Below, piece by piece: positions 1-64,000 of a DNA stretch of 64,000 nt. This DNA is from Sipunculus nudus (Eukaryota > Annelida > Sipuncula > Golfingiida > Sipunculidae). The DNA lies in assembly GCA_026874595.1 (NCBI GenBank), contig CM049306.1:19273019-19337018 (forward strand), written 5' to 3'. Below the pieces are notes generated by a model. That model did no database searches, was not told the DNA's origin, and saw only the letters and a list, made by a program, of their open reading frames with translations. The position numbers and the translations under genes are program-made. Numbering within the stretch: the stretch's first letter is position 1; every line of letters begins with the position of its first letter.

Positions 1-457
1 AGAATCTAATTCCCTAGTTTTTCTCGGTTTTGATAATATAAAAAAAGATATTTTATGTTTAATCGGACCCATTGCGGTATATGAAAATCCGAAATTTAGT
101 TAGTTTTGTTAAAATTTGATTAACCAGGAATTTTATGGGCATATGAATACTAACTGATCAGAAACTGTTGAACGATTACAATACATTATAAGTAATCATT
201 GAATATAAAACGTGTAAATCTTAAGCTTTAGCCCTACATTGTAACATATTTCGTATTTGTTGCGGAATCCACAACTGTGATAAATGATGTAGAGCAGCAG
301 AGCGAGTTGGAATAAAGCGTCTTGGAACGATATAAATATCTTCTGTGTGCACAATTATTACGTGGCCAATGACCACTTCATTATATTTTGTTTACCTGTC
401 GACTCGATAGGCTGGGCTGAGCTACACATATAGCCAAAGGTATACCAGTCTATGGCA

Positions 458-708
458 TCATCGGCGTGGCCTCACGGTCATGCGAATGAACTGGCGGGCG
501 ATATATGTTAACATCACAACTCCCACACCCCAGATGATGGCGCCAAGGTTAAGGGCTCCTGTCAGTCCGGTTAAACCCAGCAACAGGTGCCACGGATACA
601 CTGAGTGCCAGTGCTGGACTTACCAGCGCCTGTCCAGGATAGTTCAAAGAAGATCACAGGGAAAACGAGGGCCAAAACAACCTCAACAGTACCAACCGAC
701 CCATAAAT
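458..708 (-). pseudogene. C-terminal fragment of a multi-pass membrane protein, possibly an amino-acid-transporter-like (Aa_trans) tail
   Basis: Read on the minus strand, about 708-624 encodes a hydrophobic helix containing VEVVLALVFPVIFFE, and 600-458 encodes a second one containing LLLGLTGLTGALNLGAIIWG followed by a basic tail ending VRPRR and a TGA stop. The two pieces are in different frames, separated by 23 nt (601-623) that begin GTAAGT and end CAG. Removing the 23 nt restores frame (codon G|TG). In-frame TGA lies just upstream of the first piece, after a possible AG acceptor near 709. Two closing helices separated by a short loop resemble the C-terminus of SLC32/36/38-type transporters, but that is only a pattern resemblance. 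No upstream exons were recognised. It may be a pseudogene with an insertion, a real gene end with an ultrashort intron, or a chance open stretch. Confidence 0.3.
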
Positions 709-780
709 GTCTCAAGTTTTAACTTTAGTTGACGAATAGGATGTTGGGGAACATAGTACCGACCTACAGTCGTGGTGGTG

Positions 781-1720
781 TATGAGCCTCACAAGTGACG
801 TAATTATATGGCAGAATAAATGATCACATATTTATGCTAAACAGAAAAGCTACAGTAAAGATGGAGCGGATAGGGACTACGCCTGCAGACGGCATGTGGA
901 TGAATTGATCGAAACGACTTATTGAAAAGTCTATAGAGCGATTTTTGTGGTCGACGCTTACGGACTAGGTGTGCGGACAGATATGGACTTCGAACCTCCA
1001 TTTATACGGTTCACAATCTTCAATAAAATAAAAGTTTATCGAAAACAAAGTTTATCGAAAATAATTTGTTACCCATAAATGTGAGACGCAACAACCGAAA
1101 TCAACAGTCTTTGTAAAGAATGACTTACGTTGAAAACACCAGCTGTGACAATGAAATTTACAAGACAAGATTTGTTAATTTCAGGTGCCTCGACACACCT
1201 GTATGCACTTACAAAAAGGTGAACTCTGCAAATGGTTCCATTCAAATTAACTAGAATTTCATACTTTCTTAAATATCAGACGATAAAGTTAAAACATCAT
1301 TCTAATCCATTCTTGTTTTCGATTTGATCAAATCTAAACAAAATGAAACATGTGGTCACACTGTGGCATTAAGTTAAACTCGCTATGCTACGAAAATTTC
1401 TAAGTGGATTCTTTCAGGGTTAAGTTGTTAAATAATATTTTGTACACTCACTTTTTAAGGATATTAACAATACCATAATCAGCTTTTGTGTGAATATCAG
1501 GTTACGATGATAATTATGAAATACTCGTATTCCCATTCAGCGTATGAACACATGAACGTTATAGAAGTAAATACTTGACTCAGACTTGTTTATACTTAAC
1601 AACTTTCTGGAAGTCTCTTCAAGAAAAGTGGTATAAATTATCTAGCTTCATACATATGGCTTGCTTTCTATATATGACCACATTCGCTCACTGAATTCAG
1701 TGGCCATAGTGAAAATGTAA
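781..1720. other. Non-coding stretch, nothing recognised
   Basis: AT-rich sequence with no convincing coding exon or repeat end. The only local structure is a short duplication of GTTTATCGAAAA near 1032-1060. Confidence 0.5.
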
Positions 1721-2245
1721 TAATCTGAGCTATAGCGACCACGCTTTTCTGTCGGCCGTCCTGTTGTCCGTTCACAGGGCACAAATCGTGACGGTTGGGC
1801 CTATAGAAACTTCTTACTTAAGATCCAAGGAGTTCCTTACAAAATACCTTGGTGACATGAAATTAGATCACTGCGACCTATATTGTCCGAGTTATTTGGC
1901 TTGTTTGTATACTCCATAATAAATAAAAATGTGATACAAAAGTTCAACTATCTCAGTATTGAGGGCATTTATGTCCACCATGGAGCTTCATACGCTCCCG
2001 AGGCAGCGGCAATCTTACGCTTCTACAGAAGCTACCGGTATATAGGAAGGAGGCCTATAGGGAAAAGCGCTGTGTAAAGAGCGTAGGAGCTTCATCAGTT
2101 GCTATAAAGACAGGTGACGTCAGCTGTATTTTTTTCTATTTTTTCACTGATTTTTCAGACAGTCAAACGACAGCTATCGTAAAGTTTCTCAACTGTGGTT
2201 TCAGCTGATGTCATGAAACCGTGTATGTTTATTGATCATGACTTC

Positions 2246-2538
2246 AGCCGCTTGTCCACTTGTACGGATGCGTTGAGTTTGCGGTGCGGATATACGTATG
2301 CGGATATTTTGTGTGTGTGTGTATGTCCATTAGATACGATTGTTTCCGCATGCGTTTCCGTATGCGTTTCCGTACCCGCGGCTACATGGTCCGGTTTTCA
2401 AAAACATATCCGTTTCCGCACGCACTCCGCACCGCATATAAGTGGACACACTCCTGCTTTATTCCATATGCGCGATTTAAAACGCGTCCGCATCCGCAAC
2501 TGTATCCGTATCCGTACCGCATAAGTGGACACGCAGCT
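2246..2538. mobile_element. Foldback/MITE-like element inserted in a tandem unit
   Basis: The ends are inverted copies: AGCCGCTTGTCCAC at 2246-2259 and GTGGACACGCAGCT at 2525-2538 (12 of 14 positions pair). Inside, GCGGATACGTATGCGG-like words continue on both arms (2264-2310 and 2460-2520), so the whole element can fold back. An extra internal copy of the end (AAGTGGACACACTCC) lies near 2441. It has no coding capacity and splits a 165-bp unit: removing it gives a 155-bp spacing to the next unit. Confidence 0.6.
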
Positions 2539-2755
2539 TAAATCCAACTATTGTTGAAGAATGGTAGCGCCACCTGCATTTTTTTCTATTTTCGTCCAAT
2601 ACGTCCTCTATTTTTGAGACCGTCACATGACAGCAATCGTAAAGTTTCTGAACTCTGGTTTCAGCAATCGAGTCCTGGAATGGTGCATGTCAATTTATTA
2701 TGACTAGAGTGGTCAGTTACTGAAAACTGGTGGCGCCACCTGTATTTTTTCTGTT

Positions 2756-2772
2756 CCCCCCCCCCCCCCCCC
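2756..2772 (+). repeat. Poly-C run (17 C)
   Basis: An uninterrupted C homopolymer inside the third 165-bp tandem unit. Confidence 0.9.
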
Positions 2773-2940
2773 GCATTTTATCCGCTATTTATGAGACTGC
2801 CATATAACATTATAATGGTATTTATTTTCTCAACTGTGGTTTCATCTTGTTTCCTGAAACCTGGTGTGTTTATTTATCATGACTTGTTCCATCAGTGCTG
2901 AAGGCTGTTGGCGCCACCTATATTTTTCAGCCGAATCAGC

Positions 2941-4805
2941 TGAAATATACTTCGTCTTTAGCATTTTTGTAAGGCAATAACTATGGAAGAATAACGAATG
3001 TATCGCTCAAATTTGACACAAGTTCCCAGATAATTTGAAAACTTGATCTTATTCATCTCTTGTACAATCTGTAAACTGTATATAGACATGTGACTCCATT
3101 AAGCCTTTAGATTATTTATTTGGAGTGGATTCATTCTGCATTATTTTATAGTTCATACTAAACTTAGGCCCATGTCCTGTATATAGAATAAGAATGACGA
3201 TCTAATTATACACATTGTTATGTTTTTTTATGAAAATATTTCCTATTTCAGATAAAAGATATATCCAGTTATATTGTCATCATTTCTCGCGGCTCTCCCT
3301 ATATAATCTCGTCTCATTGTAGCAAGTGCGTCATTTCGAGTATATTCCGCCTTATCTTATTTTTTTCTGGTAATTAAATTTTAATTATCGTTAAAATGTG
3401 TCAATCATTTTATCTACAAGAGGATAAAATACCTCTGCAAAGTTACCAACAAAGGGTTTACAGGTGCGCGGTTAGGTTAATCAATTACGGATGTTTCGCA
3501 TTGGCGATGGAGATCAAAGATGGCCGATTTTCTGGAGGAGTAAGCTAAGGCAACATGCAATGTTTGGAAAGTGTAGGGGATATCTGAGTGTGGCTGGCAA
3601 AGATGGCACACCTGCTATTATGCTGATTCTTTCATTAACACACGTGACCTGTTTCCAGGCGTGATTGGGCGTCATGTTTTTTCTCCGCCTCATCTGTTTT
3701 GTTTTCTGGCGGCTGGTTGGGCTTGTTTTATCCAGCATTGAGACGGGTATACACACAATCATTAGCAGCGAATGTCTGGATATCATAAAACGAGACTTTA
3801 ACATACACGCATGTCTGGAATAAAGGCTTTATCACTGCGTGAAACACCCGATCAAGTCAAACCAGACTGGTACTTGAACTGGCGCGATAAAATTATCCCC
3901 TTGGAGGCAAGCACCACAAACAAGCAAAGAAGACATGAAAGAGGCATTGATATAATAAAAAGGAGGCAGTAAAGAAAAAAACCCTCGTACATCGATCTGC
4001 CGAGAAAAAAAAATAACGATTTTACCCATCAAAGCGGGACACTATACGGCCTGTTTAAAAAAGTTCTATGTAAGCGTGTTTGAGCGGATAACGAGATATT
4101 TTGGGGGAAATAGAACCTCAAAAGTATTCAAAAGGACCACGCAATTTGATTAGTGGTGCTAGGATAATCAGTCATTTTCATCTTCATACTATAAAAAGTC
4201 TGTGGCGGTTACGCTTTCACAGATCTTACATGGTACACCGACCTGCTCTGGTGACCGTTTCATGATTAATAAACAAGGTAATTCAACCAATCAAATGACT
4301 CACGTACAGTCATTCTACACGGCTACCGGGGCATGTCTGCTGCTATTCCCAGTTCTTGACCAAACGTTAAATATTGCCGGGAGGGCATCGAGAATTTGAC
4401 CAATAAAATAAAACTATATAAATCGTCCATTTCTATGTGCCTGTGTTCTTGTTTAGACGGCGTGAGAACAGTGCATTTTTTTTCAAATGCTCGTTTGATG
4501 TGATTGGCAGTTTTGATTCCTGAACACGTGCAGATTTTTTCATTAATCATGACATAGACACTAATGCGGTTCCCTGAATCAACTCCTATGAAAGCGTAGC
4601 TGCCACTGACTTAAAGTAAGAGATTTGGTTGTCCATTGGAGCTTCTTATATTGACCTCCGTTAAAACACTGTGTCATTGTCTGTGCCACCATGTCAACCA
4701 TGAATGAACTTGGTCAGACGATCGTTTGGCCCTAGGACTGGTCGATAATGTCGGAGTTTATCCTGTCATAAGCGGTGATGCAGAAATGTGTGAAACCTCT
4801 TTATA
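2941..4805. other. Non-coding stretch, nothing recognised
   Basis: Unique-looking AT-rich DNA. The short ORFs on both strands show no recognisable domain, no good splice context and no conserved motif. Confidence 0.45.
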
Positions 4806-4946
4806 TAAGGTAGACGGATCCTATCTACTTTCGGTCGATTAAAAATAAGCATGACGGGTCATATCCACTTTCGGTCGATTAAAATAAGCATGACCGACCC
4901 TATCCAATTTAGGTCGATTAGCCTAAACATAAGCATGATAGGTAAT
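4806..4946 (+). repeat. Short tandem repeat, three ~45-bp units
   Basis: Three imperfect copies of a unit containing TTTCGGTCGATTAAAA followed by TAAGCATGA occur back to back; the third is more diverged (TTTAGGTCGATTAGCC). Confidence 0.75.
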
Positions 4947-7900
4947 TTTTCTATAAAATCTTGCATCATTTTATTTTTATATGCAAAAATAGTCAGTGCG
5001 ATAATTCAAAACTCGTTTAATCCATTTTGTCAATCGCATCTAACCTTTACTAACCACATTCCTTTTACTTACATCTACCAGCGCTGGTGCGATTCCGTGT
5101 GTGTATAATATTTGGTTAACATATTTTGATATCCATGCGTACGCAGCAAATACCTAGTACCAAAGATGTTGACTCCTACTGTTATGCAGCAGACAGCAGA
5201 TTATGAGCCACACAGGTGCTAATGACGAACACCGAGTGACCTTAGGTCGGTGACCTCTGACCCTGACCCGGTCGGCGGGCAGGTACCGAATTAATCCGTC
5301 TGACAAGCAAGGGTTGGGTGGTTTTCAATATGGCCGCCAGATTGCTGAGCCAGATGTTTGCATCCTCGGCTTGTTGTATATACTTTTATGTACGGGCTCC
5401 TTCGACTATATGTTTACCACATATATAAGACTAAGGAAAGCTGTGTATCTAGTATCGTTTGGTGAGCGGAAACACCTGCATGTATAGCTATGTGAGGTTA
5501 TCCCTTTTACCATTCAGTTCACTTTTATTACTCTCAAAGGGGTGGAAATGCCCTTGAGGGTTACATAACCTCAGCATATATATTGCGGTATGAGAATGAC
5601 TTCAGGTGGCAGATCCAACATACCGTGCAGAATATGTCATTTCTCATCTTCCCTACCTGCTCGCAGCGTTTATGAATTCGCTCTGGATATATCCATCCAT
5701 AGGGAATATGTTATATCTGATCTTAAAGAAAAACAAGTCTAGATAAAATACCGGAAATCGGACTGGCAATGACTTCATCTAAAAAAACTGAAGTGTATAA
5801 GTCTTTGACCTCATCAGACCCTGCATGTCGCTTTTAATGTTGTAATATGTAATATGATATAATGTCGCTGGCCCACCCGATGATGAACTGCTTTATATAA
5901 TGCGATAAACTCCCTTCCTCTTTGAAAAGAAAATTGCCAAAAATAAATCTTGAACATCCAACAATTCATGTTTTAAAGGATTAGACATTAAGAAAAGTAT
6001 TGAATTTGACACAGAACTGAAGTCTCGTGGCTCAGTTTCAACACATTTCTCTTGTGGTGTTTCCAAAGAAATATTATTACTACACAGAGGTTTATTATAC
6101 CATGTCAGTACAATACATTCTCCTGGATACCAATAAGAAAGTTTGTACGTTATAACTGTTCACATAATATTGGTCCACACCCTGGGGAATTAGCTCAACA
6201 TTTCGCATATGAAAAGTCCATTTGTAGTATTTCCACAGTTGCTATACAGTCTTGAAAACAGGTTCCCAAAGAGCACTGACACACTGAACCCGGATGAGGC
6301 CAGTAGCGATGTTATGTCGGCAGACTGCGCTTGTATAAGTTTGTTAAAGGAGATAAGTGTACGCCGTAAAGTATGTCTGTTTTGCATATTAATTAAGTGC
6401 GAACTCTGAACAGCAGTTGCTGATCTCAGTATTGTTCTTTTAATATTCTTTAGTATCAAAATATCCTTATAAATTTAGTCAAAAACTTTCAGACTTGTTA
6501 CATAAATCGCGAACTTATAATTGCATGCCAAAACAATATCTCTTACTCTTCGGCGTATATTTGTGCACACCCAAAGAGGATATATTGAACGGTGGATCGA
6601 GAGGCGTGCTCATTGACGCCTCGCATGTCCATCTCTTTATCCTTCTTTAGATAAAGTATATATGTGTAAAGAAACGGTGGTGGTGAAACCAATGTATGCC
6701 TAGGCGATGAGTACAAGATACATATGCATCCAATTTTGCAAACCCTGTGCATATATTCTCGAGACAACATCAGCTGTCAAATTTACATGCTGAAATTATG
6801 TTTCTTTTCTACATTTTATACATTTCTATTCTAGAGGGCGCTAAAGAAATAAAGTGATAGAACTGTCTAAATGGAAAGGGCAATTTAAACCACCTTCCGC
6901 GCCCTAAGGGGTCTCATTGTCATTATAACACCGCGTTTTTTATCATTATAATGCCATGATATATTTGCCTTTGTATACTTTAAATCCGATAGAGGAGTAA
7001 ATTATATATGGAGAAACAGAATAATACCATAGAAAGATTGTGTTGTATACGCTCATTACCAAAGAGTAACGCGATACAGTAATAAAAAAAATTACATCTT
7101 GACTTCATTAGCCCATGCAGTACACGTGTTTGGGTTTCCCAATTTTGTTGAAACCATCCCAACCAGCATAGTCCATCTCTATAAATAAAATAAACGGCCA
7201 AAGTACTTGGCCATTTTGTACGTCTTATTTCGGTTCCACCCCTGGAAATGGACCAATTAACTTTTTTTAATCATTTGTTCGTTCAACCAAGGTCGGGTTT
7301 GCATTTCACACACGCTTAACTAATGCGTTCGGTAAATTTGTAGGGCCTGTTGGTGTTTCTCTGTAACACTACCGCCATGGGCACCTTGGAATCCGTGCCA
7401 GCTTGTTATTGGCTTGTGCTGTTTACATCTGGCGTATCCTGGAATAAAGGGAGATGTGTTGAGGTCACGAAGAGGTCACGGGATGTTAACACGTTAAACT
7501 GACTTTCCTGTACAAGCACTGAGTATGTATTAATTAGAATCCAATACTAAAGAAATATCAGGTATCCAGAGAACCTTATAATACAGTGTTGTTGAACGAA
7601 TTAATTTATGTATGGACATTGTCACACTGCATTCATGATTGCCATATATCATTGATATGTGTGAGATTTGTTAACTATGCATGGGGACTTCAAAATGTCA
7701 CCCTCTTGTAGTTATTGAGCCCACTATGCAAGATAATTTACCTTATACCATGGACGAGATACGCTTTTATATATTTTCGTAAGAATTAGTTTCTTATACG
7801 AAACTATATTATTTGTATTGTTCTCCTGTCTGTGAACAGACCGGCATTGCATTGGTGGCAAATGCGGCCTTCACCTGGATACAGGCCAACTGTTTCTAAA

Positions 7901-9330
7901 GATGCACACGCGCTCATACGAAGACGCTTAAAATTCATCTTAAAGGGCTGGGAAATGACATTTTACTCCAATCAGAATGAAGATAAAGGCGACTGACCTA
8001 AGTTTGTTAACCTGAAGCCTCCGTAGATTTATAATATTTTCAATATACGAAGTGAAATAGTTTGTATATTATGTAGAAACTATAATTTTTGTAGCTAGTA
8101 TTTTATTGCAATATGCATACCATTGTAGTAACTCGATATATTGCGTATAGTCAGTAGTCATGTATCTAAATCACAAACTTTCATGCCTTCCTGACACTTA
8201 AACTGGTTATACTTTCAAGACTCCTACCCAATTACCCATACAGCACTTCAGAAGCCATATAAAAAGTGTCCTGTCTGTTTTTAACTCGTTTCAAAGTTCA
8301 TTATTATCCGCATGCCATGAGTAAATTGGCTATAACAGCACCTTCCCACTAAAAAGCATTAACACAACAGGAGAAATTAATATTGGGTGAAGTTAAATGA
8401 CCGAAAAATGAAAGAGTCTTACGCAATAAACTTAGAGCAATAAAACTAGATTCCGTTTGGGCCACCCTTGTGACAAAACACATGTCATCATCAGGTGGTC
8501 TGCACCAGAGCTTGGAGAGAAAGATAAATCTTGTAACAAGAAAGGACGGCATAATAGAATACTCTCATTAGCCATCAAGGCCGCCTCATGCAGTTTGTAA
8601 GAGGATCCTTTATTTTCATGTGGTGTGCATGCATTCACAGTGAGCTTTATAAATGAGTTGCAAAGAGAGATTTGCTGAGCTCATGGAGGTGTGGAATCAC
8701 AGTTGTGTTTGAGTGCTGGAACACCTATGTTTTAATCAAGACGTATCTTTATATTTTTCAAAATGATTCTGCATAAAAATATTTTGTAAATCCACATAGA
8801 GCTTCATGTTTTTAGCCTGAAGGTATTTCAGGTTTGGAACAAAGTATAATTTTTCTTGTTATGTTCCTTTAAGTCCCACGTCTCAACCATTGTAATATAC
8901 TCATCAGTTCAGATTCGTATGTGGTTCATGTGTTGATGCATGTGTTTCCTACAGTGAAATTAAACGAAAGTCATTTCATGAATGTGCCTGTCTGAATTTT
9001 TGTCTGTCTGTGTATAAGACTTTGTTATTTTGTGCGACTTTGGTCATCTCAATCAAGAGATGGATATTGGAGAAGAGTATTGTAGAGAATATATGGGTCT
9101 AGATACACGATATATATCTGTCCATTTGCGAAACTCTCTCTATATATGCATTTAGGAGGAAGTGGCGTCTTAATGTGATATCTAGGCAAGAGACATTTGT
9201 ACTAAAAGGAGAGGTCGGTCACGAGAAAAATAAGGTATTAAAACCCTGTTCTTAACAGAAGTATACGATCACTGCGTGTTCTCTGTCTCAGTCCTTAATT
9301 GCTCGGTATCCTCTATGATATAACATATCT
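4947..9330. other. Non-coding stretch upstream of the sulfotransferase exons
   Basis: No recognisable gene. Any upstream exon of the CHST15-like gene (cytosolic tail and signal anchor) would be expected here or left of the window. A Kozak-like ATG at 7378 with a hydrophobic run (CYWLVLF) was seen but has no good donor site and is not called. Confidence 0.4.
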
Positions 9331-9334
9331 GGGT

Positions 9335-9640
9335 TTTTGTGGTATAGGGTTAAAGATCATGTGTTCGAAAGAGAACGGTGAGTTCAGCCGGGAAGCGGTG
9401 AGTTTTTTCCACGGTCGGCCCCACCATGGGTGAGCGATCTGCACGCAGGCTTAATTAGAAGGGTTTGCCCCGCAACCTTTGTCCACTCATACACCAGTGC
9501 ATCTTTCGGGGGTTCCTCGGTTTATAACCCCGCAATGGGGATGGTTGTATACTTAGGACCCTCAGGTGCTGTACCCAGAGCTAGATGACGCCAGGATAAG
9601 TGTGCGCATCCCCGCCCAGTCACGTATAGTCTATAAAACC
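9335..9640 (+). repeat. SINE-like dispersed repeat, copy A
   Basis: This copy matches the reverse-orientation copy at 50830-51111 over most of its length. Shared blocks include ACGGTCGGCCCC, GGGTGAGCG-TCTGC, AGCGGTGAG and GCAATGGGGATG. A GTGTTCGAAAGAGAAC stretch sits at the B-box-like position. No protein is encoded. Confidence 0.65.
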
Positions 9641-10318
9641 GAGATGGAATTCTGCATATGCACATATATACAGGTTTATAAAAGTTAAGAAAGCAGCAAA
9701 AGATTGAGCCTGTTACCTCCATAAAAAAATTGTTAAGTATATATTATAACATTAGCTGTGACACAATACAACTGTATCAGTTTACAAGTGTTATATAGCA
9801 CTTGAATTCGTCATGTGAGGCACTGTGGTGCAAGAGAACAAAAGCTTTGACATATGGGACTTTTCTTTATATAGTATCAAAATGCGACGCACGTTGTATA
9901 ATCTTGTACCAGACACAAGACCTGTTATCCAGGAGATACGGTGACATTGCCCAGTACTAGTAAAAAACATATAACAAAAATTAATCGTATATGACAGTAT
10001 AAACTGGCATTCCTACATTATATCTGTCACTTACATTTACGACATTTACAAAAGTTCCAGTAGGTTATGTTTTTTATACATGTGTAAGCATTAATACTTT
10101 TTCACTGCTCCTTCTGTTTCTTTCCATATCATCACAGGTTTTATTGGTAAATTCATTACTGTTGGTATAGATGACCAAGATCATGGGTTCACAATTAATA
10201 GTCAAGCCCAGGCGAATAACACATACGTGTATAAGAACGTGATCCAGAATAAAATTTAAGTAATTTATCTTTAAATTATTTATAACATATATTTGACATT
10301 TTGTTTCTTTGCTTTTAG
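9641..10318. other. Non-coding sequence before the first recognised sulfotransferase exon
   Basis: AT-rich; it ends in a pyrimidine-rich acceptor (TTTGCTTTTAG) at 10308-10318, so at least its right part is intron. Confidence 0.6.
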
Positions 10319-10634
10319 GACCCCCCAGTGTTCCTCCCGGAATACAGAAATCCATGCTGGGTCGAGAAGTTGGACTCGATGCATCCGTATGCAAAAAGCA
10401 GATACATGTTCAACAAAACTGGACGAATATTACGGACATTGGCAAATCTTGAGAAACGCTGGGAGAAAAGAATAAAGGCAGGCAAACCACATCGGTTACG
10501 CTGTCTACCATATTTTTATATAATTGGAATGGCAAAATGTGGAACAACAGACTTATACAAGCGCCTTAACTTGCATCCGGATATTACGCCAGGAGTAAAT
10601 AAGGAACCCCATTGGTGGACGAGAAGGAGGCTAG
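10319..10634 (+). CDS. CHST15: Sulfotransferase exon a (PAPS 5'-phosphosulfate loop)
   Basis: The exon opens in phase 0 after TTTTAG (DPPVFLPEYRNPCW) and ends with one base of a Gly codon before GTAGGT. It encodes FLPEYRNPCW, a basic linker, then LRCLPYFYIIG and GMAKCGTTDLYKRL, the PAPS-binding P-loop, and KEPHWWTRRRLG. The in-frame TAG formed by the acceptor shows the exon cannot extend left. Confidence 0.9.
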
Positions 10635-13600
10635 GTAGGTCACGTGCTCCATTACCTCACCCTTCCGCCAGATAGGTCGTTTCTACTCAGAACGAATCTC
10701 TTCTGTTTGGGCGCTGGGGAAGGACCGAACTTCTTGACAAGTGTAGCCTGGTACCAAGTTCCCTTAACACGAAATTAACGGACGGACGAACCATTAACGA
10801 TAACTACAGCACATATATACCGGGTTACTTATCAGCTAATAGTCAGACGTCAGCTGAGCTAAAATTGTGGGTTCCCTTAATTTGCCGAAGTTCAGCCCCG
10901 TATATATTATGCACCTATGTAGTACGTCCCAGTACCCGTGTCAACATGTTTTTCTGGGATAATTTTTCATACGTGTAAAGCAGTGTAAACCTTTCTTGTC
11001 CAAAGGTTGCAGGAGCTATTCCGCCGACTACCTGCGTAAAAAGTAATGCCTTACCTTGTTTTGATTTTGTATGAGACAATCTAAAACATGACAAAACAGA
11101 TATATAAAATTCCTTGTCTGAGAACTGATAATAAAAAAAAAAACAGTCAAACATATGACGTCAGTCAATTGAAGGTGACGCGCGACCGAACATTGTGACG
11201 TCTTTGTGACGTCACTGTTGTCTAACGAACACAAAACGCAGCCATAGACACTGAAAGTGCACCATGGAGGAATTTACTGTCCAGCAGTGCCGATAAGACG
11301 CCAACCACGGTATTTCAGCATAAATAAGGCAAAAGAGTCGCAAAGTAAATTCGTTTTACATGACATAAAACTACTTTACACAAAATTCAACGCATTTTAA
11401 CGGACTACATTGGCTCCTTTTCACCACTTGTGTATTTCCGCTGTCTGTGTACATGTTGATGCCGCGCGGTGCATTATTGGAGTCAGATTTTGACTCCAAC
11501 AATCCCCAGACAGCAGTGTCGTACTCTTGAGAGTCCGAGTCTGCGAAGTGTGCCATTACCTCTTTCTACTTTTCCGTTTCTGCATTTTCATCAATGGACA
11601 TGCCAGCGGTATACAAGATTAACATGTCTATTTTAGAGTCATAGTTGTTAGCTCAGCTGACTATAAGTCATCTGAGCTATAGTCGTGGTCCATTGTCCGT
11701 CGTCCGTCCGTCTGTCTGTCCGTCCGTCCGTCCGTCCGTCTGTCTGGCAAGTTTCGACACCGTTGGACCTACGAATCTGAAATTCGGCATACAGTTAGAT
11801 GTCCCCAAAATCTCCTACCATGCCGAAAATTGGGTCAATAGGACTTCGTTCCTTCGAGATATTAAGGAAAAACCTCAATTTTTTATTAGAAATCTATTTT
11901 CACATTTCAGGACTGCCTAATATCAAAACCACTCATCAGGTTCTCTTCATATTTACCATAAATATTCCTCTATATAGTTTCTATGTACATGCCAGATATT
12001 AAGTAATTTTTTATTAAAAATTTATAAAACCTGTAAATAAAAAAATGATTCAGATAAAAACTTCTTAATGGAAAAAGTGGATATGCTTTATAAAAATAGG
12101 ATTATATATAAACTTAAATGCATTATTCCCTTGAAAGAGAAATAAAGGTATTAGTCCATTCTGTCCACTTGCCTGTCCATCTGTAAATTTTCATATGCAT
12201 CACAGTATCTCAAAACTTTTACTGTTTTTCTTTATGACAGTCTTGTCAGAGTATTAGTTTGCAATCATATATTTAGAACTTTACTATAACCAAGTAGGAG
12301 GGCCCCTTTCCTCTTAGCTTTTCATATTCTTATATAAATGAAAAACATTACAATAGAATATTTCTACATCCACCTTCGTGCTGTCCTTCTTTCTCCCTTC
12401 TCCAAACCCCATCCCAAAGTCAGCCTCAGTAAGCAAGAACAAGATGAATCAGATATGTTCATACTTTAATATTTTGTATAACTATTAGTACATAGGTACC
12501 TATGTACATGCCAGAAATTATGTCAATATTGTGTAATATGTAGACGTAGTGGGCATCACAATAATGTACCTTGTCAAGACTAAAGAGATATTGTGTCATA
12601 CAGCACCTAGTTATAATAATTAATACTTTTGTAATGGACTTATATTAGTCTACTTGCATATGTGAAATGTGTTTTCTTTTTCCTCTATCATGTTTTTATC
12701 TATACTAAAAAATTCAAATTTTCATTTAAGAATATGAATCCTGTATATTTATATTCAGTTTAAAGTGTCTTAGTTCATGTTAAGGCCATAAAATGTACAC
12801 TATTTTTAAAATCTAACAACATTTTTTTGCTGATTGTAAACACATTTTTTATTTGATCACTCATTTTCATATCATATTGAAAGATGTATACTATTTTAAG
12901 GAGCCAATTACAATAAATCTGTTTTTGATTAAAAAATATTAATCTAAACAAATGAAACACTATTTACATTACTCCATAAAAGTTTGAGGAATCATTTATA
13001 ATGAGTATGGTGATTTTTATATATCTCTATTTGATGTTGTGTATACAATAACGTAATCTAGAAAAAAAAATCTTCTTAATGACACAAATCATTTATTTCA
13101 GGTAAGTAAGTCCTAAGGACTGTATTCTTAATTGTCTGATGAGCAGAATGTAAGTCGTGTTTTGTAAGCTGTATATAAAGTTACATACATTTGTATATTT
13201 CAGTGAGTTTTATTTGATATATATTTTATCCATTAAGCAGGTACTCTTCAGCTTTAATTAAATATGTGCATGTTGTATGTCTATTATACTATCATTTCCT
13301 TGCTGGGTATACAGCTAGTAAATAGTAAATACACATCCTGTGTGATGAAAAACAACATAACAATAAACAATAAATTAATAATTTTGTATTTTTTTATAAC
13401 AAATTTGAGAAAAATTAATAGAAAAGGAATTTGTTAGGAGATGAGTAAGAGAAAATTAACTTGCAGTTACTGATGATGTAAGAATCTTGTATGGATGGAT
13501 AGAATGTCAATGTCAATGTTATTCCAAATAACACCATGCAGTCACCTATGGTATTTTTCAGTGAAATTTTAATGATAAAAAAATAAATCATATTATTTAT

Positions 13601-14090
13601 TACTAATCATTAGGGATCATATGAAGGAAATTAATGATAGACAAAGATGCAGTTGATAATATTAATCTAGATTCCTACTGTGTCTAGTGTGTAGGTTGAT
13701 GTGAAAGTAGTCCAAAGTGAATATATTACATTTATTTTTTTTTAATATAAATAAAAGCCATAAAACCAGGTAATTATGATCATTATTTAAATGTGTGAAT
13801 TTTGTATATTCTGGATTCTCAACATCATTGTTTGGCTAAAACTGAATAAGTACTAGACATAGTGCGAATGCTTTGCAAATGTATTTAATACAAATATGAA
13901 TATGTACTGCATTAAAAAATTTTATTGCATAAGAATGGGAATTCAGGTAAAAATGAAAGTATTTGAATACCATTGCAGATACTTTCAAAATGTATTCATG
14001 AATGCATTCATGAATATATTCTATAATATTATTTTAATAATCATTGTATCCCCAGACAAAGTCGGGGGATACTATGTTTTCATACCGGTC

Positions 14091-14122
<32 letters not shown>

Positions 14123-17100
14123 GCATATAAATCTTGTTGGCGCGATAACCCAATAAATATTTCACGGAACTTTACCAAACTTGGTATATGTATAGATATG
14201 GGTAAGAGGACGACGCCTATTTAAAATGAGGTCATCACCTTTACTAGGAGAGTGTCCTTGACCTTGAATAGGTCCAATTTTGGGGAAAATCACACAAATT
14301 CTTTAATATCTCAAGAAATCTTGCATAGATTTATCCCAAAATCAAGATGATGGAAGATCTTGGATAGGGTTGTCATGTTCCAGAAACTGGTGGCGCCACC
14401 TATTATTCTTTACTTGTTTTCATGCCGTTTAATACCCCCAAAATTGCCACCTTACAGTACTGTGAGCATTATAAGTAAAAAACTAATGGACAGATTTCTT
14501 TTATATTATGCATATACATAGGTATGGGTTATGGAATGATGTTTATTTAAATTGGGGTCATGAACTTTCCTATGATAGTGGCCTTGACCTTGAATATTGC
14601 CATATATGGTGAAAATCACACACCTCTTATGATATCTCCAGTGTTGATAGCCATATGGATTTCAAACATGACTTATGTATGGCCCACCACTAAAGTAAGA
14701 ACCCTATAGGTTCTAGGGTCATGAGGTCAAAGGCAAGGTCACTGGACTGGCATTTTAAAAGATACTGTGGATGCATTTTCAGTCAAACATTTCATCTCAG
14801 ACCTTTCATCTTGCACATATAAGTCATCTGCCAATAGAGGAAGACCCCTATCAGTTTTGAGGTCACAAGGTCAAAGGTGAAGGTCACAGGAGCCATCTGT
14901 CCAAAAATTAGTTCCTGGATGATAATTCCTGCTTTTATTGATGTATGGATTTCAAACTTGACTTGTATATGTCCCATTGGAAAAGCAAGACCCAAATTTA
15001 TTTTGGGGTCATGAGGTCAAAGGTCAAGGTCACAGGACACATCTTTAAAAAGATGTGAATGCATTTTAAGCCAAACTTTCATCCCAGGTCTTCCATCTTG
15101 AATATATAGCTCACTTGCCAATAGTGGATAATCCATATGAATTTTGGGGTCACAAGGTCAAAGGTCAAGGACACAGGAGCTATCTGTCCAAAAATTAGTT
15201 TTTGGATGATAATTCCTTCTTTTATTGATGAATGGATTTCAAACTTGACTTGTATTTGACCCATTGGAAAAGCAAGACCCGAATTGATTTTTGGGTCATG
15301 AGGTCAAAGGTCAAGGTCACAGGAAACCTCTTTAAAAAGGTTGTGGATGCAATTTCAGCCAAACAAGTCATCTCAGATCTTTCATCTTGCACATATACTT
15401 CACCTGCAAAGAGTGGAAGACCCCTATCAATTTTGAGGTCACAAGGTCAAAGGTGAAGGTCACAGGAGCCATCTGTCCAAAAATTAGTTTCTGGATGATA
15501 ATTCCTGCTTTTATTGATGTATGGATTTCAAACTTTACTTGTATATGTCCCATTGGAAAAGCAAGACCTGAATTGATTTTGGGGTCATGAGGTCAAAGGT
15601 CAAGTTCACAGGACACATCTTTAAAAAGATGTGGATGCATTTTCAGCTAAACATTTCATCTCAGATCTTTCATCTTGCACATATAGTTCACCTGCCAAGA
15701 GAGGAAGAACCCTATCAATTTTTAGGTCACAAGGTCAAAGGTGAAGGTCACAGGAGCCATCTGTCCAAAAATTAGTTTCTGGATGATAATTCCTTCTTTT
15801 ATAGATGTATGGATTTCAAACTTGACTTGTATTTGACCTATTGGAAAAGCAAGACCCGAATCGATTTTGGGGTCATGAGGTCAAAGGTCAAGGTCACAGG
15901 AAACGTCTTTATAAATATTGTGGATGCATTTTCAGTCAAACAATTCATCTCAGATCTTTCATCTTGCACATATAGTTCACCTGCCAAGAGTGGAAAACCC
16001 CTATCAATTTTTAGGTCACAAGGTCAAAGGTGAAGGTCACAGGAGCCATCTGTCCAAAAATTAGTTTCTGGATGATAATTCCTGCTTTTATTGATGTATG
16101 GTTTTCAAACTTGACTGGTATATGTCCCATTGGAAAAGCAAGACCAAAATTGATTTTGGGGTCATGAGGTCAAAGGTCAAGGTCACAGGACACATCTTTA
16201 AAAAGATGTGGATGCATTTTCAGCCAAACATTTCATCTCAGATCCTTCATCTTGCACATATAGTTCTCCTGCCAAGAGAGGAAGAACACTATCAATTTTG
16301 AGGTCACAAGGTCAAAGGTGAAGGTCACAGGAGCCACCTGTCAAAAAAAATTAGTTTCTGGATGATAATTCCTGCATTATTGATGTATAGATTTCAAACT
16401 TGACTTGCATATGTCCCATTGGAAAAGCAAGACCCAAATTGATTTTGGGGTCATGAGGACAAAGGTCAAGGTCACAGGACACATCTTTAAAAAGATCAAG
16501 GTCACAGGACCAACATCTCCAACAAGATTGTGGATTGTTAGATGGAAGAAACTATAAATATGCCAAGTGTCAGTATATGCTGCTAAAAATGGGGGTCTGT
16601 TCTTAAAGGGGGGGGGGGGGTGGCCTACTATGTCTGGGGATACTCTGGCACCAGCGGTGCCAAGAAATGTCTAGTTTCAGTTCTATTTTATTTTAAAAAA
16701 TCATAACATTTCCTTATTATTTTTTAAAATAAAAATTATATTGGCACAATATTTGTTATTAAATTTTAATAAATAGTTTAACTCTTTCATTATATGTGCT
16801 GCTTATAAGTTATATGGCCAAGTCAAAATCTGTGTGACAATAGCACTCCATTTGTTTATAAAATAAATGAAATCAATCCTCTTCCCTGTCTCCAAAGATA
16901 CTATCAAAATCATACATAAGCTAAACACCAACAACTCAAATAAAGCTTATATTTATTACCACACAACAAGCATGTGCCTCTTTCCCAAATCATATTTTTT
17001 ATCATATATAACAGCTGAGCGCCGTGACCCATGGGTTCCTTGTTTTTTGTAAAAATACCCTAAATATTCATGTAAGTAACTCGAGCAAAGGATCACTGCA

Positions 17101-19953
17101 TGGCAGGTAGTAATTTATATTTTTAGAAAGGTATTTATCTGTACAGACAAACATGCGCTCTATGGTGGTCGCGATGTAAAATGTGTATAAGTTGCCTTTT
17201 TCCACTTTAAATTGAAATGTCTCATCGGATTAGCACGAATATTTACAAAAAACGCTAAATATATGTGGAAACAATGTTTTATAGAACTTAATAGAATGAA
17301 GCAAAAAAGTCCATTTACGTATCAGGAGAAGTGCCACCTGACACTCGAGTGACGTCGATTGTTTTTCAAGCAAAATTACATGATGCTCAGTAAAATGACC
17401 GACGCTGAAAAACGTTTCAGGGTGTACACAGATCCATATGTTCAGTTATGAGCAGCTCCCAAAAACATTCATTGTTTTGACAAATATGCCTGCTGTGCCG
17501 ATGAGGCGAAACCCGCCGTTGTGACTCTGATCCATCATACAACTACAGTTGTTTTATCATGCTCTGTTTAAAACATTGAGCGCTTTCTAACCGAATAAAA
17601 ACTGCATATCCGCAGAAATTCGCTATTGATATTACCTCTCCAATCAAAGTTGAGCACACTTTTTCGCCCGGACAATAGAACCACCGTTCAGTATCAACTA
17701 TACTCTGCAAAAAGCATCCCCTTAATTCCTATCACCAAACGAATACAAGAGAGACTGCGACATTCAGTCATCTGATGAACCAATGAGGCGAAACCGGCGG
17801 TGTGACTCGGATCCATCATACAGTTATAGTTATATCATGGTGCTCTGTTTTAAACATTGAGCGATTTATACATACGTATGTCATAAATCTTCCTCCTCTT
17901 AAATTTTATCTGAAGTGACAAAGATATTTTCCAAAGACACAAGAGCTTGAAACTTAAAGGTACCCCGGAGCAGGTGTAACAATCTGTGAAACAGCTTAAG
18001 AGGACGCTCCCCCCCCCCCCCCTTGGCGATAAATTGGCGATTGGAAGATAATTCGGATGATTGATAATAGTTTCTTCAAAGTTTAAAAATGAGAAATGTA
18101 TTGCTATATGGTAAGTCTCACTAAACTAATTTAAAACGTTCTGGTTCGGCTGTAAATCTACTTTCTGTATTAAAAAGAGAAATTATACCATGCGGGATGT
18201 GGCCTCTATACCATTTCAGGAATTTTTCTTTAAACTGCGCCCCCCCCCCCCCCCCCTATAAAAATTCTGCAAGCAAGGGTGTGGTCTTTTTTCAATTGAC
18301 AGCTTCATTCTCACATTGAAGTAGCGAGGTTTAATGAATATATATCAAACACTGGTTGGTATCATCAAGCTTGCATGTCTGCATCAATTTCATTGATTTA
18401 TAATAAATCAGTCCTCAGCTTTCACTAAGATATGCTCATGACATAACCCATGGCACCATGGTCTTAATTATATATGTGGATATTATAGGAGTTTCTTTTT
18501 GTACAATACTGGCGTTGTTTCGTCCGTAAATCACGCTAAAACCGTTAAATTGTTTATCTTAAGTAGTTAAACCATGAGTCAGCCATGGTCTCATCCTCTG
18601 ACCCTCCGTGCTCGTGTATACCGTGCCTGTTTTCTTTATATCAGCTGTTACCGAGCATCCACTCAGAGTGTATTTTCATTAGATTCTGCTACCACGACCT
18701 GGTCCAGCATTAATGGTCATGTTACCGGAGTTATCGCTTAGGCTACATTCATTACATAATCGAATGGTAAGATACCCAAAGCAGTCGTCATATAGTGCGG
18801 TTCATGGTCTTGTTACCTGGAATCATAAACACAAAATTTGTAGACCTTCCGCATGGCTAATTTGCATTACATGTCTACAGGTGCTTAATTCATAATCTGC
18901 AAACTCCTACCTGATAAAGAACAGTGCCTCTTGGCAGTGATGAAATTTACTAAAAAAAAGAGTAAACAACTGAAAAATTAGTTTCTTTTCTCGGTTCAGC
19001 TTGGATAGTCTCACTAATGTTAAAGTTAACATCAGCACCGCCGATGCTCGCGGTTATGACAGGTATATTGGCCTTCCGTTCAGCAGGCAACATACTTCGC
19101 AAAACAAACATATTAGTGAAGATATAAATCCTCCTCTCGTTGACTTTTTCTCGACACCACCCAAAAGAAAAGGCAAAAATATATGGTAGAGGAAACCACG
19201 CGCCGACTCAAGACCAACCCCCGGATATACCAGTCAGGCGTCATTGTCTTCTATCACTGTCAGAAAACATTTGTCTTATAGGAAATATTTACGGTAATTG
19301 CCCTCCAGAGTCCCCGCGAGTATATATTAAGTTGTTGTAATTTGTCATCCGCATTTTTGATATCGGAAGGGACCCGCTAGTGTCTTTTTGTTTCAGTTTT
19401 TATGCGACACGCCCGAACGGCCTTGTATCTCCTTTGGCATAAAAAATAAAAGTAACACCAGCTCTTGAAAAAAAAAACCCACAGCAAATGTTGTATAAGA
19501 CGGACGCCATTAGTGTATAACTGATTTGTGTAACACGGCAAGCAGAGAAAATGAAATCATTTGATAGACAGGTTGACGGTATCTTCCTTTGTTCAAACAT
19601 ATGTTGCCCCATCAGCTGAGAAAATGTGGTCTTTATTTAGCGGCTGAGTGGAAAGTTAGGAGAAAAAATTATCACACGCCAAGAGCGACAGGAGTGAGCA
19701 ACAAATGACACCTCCTTTGCCTGGGTGGTCTTAGTATATGTGACTAAGAATAACATACATGAATATCCAGCGAGCACGCACATACATTTATATATCCAAA
19801 GAATAAGTTAAAATCAGCCCTCACCTGACAGATAACACGTCCTTTCTGCAGTTAGTTTCCTGAGGATACTATATTGCTATTCTCATGTGTCCTATAAATG
19901 TGAAAAGTTTTCTTTCCTTCCATGATCCAGTCTGCTATGTAGGCGTTGCTGAT

Positions 19954-20037
<84 letters not shown>

Positions 20038-23000
20038 GTATCTGCTGTTCAACTTTATGTATATCAGGGACGGATCACGAGGTAGTTCCGTTTAAACCGA
20101 GGGATTAATTATATAGGTAAAGGCTTGCTGTTCCAGGAACGCGGTTGGATAGTTTTATATAGATATATATACAAAATATATAATATCACCACTTAAGGTC
20201 CTTTACACAGGGTATTGAATATACACTGTAGTTTGATACATACATTTCTGCTTTTACAAAAGTGTCCTAGTAGTTCTTCTTATAGATGAAAGCCCAAAAT
20301 CATATATATTCTGTATATATTTTACCCTCTAATATTAGGTTAGTGTTGCCCAAACAGATTTGAGTAAAATTATGCATGTATATAACTTTATTATATTACA
20401 AATGGTGATCAAGTATGGAGGAATATCTTTTCTGTCTACAGGTATAGGAGGCGTTGCGGCTGAGCCGATACCGTTCCATGACTACGTAGACCTATTTGAC
20501 CAAGCTGCGGAGTGTATCAGGGCTCGGACGGGAATCCGTGAAGAGGATGGGAAACCTTACCACCCCATGGTAGTAGGTTAGTAAATACAATCACCACCAG
20601 AGGGACTGGGAGACAAGGATCCTAGGGCCTCAAGGAGGTCATTGCATCCGTCAGGAGGGCATGCGTGCATTCCCATTCGTGTGTGTTTGTGTGTGTTTGT
20701 TGACTTTGTTCACAACAAAACTCACGCAATCATTAACAGAATCCCATGAAATATTCAGGGCACCTCGGGAATGGCCCTATGACAATTAGAATTAGACTTT
20801 GGTGTAGGTCCGGCTCATGATCTCGATTGAGGAAGGATTTCCAGGAATGTTCACAAATGTGCAGTCACATTTGTGTGAATGAAACTGGGAATATGGGTTA
20901 AAGAAGTGAATGCAAACACGGTCCATCCTCGTGCGCCTAGCAATTGGACTGCCCGCCCGTTCAGGTCATGATCGAGCGCCTAGTACTTCGAAGTAAGGGT
21001 GTCCAGTGGTTACTTAGTACCTGCAAAACAGCTTGTGTACACCAGCATTTTCAAAGTACAAATTTCAGCACCGGGATATCAGTGTTCCCAGAGCGTTTTT
21101 TTAAACGTGTGCTCTCAGTTCTGAGAAGAGTGGCCGTCTGCATCCCACAATAGACGTGCACCCCCCCCCCCCCCCCGAGGCTTACATTCTTTGGTTTTGC
21201 AGATTTCTAGTTTTTTTTATTGCGTTTACTGAATGGGTCGTATTTATGTGTGTTCATGACCAACAGATCACACCAAAAACGGTCTAATTTTAGTAATTTT
21301 CCAACAGGTTTTCAGTAATTTTCCACCAGACAGATGTTTCTTTATAGGGGGAGGGGATTTAGGGCTAAGTCCCCATGGCCCGCCACAACATTTACTTGTG
21401 TGTCGAGTGCCACCGGTGTGTTGGGTATCTGTGACGAAATATACCCTTTTCCATTTATTTCAAAGCCTAGGCAAGAAAAAAACTAACATAAATATATAAT
21501 CGCCTATTGAATATATCAATTTCATACCTTCAGTTTTGTCTTATAATGAAATTTTGCAAAATTAAATGAAAAAGTAAAAAATGAGTGGTTTGTGTTGTAG
21601 TTTAACCGGCGAACTCGTCAGCCGTGTCCAGGGATCTGATGCTACAACTTGGTGGCTACCACGGATATCAAGCATAATATGTCAGATCAGTGATTTTGCT
21701 GGCGTACGAAACATTAATCCTTTTAACTATATTTTACATAGTTATTACAGCATAGACATCTTCCCAGGTTGTTATACATCACATGATATTAAAGTTTGGC
21801 TCCTATCTCCTTTCGCATCTTCCTATGAGTATATAACTCGCTTTGGTCACAAAAACAATAGCTCCAACAGGCCGCTCGACCTGCAATATCAGGAATTAAT
21901 AACAAGACAATAGAACTTATTAAATAACTCGCGAACGGTCCTGTATGCAGCAAGCAAACAGATTTAATTATAATTTTAGATCACGGGTATTGCATTGTCG
22001 TGACGTTATGGAATATCCTGCCATTCATATTAAGGGCTTGTAAACATTTTCACTTTCTTCTGCATGTTTGTGTTCATGTTGATACAACAGTTTTTAAAAC
22101 TGTGTACTGTTTACCTTTGGTAGCATGGATTTAATTGGCTGACATGATTTTCATCAGATACGAACTTATTCAAATTCATGACATAGTAGGATCGGCGACA
22201 TGTTGAGAGAGGTCTGTTCGTGACTGAGCAAACGTCTTGCTCATAGGAGATGGTTTTTCGTAATGTTTAGTCACAGGAATCACGTACCTTTCTTTCCACC
22301 ACAAATTTCTCCACCTCTGTCAAACTTACATCACTGTCACCTTTGACCTGGATTATCATCCTTTACATTTGACACGACCATGACCCTAATCAATCCTTGC
22401 TCAACACAAGTGCCGACCGTATGTCGCCTGTCCTTACTTCTCATGTAAATGGTCGACCTATGTGTTTACATCGAAAATAAACGGACAGCGCAACTTCCAA
22501 ATATTATTGCCTCCGCCAGGAGGGTATGCGTTCGTGTGTGTGTTTGTTCATAACATAACTCGCACAGTCAGGAACGGAATCCAATTTCGGGAATGGGCAA
22601 ATGAAGAAATGATTTGATTTTGGCGTGGATCGTGAAAATGACCCGGATTCAGTAACGTCAGCAAGGAATATGCACACATTCACACCAACCTTGGGAATAT
22701 GGGTTGAATAAGTGAATGCAAACACGGGTTTGTGAGCATTCAACAATAAGGACCCAGCACATGACGGACACTTGCATTAATAAGAATGCAGATGTTTATT
22801 TTTTATTATTATTATTTAACTACAACTAAAGCCTTTTAGACTATTGTGACTTTTTTTAGACTAAGTCCTACTTGAAAATCACGGAAACGATTATTACACT
22901 TCATGAGGCTAGGGACACGACAAGGCGTGGAGCCGAAATCTATTTAAAGTCAAATGTTCACGGAATCACTAGTAGCGTTTCCGGCACGACACAGAGTTTC

Positions 23001-25697
23001 CACAATTTAAGTGCACGTATATGCCTAACATATAAGACGAGCAAAAACTGGTACATGTTATATCCCTTACTGTTCACCAGATGTGAACAAGACATTGGAC
23101 ATGATAGTGGTGACCTCTTGCAGATATCCTTTTTTATCTCCGCGAACGACCTCCGTAGAAGTCAAGTATTCGCCGCTTTCTGTTCATATATACTTTTTTC
23201 CACATGATATCCCGAAACGTTCACAAAGTTTTTCAATCAAATTTTATCGACGAGTGGGTCATGGATCAGTAACATATATCCCGGCGTTGGCGGAGGAATT
23301 CGCTCTTTGGGCCCATTCTTGTTCTTCATACATGTGTGATTGATTTTTATATGCATACACTACCACTGCGTTTCAAATAAAAAAGGAGAAATTATTAGTT
23401 TACATTGGCTGGGGTTAAGGTATTGATATCTAATATAGTTATCACCTAGTACACGAAATCAATGTTTATATATTTGTTATGGACATTAAGTCAAAAATTC
23501 CCATCTACCTCAAGAAACTGATAATTAGTCTTAGTTAGATATAGTCAAGAATTGAAAGGTTCGCTGATGGTTCATTATCAGAACATATGACATTATACTT
23601 ACTGAACTGAATACCGGTTTATACGATATATTCGACATTTTTGTACCACTTTTTTCAGGTGATGCGAGTGCTTCCACAATGTGGCATAACGACTGGTGGC
23701 GCGACCTGCCGGATAATGATCTAACAAAAGATGAGCCGACATACGTCATTCCGCATTATATTCGACGATTTCAGCCTGGAGCTCGAATCATCGCCATGTT
23801 GAGGAATCCAACCAACAGGTTTATGTTTATAAAATATAATTTAAGAAAAATAATATATGATTAATGTTTAATATATAAAATTATAAATACGATTTCATGG
23901 AATTAGGAATACTTGAAACAATTTTTAGTAATTTTACTTGAATGAACACCTGATTTTCCCATGGTTGTTTTATTATCTCTTTGTAGATTGTATTCGGACT
24001 ACCTTTACTTTAATAAAGTCAACAAATCAGCAGACGACTTTCACAACAAAGTCATGTTTTCCCTCCATTACATGAGAGCCTGCTTCGAACAACGGTCCAT
24101 TCGCGCATGCGCTTATGACAATCATCTCAATCGACATTTCTTAACAGTAGGTGTCGATTTTTTATCTCATTATATACGACGGAATAGTTCTATTTTTAAT
24201 TTTTGTCGACATATAATGAAAAATTTTTAATATTGATCTCTGACACATATATCAGTTGGTTCAAAAACGAAAACAATGTAACCTGCTCGGCTAGCTGAAC
24301 AACGTTAAATAGTTTTGCCACAAGATTTTTTGTAAGCCTAGTACATGTATTTATTTGAAGCACTGCATGAATCGTTAGAACAAATGATAAGTTACACATT
24401 AATATTGTAGATCATGTATCTTCTGTATGGTGGTCACCTGACGTTCATGGGCTATTTATAATCAAAATATCATAAATTATCATAAACAATTAGTCACGGA
24501 TCACGGAATTGATTTGTGGCTTGTATAGCCATTTTTTAAGAACGAATCATCAACATATACTTAATAGTTGTCAAATTTCACCGCCCCTTCTTGATTTTTG
24601 ACTGTGTGAGGTGAAAATTGTGACGTCATCTGTCATAGTTTGCATATATGTATATAAAAAATATTGAACATAAAGAGATAAGAATCAACTTTCACACTGC
24701 ACTGGTACGTTCTCAAATCATTACTTTTAGGGATCACGCGGTTTATGAGGAAACGCGTGTTTACCAGAAATTACTTAATTTCATTAATTTCAGGTACGGC
24801 TCCGTCTTGGCATGTACCACGTGTTTTTTCGTGATTGGCTGGACGTGTTCCCGGCGAAACAGATTCATGTGATACGGTTAGAAGATTACGCTGAGAATCC
24901 TCGTACCATTCTGCAGAAAACGTTCAAGTTCCTAAGACTGGGTTGGTATTGACAGTTTATATTCGTTTTCAAGTAGTTCGCCTAAATGCATATTGCCATT
25001 TCGTCCCGGCAGGAATCAAGAGCGTTAAACCAAAACAAATACCTTCTCTTTTTCGACGACTCGAGTCTGTGTTTTAGCATTCTACACTAGGTGGCGCCAG
25101 GATCGCATTGGTTTGAATTAAATGTGTTTATGTCGGCATTTATTTTTTCACGAATATGTCACGTTCTTCATTACCGTGCTGTGTAACAATAATCTTGATA
25201 TTATCAACTTTATCAGTCGTCTCGGATACATCTTTTCTCAAAGTTAATTTGTTTTCAAATGTATAGAAATCTTAATCGAAGGATCCTTAGCACCTATCCC
25301 TTCCTGATAGAGTACCTGCAGACCAGAGAGAGTCCCATATAATTGAACTAATGTCTTCAAACTCTTTTGCACAACTCTTCATTATCATTATGAGGATAAT
25401 GTAAAATTAGTGAAGAATAGATTAAGTGATTCGTATAAGCCCTTCATCAACAGCCTGTCGTTTTGAGTCCCCTGCCACCGCTGTATTGTGCTCTCTTTTT
25501 TTGTAGACAAAATGTCCGATGACCAACTGGATGAATTACTCGCAAGACCGAGAGCCAACAAACGGAAACCCAAGGACGAGCTGCTGGGCCCGATGAGACC
25601 AGATACAAAAAAACTCCTAAACGAGTTCTATGACCCATTTAACAAAGCCCTGGCAAAACTGTTTCATAATGACAATTTCTTGTGGGAGGGGTCATAG
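10319..25697 (+). CDS. CHST15: CHST15-like carbohydrate sulfotransferase, six-exon gene model (5' end missing)
   Basis: Joining 10319-10634, 20442-20576, 23659-23818, 23987-24146, 24794-24941 and 25507-25697 gives 1110 nt, 369 codons plus TAG. All junctions are GT-AG with matching phases. Numbering from the first visible residue: the 5'-phosphosulfate loop GMAKCGTT is at 70-77, KEPHWW follows, and the 3'-phosphate site RNPTNRLYSDYLYF is at 199-212. NKSADDFH, LEDYAENP and a C-terminal LGPMRPDT block also match the GalNAc-4-sulfate 6-O-sulfotransferase family. These type II Golgi enzymes use PAPS to sulfate chondroitin/dermatan chains. Human CHST15 is about 560 residues, so the cytosolic tail, signal anchor and stem are missing here. 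No stop or frameshift was seen, so the visible catalytic domain looks functional. Molluscs may carry several paralogues, so the exact substrate is open. Confidence 0.9.
10635..11647. other. Start of the 9.8-kb intron; dispersed-repeat fragments
   Basis: Around 10658-10730 is a segment (TTCCGCCAGA then GTCGTTTCTACTCA) also found reversed at 45905-45985. At 10840-10866 a weak reversed copy of the hairpin-family 5' end (CAGCTGAGCTAAAA) occurs. TGACGTCA-like palindromes lie near 11156 and 11208. Nothing coding was recognised. Confidence 0.5.
11698..11746 (+). repeat. GTCC/GTCT tetranucleotide microsatellite
   Basis: Runs of CCGT and CTGT just inside the 5' hairpin of element A; equivalent tracts lie at the same place in copies B, C and D. 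Confidence 0.9.
11930..14040. other. AT-rich intronic stretch inside element A, no gene
   Basis: Very AT-rich with scattered short ORFs of low complexity; no domain or repeat boundary was recognised. Confidence 0.6.
14089..14124 (+). repeat. CCG/CCA trinucleotide microsatellite
   Basis: Interrupted CCG repeats; the proline run this gives in one frame is not a gene. Confidence 0.85.
14724..16468 (+). repeat. Tandem core with 13 AGGTCA-pair sites (six perfect DR1)
   Basis: Each ~145-bp half-unit carries AGGTCA-A-AGGTCA or AGGTCA-A-AGGTGA followed by AGGTCAC. Perfect DR1 (AGGTCAAAGGTCA) starts at 15014, 15155, 15301, 15590, 15878 and 16167. The variant with AGGTGA starts at 15444, 15732, 16021 and 16309. 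The remaining sites are near 14724, 14867 and 16456. DR1 is the classic RXR/HNF4/PPAR-type nuclear-receptor element and TCAAGGTCA is the ERR/NR5A-type extended half-site. Function here is not shown. Confidence 0.75.
16608..16620 (+). repeat. Poly-G run (13 G)
   Basis: A G homopolymer just inside the right end of the nested element. Confidence 0.9.
17044..19955. other. Intron sequence with a duplicated segment and poly-C runs
   Basis: A segment of about 95 bp (ATGAGGCGAAAC, then GTGACTC-GATCCATCATACA, then CTCTGTTTNAAACATTGAGCG) occurs at about 17499-17590 and again at 17782-17870, 283 bp apart. Poly-C runs lie at 18009-18022 (14 C) and 18240-18256 (17 C). No exon was recognised. Confidence 0.6.
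19956..20034 (+). repeat. (TC)n microsatellite
   Basis: About 39 TC dinucleotides with one interrupting A, about 400 bp before the next exon. Confidence 0.95.
20442..20576 (+). CDS. CHST15: Sulfotransferase exon b
   Basis: The acceptor TCTGTCTACAG precedes 20442; the donor GTTAGT follows 20576. It completes the split Gly codon and encodes PFHDYVDLFDQAAECIRA, matching the family helix before the ASTMW motif, and ends PMVV plus one base of the next Gly codon. Confidence 0.88.
20612..20921 (+). repeat. Dispersed repeat, copy 1 of a 'CCTCCGCCAGGAGG' family
   Basis: It shares CGTCAGGAGGG-ATGCGT, a GTGTGTTTGT tract, GAATATGGGTT and GTGAATGCAAACACGG with 22505-22740. The start is near a CCTCCGCCAGGAGG-type palindrome, degenerate in this copy. 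Confidence 0.6.
20922..22504. other. Intron sequence with poly-C, no exon recognised
   Basis: It contains a 16-C run at 21161-21176 followed by AT-rich sequence. A 110-codon + strand ORF (21581-21913) has no recognisable motif and no splice context, so it is not called. Confidence 0.5.
22505..22740 (+). repeat. Dispersed repeat, copy 2 of the 'CCTCCGCCAGGAGG' family
   Basis: Opens with CCTCCGCCAGGAGG, a 5-bp-stem palindrome, then a GT-rich tract, and ends with GTGAATGCAAACACGGG as in copy 1. A shorter relative (CCTCCGCCAAGGAAG plus GATCCAGATGG) is at 25855-25985. Confidence 0.65.
23659..23818 (+). CDS. CHST15: Sulfotransferase exon c (ASTMW and start of 3'-phosphate site)
   Basis: The acceptor TTTTTTCAG precedes it and the donor GTTTAT follows. 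It encodes GDASASTMWHNDWW, PTYVIPHYIRRFQPGARIIA and MLRNPTN, the first half of the PAPS 3'-phosphate-binding motif. The Arg codon is split 2+1 over the short intron to exon d. Confidence 0.9.
23987..24146 (+). CDS. CHST15: Sulfotransferase exon d (3'-phosphate site, NKSADDFH)
   Basis: After TTTGTAG, it encodes LYSDYLYFNKVNKSADDF, finishing the RNPxxRxYSxY 3'-phosphate site, then MRACFEQRSIRACAYDNHL. It ends in phase 0 before GTAGGT. NKS is a possible N-glycosylation sequon. Confidence 0.9.
24794..24941 (+). CDS. CHST15: Sulfotransferase exon e (RLEDYAENP)
   Basis: After ATTTCAG, it encodes VRLRLGMYHVFFRDWLDVF and RLEDYAENPRTI, typical of the C-terminal part of the fold, and ends LRL plus G before GTTGGT. 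Confidence 0.9.
25507..25697 (+). CDS. CHST15: Sulfotransferase terminal exon
   Basis: After TTTTTTTGTAG, it encodes DKMSDDQLDELLARP, ELLGPMRPDTKKLLNEFY, PFNKALAKLFHN and ends WEGS-TAG. The LGPM...FY.PFN..L block is diagnostic of the CHST15 C-terminus. Confidence 0.9.
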
Positions 25698-26555
25698 CAG
25701 TTTTGCAGCATGCAGTAAAACCGAACATCATATATACTTTATTAGTCCATCTGAACGGTCTAATATATGTTTATTAAAATCGGGGGGCTGAATATTCTGT
25801 ATCAACAACCGTGAGCAGTACCTCTCTTTAACATGAAAACTAGAAAAATGCACTCAGAGAGTGCAGACCTCCGCCAAGGAAGCACATTATAATCATATGG
25901 CATTGTCAGAAATGTAGCAGTTTTCCTTTTTTAAAAAATCCCGGGATCCAGATGGTAATCCGGATCACTTCCAAATATAAAGAACCTTTCCTTTAATCAT
26001 TTCATCAAAATCCGTATATATAGCTTTTTGAGTAATATTGCTAATAGACAAATGTTGCTAACATACAAACAACGCCGGCAAAAACATAACCCTCGCGTGC
26101 CTGGGTAATGATACTAAAAAATAATGTATTTTCTCTCAACGATACAGGCATACAGAGAGTGTAAACTATAATTACAGATTCGTTTGAGAATTGGGAAATT
26201 ATCCTTTCTGCATATTTCTGTTAACTCATTAATAAGTATACATCTTTGTCCCTGGAGGTGTTAGGATTAGCAAGGATCTACTATGTATCGTCTTGTGAGA
26301 CAGATAATTGTGATAAATTATTTACTTCACATGGGTTAGTAATGAACCCCAAGTCTTTCATTGAAAAGTGTTTTATTGTAGACTACAAATACTTTGTTAT
26401 TTTATGTTTGTATAAAGCTTAATATTTAAATGAACAAAAGAGAAATGGTATTATATATGTTTGTAATATAGTTTGTATGATACTGTCGGATGGCAAAGTA
26501 ACAAAGGTGTGTTGTAAACTAACAGTCAGCAAATACATGTATTATAGATATTTTA
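25698..26555. other. 3' flank of the sulfotransferase gene; candidate poly(A) signal and repeat fragment
   Basis: ATTAAA at 25773-25778 is the nearest possible poly(A) signal; AATAAA occurs at 26884 and 26929, so a longer 3' UTR is possible. At 25855-25985 a diverged copy of the CCTCCGCCA repeat family occurs. Confidence 0.45.
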
Positions 26556-26690
26556 TTCAAGATGGCAATTTCATAGTTTTATATGGAATTAAGTATATTA
26601 TTCAAGATTGTAATTTCGTAGTTCTATATGGAATTATGTAATATTTGAACTCGTAATTTCATAGTTATATATGAATTATGTTCAATATAT
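26556..26690 (+). repeat. AT-rich tandem repeat, three ~45-bp units
   Basis: Three imperfect copies of AATTTCATAGTTNTATATG followed by GAATTA-GT-ATAT. Confidence 0.7.
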
Positions 26691-28050
26691 TATATTTAAG
26701 TTACTTGCGTCCAGTTCGATGTCTCTTATGAGAATGGATATAAAAAATGCAATCGTTAGAAACTTAGATAAGCGTCATAATTCTTTATGATGGATATCTA
26801 GGATTGTAGAATAGAAAATAATTCTTATTCCAGTGTTTTACGTTAATATCTTGATTAATATTATAATAATTGATTTATTGAAAAATAAATGATGTCTTGT
26901 ATGCTTCAATTATCCAATAACCATAAGCAATAAACATTGTTGATGAGCGAGAGATTAATCAATGCTCATCGCTGACACTGAACAAGATATAAAAATATAT
27001 AATCTATTCGTCATAAATTGGTAAGGAAGATCGAATGAACTTTTTATTATACTGAATCAGCATCACACGGAAAAAATGTTAGAATCTATCAAGAATCTTC
27101 AAGATACTGCGCTGTGGGAAAACGCTGTGGTAACCTGCCTGCGCATTCACTACGCTTCGGCCTTTTGAAATCAGTATGGCAAAGTCAAAGTTGACTTTGC
27201 CCAAATGCCCAAATTGCCCATAAGTACGTACGTTTTTCTTGCGGATACCCTTTAACGTGCCTCTTCTTAAACTGCAAGGACGACAGGCAATAAGAAGATC
27301 AATGTCTCATCACACCCGGCGCCGGGGCACTAAGGAAATGTAGGCATTTTTGCCATCCGTAAAACGGATGAATCGCTCACCGATCCGTTTCCATGCTGTC
27401 CGTTTTTGCGGATACGTTTGCGGAGCACGTTAAAATGTACATATGGAAACAGTCCATCTTAAAAAGAGGGATCCGATTTTTTGCGTACGAGACGTACGTG
27501 ATTTACGGATGAATGGAAACACAGCTTTAACCGCGGTTAAGATGCTGGCATGCATTTTCCCATAAAACTCTTGTCATAAAATTTCTGCATATTCTGAGCA
27601 ATCCCTTCAGATAATATAAATTAATTTCTCCCATTATCCAGTTCTAAAACTCACATGTGGGTATTGTAGCCTTGAACTGCCTTTCAGTACCCGGAGTTTT
27701 TGTGTCCGGCAACGGATTTCACAATAAAAATGGATTATTTAAAATGTCTTACAATGTTTACATTTTTCCAGTCATATACACAATTGATTTCTGTAAGTGT
27801 CAAAATTGACAGATCAACAACGCGTTCTTCGTTTTATCTATCGACTTTCAAAATTGGCCAGCCCTGCGCTTTTGTAGCATTAGATCAACTTAATAAATAT
27901 GCCGGTGTATACTGACCAAGATGCCGTGTTCGTAGTGAAGGAGTCAACGGCGACGGATTTCCCTTCTCTCCAGCAGGTGCCCACAACAGTAGGCGGCTTT
28001 ATTTTCCGAAGGATACATATAAAGGACAAAACGATATGGAATGCACAAAT
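26691..28050. other. Intergenic DNA with palindromes and a possible foldback relic
   Basis: GCAAAGTCAA-AG-TTGACTTTGC (27179-27200) is a perfect 10-bp stem. TTAACCGCGGTTAA at 27527-27540 is a perfect palindrome. Between them, 27340-27530 has GGATC/CGTTTCCAT words on both strands (CCGTTTCCATGCTG, GGATGAATGGAAACACAGC) as in a MITE relic. No gene was recognised. Confidence 0.45.
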
Positions 28051-30375
28051 TACCATGGCAAAATGACAAGTCACCTTTCGCCATGACAAAATGACATGCT
28101 CGCCTGGCACAATGACAAAATAATGTGCACGCCTCACGCGTTGACAAAATGATGCGCACGTCTCGCACCATGATAAAATGACATGCCGCCTCGCACCAAG
28201 ACATAATGACATGCCGCCTCGCACCATGATAAAATGACATCCACGCCTTGCACAATGATGAAATAAAGTACCCGCCTGGCACCATGACATAATGGTATGC
28301 CGCCTATCACCATGATAAAATGACATGCCGCCGCGCACAATGATGAAATAACGTACGAGCCTCGCACCAGGACAAAATGACATGCCGCCTCCCACCATGA
28401 TAAAATGACATGCAGCCTCGCACAATGATGAAATAACGTACACGCATCGCACCAGGACAAAATGACATGCACGCCTCGCACCATGATATAATGACATGCT
28501 GCGCCGCACATGACAAAATGAAATGCACGCCTCGCACCAGGACAATATGACATGCCCAATCGCACCATGACATAATGACATGCCGTCTAGCACCATGATA
28601 CAAATGATACATGATATCCACGCTTCGCACTAGGACAAAATGACATGCCGCGTCGCATCATGATATTATGACATGCCCTCTCGCACCATTAGGGCATGAC
28701 ATGCCGCCTCATGCCTTACAAAATGACATCCACGCCTCGCACCATGATACAAAAAAATCCAAGCCTCGCACCATGACAAAATGACATGCACGCCTCGTTT
28801 TTTGACAATGACATGACGCCTCGAACCATGATAAAATTATAAGCAGCCTCGCACCACGATTAAATTACGTACACGCGTCGCACAATGACATAATGACATA
28901 CAGTCTCGCACTTTGATTAAATTAACATGCACGCCTCGCACCATGATAAAATGACATCAACGCCTCGCACCATGACAAAATGATATGTCGCATCCCACCA
29001 TGACAAAATGACATCCACGCCTCGCAACATGATACAATCACATCCACGCCTCTCGCCGAGACAAAAAATGACATGCTTGCACCATGACATGAGAGGACAT
29101 GACATGTCGTCTCACGCCTTACAAAATGACATGCAAGCCTCGCACCACGACGAAATGGCATGCACGACTTGCACCATGAAAAAAATGACATCAACATCAC
29201 GCACCACGACAAAATGACATGCACGCCTCGCACAATGACAAAATAACATCTACGCCTTGCACCATGATACAAAGACATCCACGCCTCGCACCATGATAAA
29301 ATGGCATGCACGACTCGCACCATGACAAATGACATGCACGCCTCGCAACATGACATAGTGACATCCACGCCTCGCACAATGACAAAATGACATGTACGCC
29401 TCGCACCATGATACAAAGACATCCACGCCTCACACCATGACAAAATGACATCCATGCCTCGCACCATGATACAAAGACATCCACGCCTCACACCATGGCA
29501 CAAAGACATCCACGCCTCGCACCATGATACTATGACATCCACGCCTCGCATCATGACAAAATGACATACACCTCGTACCATGAGGAAATGACATGCCGTT
29601 TCACGCCTTACAAAATGATATCCATGCCATGCACCATGACAAAATGACATCCACGCCTTGCACCATGACACAAAGACATCCACGCCTCGCACTATGACAA
29701 AATGACATCCACGCCTCGCACCATGATACAAAGACTTCCACGCCTCACACCATGAAAAAATGACATCCACTTCTCGCATCATGACAAATGACATGCACGC
29801 CTCGCAACATGACATAGTGGCATCCACGCCTCGCACCATGACACAAAGACATCCACGCCTCGCACAATGACAAAATGACATGCACGCCTCGCACCATGAT
29901 ACAAAGACTTCCACGCCTCACACCATGACAAAATGACATGCACGCCTCGCACCATGATACAAAGACTCCCACGCCTCACACCATGACAAAATGACATACA
30001 CGCCTCGCACCATGATACTATGACATCCACGCCTCGCATCATTACAAAATGACATACACCTCGTACCATGAGGAAATGACATGCCGCTTCACGCCTTACA
30101 AAATGACTTCCATGCCTTGCACCATGACAAAATGACATCCACGCTTTGTACCATGATACAAAGACATCCAAGTCTCGCACCATGACAAAATGATATACAC
30201 CCTCGTATCATGGCAAAATAATACGCAGGCCTTGCCAATAGAAAAAATGACAAACACGCGCAGCACTATGTAAATGATATGCATTAAACGCTTTTATTTT
30301 TTAAAACGCCATTATTGATATAATGAAATGCTCGCCTCGCATTATGGAAAATGACATGCATGCCTCTCGGCATGT
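28051..30375. repeat. 29-bp-unit minisatellite, about 80 units
   Basis: Units carry CCACGCCTCGCACCATGA followed by CAAAATGACAT, with common variants (ATACAAAGACAT, CATGCCGCCTCG). The unit of 29 nt is not a multiple of three, and its minus strand has no stop in any frame, so long minus-strand ORFs (one of 330 codons) arise with a 29-residue periodic peptide. The last part (30265-30320) is interrupted by AT-rich sequence. The array lies between the 3' ends of the two genes. Confidence 0.9.
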
Positions 30376-32534
30376 GAGAATTGAATGCAATTAGACGCCT
30401 CGATATGAATGTACGGTGAGGTTTTTGTTTTAGCTTCAGTCGTTAGAACATTGCCCCGACCATATAACTGGGTACTGAGTAGCATCACCAATCTAATAAG
30501 ACTTACACTGCAACAAGCTGATGTGTGAAAAAGCGACTTATAGCGCCTCTGTCGGAGTCTATGAATATAATAACGCCTTTATGACGGAGGGATCAAAGCT
30601 CCGCTACCACAGGAGATGGCGCACTGGTGATTGAACCTTGGTCCGTTCCAATTACTTGTGATCGTATTTTGTAAGTTGATATAAACAAACAAATATGTTC
30701 ATGTCAAGAGTCGTGAACTTAATCCAGCTGTTTTAATATTATGTAAGGCATACCAAACGAAGAACCTTTATATAAAGGTAAGCGGTAAGTGACAAACTGG
30801 GCTTATTGAGAAATCCCTGGTTTAATATTAACACCAGTGAAATATATAATATATTTAAGATGTATATGTAACATTTTACTCAAAATATGTTAACAATCAG
30901 AGTTTTCATATCTCGAGGAACAACTACATGACAAATGCTCGGTTTAATAATATTTTGCATCGATTGTTCACTTGTTTGTCATTTAGCTTATTTACTGCGG
31001 CAGTTTCTGTCCTGTACGAAACCGTAGAATATGTCAAGCGTCAAAATAGCTACATTTACAGTTAAAGGATGACTAATACGGTCAAAGATAAGCTTTATTG
31101 TATTTCAACACCTTTAAAGTAGAGAGAGAAATAGAGAAATAGAGAAATCTCTAAGCAGCAGCTGCTGTAAATATACTCAGGGTATCAGTGTTAGTCGACC
31201 CATACAATAAACTTTTTTTATCTTAGCTTGTAGTCATTTCATAACCAGTGTGTATCACTGATGGACATGCGCAGAGGGGGCGTCTGAGGATATGGATTTA
31301 AAAATGCAAATTTAACTGGCTATGAAGCTGTTCATGAAGCTTCCAGATGTAAGCGCCATCTAGTGATTAATGGCGTGATCAATTGAATTTCTCATGCTGC
31401 TGCACATCGGCAAACAAGTACAACCGCAACAGTATTATATTTAACCATAAGCATTTAGAACAGGGGAGAGTTGTGGAACATTATATATAAATGAATATAG
31501 TGTGTGCTTGATAGAAGGACTTTTAATACGTTTATACTGTAGATACAGATACAATTATACAGATACAATTCCTACAATCGTCTCACGTAATCAGTGTTTG
31601 CCTACACTTAGTGTAGATTGTTAATGATACAGACTGTTTTTTTAAAGCAACGACCAACTACTTGGAAAGAAATAAACATATCCTGACGCACCTGGCGTAA
31701 AATGCCTTTTTGTCTGATATTTAAAAAAAATATACGTCCCTGAAAACGTTAGCAGAAGCGGATTAACATGCATCATTATGGTTGCACGTGGAGGGAGGTC
31801 TGTCACAAAGATCTTCCGTTGTTATAAAAGCGGTTTCTCGAAGTTTTCTCTCTGGGTGCTAGAGCCATTTGAATTGTTCATATATCATATATAAACAGTG
31901 AATTTACCTTATGTTTACTCAATAACTTTCTCAGTCTGCCGCTCCATCCTGGAGGGAAGTTCTTCTAGACCTCTTCGTGTGTTATGCGATGACATTTAGT
32001 TTCATAGATGTGAAACAGACATATCAGTGATAATTTAAGTGCGAATAACACTTACAGTTTATCCTGCAAGTTTATCCCTGGAATAATTTTCTGTAATTGA
32101 CAGCTTAATTGGGTATAATCACCGGTCGTCCATCATCAGAACACTAAGCCGTTAATTTAAGGCACATAAAATATAAGGCTGTTATTATTGACATAATTTC
32201 TCTGTATAGAGAGAAAGGTGTATAAACAAAGGTATATCCTATCCGAATCGATCCAGTTGCATGGAAAATTATCGATTTGAAACACTGTACCGCATTATCA
32301 GTCACCGCACCCGGCAGTGCGATAATCCAAGACTTGAATATAACCACAAAGCTTTTAAATTATACACAGCAAAGTTTGTGCATTTTTCTTTTTGATCACT
32401 GACTAAATTCAACTTGTGACGTCAGTGTTACTAAATTAAGAAATCACGTGACATCAAAATCACGTGGTACCCTGTCCTATATAGTTTTGCAAAACCAAAT
32501 GCCGTAACTTCTATATTTGACGAGATTTTTCAAT
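30376..32534. other. Intergenic DNA, 3' flank of the spondin-like gene
   Basis: Nothing coding was recognised. No AATAAA (TTTATT on +) was seen close to the spondin stop; TTTAAT at 31522-31527 is a weak candidate about 1 kb away. Confidence 0.5.
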
Positions 32535-32791
32535 TTAGGTCGTTGATTGTGGTCTGGTGGATATTTTCCCTCTTAGGTAGGGGTTTCGTCTACTCCAGGA
32601 TGTGAACCGGAAAGGAGCCCAGTCACAACTGCGCATGCTCCCACACCTCTGCTTGTCCAGCAGGTTAGTACAAGGCGGAGACTTACGATCTCTGTTCAGT
32701 TGGAAGCGTCGCCTTATTTTCCGACCGAATCCGCATGTTCTTGAGCACGGGCTCCATTGTGACCATTGAGAAACGATGCATGCGTACACAT
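32535..32791 (-). CDS. SPON2: Spondin-like exon 4: thrombospondin type-1 repeat and C-terminus
   Basis: The acceptor TTTTTTTCCAG (minus strand) precedes the exon. The exon encodes YACIVSQWSQWSPCSRTCG, six cysteines of the TSR (282, 293, 297, 318, 327, 333), and a basic tail ending RPQSTT-TAA. The Asp codon is split 1+2 with exon 3. Confidence 0.92.
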
Positions 32792-35700
32792 CTGGAAAAA
32801 AATACATAAACAAAACAAAAAATGAAGATGAAACATTTAAATTATTATTAGCTCATGTCTTATAGATTCTCAATTCATGCAACCGATTTAAATATCTATG
32901 TGTGAATATGGATATTTGAAGAAATATTTTGGCAAACAGTTTGTCTAAATATAGGTACTGTACAAACACGCCTTTCTTTAAACAAGGGACCTGTGGGTCA
33001 CGGTGCTCAGCTGAAATAGTTTATGAGAATACTTTTTAACAAAAACCTAACATATTGATGCGGCAACAGTAACTTTTTTGTATATTATTATCTGAGAAAT
33101 GTACACAATACACATATTTTGTGTTGCCTTTGTACTTTTACGGGCTTACATGAAAGGGCAGTAGCCTCTTATGATAACAAATTTGTAGAAGTATTGATAA
33201 TTCAACTAAGTGACTGTAATATATGCATGTAAATTATAAAATATGCTTTTTCAAAATGTGGGTCCTGTGATCAAGTTTGATATCCATTTGTTAATCCAAA
33301 CTGGAGTTATCATTTAGAAATAAATTTGTGAACAGATGGCCCCTGTGACCTTGAATTCGACCTTGTGACCCAAAAATCCATAGGTTTCTTACACTATTGG
33401 CAGGTGAGAAAAATGTGGAAGATGGAAGGTTTGGCTTAAAATATTCTACAATCTTTGTAAAGAAGTGGGTCCTGTGACCTTGACCTTTGCCCTTATGACC
33501 CTAAAATCAAAAGGGTTCTTACTTTACTGGTAGGCCATATATTAGTCAAGTTTGAAACCAATATTTCAATACAACCTGGAGTTATCATCTGGAAACAAAT
33601 ATATAGACAAATGATCCCTGTGATCTTGACCTTTGACCACACGACCCCAAAATTAAAAGGGTTCTTACTTTATTGGGGCCATATATAAATCAAGTTTGAA
33701 ACCAATATGATTATCCCAACTGGAGTTATACTTCAGAAACAAATATGTGGACAGATGGCACTGTGACCTTGACCTTTGACCTTGTGATCCCAAAAACAAG
33801 CAGGTTCATCTCCTATATCTCTAGGTCACCTATATATGTGAGATGGAAGGTGTGGGATGAAATGTTTGGCATCCACAATCTTTCTAAATAAGTGGGTCCT
33901 GTTACTTCGACCTTTGACCTCATGACCTAAAAATTTAGAGGTGGGCCATACATAATTCAAGATTGAAATCGACATGTCAATCCAAACTGGAGTTTTAATC
34001 GGGAAACAATTTTGACGGACATGCAGAAAGACGAACAGACGGACAGACGAACGGACAGTGTTTACTATAGGGCATCCGCTTAATCAAGAGGGGCCCTTAT
34101 AACACACAAGGTTTCAGGACACTAGATGAAACCGCATCTCAATATAATTTTGATGTTTCAAAATAAAGGGAAAAAATCATAAAAATAGAAAAAATAGAGC
34201 TGACGCCACCTGTCTTCAGGTACTGAAGAAACCAGTCATGATCAATAAACACGCCAGGTTTCGGGACACTAGATGAAACCGTAGTCGAGAAACTGACATA
34301 ATTGGTGTTATTTAACGGTCTCCTAAATTGGAGGGGGGGGGATCGTAAAAATGCAAGTCCTGCCACCCGTTATCGGGAACTGACAACCCTATTTAGGTCA
34401 ATATTCAAGGCAAGATTCAGGGCAATCCATGCATTAATTATCAATATACTGGAGGTTTGTATCAAATTTTTAATTATTCGGGGGGGGGGGGGGTACTTAG
34501 AATCCCCATAGTTCGGAGAATATAGGTCACAGTGACCTTATTTCAGGTTTCCAAGGAAATATTTTTTTGACCTCCCTTTATTCAGTTACAGATTTCGAAG
34601 TCCAACGGTGTCAAAACGTGCCAGCCTAACAGACAGACAGGCAGGCGGACGAACGGACGGACGGACGACGGACGCTGACCGATTACTATAGCTCAGTTGA
34701 CTCAAAGTCAGCTGACCTAAAAAAACAAACTCATAAGAATACCTTTCTGCTGTTCATCTGCGAGAATATCCTCGTTGGTGTCATTAAGATCGTTCTCCGG
34801 AAAATCGACAGATGGCGCAAACGTTGCACCTGCGTCAGAACCGGTCCCGCCGTAAACGTACTGCAGTTTTAAGACCACGGTGGCGATTGAAGGAAGGGAT
34901 GAACGTAATGGATAGTAAAAGGACCCTGCTGGATGTGAAGGAGACTTGCTCGTTATTGTTCGTATCTTCTTCTGCAGAGTCTCGGGATACTTCGGAGACG
35001 TGAAAAGTCGGCCTTGATCAACCCCTCCGTCCTTGACCTGTAGCTTGTACATCTTCTGTCGGAGCCAAGTCCCACCAGAACACAACTCCACGCTGTCCAG
35101 TCCCACAAACCAGTCCGGACTAGGGACCAGCCTACTGATCATCGATACCTAACACAAAATATGAGACACTAATCTGTGGATGAGTAAAATCAAATAACAA
35201 GTGACCCGTGGGTCATGACGCTCAGTCGACTGACATGTTGACAATATGTCCTTGCACAGACAACTAATTAAAAAATGTAGGTGGCATCATTGTTCATGCA
35301 TATTAGCTTAAGTTCATCAAGATCCATAGGCACAACAAATCTGATGACAAACCAACCGGCCTTTCATGAGGAATCTGACAATTTGTGTGTATTTTGCATT
35401 ATTTCTAGGGTGCTCAAACATACCCCAAAAACTCTAAGAATATAGTTCACTGTGACCCAATTTCAGGTTTCTGGAGAGAACTTTTGAGGAAATCTCAGGA
35501 TGTCAAGTTAGAAGATTCAGGTCCCAAAGATTATGATTCGTACCCTACTTTGGTATCAAATTTTTAATTATTCTGAGGGGTGCTTATAAGCCCCATAGCT
35601 CAGAAAATATGGGTAACAGAGAACTAAATACACGTTTCCAAGGAGACTTTTCATGTACCTCTCTGGATGTAAAGTGAGAAGATTCAAGGTCCAGCGGTTA

Positions 35701-38700
35701 CGATTTGTGCCCTGTTAACAGATGATCGCATCTTTAAAGGTCTCTAAAATAGAGAAAAAAAATCTTCAAAAACTGATGAAACACTCCATGATCAATATCC
35801 ATGCAAAGAATCATCGTAATCAATGCATTCGTTGTTCAGATACTTGAGCTTTTTGTATCAAATTTTTCATTATTCTTGGGGATAATTTGGAGCCCCATAG
35901 CTTGAAGAATATGGATAACAGAGACCTAATTTTAGGTTTCCAAGGAGACTTTTCATGGACCTCTCTGGATGTAAAGTGAGAAGATTCCAGATCCAGCGGT
36001 TACGATTTTTGCCCTGTTAACGGACAGACGGCTGGATGGCCTGACGGAAGACGGACAAAGAGTGATCGCTATAGCTCAGATGACTTACAGTCAGCCGAGC
36101 TAAAACAGAGAAGCATATAAATACAAATAGGTATAACGTATGCAGTTTTAGGGTGTATATGTTGTGCGGTATCCTCCGATCTCTCTCATCTCGAAATAGG
36201 CCTGCACTAAAATACCCGAGTTAATTGACAACGGTTATGGGTCAGCCCCTTTTTATGATTATCAATATGTGGAAATCAGTTTTCTGGGTGGCGCAGGCCC
36301 ATCTAACAATGTATTTATATTGATAAAAATAATAATAATTTAGTAAGAAATTATTGCAATACTTATTACCTTAACAATGAAAATACAAGGATACCACTGA
36401 TTTTTTTTTAAATTCCATAAAATATCAAGGATTTTTTAAAGTTAAAAAATACCGAGAATTAAACCGATGTGCAAAATATAAAATAATTTAGATATTTTAA
36501 ACTTTTCGCTTATTAAAGCCAACTATTAATTACCTACTCCCAGTAGAATTTATATGATTTCTTGCTCACTTTGTCTTCATATTAATGGACTGTATGAAAT
36601 TCCTGTTAAATAAAAACTTCTTATAATGTCTCTGTTACAGAGGTATGTACTTGTTTATCTAATAGCTGTTAGTAAACATGCTGAAACGTCTCCAGTTGCA
36701 AACCACTATTTGAAAAACTCTGGTTCATTTCACTTGCTATCAGATCCAGATGCCTTGTTGAACGTGTTTGGACTACTTTGCGGGTCCCAACATTTTATGT
36801 TAACAAAACAAACAGCTCGTGTGCGGTGGGCTCGGCGTTTTCTGCTCTAATATATATCGGTCAAAGGTAAAAATTGGAACATGAAGCAGAGTTTAAAAAT
36901 ACCCCAGTTAACCTCTCGGAATATCGGGAATTCAGTAACATGGTCGAAATTCGTTGAGCCTTTCCTTGAACTTTGATTGCGTATAATTTCGCTCACATTG
37001 ATAATTTTGTAAAGTTTTACACCATGAACACTCTACTCATAGCTTTATAGCTCTATGCATGCACCAATAGATCAGGGATCGGTGAACGGGTCTGACCAAT
37101 CTCAAGTTGGGATCCCAAATTCTATGATGGACGACTCAGTATCAGATCGACATGTTGTTCCATGTTTGAACGCGCTTCTGCTGCTGGGGAAAATGGTGAG
37201 CAATATGACTGGTAGATGGCGCAACATACAAGAACGCGCCTTCGTGTTGACAGGGCAGAACTTCTCGCATAAGTGTCATTATTGGTTCTGGAATCTTATC
37301 ATTTAAAGTATATGGCGTTAGAAAGCGGAGGTTTTCCCATGGTTACCTAACTATTAACAATATCCACGGAAATCTTTGGGCCCCAGCACACCAGGGTGCA
37401 TGGGACCTCAGTGCCGACTCTTATCACTGAAGCCCTGTAAAGTCGGTATGGTGAATAACTTATATTTTCGTTTTAGGGCATCACAAAGCTCTTTGAGGAC
37501 CTGAGGAATTTTTGCATATTAGGACGTCACGCTTTATGTGAAGGACATCTATCAACAGCGGCCAATTAGCCTTAAACAATGGACAGATCTACACGCTGGT
37601 AACTTGAAATCATGCATTCAGGGAGTCCTTACATGGTCCAAATGGGCCATTGACCAAATGTGGGCCATGGGCCAATAGTGAATTCATTGTATGCACTATC
37701 GTAACGAATCAATTTTGTAACGATAGGCCCAGTACTCTCTGTCGAAATGACGGGGGCAGCGTTTGCAAATAGTGTGGCCCCTGTGAATTCGTGTTTAAGC
37801 ATGAATGACACATGAATCGTCGAGTTTGTTTCAGCCAGCGGATACATATATTTTACATGTTGACTACCATCGTCACGTGTACACTTGAATATCTCACAGG
37901 GGACCATGCCGACTGGCTGAGAAATAATTTTGTTATGCCAAGCTAATTTTGAAGAGCGATGGGCTAATAAACGGTAATTGTTACACCTGCTACCACTGAG
38001 TCTGGAGTTAAATTGGTGAAACCTTCACTGAACGGCCATCGGACTCAGCATATGGGAAGGGGTTAATAATAATATGATCGATCGAATAAGGATATTAGTA
38101 GCAACTGGGACGGCAATAGGGGATATCTGAATGAAACGTGAGTCTGGAGCAAATTTCTGGGAAAGACCGCAATTAACTGCTGACATCACTAGAAAAGACC
38201 TTAGTTCAGCGAGGCGGTGATGTGTGGGGCCGACCGTCCCACAGCCATGGAAATTGTCGGTCAGAGAGCCACAAAGTAATCATACAATTTGCCGCGAGGT
38301 GGCAGTAATCGTTGTAAGGGTTGCGGCACAGCAAGAGCCAGTTTTGTGTTGGGATTTTGTCATGTTCATAGATCGTGAATGCGTCATAGCAATTCGTAGG
38401 AGATCATAGACATAGGTACCAATAATCAAATCACAGGGTACAAAGAGTAGTCGCAGAAAATCCTGGGGGTGGAGGGTGGTGACCTTTGTCGAACTAAAAA
38501 TTTTGGGAAATAGAATAAGCACTTAATACTTGAATACAAATCCGGATTTTACATCGTGATAAACTACCCTGATTTGTGCCATTGAAACCTAATTTTTTTT
38601 AATGTTTCTACACTGTGTGAAGGGGAAAACCCTTTCCTAGGAAGTATGGAAAGGGACCATCCCCCCCCCCCAACATACACTCACCCTCCCCCCCCCCCCC

Positions 38701-39697
38701 CCCACCCACCCACCCCATTGCCCTACTTCTCAAATCCTGTACCCGAATGTACCCGAATTCACAAAAAAATATGATTTCAATATTTGTTGCTTGACGGAAA
38801 TCGAAGATTTCGTTTTTCTTCATATCATCGTCCAAAATCCTCATAGCAAAAATAATCTATAGCTCATTATATTTGTTATTCCGAGACCTTTTTTCTTATG
38901 TGTAGTTGCCTCGAATCTGCCTTTACCCTGGTTACGAAATTTGGGGAAAAGTCATGATATTCGAAAATAATGGGTCTAATTTTTCTAACTTTGTCAGTTT
39001 TAAAGCTAGAGAGGTCTAGCTTTTTTGCATCAGGTACCATTGAATTAATATTAAAAGATATTATTTCAAGTCTAGCAATATCTCGCATGGTAACTCATCA
39101 ATGCAAGATATTGCGAGATTTCACTTAAGGATGCCCTAGAAGCCACAAGTTTACAGGGATTGGCTTTAAACTGGTACACTTTATGTCCAACACTATCTCA
39201 AAATTGATTTTTCAATGATAGAATATGACCGCTAGGAGGCGCTACACTGTGAAACCTACAATATTTGGTATAAATCTTAACTACATAAACTATAACCCAT
39301 TTTGTTCCTCTGTATTTTTTCCATAAGATGATCTAGTCATCTGTTATCTCAGATGTGTTAGTGTATCAGTATGACCGTCTGTTTGTCCGTTGTCATCAAA
39401 TTCGCCTTAATGCTTGATATATGGGATCCTAGAGGCCAGAATTGTTTATCATTCACTCTAAATGTTATCCATTTAATAGAACACGTAAATTTCTAAACGG
39501 TCTTTCAGTGAGTCAAAGATCAAGGTCATCGTATAACAAAAAATTCTTTTTTTTTTCTTCATATCTTTGTCCAGAATCCTCGTAGCTGCATAAACTTTAG
39601 CTCATTTTAATTGTCATTCCGTAGCCCTTTCTCTCATGTGTAGGTGCTTCAATCTACTGTAACTATGGTTTCTTTAAGTAGTAGTTGTTCATGATGA

Positions 39698-39769
<72 letters not shown>

Positions 39770-42700
39770 TAGATCCGTGATCTGTATTTGGACCAGATAT
39801 GATGATAGCAACATGTCATGCCGAGAATGATTTTATCTTTTATTATTATACTTTATATGGATTGGCCAAAGGGAACGCAAACCCCTCTGGCATATGACAC
39901 TGATGTAATTAATTCCCAGTTGCGCATAAAAACATCTCACCCATGAAACATTTACTAAAAACTACATACAACGAACTCTTTAGAGCAAAGACCAATTAAA
40001 GCATTGCAAAGATTTTATTAATAATACCACTTTTTAATTATTCTATTTTAGTGCTTGAAGGGGCGGATCCAGAATTGAGAAAAACTGGGGGTGCAGACCA
40101 GGAAAATCAAGGAAAAATACCTAAACAAAGGTCAGGAAAATAAGGGGGCGGGGGAGTTCAGGCCGCAAAGAATGACCTGAAAGCCTGTAGATTGCGGTGG
40201 CTGAAAAGTGGATGGGGGTCCGGAACGCAAGGTCCCTCCCCTAGATCCGTTCCGGCATTGTTTTTTATATCTTTTAGACTTAAAACTGAGCCGCTTAAAG
40301 TGTCGAAGCACCTTTTGCCTAGCGGATGAGACCAAACGGGAAAAATTGAAAATATTAATAATGTATCTTAAAATTTCAATATGATTTTCTATATATATCG
40401 ATATGCAAGTTTGTCCATGCAAATTTTGCTTTTAGATACAATTAAAATCCAACTAGAAGCTATAAATCTGGCATTTGATATATAGAATTTACCTTTGAGT
40501 GTTTCGAGTCTGCCATGAATGACGTGTAGTCGTTGCCGAATCCGGACCGTATCGGTGAGATAGAGAACACATCATGGACGCCATTTTTACCCTGCAGTTC
40601 CGCCGCCAGCTGGTAACTGCGTCCGTACATTAAGAACTGCCTCAGGATTGGTGAGGACACGTTATTCTCCCGCCACAACACGTAGGACCCGTCGTGGGTA
40701 CGACCTGTAAGAAATGGAGACGGAAACAAGTCAATTGGCCCAGATAAATCGATCACGAGCAGTAAAGGTCAACTTGTCATTATTAGAACCCAGCTATGTA
40801 TTAGAGGGTCCTATTCCGATATCTAACGCTTATTAACTAACCTTTCATAAAAAAAAACAGGTCAGAAAACGCTGATCCTACCGCACATATGCTATTCATT
40901 TTGTTTATGTCCACATGTAAATAAGCCAAACAAAAGCGACATCTGGCGGCAAGTCAGACGAACCAGAATTTAAAAACTTGTTTTGCAACTTGTGACCTTT
41001 CAACAGCTAAAGTTACCTGTTTTTTTCCTCGTTGTAAACAGTGCTTCATTTACTTGCAGTTTGCTGCTAAAAAAAACACAAACGTCGGTCACAGAAGCAT
41101 TATAAGATTTTACTTAACTTAGCTTATGAAAGTGTCATTACTGGATGTACAGAGAAAAGAAATTAAGTTAATATGTTAAATATGATCGCTTTATGTAGGT
41201 CCAAACATATAAAGGATAGATTGATGCAAGGAAGATATGAAAGATGAATTAAATGTGTTTTAAGGAAAGGGAGCTGTCCCTAGACAGAATATGTATACCT
41301 TTTTAGTCGCAGAAGCGGAACCAAGGGAGTTCCAGAGGTCACCCCTCCCCCCCCCCCCCCCCCCCCCCGGCCCCTTTCATTCAGCCGCCGAAACCGTTTT
41401 TTAAGGGTTTCAGACCAATTTGCGCGGCCTGTATACCCTTTTCCGGATTTTGGAACCTGTTTTAGGTTTCGTAGGGACTATATATTGTATGTAGGGTGGG
41501 AAACCATTCGAAGTAAGAAATAATGTGATTTGAAGGGACTCTAAATGATGTATTTAATGTAGAAAACCACTAAGAGTAAGGACACAGAGTTCTATTATTG
41601 AAATCTTGATGGAAGGCCTGCATTGTGGAGTCCTGTTCCCCCCTGATTATCGGCCGGATAATAAACACAAACATCTATAGTTATATGATGACATCATGGG
41701 TCATAGAGTTTGCTTTACTTTGAGAGGCGTTGAAATAGAACTGTCCCTGACCACAGGCGCTTGAATCCCTATTTATAATAAAGTCTTCATAGCTCAAAAG
41801 TTCTTAGAGATAATACGACAAAATCAGGTCAAACAACCCAATAATAAAACGGTAATACTGTGTTATCACTTGTAATATGACAAGGCAGGCAACTCGCCAA
41901 AACCATTCGTCCGATAATGAGGGAAGTTACGTTTCTCGCCCCTTTAAACTCGCTTTATCTTCCTTTTATGCGTAATTTATATGATCGTTCAATACTACGG
42001 GAGTTACAGAATCAAATTTGTCCAATTTTCATTGTTTTCAACCATCAATACAAGCTTCCTGGATAACCTTTTGTGGTGATGTCTGAACTTCGATGTCATC
42101 CATTCCAAACAGTGGCGAAAGCGGCCTGCGTTGACAGTAAAGTGATGCTTAGTGGCATGACCTAACGTGACCGATCTGGAATGGCTGCCGTCGAAAGGTT
42201 TTGGCTGAGTTGCCTACCTTGTCATAGTACAAGTGATAACACGGTATAACCTGTTTATTATTGGGTCGTTTGACCTGATTTCGTCGTGGTTTCTTTAAGA
42301 ACATTGGAGATATAAAGACTTTATAATAAATAGGGATTCAAGAGCCTGTGTCTGACGGAGAGCTTATGAATTACTAGTATCCACCACTGTCGAGCTCTTA
42401 TGCCCAATATCAGCATTAAAATGCTTGAGGCCACACAAAAATAATAACTGGGAACAAAAATATTGCCAGCAGGTGATTTTTTTTGTTACCGGTAGACACT
42501 TAATACGTGGAATTTTGCCAGCTTGCCTAGTAAATGCAAAAATTTGCTTCAATTCTTGAAATGGTGTATATGATCAACACAAAATTTAATTAGCCCATTT
42601 TCCATGTCTTTAAAATTGCTTTTGGAGAATTTGTGTCATAGTACAAGAAAGCAAATTGCCAAGGACCTGGTCTTCATTTGTTAACAAACAAAATTTGATA

Positions 42701-45700
42701 AACGAAAAATGGGAGCGCCAAATACGTTGAACAGATATTTTATGTGTATGGCCTAAAGAAAAAAAAACCCAAAGACATAAATGACGCTTTTAGGTACTAT
42801 TTCATAGCTCATATTCAGTTAATTTCCGTCGATGATTCAAACGTTTGTCACTGCAAGAGTTTGCGATTATATATAAAAAGCTTAACAAAATATTTACTTG
42901 AAGGGCGCGAGTTCGTCTAAGATGTCTGGTTTCAAGTCCTTTTATAGAGTACAAGTTTCATAGTTGAAAGAATAGATATTGCAAAATATTTATCGAATAT
43001 CCGGTATGTCTGTAGCCTACTCCCGTATCCTAACACAACGCGCCTTTGATGACGTTTCTCTTCCAAGAAAAAAGTTAAAATATTGTGACTAGGAGTAACC
43101 TTTAGCAAAAGAAAACAAGAAAATTGATATTTAAAACATTGAATGAGACATATGGAGGTCAAGGGGTTGACAGACTAAGACCTTGGCAAAGATTTGCTTC
43201 AAGTTGTGAAGGTCACACTTTTTGTCAAATAACAGAAAACTGTCTTATTGTATGTAAATATTATTATATATATTGTACATGTCTACTGAGCCTGACAAGT
43301 GAGATTCTCGTTAAGGTTTTCATCTAATCATCATGTAAACTATAGATATAAATGGAAATTATATCATACCTGTGGATACTGTATAGGTAACCTGGTGGTC
43401 ATAAACATATGACTTGGAACAGCAAATTTGCTCTGTGTGTGAATCAATATATATATATATATATATATTAGAAGAGTATATATCATCTTTTTTAGAATAA
43501 GTAAAATCTGTCATTTTTAGTATACAACTTAATGACTTGAGCATATACGGGTTATATTATAACCTAATGTGCAAGGCAACCACAATTCACTGTTTTCTGT
43601 GCAACAAATGATCTCTTTAGAGATTCTAGTATTTGTGCCCTATCAATACTACAATTGTAAACACAGTTTATGTAAAATGAAGGATATATGGTAAAAAATA
43701 ATTCCTCCTTGTCAAGCCAATAAGAAGTGGTGATAGAGTGTTTAATGTGAGTGACAGAACGGAATTTCTACATTTTACTTTTATGTCTTCGCAAAATAGA
43801 TTATCTGTTCTTTTAAATGTAGCTTAGACAAGCATTATTTGGTATATTTGAAATTTTATTAGCAAATGAATACCTGTTATAGTCATACTTTAAAGCCAGC
43901 TATGCACCTATGCCTGTTTTTATTTATATGATTTCTGAGTAAAAATGTGTACATATTAAAGATCTGTAGGTAAATGTCAAGAAAGATTATTATAACGCCT
44001 GTGACTGTAGCCATGACAACATGACACTAAGGCCTTCCAAAATAACTTATAAGGGCCTGTAAGTCATTATGCAAGTCATAATAGAACACCCATTCTAAAG
44101 GTCGGATCAAAATGTTTGCTCTGTGGTAGTATTTGACATCAGAGGCTTATACGGTCGCTTTTTATTTGCTTAATAATGAAGGAAAAATGTTGTTGCACGA
44201 AATTAATTAAATAAGTTAACTCCTTTCTTCCCTATGGCACCGATTCACACAAAGCTGTCAAGCCATCATGACGGACGAAGAGACCAACTTTCCGAGTAAA
44301 ACTAGCCTGATGTTTATAATAACTGCTTCATGAATATACGTAATTTAACCGTGAATGTAATAATATCTTTTCCAAACGGAATAACATCACTGAATGTCTT
44401 ACTTCGGGAAAAATATATCTTCAGTTAATTAGATTTCGACGTTTGGATGGCGGACTGCCGCTACTGTGACTGATGCCTGAGCTTGTTATGTAAACAAACT
44501 ATCAAAAAGCATGCGCCAAAGCTGGCAAACAGAAAAAACATGTAACCCAGGTGGTTCTTTGCATATATGCAAAATTTGAAAGGTCACTAGTTTTGATAAT
44601 TTGTCATAGACAAGTTGATAAAAATGAAACGAACAGCCTGTGTGAGGTGGGATCATCGTTTTCTGGCTTATTTTTGTAAAAAGTTCAAGAGATTATCTTA
44701 AGTTAATAGACGCTAGATATCGGAATAGGCCCCTTTAAGAAGTCATTTTCTTTCCTTATTGTTTAACATTTTAGTTTTATCATTTTTGTTTATTATATGA
44801 TGAGGCATTAAGTTTAGATATTAACATTATTTGTTTCATATATAACTGTATGAACAATATATTCATTTCTTTTTATGACAAAATTAATTTTTTTGTCAGG
44901 TGGTTTGTTGGTATTGGCACTGTAAGTATAAATATGTGATAAACGAAAATGATTTAAAAAATGAATTTGGCATTAACGTCCATTATTAACTTTTTAATTT
45001 CATTTTTATAAAGCGAATTAAAATGATTTACTTATTAGAGAATCAGTATAATATATAGTCCATAATATATAATAAACATCCGTAAACACACGTTTTTATA
45101 AACTTAAAGATAATTTTTATAAACCTAATCGTACAATTTATACGATCTGCTGATTGTTGATTGAGCTGTCCAATCTTAATGCAAATGGATAAATGTTAAC
45201 TATCATTGCGACTTAGCCAAGAGTCTATGTAAGAAATGCCAAGCACTTAAGTGAAAACATCCTTGACCTTCATGCCACGAGGTTGAAACAATAAATAAAC
45301 AAGACGTTGACAGAAAAAATAAACACCAGGGTCTTTGCAAATACCCTGACCCAGGAGGCCTTTTTTCTCCAAGCTAGACAGCTATAGTAGTTGAGTTACA
45401 CAGGATAGAGTTTTTGAAAATGCTGGTATTATATTTTCTAGTTCAGACAGCTGGTTTTCTTGTTGGGTACACAGCCTGAAGGAAGGCTTTCTGTGGGCGG
45501 TTCCTTGAACCTCAAGTGGCCTTATCAACGTATGGCTGTTATCTTTTACCGTCTAAACAGTATTAGTCCTGTTTACTCTCCCTGACTGCACTGTAAGTAT
45601 GTCGTGCAGCCAGCCATCCAGCACGGGTGGAAAGCACCTAGAGACATGCATACCTCCTCCAACTTTCTGGATCACCATTTCCTGAATATTACCAAACATA

Positions 45701-48700
45701 TAACCTTAAATATATATGACTGCACAAGCAAGGATAAATGTGTGCCACGGTTCATCATCGAGGGTTGCTTCACAGGCCAGCTCTGACGACCAAAACCAAG
45801 ATGGTCCAATTCGGTTACACCGGTGTACGTTGTACGCCGGGGACACGTCCGCCCATTTCGTAAATTCACACCAAACTTGTTCCGTAATATAAGTGAATGA
45901 CTGTACCTGACCCCAGCGCACACTGCGCAGAATCGGACTCACAAGAGGTTTGAGTAGAAACGACCTCTGGCGGAAAAGTGCCCCAGGCCGGGACAAATAG
46001 CTCACTCTCTCTCGACGGTAAATAATCCTTCATAACCTCCTGGGTTCGATGGTGCTCGAGATCTGGGCTATCTAGCACCTGTGGCTCCAGCTAGCACAAA
46101 ATTTAAAAAATATATATTTAAAAGATTTGAGTAAACTTGCTAACAAACAAACCGATCAACTAACAAACGACGACAAAACACATTACCTCCTTTTGAAGAT
46201 AAACATACAGACCGTCGTCTCTGTTTGGCAGAATCAAGTTTGGATGAGAAAAATATATTTCTGTCGTTATGACACCACCACTGATTTGTGCATTTGTCTT
46301 AGTAGAAGAAATAAATTACAGTATGCTTAAAACGACACCACTAAATTTCGTGCATGGGTACTGGGGAATGCCTTGTTGCAACCACTATTGTATCAACGTT
46401 CAGTATTGTAATAAGTATTACAATATTGGTTGGTAAGGGCCAGTTTTTGCCAACCACTATTGTAATAACGTTCACTTTTGTAATAATTATTATAAAACGG
46501 AAAATTTCCCATATTCGGTGAGATTTTCCAAACAAATGACATTCCCCGATAAAACCCACACAATTCATACTCAGTATCCTCCCAAAAGCATAAGTTTGTA
46601 TTTTATATATCATTACCCCAGTGACCGTGTCGAGCAATCGCTATTGTAATAACGGTCACTATTGTAATAAAAACAAGCGGTCACTTTTATCTCACCACTG
46701 AAAAAATAATTTCCCTCATCGTTCATCTTGAAATGCCACCATTGTTTTATATTTGTGTAAATTCAAGTCTAAATTGCTTCAGATTTGTGGTATTCCAAAC
46801 GTTATAATCCACTCTTACATCATTACGATACATAATTTATTACAACAGTGAGAGTAATTACAATAGTGACCGGGTGGTGCAAGCACTTATAGTGGTTGCA
46901 CGACATAGTCACTATTGGGATAACTCCAGCCTGATGATCCAGTAGGCTCGGGTGTAAAAGCCAAACAGACTCACCTTTTTTTATTATTTTATAAAAAGAA
47001 TTAAAACCTCGTAAAAAGTATAAAAATAATAAAATTGTAAAAAAATGTATAGCAGTTTTAAAACAATAAAGAACAATTTAGGTATTAAAACAGTATAAAA
47101 AGTATAAAATTATAAGAAAGTATAAAAGTATTAAAATCGTATAAAAAGTAAAAAGTATTACAATAGTATAAAAAGAATTAAAAGAATATAACACAGTATA
47201 TAAGTATTTAAAAGTATAAAAAGTATGAAAGTATCAAAACAGTTTAAAAAAGTAATAAAACGGAATAAAAACTATTAAGTACTTAAACATTAAGAGTATG
47301 AATATAGTATAAAAAAATAAAAGTATTGAAACAGTTAAAAAGGATTAAAGTAATGAAGTTATATAAAAGTATCAACGTTTTAAAATAATATAAAAAGTAT
47401 AAAAGCAATATATAGTATCAAAGTATTATATTAAAAAGTATAAAAAAGTATTAAAGTATTGAAACAGTTTAAGTATTGAAACAGTATATAAAAAGTATTC
47501 ACATACTGATATGGTATAAAAAGCATGAACGTATTAAAACAGTATAAATAATTATTTTAGTATTGATACAGTATAAAATTATTAAAGTATTAAAACAGTT
47601 TTAATGTCTATGATAGGTATGAAATCAGTATAAAAAGTGTTAAAGTATTAATACAGTGTAAAAAACTATTAAAGTATTAAACCAGTGTTACAAGTATGAA
47701 AAGTATTGAAATATTATAAAAAGAGTAATGAAATAGAATTAAAGCATACATGTATGAAAACAATGCAAAAGTATTAAGGTATTTAAACATTACAGAAAGT
47801 ATTAAAGTATTGAAACAGTATAAACAGAATTAAAGTATTAAAACAGTATAAAACACATAATAGTATGAAAACAGTATAAAAAGTATTAAAGTATTAAAAC
47901 AGTATAAGAAGTATTAAAGTTTTAAAAGAGTATAAAAGTATAAAAAAAAATTATTGAAACAATATATATAAAAAGTATTAAAGTATTGAAATAATATACA
48001 AAAAGCATAAATGTATTAAACAGTATATAAAGTATTAAAATATTAGTACGGTCAAGATCCTGTATGATTCTTCAGATCAACAGGATATAGATAGCGGTAC
48101 TTTTGCCCCTCTAATAAAAGAGAACCCAAGAAGCTGTCAGAGTGCCATCTGTGTCAGTCGTCGGAAACTTGAACTGGAAATCTAAATGAGGCAGCAACCT
48201 GATTTGTCATATTTGACAAAGCCTCGACGCCTTCAGATATCACTTGAACGAACAAGACCAAGAGTAAAATATGGCTGTTAACTTTCTAAAAGCAATGGTA
48301 AAAATTAGTCTTTTGTATTTATCTTAAATTTAAAAAACTTCATAAAATGCTTCATTTTAATTCAGACGATGCCTTTAGCCGCCATCCTGAACTTCTTAAT
48401 TGGCCTGAAAAATCACTTATGCCTATCTGTAAATTATTGAATTTTATATCACACTCATATCAAGGCTATACACCTCATTTGACCTTGCATTTGACCTTGT
48501 ATGAGTTTGCACACATTCTGTTATATTTTTGTATACTCATTCATGTTTTCATTCATAACTCATTGATAATATTTACCTTATTTATGGTTTCAGTGTTTGA
48601 TGATTATTTCACAAACTCGTTGTCCGTCAGTATATAGCGGTTCAACTTAAAAGTTAAAAGACCCTGGTGCTATGACTGTCAACTGATTTGTAGTTCTGTC

Positions 48701-51700
48701 CTACAGGCCTCGGTTATGTTGACTTGCAAGCTTTATTACAAGTGCTTAAGTACAAGTTTTTGCATTTCTACATTTACCTGCGAATACATCTTGTTAATCG
48801 TTTGTTATGGTTTGTCATATATCCGACGGGAGTCCTCAATGACTGGCGCACGGCTGTGTATACGGATACTACTTATAAAGGCAGTCTTTTGAATCCCAAT
48901 TATACAAGATTTATCATTAGCTTTTACTTTTAATAATCAATATTCTTTTATTTGTCGTATCTTGTTTCCAGCCAATAAAAATTCTATTAACATTAATTAC
49001 CATTTACCACAATATTTAATGCTGTAGCGCTCAGTAAACGGTCGGGGGTTCGTATAGTCAATTTGCAATATCATGTTTATACAGATAAAGGCGTCTGCGT
49101 ACCAATGCTACTTCATCCCTGAACCCTGAGTCCTCTAGCTCAGAACGACCCAGTAGACCTCTCGGTCCTGGCCCCTCGTTATGTGTTTACCGAACACGCT
49201 GGAGAAAACATAACCTTAATAGACCTTGTGGCGGGTTTAGTGCAGCCCCAGATTTATTTATCGCAATTGAGCATTAACTTAGATGTTTGTGTCGGCATAA
49301 GAAATATCGTGCCTAATAAAGGTCTACCAAAACCTTATGTTTCTGCATAGTATATTAGCTTTCTTTACCTAAAACCCATGTAACATTATGGATGGAAAAT
49401 TTGGAAAAGTGGCCTTAAAAAACCACTGATTTATTATTAACCCGGACACTTATAAAAAGAGTGAGAATATCACCAGTGGGTAGAATAACTGTGACACAAA
49501 TAAAAGTAAAAGTGGTAAATATTTGCTGAAGAAAATATTTATCATCAAGATGATGGTCTGAAAATTACAAATGAGCCTATACACATGTTATGTATATCAC
49601 CTGATTACCCCTGGTGACCCATAGCGTTCCTGTGGTCTAGTAAATATGAATTCTGAACTAGCGACATAAAAGGAGTCTTAGGCGCATTCAGAGGCTGTCT
49701 ACATGTACAATGTAAAATACAACACGTGACGCTACCATGATTAATGTTATTTACAAATGTGCAAAGCAATAAACACGGGGCAGCTGCACGTGCCAAGTCA
49801 TAAAACAAACCTGCTGTGTAACAATACGCGTGAGTGGCACTTGCACCATGTCATATAAAACATTCTTAATACATGTATTACAAAATATGAGCCATACGTG
49901 TGATAATTTTGTCATTAACCGACTAAAGGCATGTTGTCAATCAGATTCAGTTACCTTGATTCCCGCCAAATGAGGCGAGTACCGAACCCGTGTCACGGTC
50001 CGGTTATTACGATTATATATCGAACATCTCGGTTTAAAAAGTGCCGGAATGATCTAGTCAAACGCCCTTGACCAACTAGATGAATTCAACAGGATATGAT
50101 ATCCTGCGTATAAAAATTCTCATTGCTCTCGAAGTGTCTTACTGGTATATTGTAAATAATAAGTTAATTATCATATATCATGTCATTATTATATATTAAA
50201 AATGTCTTTTAGTCCCCCGCCGTCGCCGAAGGCGCAGTCGGCGGGGGATATAGAAATGATGAGCGTCCACCCGTCTTTCCTTTCGTCTGTCCTTCACAGA
50301 TTTGACATTAACGCAGTAACTCGAAAAGAATTTTAGGCACAACCACCAACTTGCAGTATTGATGCACCTTAAGATAGGTTGGGTCAAGTTCGAATATGGA
50401 TGACCTTGATGCATTTTCATGGTCACAGAGGCGATAATGCTAAAATGATGTTTACGCAATAACTCGAAAAGAATTTGAGGCACCGTCACCAAACTCACAG
50501 CATTAATACACCTCATAAAGGGCTACTAGGTCATGTTGAAATATGGATGACCTTGATGCATTTTCAAGGTCACAGGTAATCTTGGTGGGTGACATTGACC
50601 CATCTAAAATTCCATACAGGTATTCACAACATTTTACTGCCACCACAGGCGGGGGACACACTAGATCTGTTCCACATTTTCCCTAGTTTAATAAAAAAAA
50701 TTTTGGGGAGGTAACCGCATCCATTTTTTATGCTGTCTTATCTAATCCTTCATCTAAGTATATACATCTGCAGAGTTCCATATTTCGGTTTGGGACTACG
50801 TGAAAGGGCGGTAGGACTCGCTTTCTATCTTATTTTTTTTTTGTATCCTTGTGTCATCCAGGCCCGCTGTCTACCGGGTCCTGGGTGTGTAATCATCCCC
50901 ATTGCTGGGTCATAACATCGAGGGGCACCCAAAGACGCACTCGTTTGTAAGTGATACACGGCTGTGTCGCGCAGTCTTCCCATTAAGCCAGCAGAGCGCT
51001 CACCCTGGATGGGGGCCGACCGTGAAAATCTCACCGCCTCGGCTGAGATTCGAACTCACTGACCTCCCGGCTTTGAGTCCTGTGCTCTGTCCCAAGACCA
51101 CCGAAGCCGGTTTTATTCTAAATGTAAATGTTTAAAGATGTTTAATTTTGCCGGTAACCATTATTCTGTGATCATTGAGAAGCATTATAAGTAAACGCCC
51201 ATGCTTAAATCTAGAAATATAACTTTACAGCCCTGTCACGAACCATTCCCGTCAACATAAAAAGGTGATACGCCTGATATAAAACCCTTTGTGCATGACA
51301 CCGTTCTGTCTACTATATTAAAGTAGTGTCTTATTTTTAGCCTTTTTAGCCTTTTTTTTTGTTTCAAAGCTCCTTCTCTTACTTAATGGTCCACGGTAGC
51401 CTGATCTGTCCTAGCATTGTTGTCCTACCTTAGAAACACTTTCATGAGACAACGCGACAAGAAATACACCCAGAGACCAGCGCTAAGTGCACAGCTGATG
51501 TGGTTTTTCAGACCTAAACACTCTCTGGATAGGCCCTAAAACCCCTTATGATCATGACCTGGTCATACATGGTCAATTTCAATGGAATTTGTGGAAGGTT
51601 AAACAATATCTTCCCTTTTTTACTATTTCCAATTCTTTACACAATATCGCTGAACGATTTCGATGAATTATAAGATTTTGTGGTCGGATCCGCCACCAGT

Positions 51701-54700
51701 CAAGGCAAAATGAAAACTTTTTTATAGACCGATCACGTTTTGGAGCAAATCTATATCTGATCCCTCTTATCGGTGTGTGAACACAATATATCAAACAGAC
51801 CTTAATGAAATTAAGTGAAAATTTGTGAAAGGAAAGTCCATGGGCAAAAAATAAATAACTAGATATCGGCTAAATTGTGGGACATGTTTGAAAGCGGACC
51901 CAGTTGGAGGTGTGCAGCCTGTTGGCGATTATCAGTTTTTTTTTTACCGGGGTGGACTGGAGGGGATGCATGTCCCCCCCCCCCCTTCTAAAGTCCTGTT
52001 TCCGCCCCAAGGTTATTCAATTACACTGAGATGTAAGCATCCGTCCACTTGTGTGTAGCTCATCATACCTTGTGTTTTTTGCAGAAATTGTTTAGTAATT
52101 TAAAAAAAAGATCACCCTTTCATAAATCTTCACGATAGACTTACAGTGTAGGACAACAAGGATAGACATGCACGCCCTGGTTTTAAGGATACTCATTGTT
52201 TGTCTCATGTTTCTGTTCATTGTTTGTCTTCTGTTTGCGTTTATTGTTTGTCTTATGTTTCTGTATTGTTTGTCTTCTGCGTATTGTTTACTTGTCTTCT
52301 GCTTGTGTCTTGCTTGTCTTCTGTTTCTGTGTATTGTTTGTCTTTTGTTTGTGTATTGTTTGTCTTCTGTTTTTGTTTATTTTTTCTCATCTTTTTCTGT
52401 ATATTGTCTTTTGTTTGTGTTTAGTGTTTGTCTTTTGTCTCCTGTTTCTGTTAATTGTTTGTCTTTGTTTCTGTTTAAGAAAACGGGTGATGTCATTAAA
52501 ACAGCAATGTTGTAATAACATTTACTTCATGTTCAAAATACTCTGTTTTTGTAGTGAGGATTCTCTCATTAATTTCACTCCCAAGATAATAAACGGAAAC
52601 TGATTTAACGAAAAGGTATCTGTAACACTCAAATCATGAAATATAACCTTAAAGCCATGTCGAATGCCATTCTACTCAACATATCAAAGATGCCATCCCC
52701 GATGTAAAACACTTTGAGCATGGCCCCATTCCGCCTGTATCTTTAGTACCCTCCTGTTTTCTGATTTTCGGTGTTTTATTGTACCGTGTACCGTGTCGGT
52801 CCGTGCATCTGGTGTTACTCAGTCCGGTCCTTTTTCACCTATTTTCTGCTGTTCTGTTTGGTGAGAGTGCGACAGTGAGGGATAGACGCGCACAGAGGAA
52901 GTAAACAAACACTTCCTATTGTTTAATTGGTATGCACGTTTCGATGTCGTGATAATTTGCAAAAAAATTATAAAAAAAACTCCCTAAAAGGAAACGGCTC
53001 AGTGTGTCTCTTTCGGATTACATACCTGTTGTCAAAAATATTTAGTGAACGCTTATTTAAGAGGAACTTCCGTTGATTTTCTCAAGGTATTTTTTGACAA
53101 AAATTAAAAAAAAAATCTTAGAAAGAAATGTAATCACTTAAAGACATGCCCCTTCAAAGCTTATTCAAGTGGCTCACTGGCCATGATGCTCAGCTGAATT
53201 TAACGTGAAGCATAGAGTGTTTCACTCCTTACCCAGTGCTGATACTACAGTCGTACTGAACCCATCCCGCTAAACTACTGCTTGCAATGGGCTGTTTTGT
53301 TGTGTCCTAAGGGTGTTCGAATGTTCAGACTGATGAGTGAGGGGCACTGCGGGTGATCCTTAATGTTTTCTGATTCTTTTTCCATTGTCTGGTGTAACGT
53401 AACTCGTTTGAGCAACCTGGTCTGAGATTTTTTTTCTTGGTATGCCTTAGAGATAAACGAGACCAGTCACTAGAATAGGTGGACTTAGAAAATCTTAAGA
53501 AGTGGCTGTTGACTCCATTGTTATGCGTAGATAATATTTTTTATTTGTCTTCAAACCGGATTTGAATAACTCGAATAAAAAAGGTTACTGCCGTAATAAT
53601 ATTGTAAAGACTCGCTCACTGTCCCGTTGCGGTGAGGTCCCACTCATGTAAAACACTGGCACGGCGCATGAGGACTTGGTGGCTGTATAAAGCAAAGCCG
53701 ATTATTGCCAGCAATGGGTAAGTGGAAAGCGTTATTAAACGAATGAAGCGGGACTAATACGCAAAATGCACACCAGGCCAATTTTTTTTGGTAACAGTAT
53801 ATACTTATATAGTGATTGTATATAACAGTTCCTGGATCTAGCTTTCAAAATTGTATTAAAATACTCCTGTTTATGTTCAAGTAATGCCTGTTTGCATAAT
53901 TCAAGTCATGGTGACTGAATTACCTGAATGAAGCTATGCCTTTGAAAGAAATACATATTAAACAAAGGGGGGGGGGGGGCGCCAATGTTTACGGTGTTAG
54001 AGATGTTTAAATTATTGCTATTGCCAACGTAATCTTAAAAATTGATGTGACGGTGTCAAAGTTCTTGCTCTTTCAATCGACCTAAAATACTTACTATTGG
54101 AGAAAATATTGCTTGTCCACGTCCTGGCATATTGACTGATGTTTTTGAAGATCGATTCCACATTAAATGCCAGTACCATGGGTATACAGACAATATATGA
54201 AATATATGAGATTTAACGGTTCCTTTTGCGACACTGAAATTTCTCATTTTGTTCATCGGTTCATCAGCTTATCATGGTGAATGAATGAATGAATGATTAG
54301 ATGAGGCACGTTCTTCCTTTTATGATTCATTTGCAAAATATAACTTCTATAGCTCTTGGTCGCTTGAAAGATTTCATGACGAAAACCATGTGTGTCACGT
54401 GTCTTACAGACATAGATCATAATTTTGGGGTTTCCAAAGAAAACGTTGCCTATACCTGTACTCATGATGAACTTTCAAACATTATTAATTTTAATGTGCC
54501 ACAGTAAAGGATGTTGAGCTTAGAGATCTGTGGCACGTTTGTTGTAATGATATAATCTGAAAAAATGTCTCATTGTGATGAAAATATAGGTTTCATGGAA
54601 GAAGTCCGCGTGCAGCTCGTCATAAACATTACCACGAGACAAATGTTTCACCGTCAGCTGGTTAGAGCTTTCATGACAATATTGTGTAATAAAAACTGTG

Positions 54701-55133
54701 AAATGTGTACTGTTTATATTCTTTTCGGCAAGGAAACATTTGTGTCATTTTGCCCAGTTTATTGACAAATAAATGAATGTATTTTAACTCATACATGCCA
54801 ATACATGGAATGGAAACTTAATCAAGGCGGTAAATATAATAACAAGGCTGGAATTTAACCCAGCATTTTTTTTATTTAAAGTGGATTTAACATAACGATA
54901 TAGTATCTTATTTCTGTTGCTGCTGTTTTTATATCTGCTTATATATAAATATAAGTACTTACTAAACACTTATAATTTTATTTCTTCACCACTGTTAAAC
55001 AGATATTTACAACACCTGATGATGGCGTCGTTTAACGCCGTATGAAAAATAAGAAGCACCTGTCTGTCTGTCAGTCTCTCTGTCTCTTTCTCTCTTACTC
55101 TCTCAAATGACTATTCGACGTAGCTGTATAGAA

Positions 55134-55178
<45 letters not shown>

Positions 55179-55184
55179 ATACAT

Positions 55185-55274
<90 letters not shown>

Positions 55275-55616
55275 GTATGTACACTTTTTAAAAAATAAAA
55301 TTCAACGGTATCCTGTTACGAAAAACGTAGTTAGCATCAATCTGCCTGCATCAACTTAATTTTGAACTCCTCAAACGGAAATAAAACGTTTTATGTACAT
55401 ACCGATAATTTGGCTCCATTGGGCGATCGGCCTGTATCGTGGATAATCCTTTGGGAAAAGTCGTACTGACCAGTGTCCCCGAAAGTAAAGGTTATACACT
55501 GCGGCCTGGTTGCTGGGGCAACGTGACGAATCCTCTTTCCCGGTCTCTGCTCTCAGAGACGATACATACGTCACGAGAACAAGCACAAAACGTATCGTAC
55601 AGACCGCAGACCGCAT
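32535..55616 (-). CDS. SPON2: Spondin-2/mindin-like secreted matrix protein, complete four-exon gene model
   Basis: Joining (minus strand) 55616-55403, 40704-40493, 35148-34743 and 32791-32535 gives 1089 nt, 362 residues plus TAA, with GT-AG borders and matching phases throughout. Order: signal peptide (about 1-23), spondin domain (about 31-250) with the family hallmark VPSPDWFVG at 150-158, and one thrombospondin type-1 repeat (282-333) with WSQWSPCSRTCG. WxxW suits C-mannosylation and CSRTCG suits O-fucosylation. A 29-residue basic tail without cysteine follows. Human spondin-2 is 331 residues with the same order; F-spondin differs by a reelin domain and six TSRs. Mindin is an extracellular matrix protein acting in cell adhesion and as a pattern-recognition opsonin in vertebrates; its role here is inferred. 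An in-frame TAA precedes the ATG. Confidence 0.92.
32981..34724 (-). mobile_element. Hairpin-ended element B (1.7 kb), fills most of spondin intron 3
   Basis: On the minus strand it starts at about 34724 with TTTTAGGTCAGCTGACTTTG and the CTGAGCTATAG arm, then a GTCC/GTCT microsatellite. It ends at about 32981 with CAGCTGAGCACCGTGACCC then ACAGGTCCCTTGTTT. Inside are a 14-bp poly-C on the minus strand, a 165-bp-type unit as at 2113-2940, and units of the DR1-bearing core as at 14724-16468. A perfect DR1 (TGACCTTTGACCT on +) is at 33770-33782. Confidence 0.65.
34480..34493 (+). repeat. Poly-G run (14 G)
   Basis: Homopolymer within element B; a second, 9-G run lies at 34333-34341. Confidence 0.9.
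34743..35148 (-). CDS. SPON2: Spondin-like exon 3: second half of the spondin domain
   Basis: The acceptor TTGTGTTAG precedes GTATCGATG; the donor GTATTC follows AAA-G. It encodes SRLVPSPDWFVGLDSVELC, then TSKSPSHPAGSFYYPLRSSL and TVVLKLQYVY, the conserved core strands of the domain, then an acidic linker (NDLNDTNEDILADEQQ) to the TSR. Confidence 0.93.
35196..36105 (-). mobile_element. Hairpin-ended element C (0.9 kb), start of spondin intron 2
   Basis: On the minus strand the 5' end at 36105 reads TTTTAGCTCGGCTGACTG then AAGTCATCTGAGCTATAGCG; the 3' end near 35196 reads CTGAGCGTCATGACCC then ACGGGTCACTTGTT. The interior has two related ~250-bp segments, each with GGACCTCTCTGGATGTAAAG on the + strand. 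It is the shortest bounded copy. Confidence 0.7.
38688..38716 (+). repeat. Poly-C plus CCCA microsatellite
   Basis: Sixteen C followed by ACCC repeats; 17 bp upstream lies another 11-C run. Confidence 0.9.
39701..39762 (+). repeat. (TA)31 microsatellite
   Basis: Uninterrupted TA dinucleotides in spondin intron 2. Confidence 0.95.
40493..40704 (-). CDS. SPON2: Spondin-like exon 2: first half of the spondin domain
   Basis: The acceptor CATTTCTTACAG precedes it; the donor GTAAAT follows AAG. It encodes GRTHDGSYVLWRENNVSSPI, RQFLMYGRSYQLAAELQGK and GVHDVFSISPIRSGFGN, aligning with the conserved HSSDYSMW...HEVF region of the family. Confidence 0.93.
40705..41751. other. Spondin intron 1, proximal part; dispersed repeat and 22-C run
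   Basis: Poly-C at 41347-41368 is the longest in the window. The 40935-41095 segment (GACATCTGGCGGCA-GTCAGA) recurs at 59391-59560. No exon was seen. Confidence 0.55.
41752..42351. mobile_element. 600-bp element with ~150-bp terminal inverted repeats
   Basis: The left arm (CACAGGCGCTTGAATCCCT...) and the reversed right arm (CACAGGCTCTTGAATCCCT...) match for about 150 bp, including AAATCAGGTCAAAC-ACCC, GTGTTATCACTTGTA and ATGACAAGG-AGGCAACTC. The candidate target duplication CTGAC flanks it at 41747-41751 and 42352-42356. No ORF is inside, so it looks non-autonomous. Confidence 0.75.
42352..46340. other. Spondin intron 1 middle part; AT-rich, dispersed-repeat fragments
   Basis: An (AT)n tract lies at 43447-43469. 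The 45905-45985 segment is a reversed copy of the repeat at 10658-10730. Several overlapping ORFs at 45600-46080 fall in this repeat and show no domain. Confidence 0.5.
46373..46903. mobile_element. 530-bp TIR element (candidate MITE)
   Basis: The left end TTGCAACCACTAT pairs with right end ATAGTGGTTGCA. Sub-terminal words CACTATTGTAATAA/TTACAATAGTGACCG are repeated in both orientations (46380-46480, 46640-46670, 46838-46872). No ORF was recognised. Confidence 0.5.
46990..48048 (+). repeat. 1-kb AT-rich minisatellite (GTATTAAA / CAGTATAAAA words)
   Basis: Degenerate units of about 25-30 bp built from AAGTATTAAAGTATTAAAAC and AGTATAAAAAG, with almost no G or C outside these words. It lies inside spondin intron 1. 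Confidence 0.85.
48049..50210. other. Spondin intron 1, no exon recognised
   Basis: AT-rich; small ORFs without domains. Confidence 0.5.
50211..50659 (+). mobile_element. 450-bp element with left-end hairpin and GC-rich TIR
   Basis: The left end TCCCCCGCCG (50213-50222) folds onto CGGCGGGGGA (50239-50248), and GGCGGGGGAC at 50648-50657 is an inverted copy of the end. Inside are two ~140-bp tandem units sharing AATAACTCGAAAAGAATT-type and ATGGATGACCTTGATGCATT words. Same architecture as 14046-16643. Confidence 0.65.
50830..51111 (-). repeat. SINE-like dispersed repeat, copy B with poly-A tail
   Basis: On the minus strand the head has a tRNA-like B box (GAGTTCGAATCTC, 51047-51059) and an A-box-like GGTGGTCTTGGGACAGAGC. 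The tail ends in a poly-A (T-run at 50831-50842 on +). The body matches copy A at 9335-9640. Confidence 0.75.
51112..52192. other. Spondin intron 1; repeated segment and poly-C
   Basis: The 51217-51300 segment (AAATATAACTTTACAGCCCTGTC, then GATATAAAACCCTTTG) has a diverged second copy at 52638-52720. A 12-C run lies at 51974-51985. Confidence 0.5.
52193..52470 (+). repeat. T-rich minisatellite (TTGTTTGTCTTCTGTTT)
   Basis: About 11 degenerate units of 20-26 bp built from ATTGTTTGTCTTCTGTTT; it produces Cys/Leu/Val/Phe-rich ORFs in all three + frames, which are not genes. Confidence 0.85.
52471..55055. other. Spondin intron 1, distal part
   Basis: A 13-G run lies at 53967-53979. An isolated reversed 3' end of the hairpin family (about 53164-53197, CAGCTGAGCATCATGGCC on minus) has no partner 5' end nearby. 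No exon was recognised. Confidence 0.5.
55061..55272 (+). repeat. Compound microsatellite (CTGT)n-(TC)n, (AT)n-(AC)n-(AT)n-(AG)n
   Basis: (AT)n 55137-55172, (AC)n 55182-55206, (AT)n 55206-55239, (AG)n 55239-55272, preceded by CTGT/CTCT repeats at 55061-55104. It ends 130 bp downstream of the spondin exon 1 donor. Confidence 0.95.
55403..55616 (-). CDS. SPON2: Spondin-like exon 1: signal peptide and domain start
   Basis: The ATG at 55616-55614 is the first after an in-frame TAA, with A at -3. It encodes MRSAVCTIRFVLVLVTYVSS, a typical secretory signal, then YNLYFRGHWSVRLFPKDYP and RPIAQWSQII, the opening strands of the spondin domain. The donor GTATGT follows one base of a Gly codon. Confidence 0.93.
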
Positions 55617-57169
55617 TGTTTTAAGATATTATTTTAAATTTTAATCCTTCTGTTGATGTATATGCGACGGGCAGCTGACTGTGTATCCGTTCTTCTATGG
55701 TGGTGTCTGAAATTACATTAACATCCACCGGAAGAAAGAATTTTAACGATATATTTTACTCCATGCCAGCCCGTGCGATGCTCTTTTGGGAGAGTTCTTG
55801 AAGTTTTTTATGGGTCACGGACCTTATGTGAGAGAGAGCCTTGGGCTGCTTCGGTTTACATACACACAGTTGGAGCTATGCCAAAACGTTTATCGCTAGA
55901 AAGCAACTCCTGCAAGTAAACTGCGCACTTCAGCATGCAATTCATCTAAACGTTTTTATGTGTTCTTCCCAAAGAAAAGCAAGAATCTAGTGTCAGTTGC
56001 GTTATTTAAAACACATTTGCAATTACGGTATTGTCTTTAGTAATACATCCGCGTGAGTACTCCTTAAATAGCTATGACAGCGTTGACGAAAAAATGTACA
56101 CTGCGAAAGCGCATGCCTACGCCAAATAAATGTCGCGTGGCTCGTAAAGCCGTATATAGTTGTGCGTAAATGCTTCTATACGGATTCTTTATTATTCCTG
56201 CTGCGTGTCCTTATGGAAAATAAAGCATAACGAATGTAGCCTTGGTTTCTCACGTTATAGCTTCAGACCGGGTCCGATTTTTCAACTGGATCCCGAATCC
56301 GACTGTCCATGCAGTCTAGGTCCAGTGTCCACTTTCTGTTCAGATCCGAATTTGCGACTCAGATCCTAATTTAATCTAACCACTTTAAATGTTCACATTC
56401 GATTCTCCACTGACCGCCCGCTATATCCTAAACACTTTCATATGTTTTTCGCCTCCATGTCCGGATTTTCTTTTTCTTTATTCTTTTTTTTTTGTCCCAA
56501 AGCTAACTGGGGAATAAGGATCCATCCACAGAAATGCCTTTATTCCGGTAGAAGGAGAACAGGATTGACTCTTTGTCCCCGATCCTATTCATCGTCCATA
56601 ATATAATGACCGATGTAAGCCTTCGGTTTTGATACATATGTCTGCGAATGCGCGCTGTGTGTGTTTCTATTTTATTTGAACGATGAATCTGCTTTTTTTC
56701 TGTGTCACAACCTGTAAACATTGCGTCATTCCTTACGTCATTAAATTAATCATAAACGTAAGCTACTGATCGCGGACTCTTTGCTGTGATGTTGTGTCGG
56801 GAGCTGACAGGTCAGCCTCACCTGATACTGTCACTCAGGCCAGGCTGTGCTGCTCCAGAACATGTGTTGCTGGCACATGCACAGATATGTAATTGATGGA
56901 AACAGTTCATCTTCCACCTGTACAAAATAAGCTCTAACTTCACCCGGGGACTTACATTGACATTACACAAATATTTTCTGCATAAAGACACTGATTCATT
57001 GCAGGTCATAAACCTTATTATGGCAAGGTCTTAAGCACAAAGCTAATCCCTTGCAAAAGTTATTCGTTTAAATTTTTTATAAGCCTCCTGTTTTTTTTTC
57101 AATAAGTCATATTAATATAAATAAAGCAGTGTCATTTTGAATATACCCTTGACATATAATATTTGGAAA
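55617..57169. other. Upstream flank of the spondin-like gene
   Basis: It should contain the promoter and any 5' UTR exon; no element can be assigned with confidence. No other gene was recognised. Confidence 0.5.
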
Positions 57170-57171
57170 TA

Positions 57172-57323
57172 CAGTAGAACCTCTGAATTACGGACAGTGA
57201 CGGGACCGGACATTTTGCCACAAAACAGAGGTGTCCTTAGTGGGAAGGTTATAAATTTGCCGTAATTATATTACTGTAGATTTGCCCATAGTACAGAGGT
57301 GCCCGTAATGAGAGGTTCCACTG
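57172..57323. mobile_element. 152-bp MITE with TA target duplication (Tc1/mariner-type)
   Basis: The ends CAGTAGAACCTCT and AGAGGTTCCACTG are inverted copies, extending to TACGG-CA / GCCCGTAAT. TA lies directly outside both ends (57170-57171, 57324-57325), the duplication typical of Tc1/mariner elements. No ORF. Confidence 0.85.
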
Positions 57324-57325
57324 TA

Positions 57326-58835
57326 GATCAATTTCAGGAATTGTGTCCGAAAATAGGGACACGCCTTTTTTGGTAAGCAAATCAGCGATTTAGCTAGTAA
57401 GTGAATTATTGAAACAATGAGTAAGTCTTTCAGTTTGGAAACCTTGGTGAATGGCTCAGCAGTTCATCATATTTTGTATGCTGTATTAAGAGAGTGAATG
57501 CATGTTACCAACATCAATTGACCATACAGTTTGACAAGCATTAGTGTTTTATACTTTGTATAAAAAATTATTGTGCATAATTTGTATATAAAGGGCTCAA
57601 ATAAATAAATATTAAAATAAACCAAACAAATATTTTTATTACCTAGATTCGCATGTTAACTTTTTATACCTTGTCAATTCTTATTTTTATCAATGGCAGA
57701 CGAACGTTGTTGAAAAATAGTGCGGCACTCGTGTGTGAGAAGTGACGCGTATTATACATAGGATAAGCTGATAATGTAAAACCCAGCATGTCTAGATCCA
57801 GTAAAAAAGTAAAAAACCTACAAAGAGGATAAAAAGAAAGTAAAAAATTATGAATTGCTTCACAGATCACATTTCATTTATAACTACGTACACAGATACA
57901 TACAACGGACGATGTTCACAGGCTTGTAGCAAACGCTGATATTGTCAGTTTGGTGAAAATATCAGATTGTAAAAAAAATTAAATCCTTGGGTGTAACTGC
58001 CCTAGTTCGGGTGCAAATAATATGTGTAACTAACGCAAACAACAATGTCACATGTCGTTAGCATTTATCATAAGTGCTAACACATGTCTACCAGGGCCTT
58101 TGGTATGTCATTCGGAAGTTTTCTTGTTGTTGCATAATTTTCAAAATAATGTCTTTTGCAATTTACGGCAGTGTATATGGCATCGCATAAACGTGCATGT
58201 ATAGCTTCGTGTAAACTTTGATCGACGAAGAAAGAAAGAAATTGTTCAACGTTGTGTCCGCGCATGTGACTTGTCAATCTGTTGGAGCATGCGCTTTGTG
58301 GTTATGAACTGACATTTCCTGTTTTCTTATTGTCAATCCCCTAATGACGCTACCTTCACAACAAAAGCAAAACTTGCATACAAAAACATACAACAATAAG
58401 CATATACAACGCGCAAAAAATATCGACCAGTAATCAACATTTTAGTGGAACAAACTTTCCTTTTATTTTGGGAACTGAGAGATACTATACGTATAATAAC
58501 CTACCCACATCAGTCGAGATCAAATCGCTTCGCGCCGGGTTCATATTATTTCTCCTAGGATACAAGAGGGACACACATGGATACATTATTAAAGGATAAA
58601 CATCAAATGCATTGAGAATAAATTGATTCGCGTCCTTTTTACTGCCTTATTACCTCAGCCAACGAATATGAACGGAAGCTATTTTTTAACAAGGTTGCTT
58701 GTACTTTCTATTTGTGCCTCCCAGCTTGTGCTTGTTTTTAAATACTATATTTGTTGTCTTTCCTGTAAATAAAATGTCAATGCGTATGGATGCATATTTT
58801 TTGTGTATTTTGTTACGGGGTGACATAAAAGCGGA
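57326..58835. other. Intergenic, nothing recognised
   Basis: AT-rich sequence without a convincing gene or repeat boundary. Confidence 0.5.
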
Positions 58836-58940
58836 CCGAACTGTCTCGCTAGTGAAGCTGGATATTCTAGCGAAGCGGTTGGTACGCCGGATTTGTACGC
58901 CATGGATTCGAATCCGGGATCGACCAAATGTATTCCCTTG
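58836..58940 (+). repeat. tRNA-like sequence (SINE head or pseudo-tRNA)
   Basis: TCTAGCGAAGCGGTTGGTA resembles a tRNA A box/D arm, and GGATTCGAATCC (58911-58922) is a B-box-like T arm followed by CGACCA. Acceptor-stem pairing is poor, so a functional tRNA is unlikely. Confidence 0.5.
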
Positions 58941-60556
58941 AACAATTAGTCTTCGTAACAATTTACATGGAAAGAAACGGCAGCTTGTTCCGATGATATA
59001 TATAGGAACTGGTACCCTAAAAATGAAGTTGACACAGTGGGTCCTTTGGCTGGGAACAATTTATTAAATTTGACACATTGGTTCATTTTATCTCTTTAAA
59101 TCTATGACAGTTTTAAGCAATGTGCCTTTTTTAGAATTGGCAACGGATGAATAATTGATTAAATTATCCGGCGTCGGATTAGGTATGCTCATGTTAAATT
59201 GTATCATGTTTCTTCTGATTTGTGAATCTGTGTGCAAAGATGACCACTACATTCTTCATTTGCTGCAGTGGCGTCAAATTATTATCGAGGGTGGGGATGA
59301 CCCGCAGGCAGGGGGTGGGAGGGTAATCAAAGTTGGAACAACTGTTTATATCTACAGGTTTGTGGGGGCAAGAATAATCAAATTCAACAAGGACATCTGG
59401 CGGCACGTCAGAAGAACCAGAGTTTTGCAAAGGGCGTTATGCATTTCCGCATATATGTATTCAATCACCTAAAAGATTACATTGTTTTTCTGTTTGCAAA
59501 ACATTGACGTGTGTACCATGTTTATTTACAGTTTGCAGATAAAAAAAAAGTTCATACACCCGTGACGGATATGTGGTTAAACCTTTCTTGACACTACATT
59601 AATTTATGCATAGAGAGGAAGCCAAATCTTACATAAATTCTATAGGAAAGGCAGGTGAAGATCTGGCTTTAACTGTTTAATCTCTAAAGGCAGAACAACG
59701 GTTTGTTAAGTCGTAGTTGGGATTTCTTTTCTCGTTTGCGAGTTGAAGAAACAATTTCTCTGGACAGGTGTTGAAATTTTCTGATTTTTGGATATTCGTA
59801 TATAAATCGTAGGACATGGGCGTGATCATAAAAGCGTTATTCCGCTTTAAACGATGCCTATATACATGTCCTTTTATAAGAAACACTCTCCGAAGATAGA
59901 TTATCGCCTGGACATGGTGGAATACTTTCGTGTTGCATTTTATCTCCCTTCTAGGATATCCTAACATGTTTATATCTACCGTTTTCTCGAAACCGCTCAT
60001 GTGGGCTACCATATTGCGTACACAATAAAACCCGGATGTCACACGTCGGATGTCGAAATTATGGGGATACCGCGAGTTGTTCAAAATAAAACATGATTAT
60101 GTTTCAAGAATGGGTGGTTATGATTCAACAGTTTACTTTTGATGACTTTAAAAACACGTTTCCCTTAAACTGCATATTAGTGTCATATTGGAAATTATAT
60201 TTAAGGGTTTATGAATGGTCTTTGCACATTAAGTCAACAACTAACAAACAATTAAAACAAACATATGGAAAACATCAACACAGTATGACGAACTCAGTAT
60301 GGAACGTTAACTTTTTCTAAACTGTAATAGTACGCTACCTGCTGAAATCATAAACATCGTGGGAGATTGTTATCTAAGCAAAGAAGAAAAGAGTTCTTTT
60401 TCGAAGGAAGCGAAGCAGCAGTTATCTTGAAATCCACACAGCCTGGCACCACCAGAAGGTAACGTTTATAAACACAGCAGTCATAAAACCATGATGCGTC
60501 AATGTCTATGGAGACAGCGCTTCAGGGCTATATAGAATGGTTCCATCTGTCTATCC
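58941..60556. other. Intergenic; dispersed repeat and an orphan ORF
   Basis: The 59391-59560 segment is a diverged copy of the repeat at 40935-41095. A 135-codon minus-strand ORF (59677-60084) has normal complexity but no recognised domain or splice context. Confidence 0.45.
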
Positions 60557-62597
60557 TTTTTAGCTCAGCTGACTGGAAGTCATCTGAACTATAGCGATCG
60601 TCCTTCGTCTGACGTCCATCCGGTTGTCCGGCCATCCGTCTGTTAACAGGGCACAAATCGTAACCTTTAGACCAAGAAACTTTAAACTATACATCCAGGG
60701 AGGTCCTAGGCAGATCTCTTTCGAAACCTGAAATTAGGTCATGGTGACCTATATTTTTGTGACCTACGGGCCGAAAACATGATTTTGAGCACCCAGAGGG
60801 GCAGACGGGACACAACTTGTATAAATAAGGCCTAGTATCCTCTAACGTAACATTTAGGGAAGTCCTCGGCAATGTCCTTAAAAATCTGAAATTAGGTCAT
60901 TGTGACCAATATTCTGCGACCTATAGGAAAAAGATGTCATATGAGCACCCTGAATGTCAGATGGACACAAATCGTATCTGTTAGACCTAGAAACATCTAA
61001 GTGTTCATCTAGGGAGGTCCTAAGCAAATGTCCTTGAAAACCTTAAATTAGGTCACTGTGACCTATATTCTGCGACCTATAATAAAAAGATTTCACATGA
61101 GCACCTTGAATGTCAGATGGGCACAAATCGTATCTGTTAGGCCTATAATCGTCTTACCCAACATCCTGGGATGTTCTAGGCAATTCTCCTTGTAATCCTT
61201 AAATTTGGTCACCGTGACCTACATTTTGTGACTTAAGGGCCGAAACATGCTTTTGAGCACCAAGACAGTCAGACAGGACACAAATTGTATCCATTAGGCC
61301 TAATATCCTCTAATGTAACATACTGTTACGTCCTGGCCAAATGTCCTTGGAAACCTGAAATGAGGTCACAGTGACCTAATTTTGCGACCTATAGGAAAAT
61401 AGGGGCCAAGACAGTCAGACGGGGCACAAATTGTATCCATTAGGCCTAGAATCCTCTATCGTAACATTCGGGGAGGTCCTAGGCAAATGTCCTTGGAACA
61501 TGAAATTATGTCACTGTGACCTATGGACCGAAAACATGATTTTGAGCACCCAGACAGTCAGATGTGGCACAGATTTTATCCATTAGACCTAGAATCTTCT
61601 GACTTAATATTCTGTGACAGCCTCAGAAAATGTCCTTTGAAACCGGAAATTAGGTCATGGTCACCTATATTCTGTAACCTATCGGGAAAGTGTCATATTA
61701 ACACCCACACAGTCAGAGGGGCACAAATTGTATCCATTAGGCCTAGAAACTTCAAACATAAAATCCAGGGTGGGCCTAGGCAAAGGTCCTTAAAAGCCTG
61801 AAATTAGGTCACTGTGTCTTATACTGCAACCTACAGGGAAAAAGGAGTTGTCAGATAGGCAAAAATTGTATGCATTAGGCTTAGAATCATCCAAGTAGTA
61901 ACATCCATGGACTTTATAGGAAAATCTCTTTGGAAACCAGAAATTAGATCGTGGTGCACATGTTATATTCTATGCGCTATGAGCCACATAAATTAGAGCA
62001 CCCAGACAGACAAGGTACAAATTGTATCTTATCTATTTTTCTTTGAACCTTCTATTGAAAAAAAACTAGGGAGGTGTTGGCAAATCACCTTTGAATCCTG
62101 AAATTAAGTAACTTAATTCTTATAATATGTCAAATACATTCAGATAGGGCATAAATTGTATCCTTAAGCCCTGGAATCTTCCTACACAACAACCAGGGAG
62201 ATCTTGGCAAATCCCGCTGGAAACCTGCAGGTGACAGGCCAAGAACATGATTTGAGTACCTTTAACATCAGATGGACCATGGGTACAAATTGTATGCATT
62301 AGGCCTAGTTCCTGGGCAAATCTCCTATGAATTATAAAATTAGGTCATGGTGACCTATATTCTGTGAGCTGGGACCAAACAAATGATTATTAGCCCCCAG
62401 ACAGACAGGGTATAAATTGTATCCATTTACCTCCGAACCTTCTATGAATCCTGAAATTTTTATATTTTTGTCCATTTTTTACAAAGTAACATTAGCCAGA
62501 GGCTTTTCTCACAGACAATATATAACATTTATAACAGACATGAGTACCCAGTCAAATTCCGCTGCGCGTCATGGCCCATGGGCCATGGCACTTGTTT
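60557..62597 (+). mobile_element. Hairpin-ended element D (2.0 kb) with ~11 tandem units
   Basis: 5' end TTAGCTCAGCTGACTGGAAG then TCATCTGAACTATAGCGATC; 3' end CTGCGCGTCATGGCCCATGG then GCCATGGCACTTGTTT. A GTCC/GTCT tract follows the 5' hairpin. The core (about 60640-62420) consists of ~100-170-bp units with ATTGTATCCATTAGGCCTAG, CCTAGGCAAATGTCCTTGGA and GAAATTAGGTCA-TGTGACCTA. No protein is encoded. Confidence 0.7.
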
Positions 62598-63696
62598 CAA
62601 TGAGCTCCAGGTTACACAATTCACATAAATAAACCGTGGTCGTATGAGTGCTGATCATATTCATTTTCTGTAAATAAATCTCCGTCCCATTCCATAGCCT
62701 CAATGGCAAACTGTTAAATCTCAACAGGACAAATTCTTAAATTGCATACTTTTACTCTGACACTCTTTGTATCAACAATTTAATATATCATGCTTCGAGG
62801 CCTCGTTTCAAATCCATACAAGTGCAATGTGGAACCTTTTTCCACTCAACCGTCTTTGATTCAACATTAGTGCTTCGTTATTAAAGAATCATACACTTCC
62901 CCCGAGAAAATTTTATTTGGTAGAGATGTAGAGTCCTCTGTAGATGACAAAATGCACTAATATCCCAACAGAGTATAACGCTCCACATTCATCCTATGTA
63001 AGGGCTATACATATTTGTATATATGACTGCTGCTCTTCTCTATTTTATATACATATATGTATTCATTAAATACAATTTACCCCCCCCCCCCCCCCGCGTA
63101 GGAGGGAGAGGCTTAAAGGGGTAAAACATTTTTGTGAGTGAACCGACTTCCCCCCCCCCCCCCACATTTACAAAACCATTGATTTCAATTTATTTATGTT
63201 TCTTCAGCCATTTTTGTTTGTGTTGGATCTTTAATATGGCTAATTTAAAAAAGCTAAAATTTGGGCACAATATTAGCCCTAGGTCACAGATTTGCAAATG
63301 ATATTTATTTTATACCTTGATTTTATTCCCAAGGTCGTACATTCAACAGCCGATTCAATAGTAGATGCTTCAAAACTCTCAAAACATGTAATTTCAACTC
63401 CAGATATTGTTTTATGACATTGGTGACACGCAGTCTCTCAATAGACATGTTTTGATTCTTCAAAAACATTGTATTTTTTTTCACTGTCTATTTTCTATCG
63501 AACTGAAGTGAACTTTCGTGAGACCAGCAAACTGCATTCATATGTCAATCAATTCTTTGCTTATACCTCTAACAAGTGTTTCTTCTTTTGAACACTCTGG
63601 CATAAGCGTCCCTTTGACTTAATACTGTGTGTTGTTCAATATCCTTAGGCTCAAATGTGAAATTAAATGAGTATAATATGTATGTGATTAGGAGGG

Positions 63697-63697
<1 letters not shown>
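62598..63697. other. Intergenic; two poly-C runs
   Basis: Poly-C at 63080-63095 (16) and 63150-63163 (14), 54 bp apart. Nothing coding was recognised. Confidence 0.55.

Positions 63698-63746
<49 letters not shown>
63698..63746 (+). repeat. (AT)n microsatellite
   Basis: About 24 AT dinucleotides directly 3' of the TIR-domain remnant on the minus strand. Confidence 0.95.
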
Positions 63747-63750
<4 letters not shown>

Positions 63751-63763
63751 TTACAAAATCTTA

Positions 63764-64000
63764 AACCGTGCGCACTCAATGATCCAGATCCTTGGCTGTA
63801 GCGAAGTGCTGAGCTGAGACGTGACCAGAACATAGGCACATTATCAATCATGTCTTCCTCTGGCCAGACTAGGTACGTGTGGCGTCTCATATTAGCCAAC
63901 AGGGTGTGCGGCAGGTCAACTCTTCTTTTCAGCATGTTGACCCGAGCCATATGCATTTCAAATTTTCACCAACCACTACGAACAAAGTGTTTTGACAGGA
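63764..64000 (-). pseudogene. Toll-like-receptor TIR-domain remnant, frame-broken, cut by window edge
   Basis: On the minus strand, frame 1 (63956 downward) reads LKRRVDLPHTLLANMRR, then HTYLVWPEED and VPMFWSRLSSALR. This matches the end of a TLR TIR domain: TYL-WP, then the box 3 FW with a following L--AL helix. Upstream, a different frame (from 64000) reads NTLFVVVGENLKCIW, like the KTIFVLSENFL-SEW strand. The two overlap out of frame: frame 1 has a TGA at 63968-63966, and the distance from W to TYL is about 20 residues shorter than usual. A frameshift plus deletion explains this best; an assembly error is possible. TLRs are innate immune receptors whose TIR domain recruits MyD88-type adaptors. 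Confidence 0.55.

Follow-up and report, generated by a model that had tools for sequence, protein, structure and literature searches.

The window analysed here, a 64,000-nucleotide stretch of Sipunculus nudus DNA, contains four copies of an element (copies A–D) that have their ends in common and differ in much of what lies between, which raises the question of what kind of mobile element they represent and how such mosaic units are assembled. A previous reading of the sequence without database searches (the sequence-only reading) had likened them to Helentron-derived elements and to the pearl elements of bivalves. Here, the ends, hairpins, repeats, coding content and surroundings of the copies were analysed, and the result was set beside published descriptions of related systems.

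Four copies with common ends

Copies A–D lie at the places and on the strands that the sequence-only reading had assigned to them, and in each of them the 5' end is located upstream of the 3' end on the same strand (Table 1). Without the flanking T's, they are 5395 bp (A), 1738 bp (B), 906 bp (C), and 2035 bp (D) long. Their general order from 5' to 3' consists of a T-rich flank, a hairpin TAGCTCAGCTGACT-NNN-AGTCATCTGAGCTATAG, a GTCC/GTCT (GTCY) tract, a repeat named core1, a variable middle and a 3' module, in which CAGCTGAGC is followed by a TGACCCAYGGGTCA-type palindrome, CTTGT, and a T-rich flank. The end pair of the family is AGCTCAGCTGACT...CTTGT.

When only copy A supplied the 5'-end query (31 fixed positions), copies B, C, and D differed at 1, 1, and 2 positions, respectively, while the best match in 100 dinucleotide shuffles had 9 differences. 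Four additional matches at 5 differences came from the opposite strand, on which these hairpins were read a second time. When only copy C supplied the 3'-end query (29 positions, ungapped), 5 differences were found in both A and B, 8 in an isolated end near 53164, and 9 in D, and the best shuffle likewise had 9. The poor ungapped match of copy D is explained by a 5-nt insertion, and its 3' end was recovered once a gap was allowed, the gapped scores being 33 (A), 33 (B), and 30 (D) against a maximum of 21 among 2818 control stretches of the window.

A TTT|TAG boundary, which had been proposed for the whole family, is present in three of the four copies, but copy A reads GTTGT|TAG. In all four copies the flanks are duplicated over 1–2 nt, all T, with nothing longer shared, and therefore give no sign of target duplication; as judged from these flanks, A–D were inserted at T-rich/TT targets.

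Table 1. Positions in the window of the HINE-like elements, their relics and the spondin-like matches.
Feature	Position	Strand	Composition, limits or match value
Copy A	11648..17043	+	5' hairpin, GTCY tract, core1, AT-rich middle, nested second-family element, 3' end
Copy A, 5' hairpin	11649-11682		
Copy A, GTCY tract	11695-11744		
Copy A, core1	11746-11837		
Copy A, 3' end	17012-17043		
Copy B	32981..34724	-	5' module, core1, core2, possible second left-module remnant (~34070-34010), core3, 3' module
Copy C	35196..36105	-	5' module, three core1 units and weak core2 fragment, 3' module
Copy D	60557..62597	+	5' module, 12 tandem core1 units, 3' module (palindrome TGGCCCATGGGCCA, 5-nt insertion)
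Copy E	1719..2927	+	right arm of 5' hairpin, short GTCC tract, one core1, core2 repeats
Truncated 5' end	10770..10865	-	limits by eye
Possible isolated family 3' end	53165..53202	-	borderline by similarity
Second HINE-like family, nested in A	14046..16674	+	outer limits by eye
Third HINE-like element	50211..50669 (about)	+	tract and 3' side by eye
Spond_N	34720-35148	-	2.5e-27
Spond_N	40463-40768	-	2.3e-8
Spondin-like TSP1	32538-32852	-	1.8e-10

Hairpins, subterminal inverted repeat and GTCY tract

A 5' subTIR near the terminus, together with a complementary IR, is present in all four copies. Compared with 200 shuffles each, DNA folding of the 5' hairpin gave z values of -5.1 (A), -4.0 (B), and -3.3 (C), and folds as good were reached by 0, 0, and 1 of the 200 shuffles, respectively; the hairpin of copy D folds weakly (z -1.6, with 15 of 200 shuffles as good). 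At the other end, CAGCTGAGC is the reverse complement of the 5' GCTCAGCTG and thus makes up a subterminal inverted repeat, which the sequence-only reading did not mention. It is exact in A and B and mismatched at 2 of 9 positions in C and D, and its distance to the element end is 31 nt in A, B, and C and 36 nt in D. Among 20,000 random 46-nt stretches, the fraction that matched as well was 0.0011 for A, 0.0019 for B, 0.033 for C, and 0.031 for D.

The 3' palindrome is visible in the sequence, and its folding is within the range of the shuffles (z 0.8, -0.2, -0.6, and -1.0 for A, B, C, and D, respectively). One of its pairs, A-T in copies A–C, is G-C in copy D and at the end near 53164; the covariation score over these five sequences, with one two-sided change, was matched by 54 of 500 shuffles and is not significant. 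The GTCC/GTCT tract expected after the 5' hairpin does occur in all four copies, but it was called as a tandem repeat in A only; in the other three it is shorter or degenerate and was recognised by eye, being evident in B and degenerate in C and D.

A blind scan of the window for the whole HINE plan yielded 4 matches against a shuffle mean of 1.9 (range 0–5, n = 20), which is not significant. These matches were copy A, the element nested in it and two others taken for chance, while B, C, D, and the third element were missed. The case is carried by the repeated ends together with the subterminal repeat and not by the plan alone.

Repeat types in the interiors

Three repeat types were delimited by profile searches seeded with copies in the window. 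The first, core1, is a conserved stretch of ~119 bp within a unit of ~156 bp and has 18 matches (one each in A, B, and a decayed copy E, three in C, and 12 in D), with a tandem period of 156 bp in copy D. It starts 87 nt after the 5' end in C and D, 97 nt after it in A and B, and directly behind the tract in E. The second, core2, has nine matches (four in E, three in B, and one weak match each in C and the nested element), and core3, which is 289 bp long, has 11, of which three lie in B and the remaining eight in the element nested in A. The interiors had been described as interchangeable, and this applies to what comes after the first core1, where the three repeat types vary; the first core1 itself, next to the GTCY tract, is a constant part of A–E.

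In copy B, the core3 array is preceded by a second CTATAGTAA plus GTCY stretch at 34010-34070 (-). Compared with the left modules of copies A–D, this stretch scores 38, 46, 24, and 20, respectively, and none of 400 controls reached these values (maxima 19, 24, 21, and 19). When the first 52 nt of the modules only were used, 46, 14, 99, and 5 of the 400 controls equalled it, respectively. As the score comes mostly from the GTCY tract, we regard this stretch as no more than a possible relic of another left module in copy B. Moreover, core3 occurs both in B, which has AGCTCAGCTG ends, and in the element nested in A, which has GTATCCCCAGAC ends. On the basis of this sharing and of the possible remnant before the core3 array of B, it might be speculated, as a tentative and rather doubtful idea, that repeat arrays are passed on among HINE families whose ends are unrelated. 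In that case the ends would serve as cassettes, the 5' module of which includes a fixed first monomer, and new satellite arrays would be built by rolling-circle read-through or recombination.

Decayed members and other HINE-like families

Three further places had been listed as truncated ends. At 1722 there is indeed 5'-end material, but rather than a mere truncated end it is the start of a fifth, decayed copy (E) with core1 and core2, for which a search for the 3' end found none. The end at 10866 retains the 14-nt 5' repeat (1 mismatch) and a short GTCC tract, without the partner arm. The isolated 3' end at 53164 has a gapped score of 21, which 2 of the 2818 control stretches equal, and it is therefore not secure by itself.

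As well, two elements with other ends are present in the window. The one nested in copy A is characterized by a GTATCCCCAGAC / GTCGGGGGATAC hairpin (z -5.3), a CCG tract, six complete and two partial core3 repeats of 289 bp, and a 3' side with GTCTGGGGATAC and the palindrome TGGCACC-AGC-GGTGCCA (z -3.0 for a 61-nt stretch), and so repeats the HINE plan with ends other than those of A–D. The third element possesses a AGTCCCCCGCC...GGCGGGGGATAT hairpin (z -4.6), a GTCC-like tract, 1.8 copies of a 147-bp repeat, and GGCGGGGGAC on its 3' side.

Coding content and database searches

Open frames of at least 150 aa are three in number in the window, all within 27880-29917 and none in any copy. A 29-bp minisatellite with ~77 copies, located at 28052-30259, shows strong strand asymmetry (GC skew -0.31 in 28001-30000) and yields long open frames on the - strand. 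A Pfam search with 10 stop-to-stop ORFs of the elements (five in A, two in D, and three in E) gave no Rep or helicase match, and three of these ORFs had sub-cut-off matches to unrelated families (E 0.05 to 0.22). ARAGORN and Rfam returned 0 matches each on the window. The ends and repeats, used as patterns, had 0 matches in IMG/VR and GTDB contigs, viral and prokaryote collections that are little informative for an animal element. In open papers, the end strings of all three families led, among the matches listed, to papers that are unrelated as judged by titles and abstract starts, in an exact search that sequences in figures, space-broken strings and one string with ambiguity letters escape.

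Genomic setting

Copies B and C reside in two introns that flank one exon of a spondin-like gene on the - strand; by eye, B starts ~23 nt past the exon end, and C ends 48 nt ahead of the exon start. At the starts of these two copies (34719-34743 and 36102-36112), the T-rich target and the first bases of the element together read TTTTTTTAG|G or TTTTAG|C, which by eye is like a 3' splice site and lies in sense orientation in the spondin introns. Such a splice-like string could favour exonisation. Upstream of copy A there is a sulfotransferase-like exon (10319-10672), with PDB chain 3rnl_A matched at 6.5e-5 and Pfam below the cut-off.

Several other repeats are scattered through the window. The stretches 9384-9561 and 50876-51046, on opposite strands, form a 72% identical pair with a B-box-like GTTCGAATCTC, in which ARAGORN calls no tRNA and which looks like a tRNA-derived SINE. 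A 159-bp inverted repeat, 87% identical, is formed by 41752-41909 and 42192-42350 with ~280 bp between them and looks MITE- or foldback-like, and a degenerate AT-rich array of TAAAAAGTAT-like units occupies 47059-48045.

Identity of the elements and proposed mechanism

The published HINE description fits copies A–D part for part, the GTCY tract and the T-rich targets included, which bears out the likeness to Helentron-derived and pearl elements. HINEs are defined as non-autonomous Helentrons (PMC4067079), and we conclude that A–D are very probably a family of this kind, i.e., non-autonomous elements that an autonomous Helentron would mobilise in trans through its Rep/helicase(-endonuclease) protein. 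They are probably a new family, as set beside the published descriptions of Cg_HINE and pearl.

The rolling-circle-like anatomy, the short 3' palindrome and the lack of target duplication would also suit non-autonomous elements of canonical Helitrons. However, Helitrons are defined by a 5' TC, a 3' CTRR, and insertion between A and T (PMC4067079), and none of these is found in A–D, the ends of which are TAGCTC...CTTGT, the target T-rich rather than A|T, and which carry subterminal inverted repeats and a GTCY tract, making a canonical Helitron origin very improbable. Cut-and-paste MITEs or foldback elements, as which pearl and DTC84 were first classed, could account for an inverted repeat close to both ends, but the one in A–D is subterminal and 9 nt long between otherwise asymmetric ends, and the flanks have just 1–2 T in common, so that the terminal inverted repeats with target-site duplication of a TIR transposon or MITE are both missing and such an assignment is hardly credible. 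The mosaic interiors and satellite-like arrays might also suggest immobile fragments of dispersed satellite DNA, the common flanks of which would stem from recombination, a highly implausible reading that was dropped, as both ends are sharp and paired in four unrelated flanks, two per strand.

For a HINE family, the Rep/helicase protein, the nicking, and the single-stranded intermediate are inferred by analogy with the general rolling-circle model of Helitrons and Helentrons. According to this model, the protein would recognise the 5' subterminal repeat or hairpin and nick alongside it in a TT context, and a single strand would subsequently be peeled off by rolling-circle replication up to a terminator, presumably made up of the 3' subterminal repeat, the palindrome and CTTGT. 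The peeled strand would then insert in T-rich DNA and leave the target unduplicated. As the process would depend mainly on the ends, satellite-like arrays could be gained, lost or exchanged in the interior.

Copies A–D thus add a probable family to the HINEs, which spread satellite-like DNA, and leave the understanding of HINE-type elements unchanged. A single 64-kb window displays the mosaic assembly: the ends are common and the first repeat is fixed, the arrays vary, a second family is nested inside, and copies have inserted in introns.

Comparison with known systems

In the Pacific oyster (Crassostrea gigas), 11 Cg_HINE elements have been described, in which satellite-like arrays are framed on the left by a subTIR, an IR, and a microsatellite (in several elements GTCY, GTCC, or GTCK) and on the right by a subTIR and a palindrome, and which prefer TT in T-rich DNA, without duplication (PMC7492417). 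Some of them combine related flanks with unrelated repeats, and others contain two arrays (PMC7492417). The oyster genome paper, in its account of subTIR-bearing elements, reports that the autonomous partner was not found (PMC7992393). Copies A–D are similar to Cg_HINE, as described there, in the 5' subTIR, the complementary IR, the GTCY-type tract, the central satellite-like repeats, the 3' subTIR with a palindrome visible in the sequence, and the T-rich TT target without duplication (PMC7492417). Unlike Cg_HINE (PMC7492417), they have a subterminal repeat of 9 nt (imperfect in C and D), compared with normally 11–12 bp in the oyster; core3 is 289 bp long, compared with consensus monomers of 138–181 bp in 13 published clusters; and core1 is kept in all copies of the window.

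The pearl elements, which have been re-categorised as non-autonomous Helentrons (PMC7492417), offer a second parallel. As in the bivalve pearl types (CvA/CvE/CvG, DTC84, and MgE), modular flanks surround short arrays of ~160-bp repeats in our elements, the period in copy D being 156 bp; this likeness is one of architecture (PMC7492417, PMC5139131, PMC11136912). By description, A–D also resemble the HINE of mites and Drosophila and DINE-1 in their subTIRs, a 3' palindrome visible in the sequence, and TT insertion with no target change, and DINE-1 in the 5' IR and microsatellite, while the mite HINE families differ in having subTIRs of 12–15 bp (PMC4067079).
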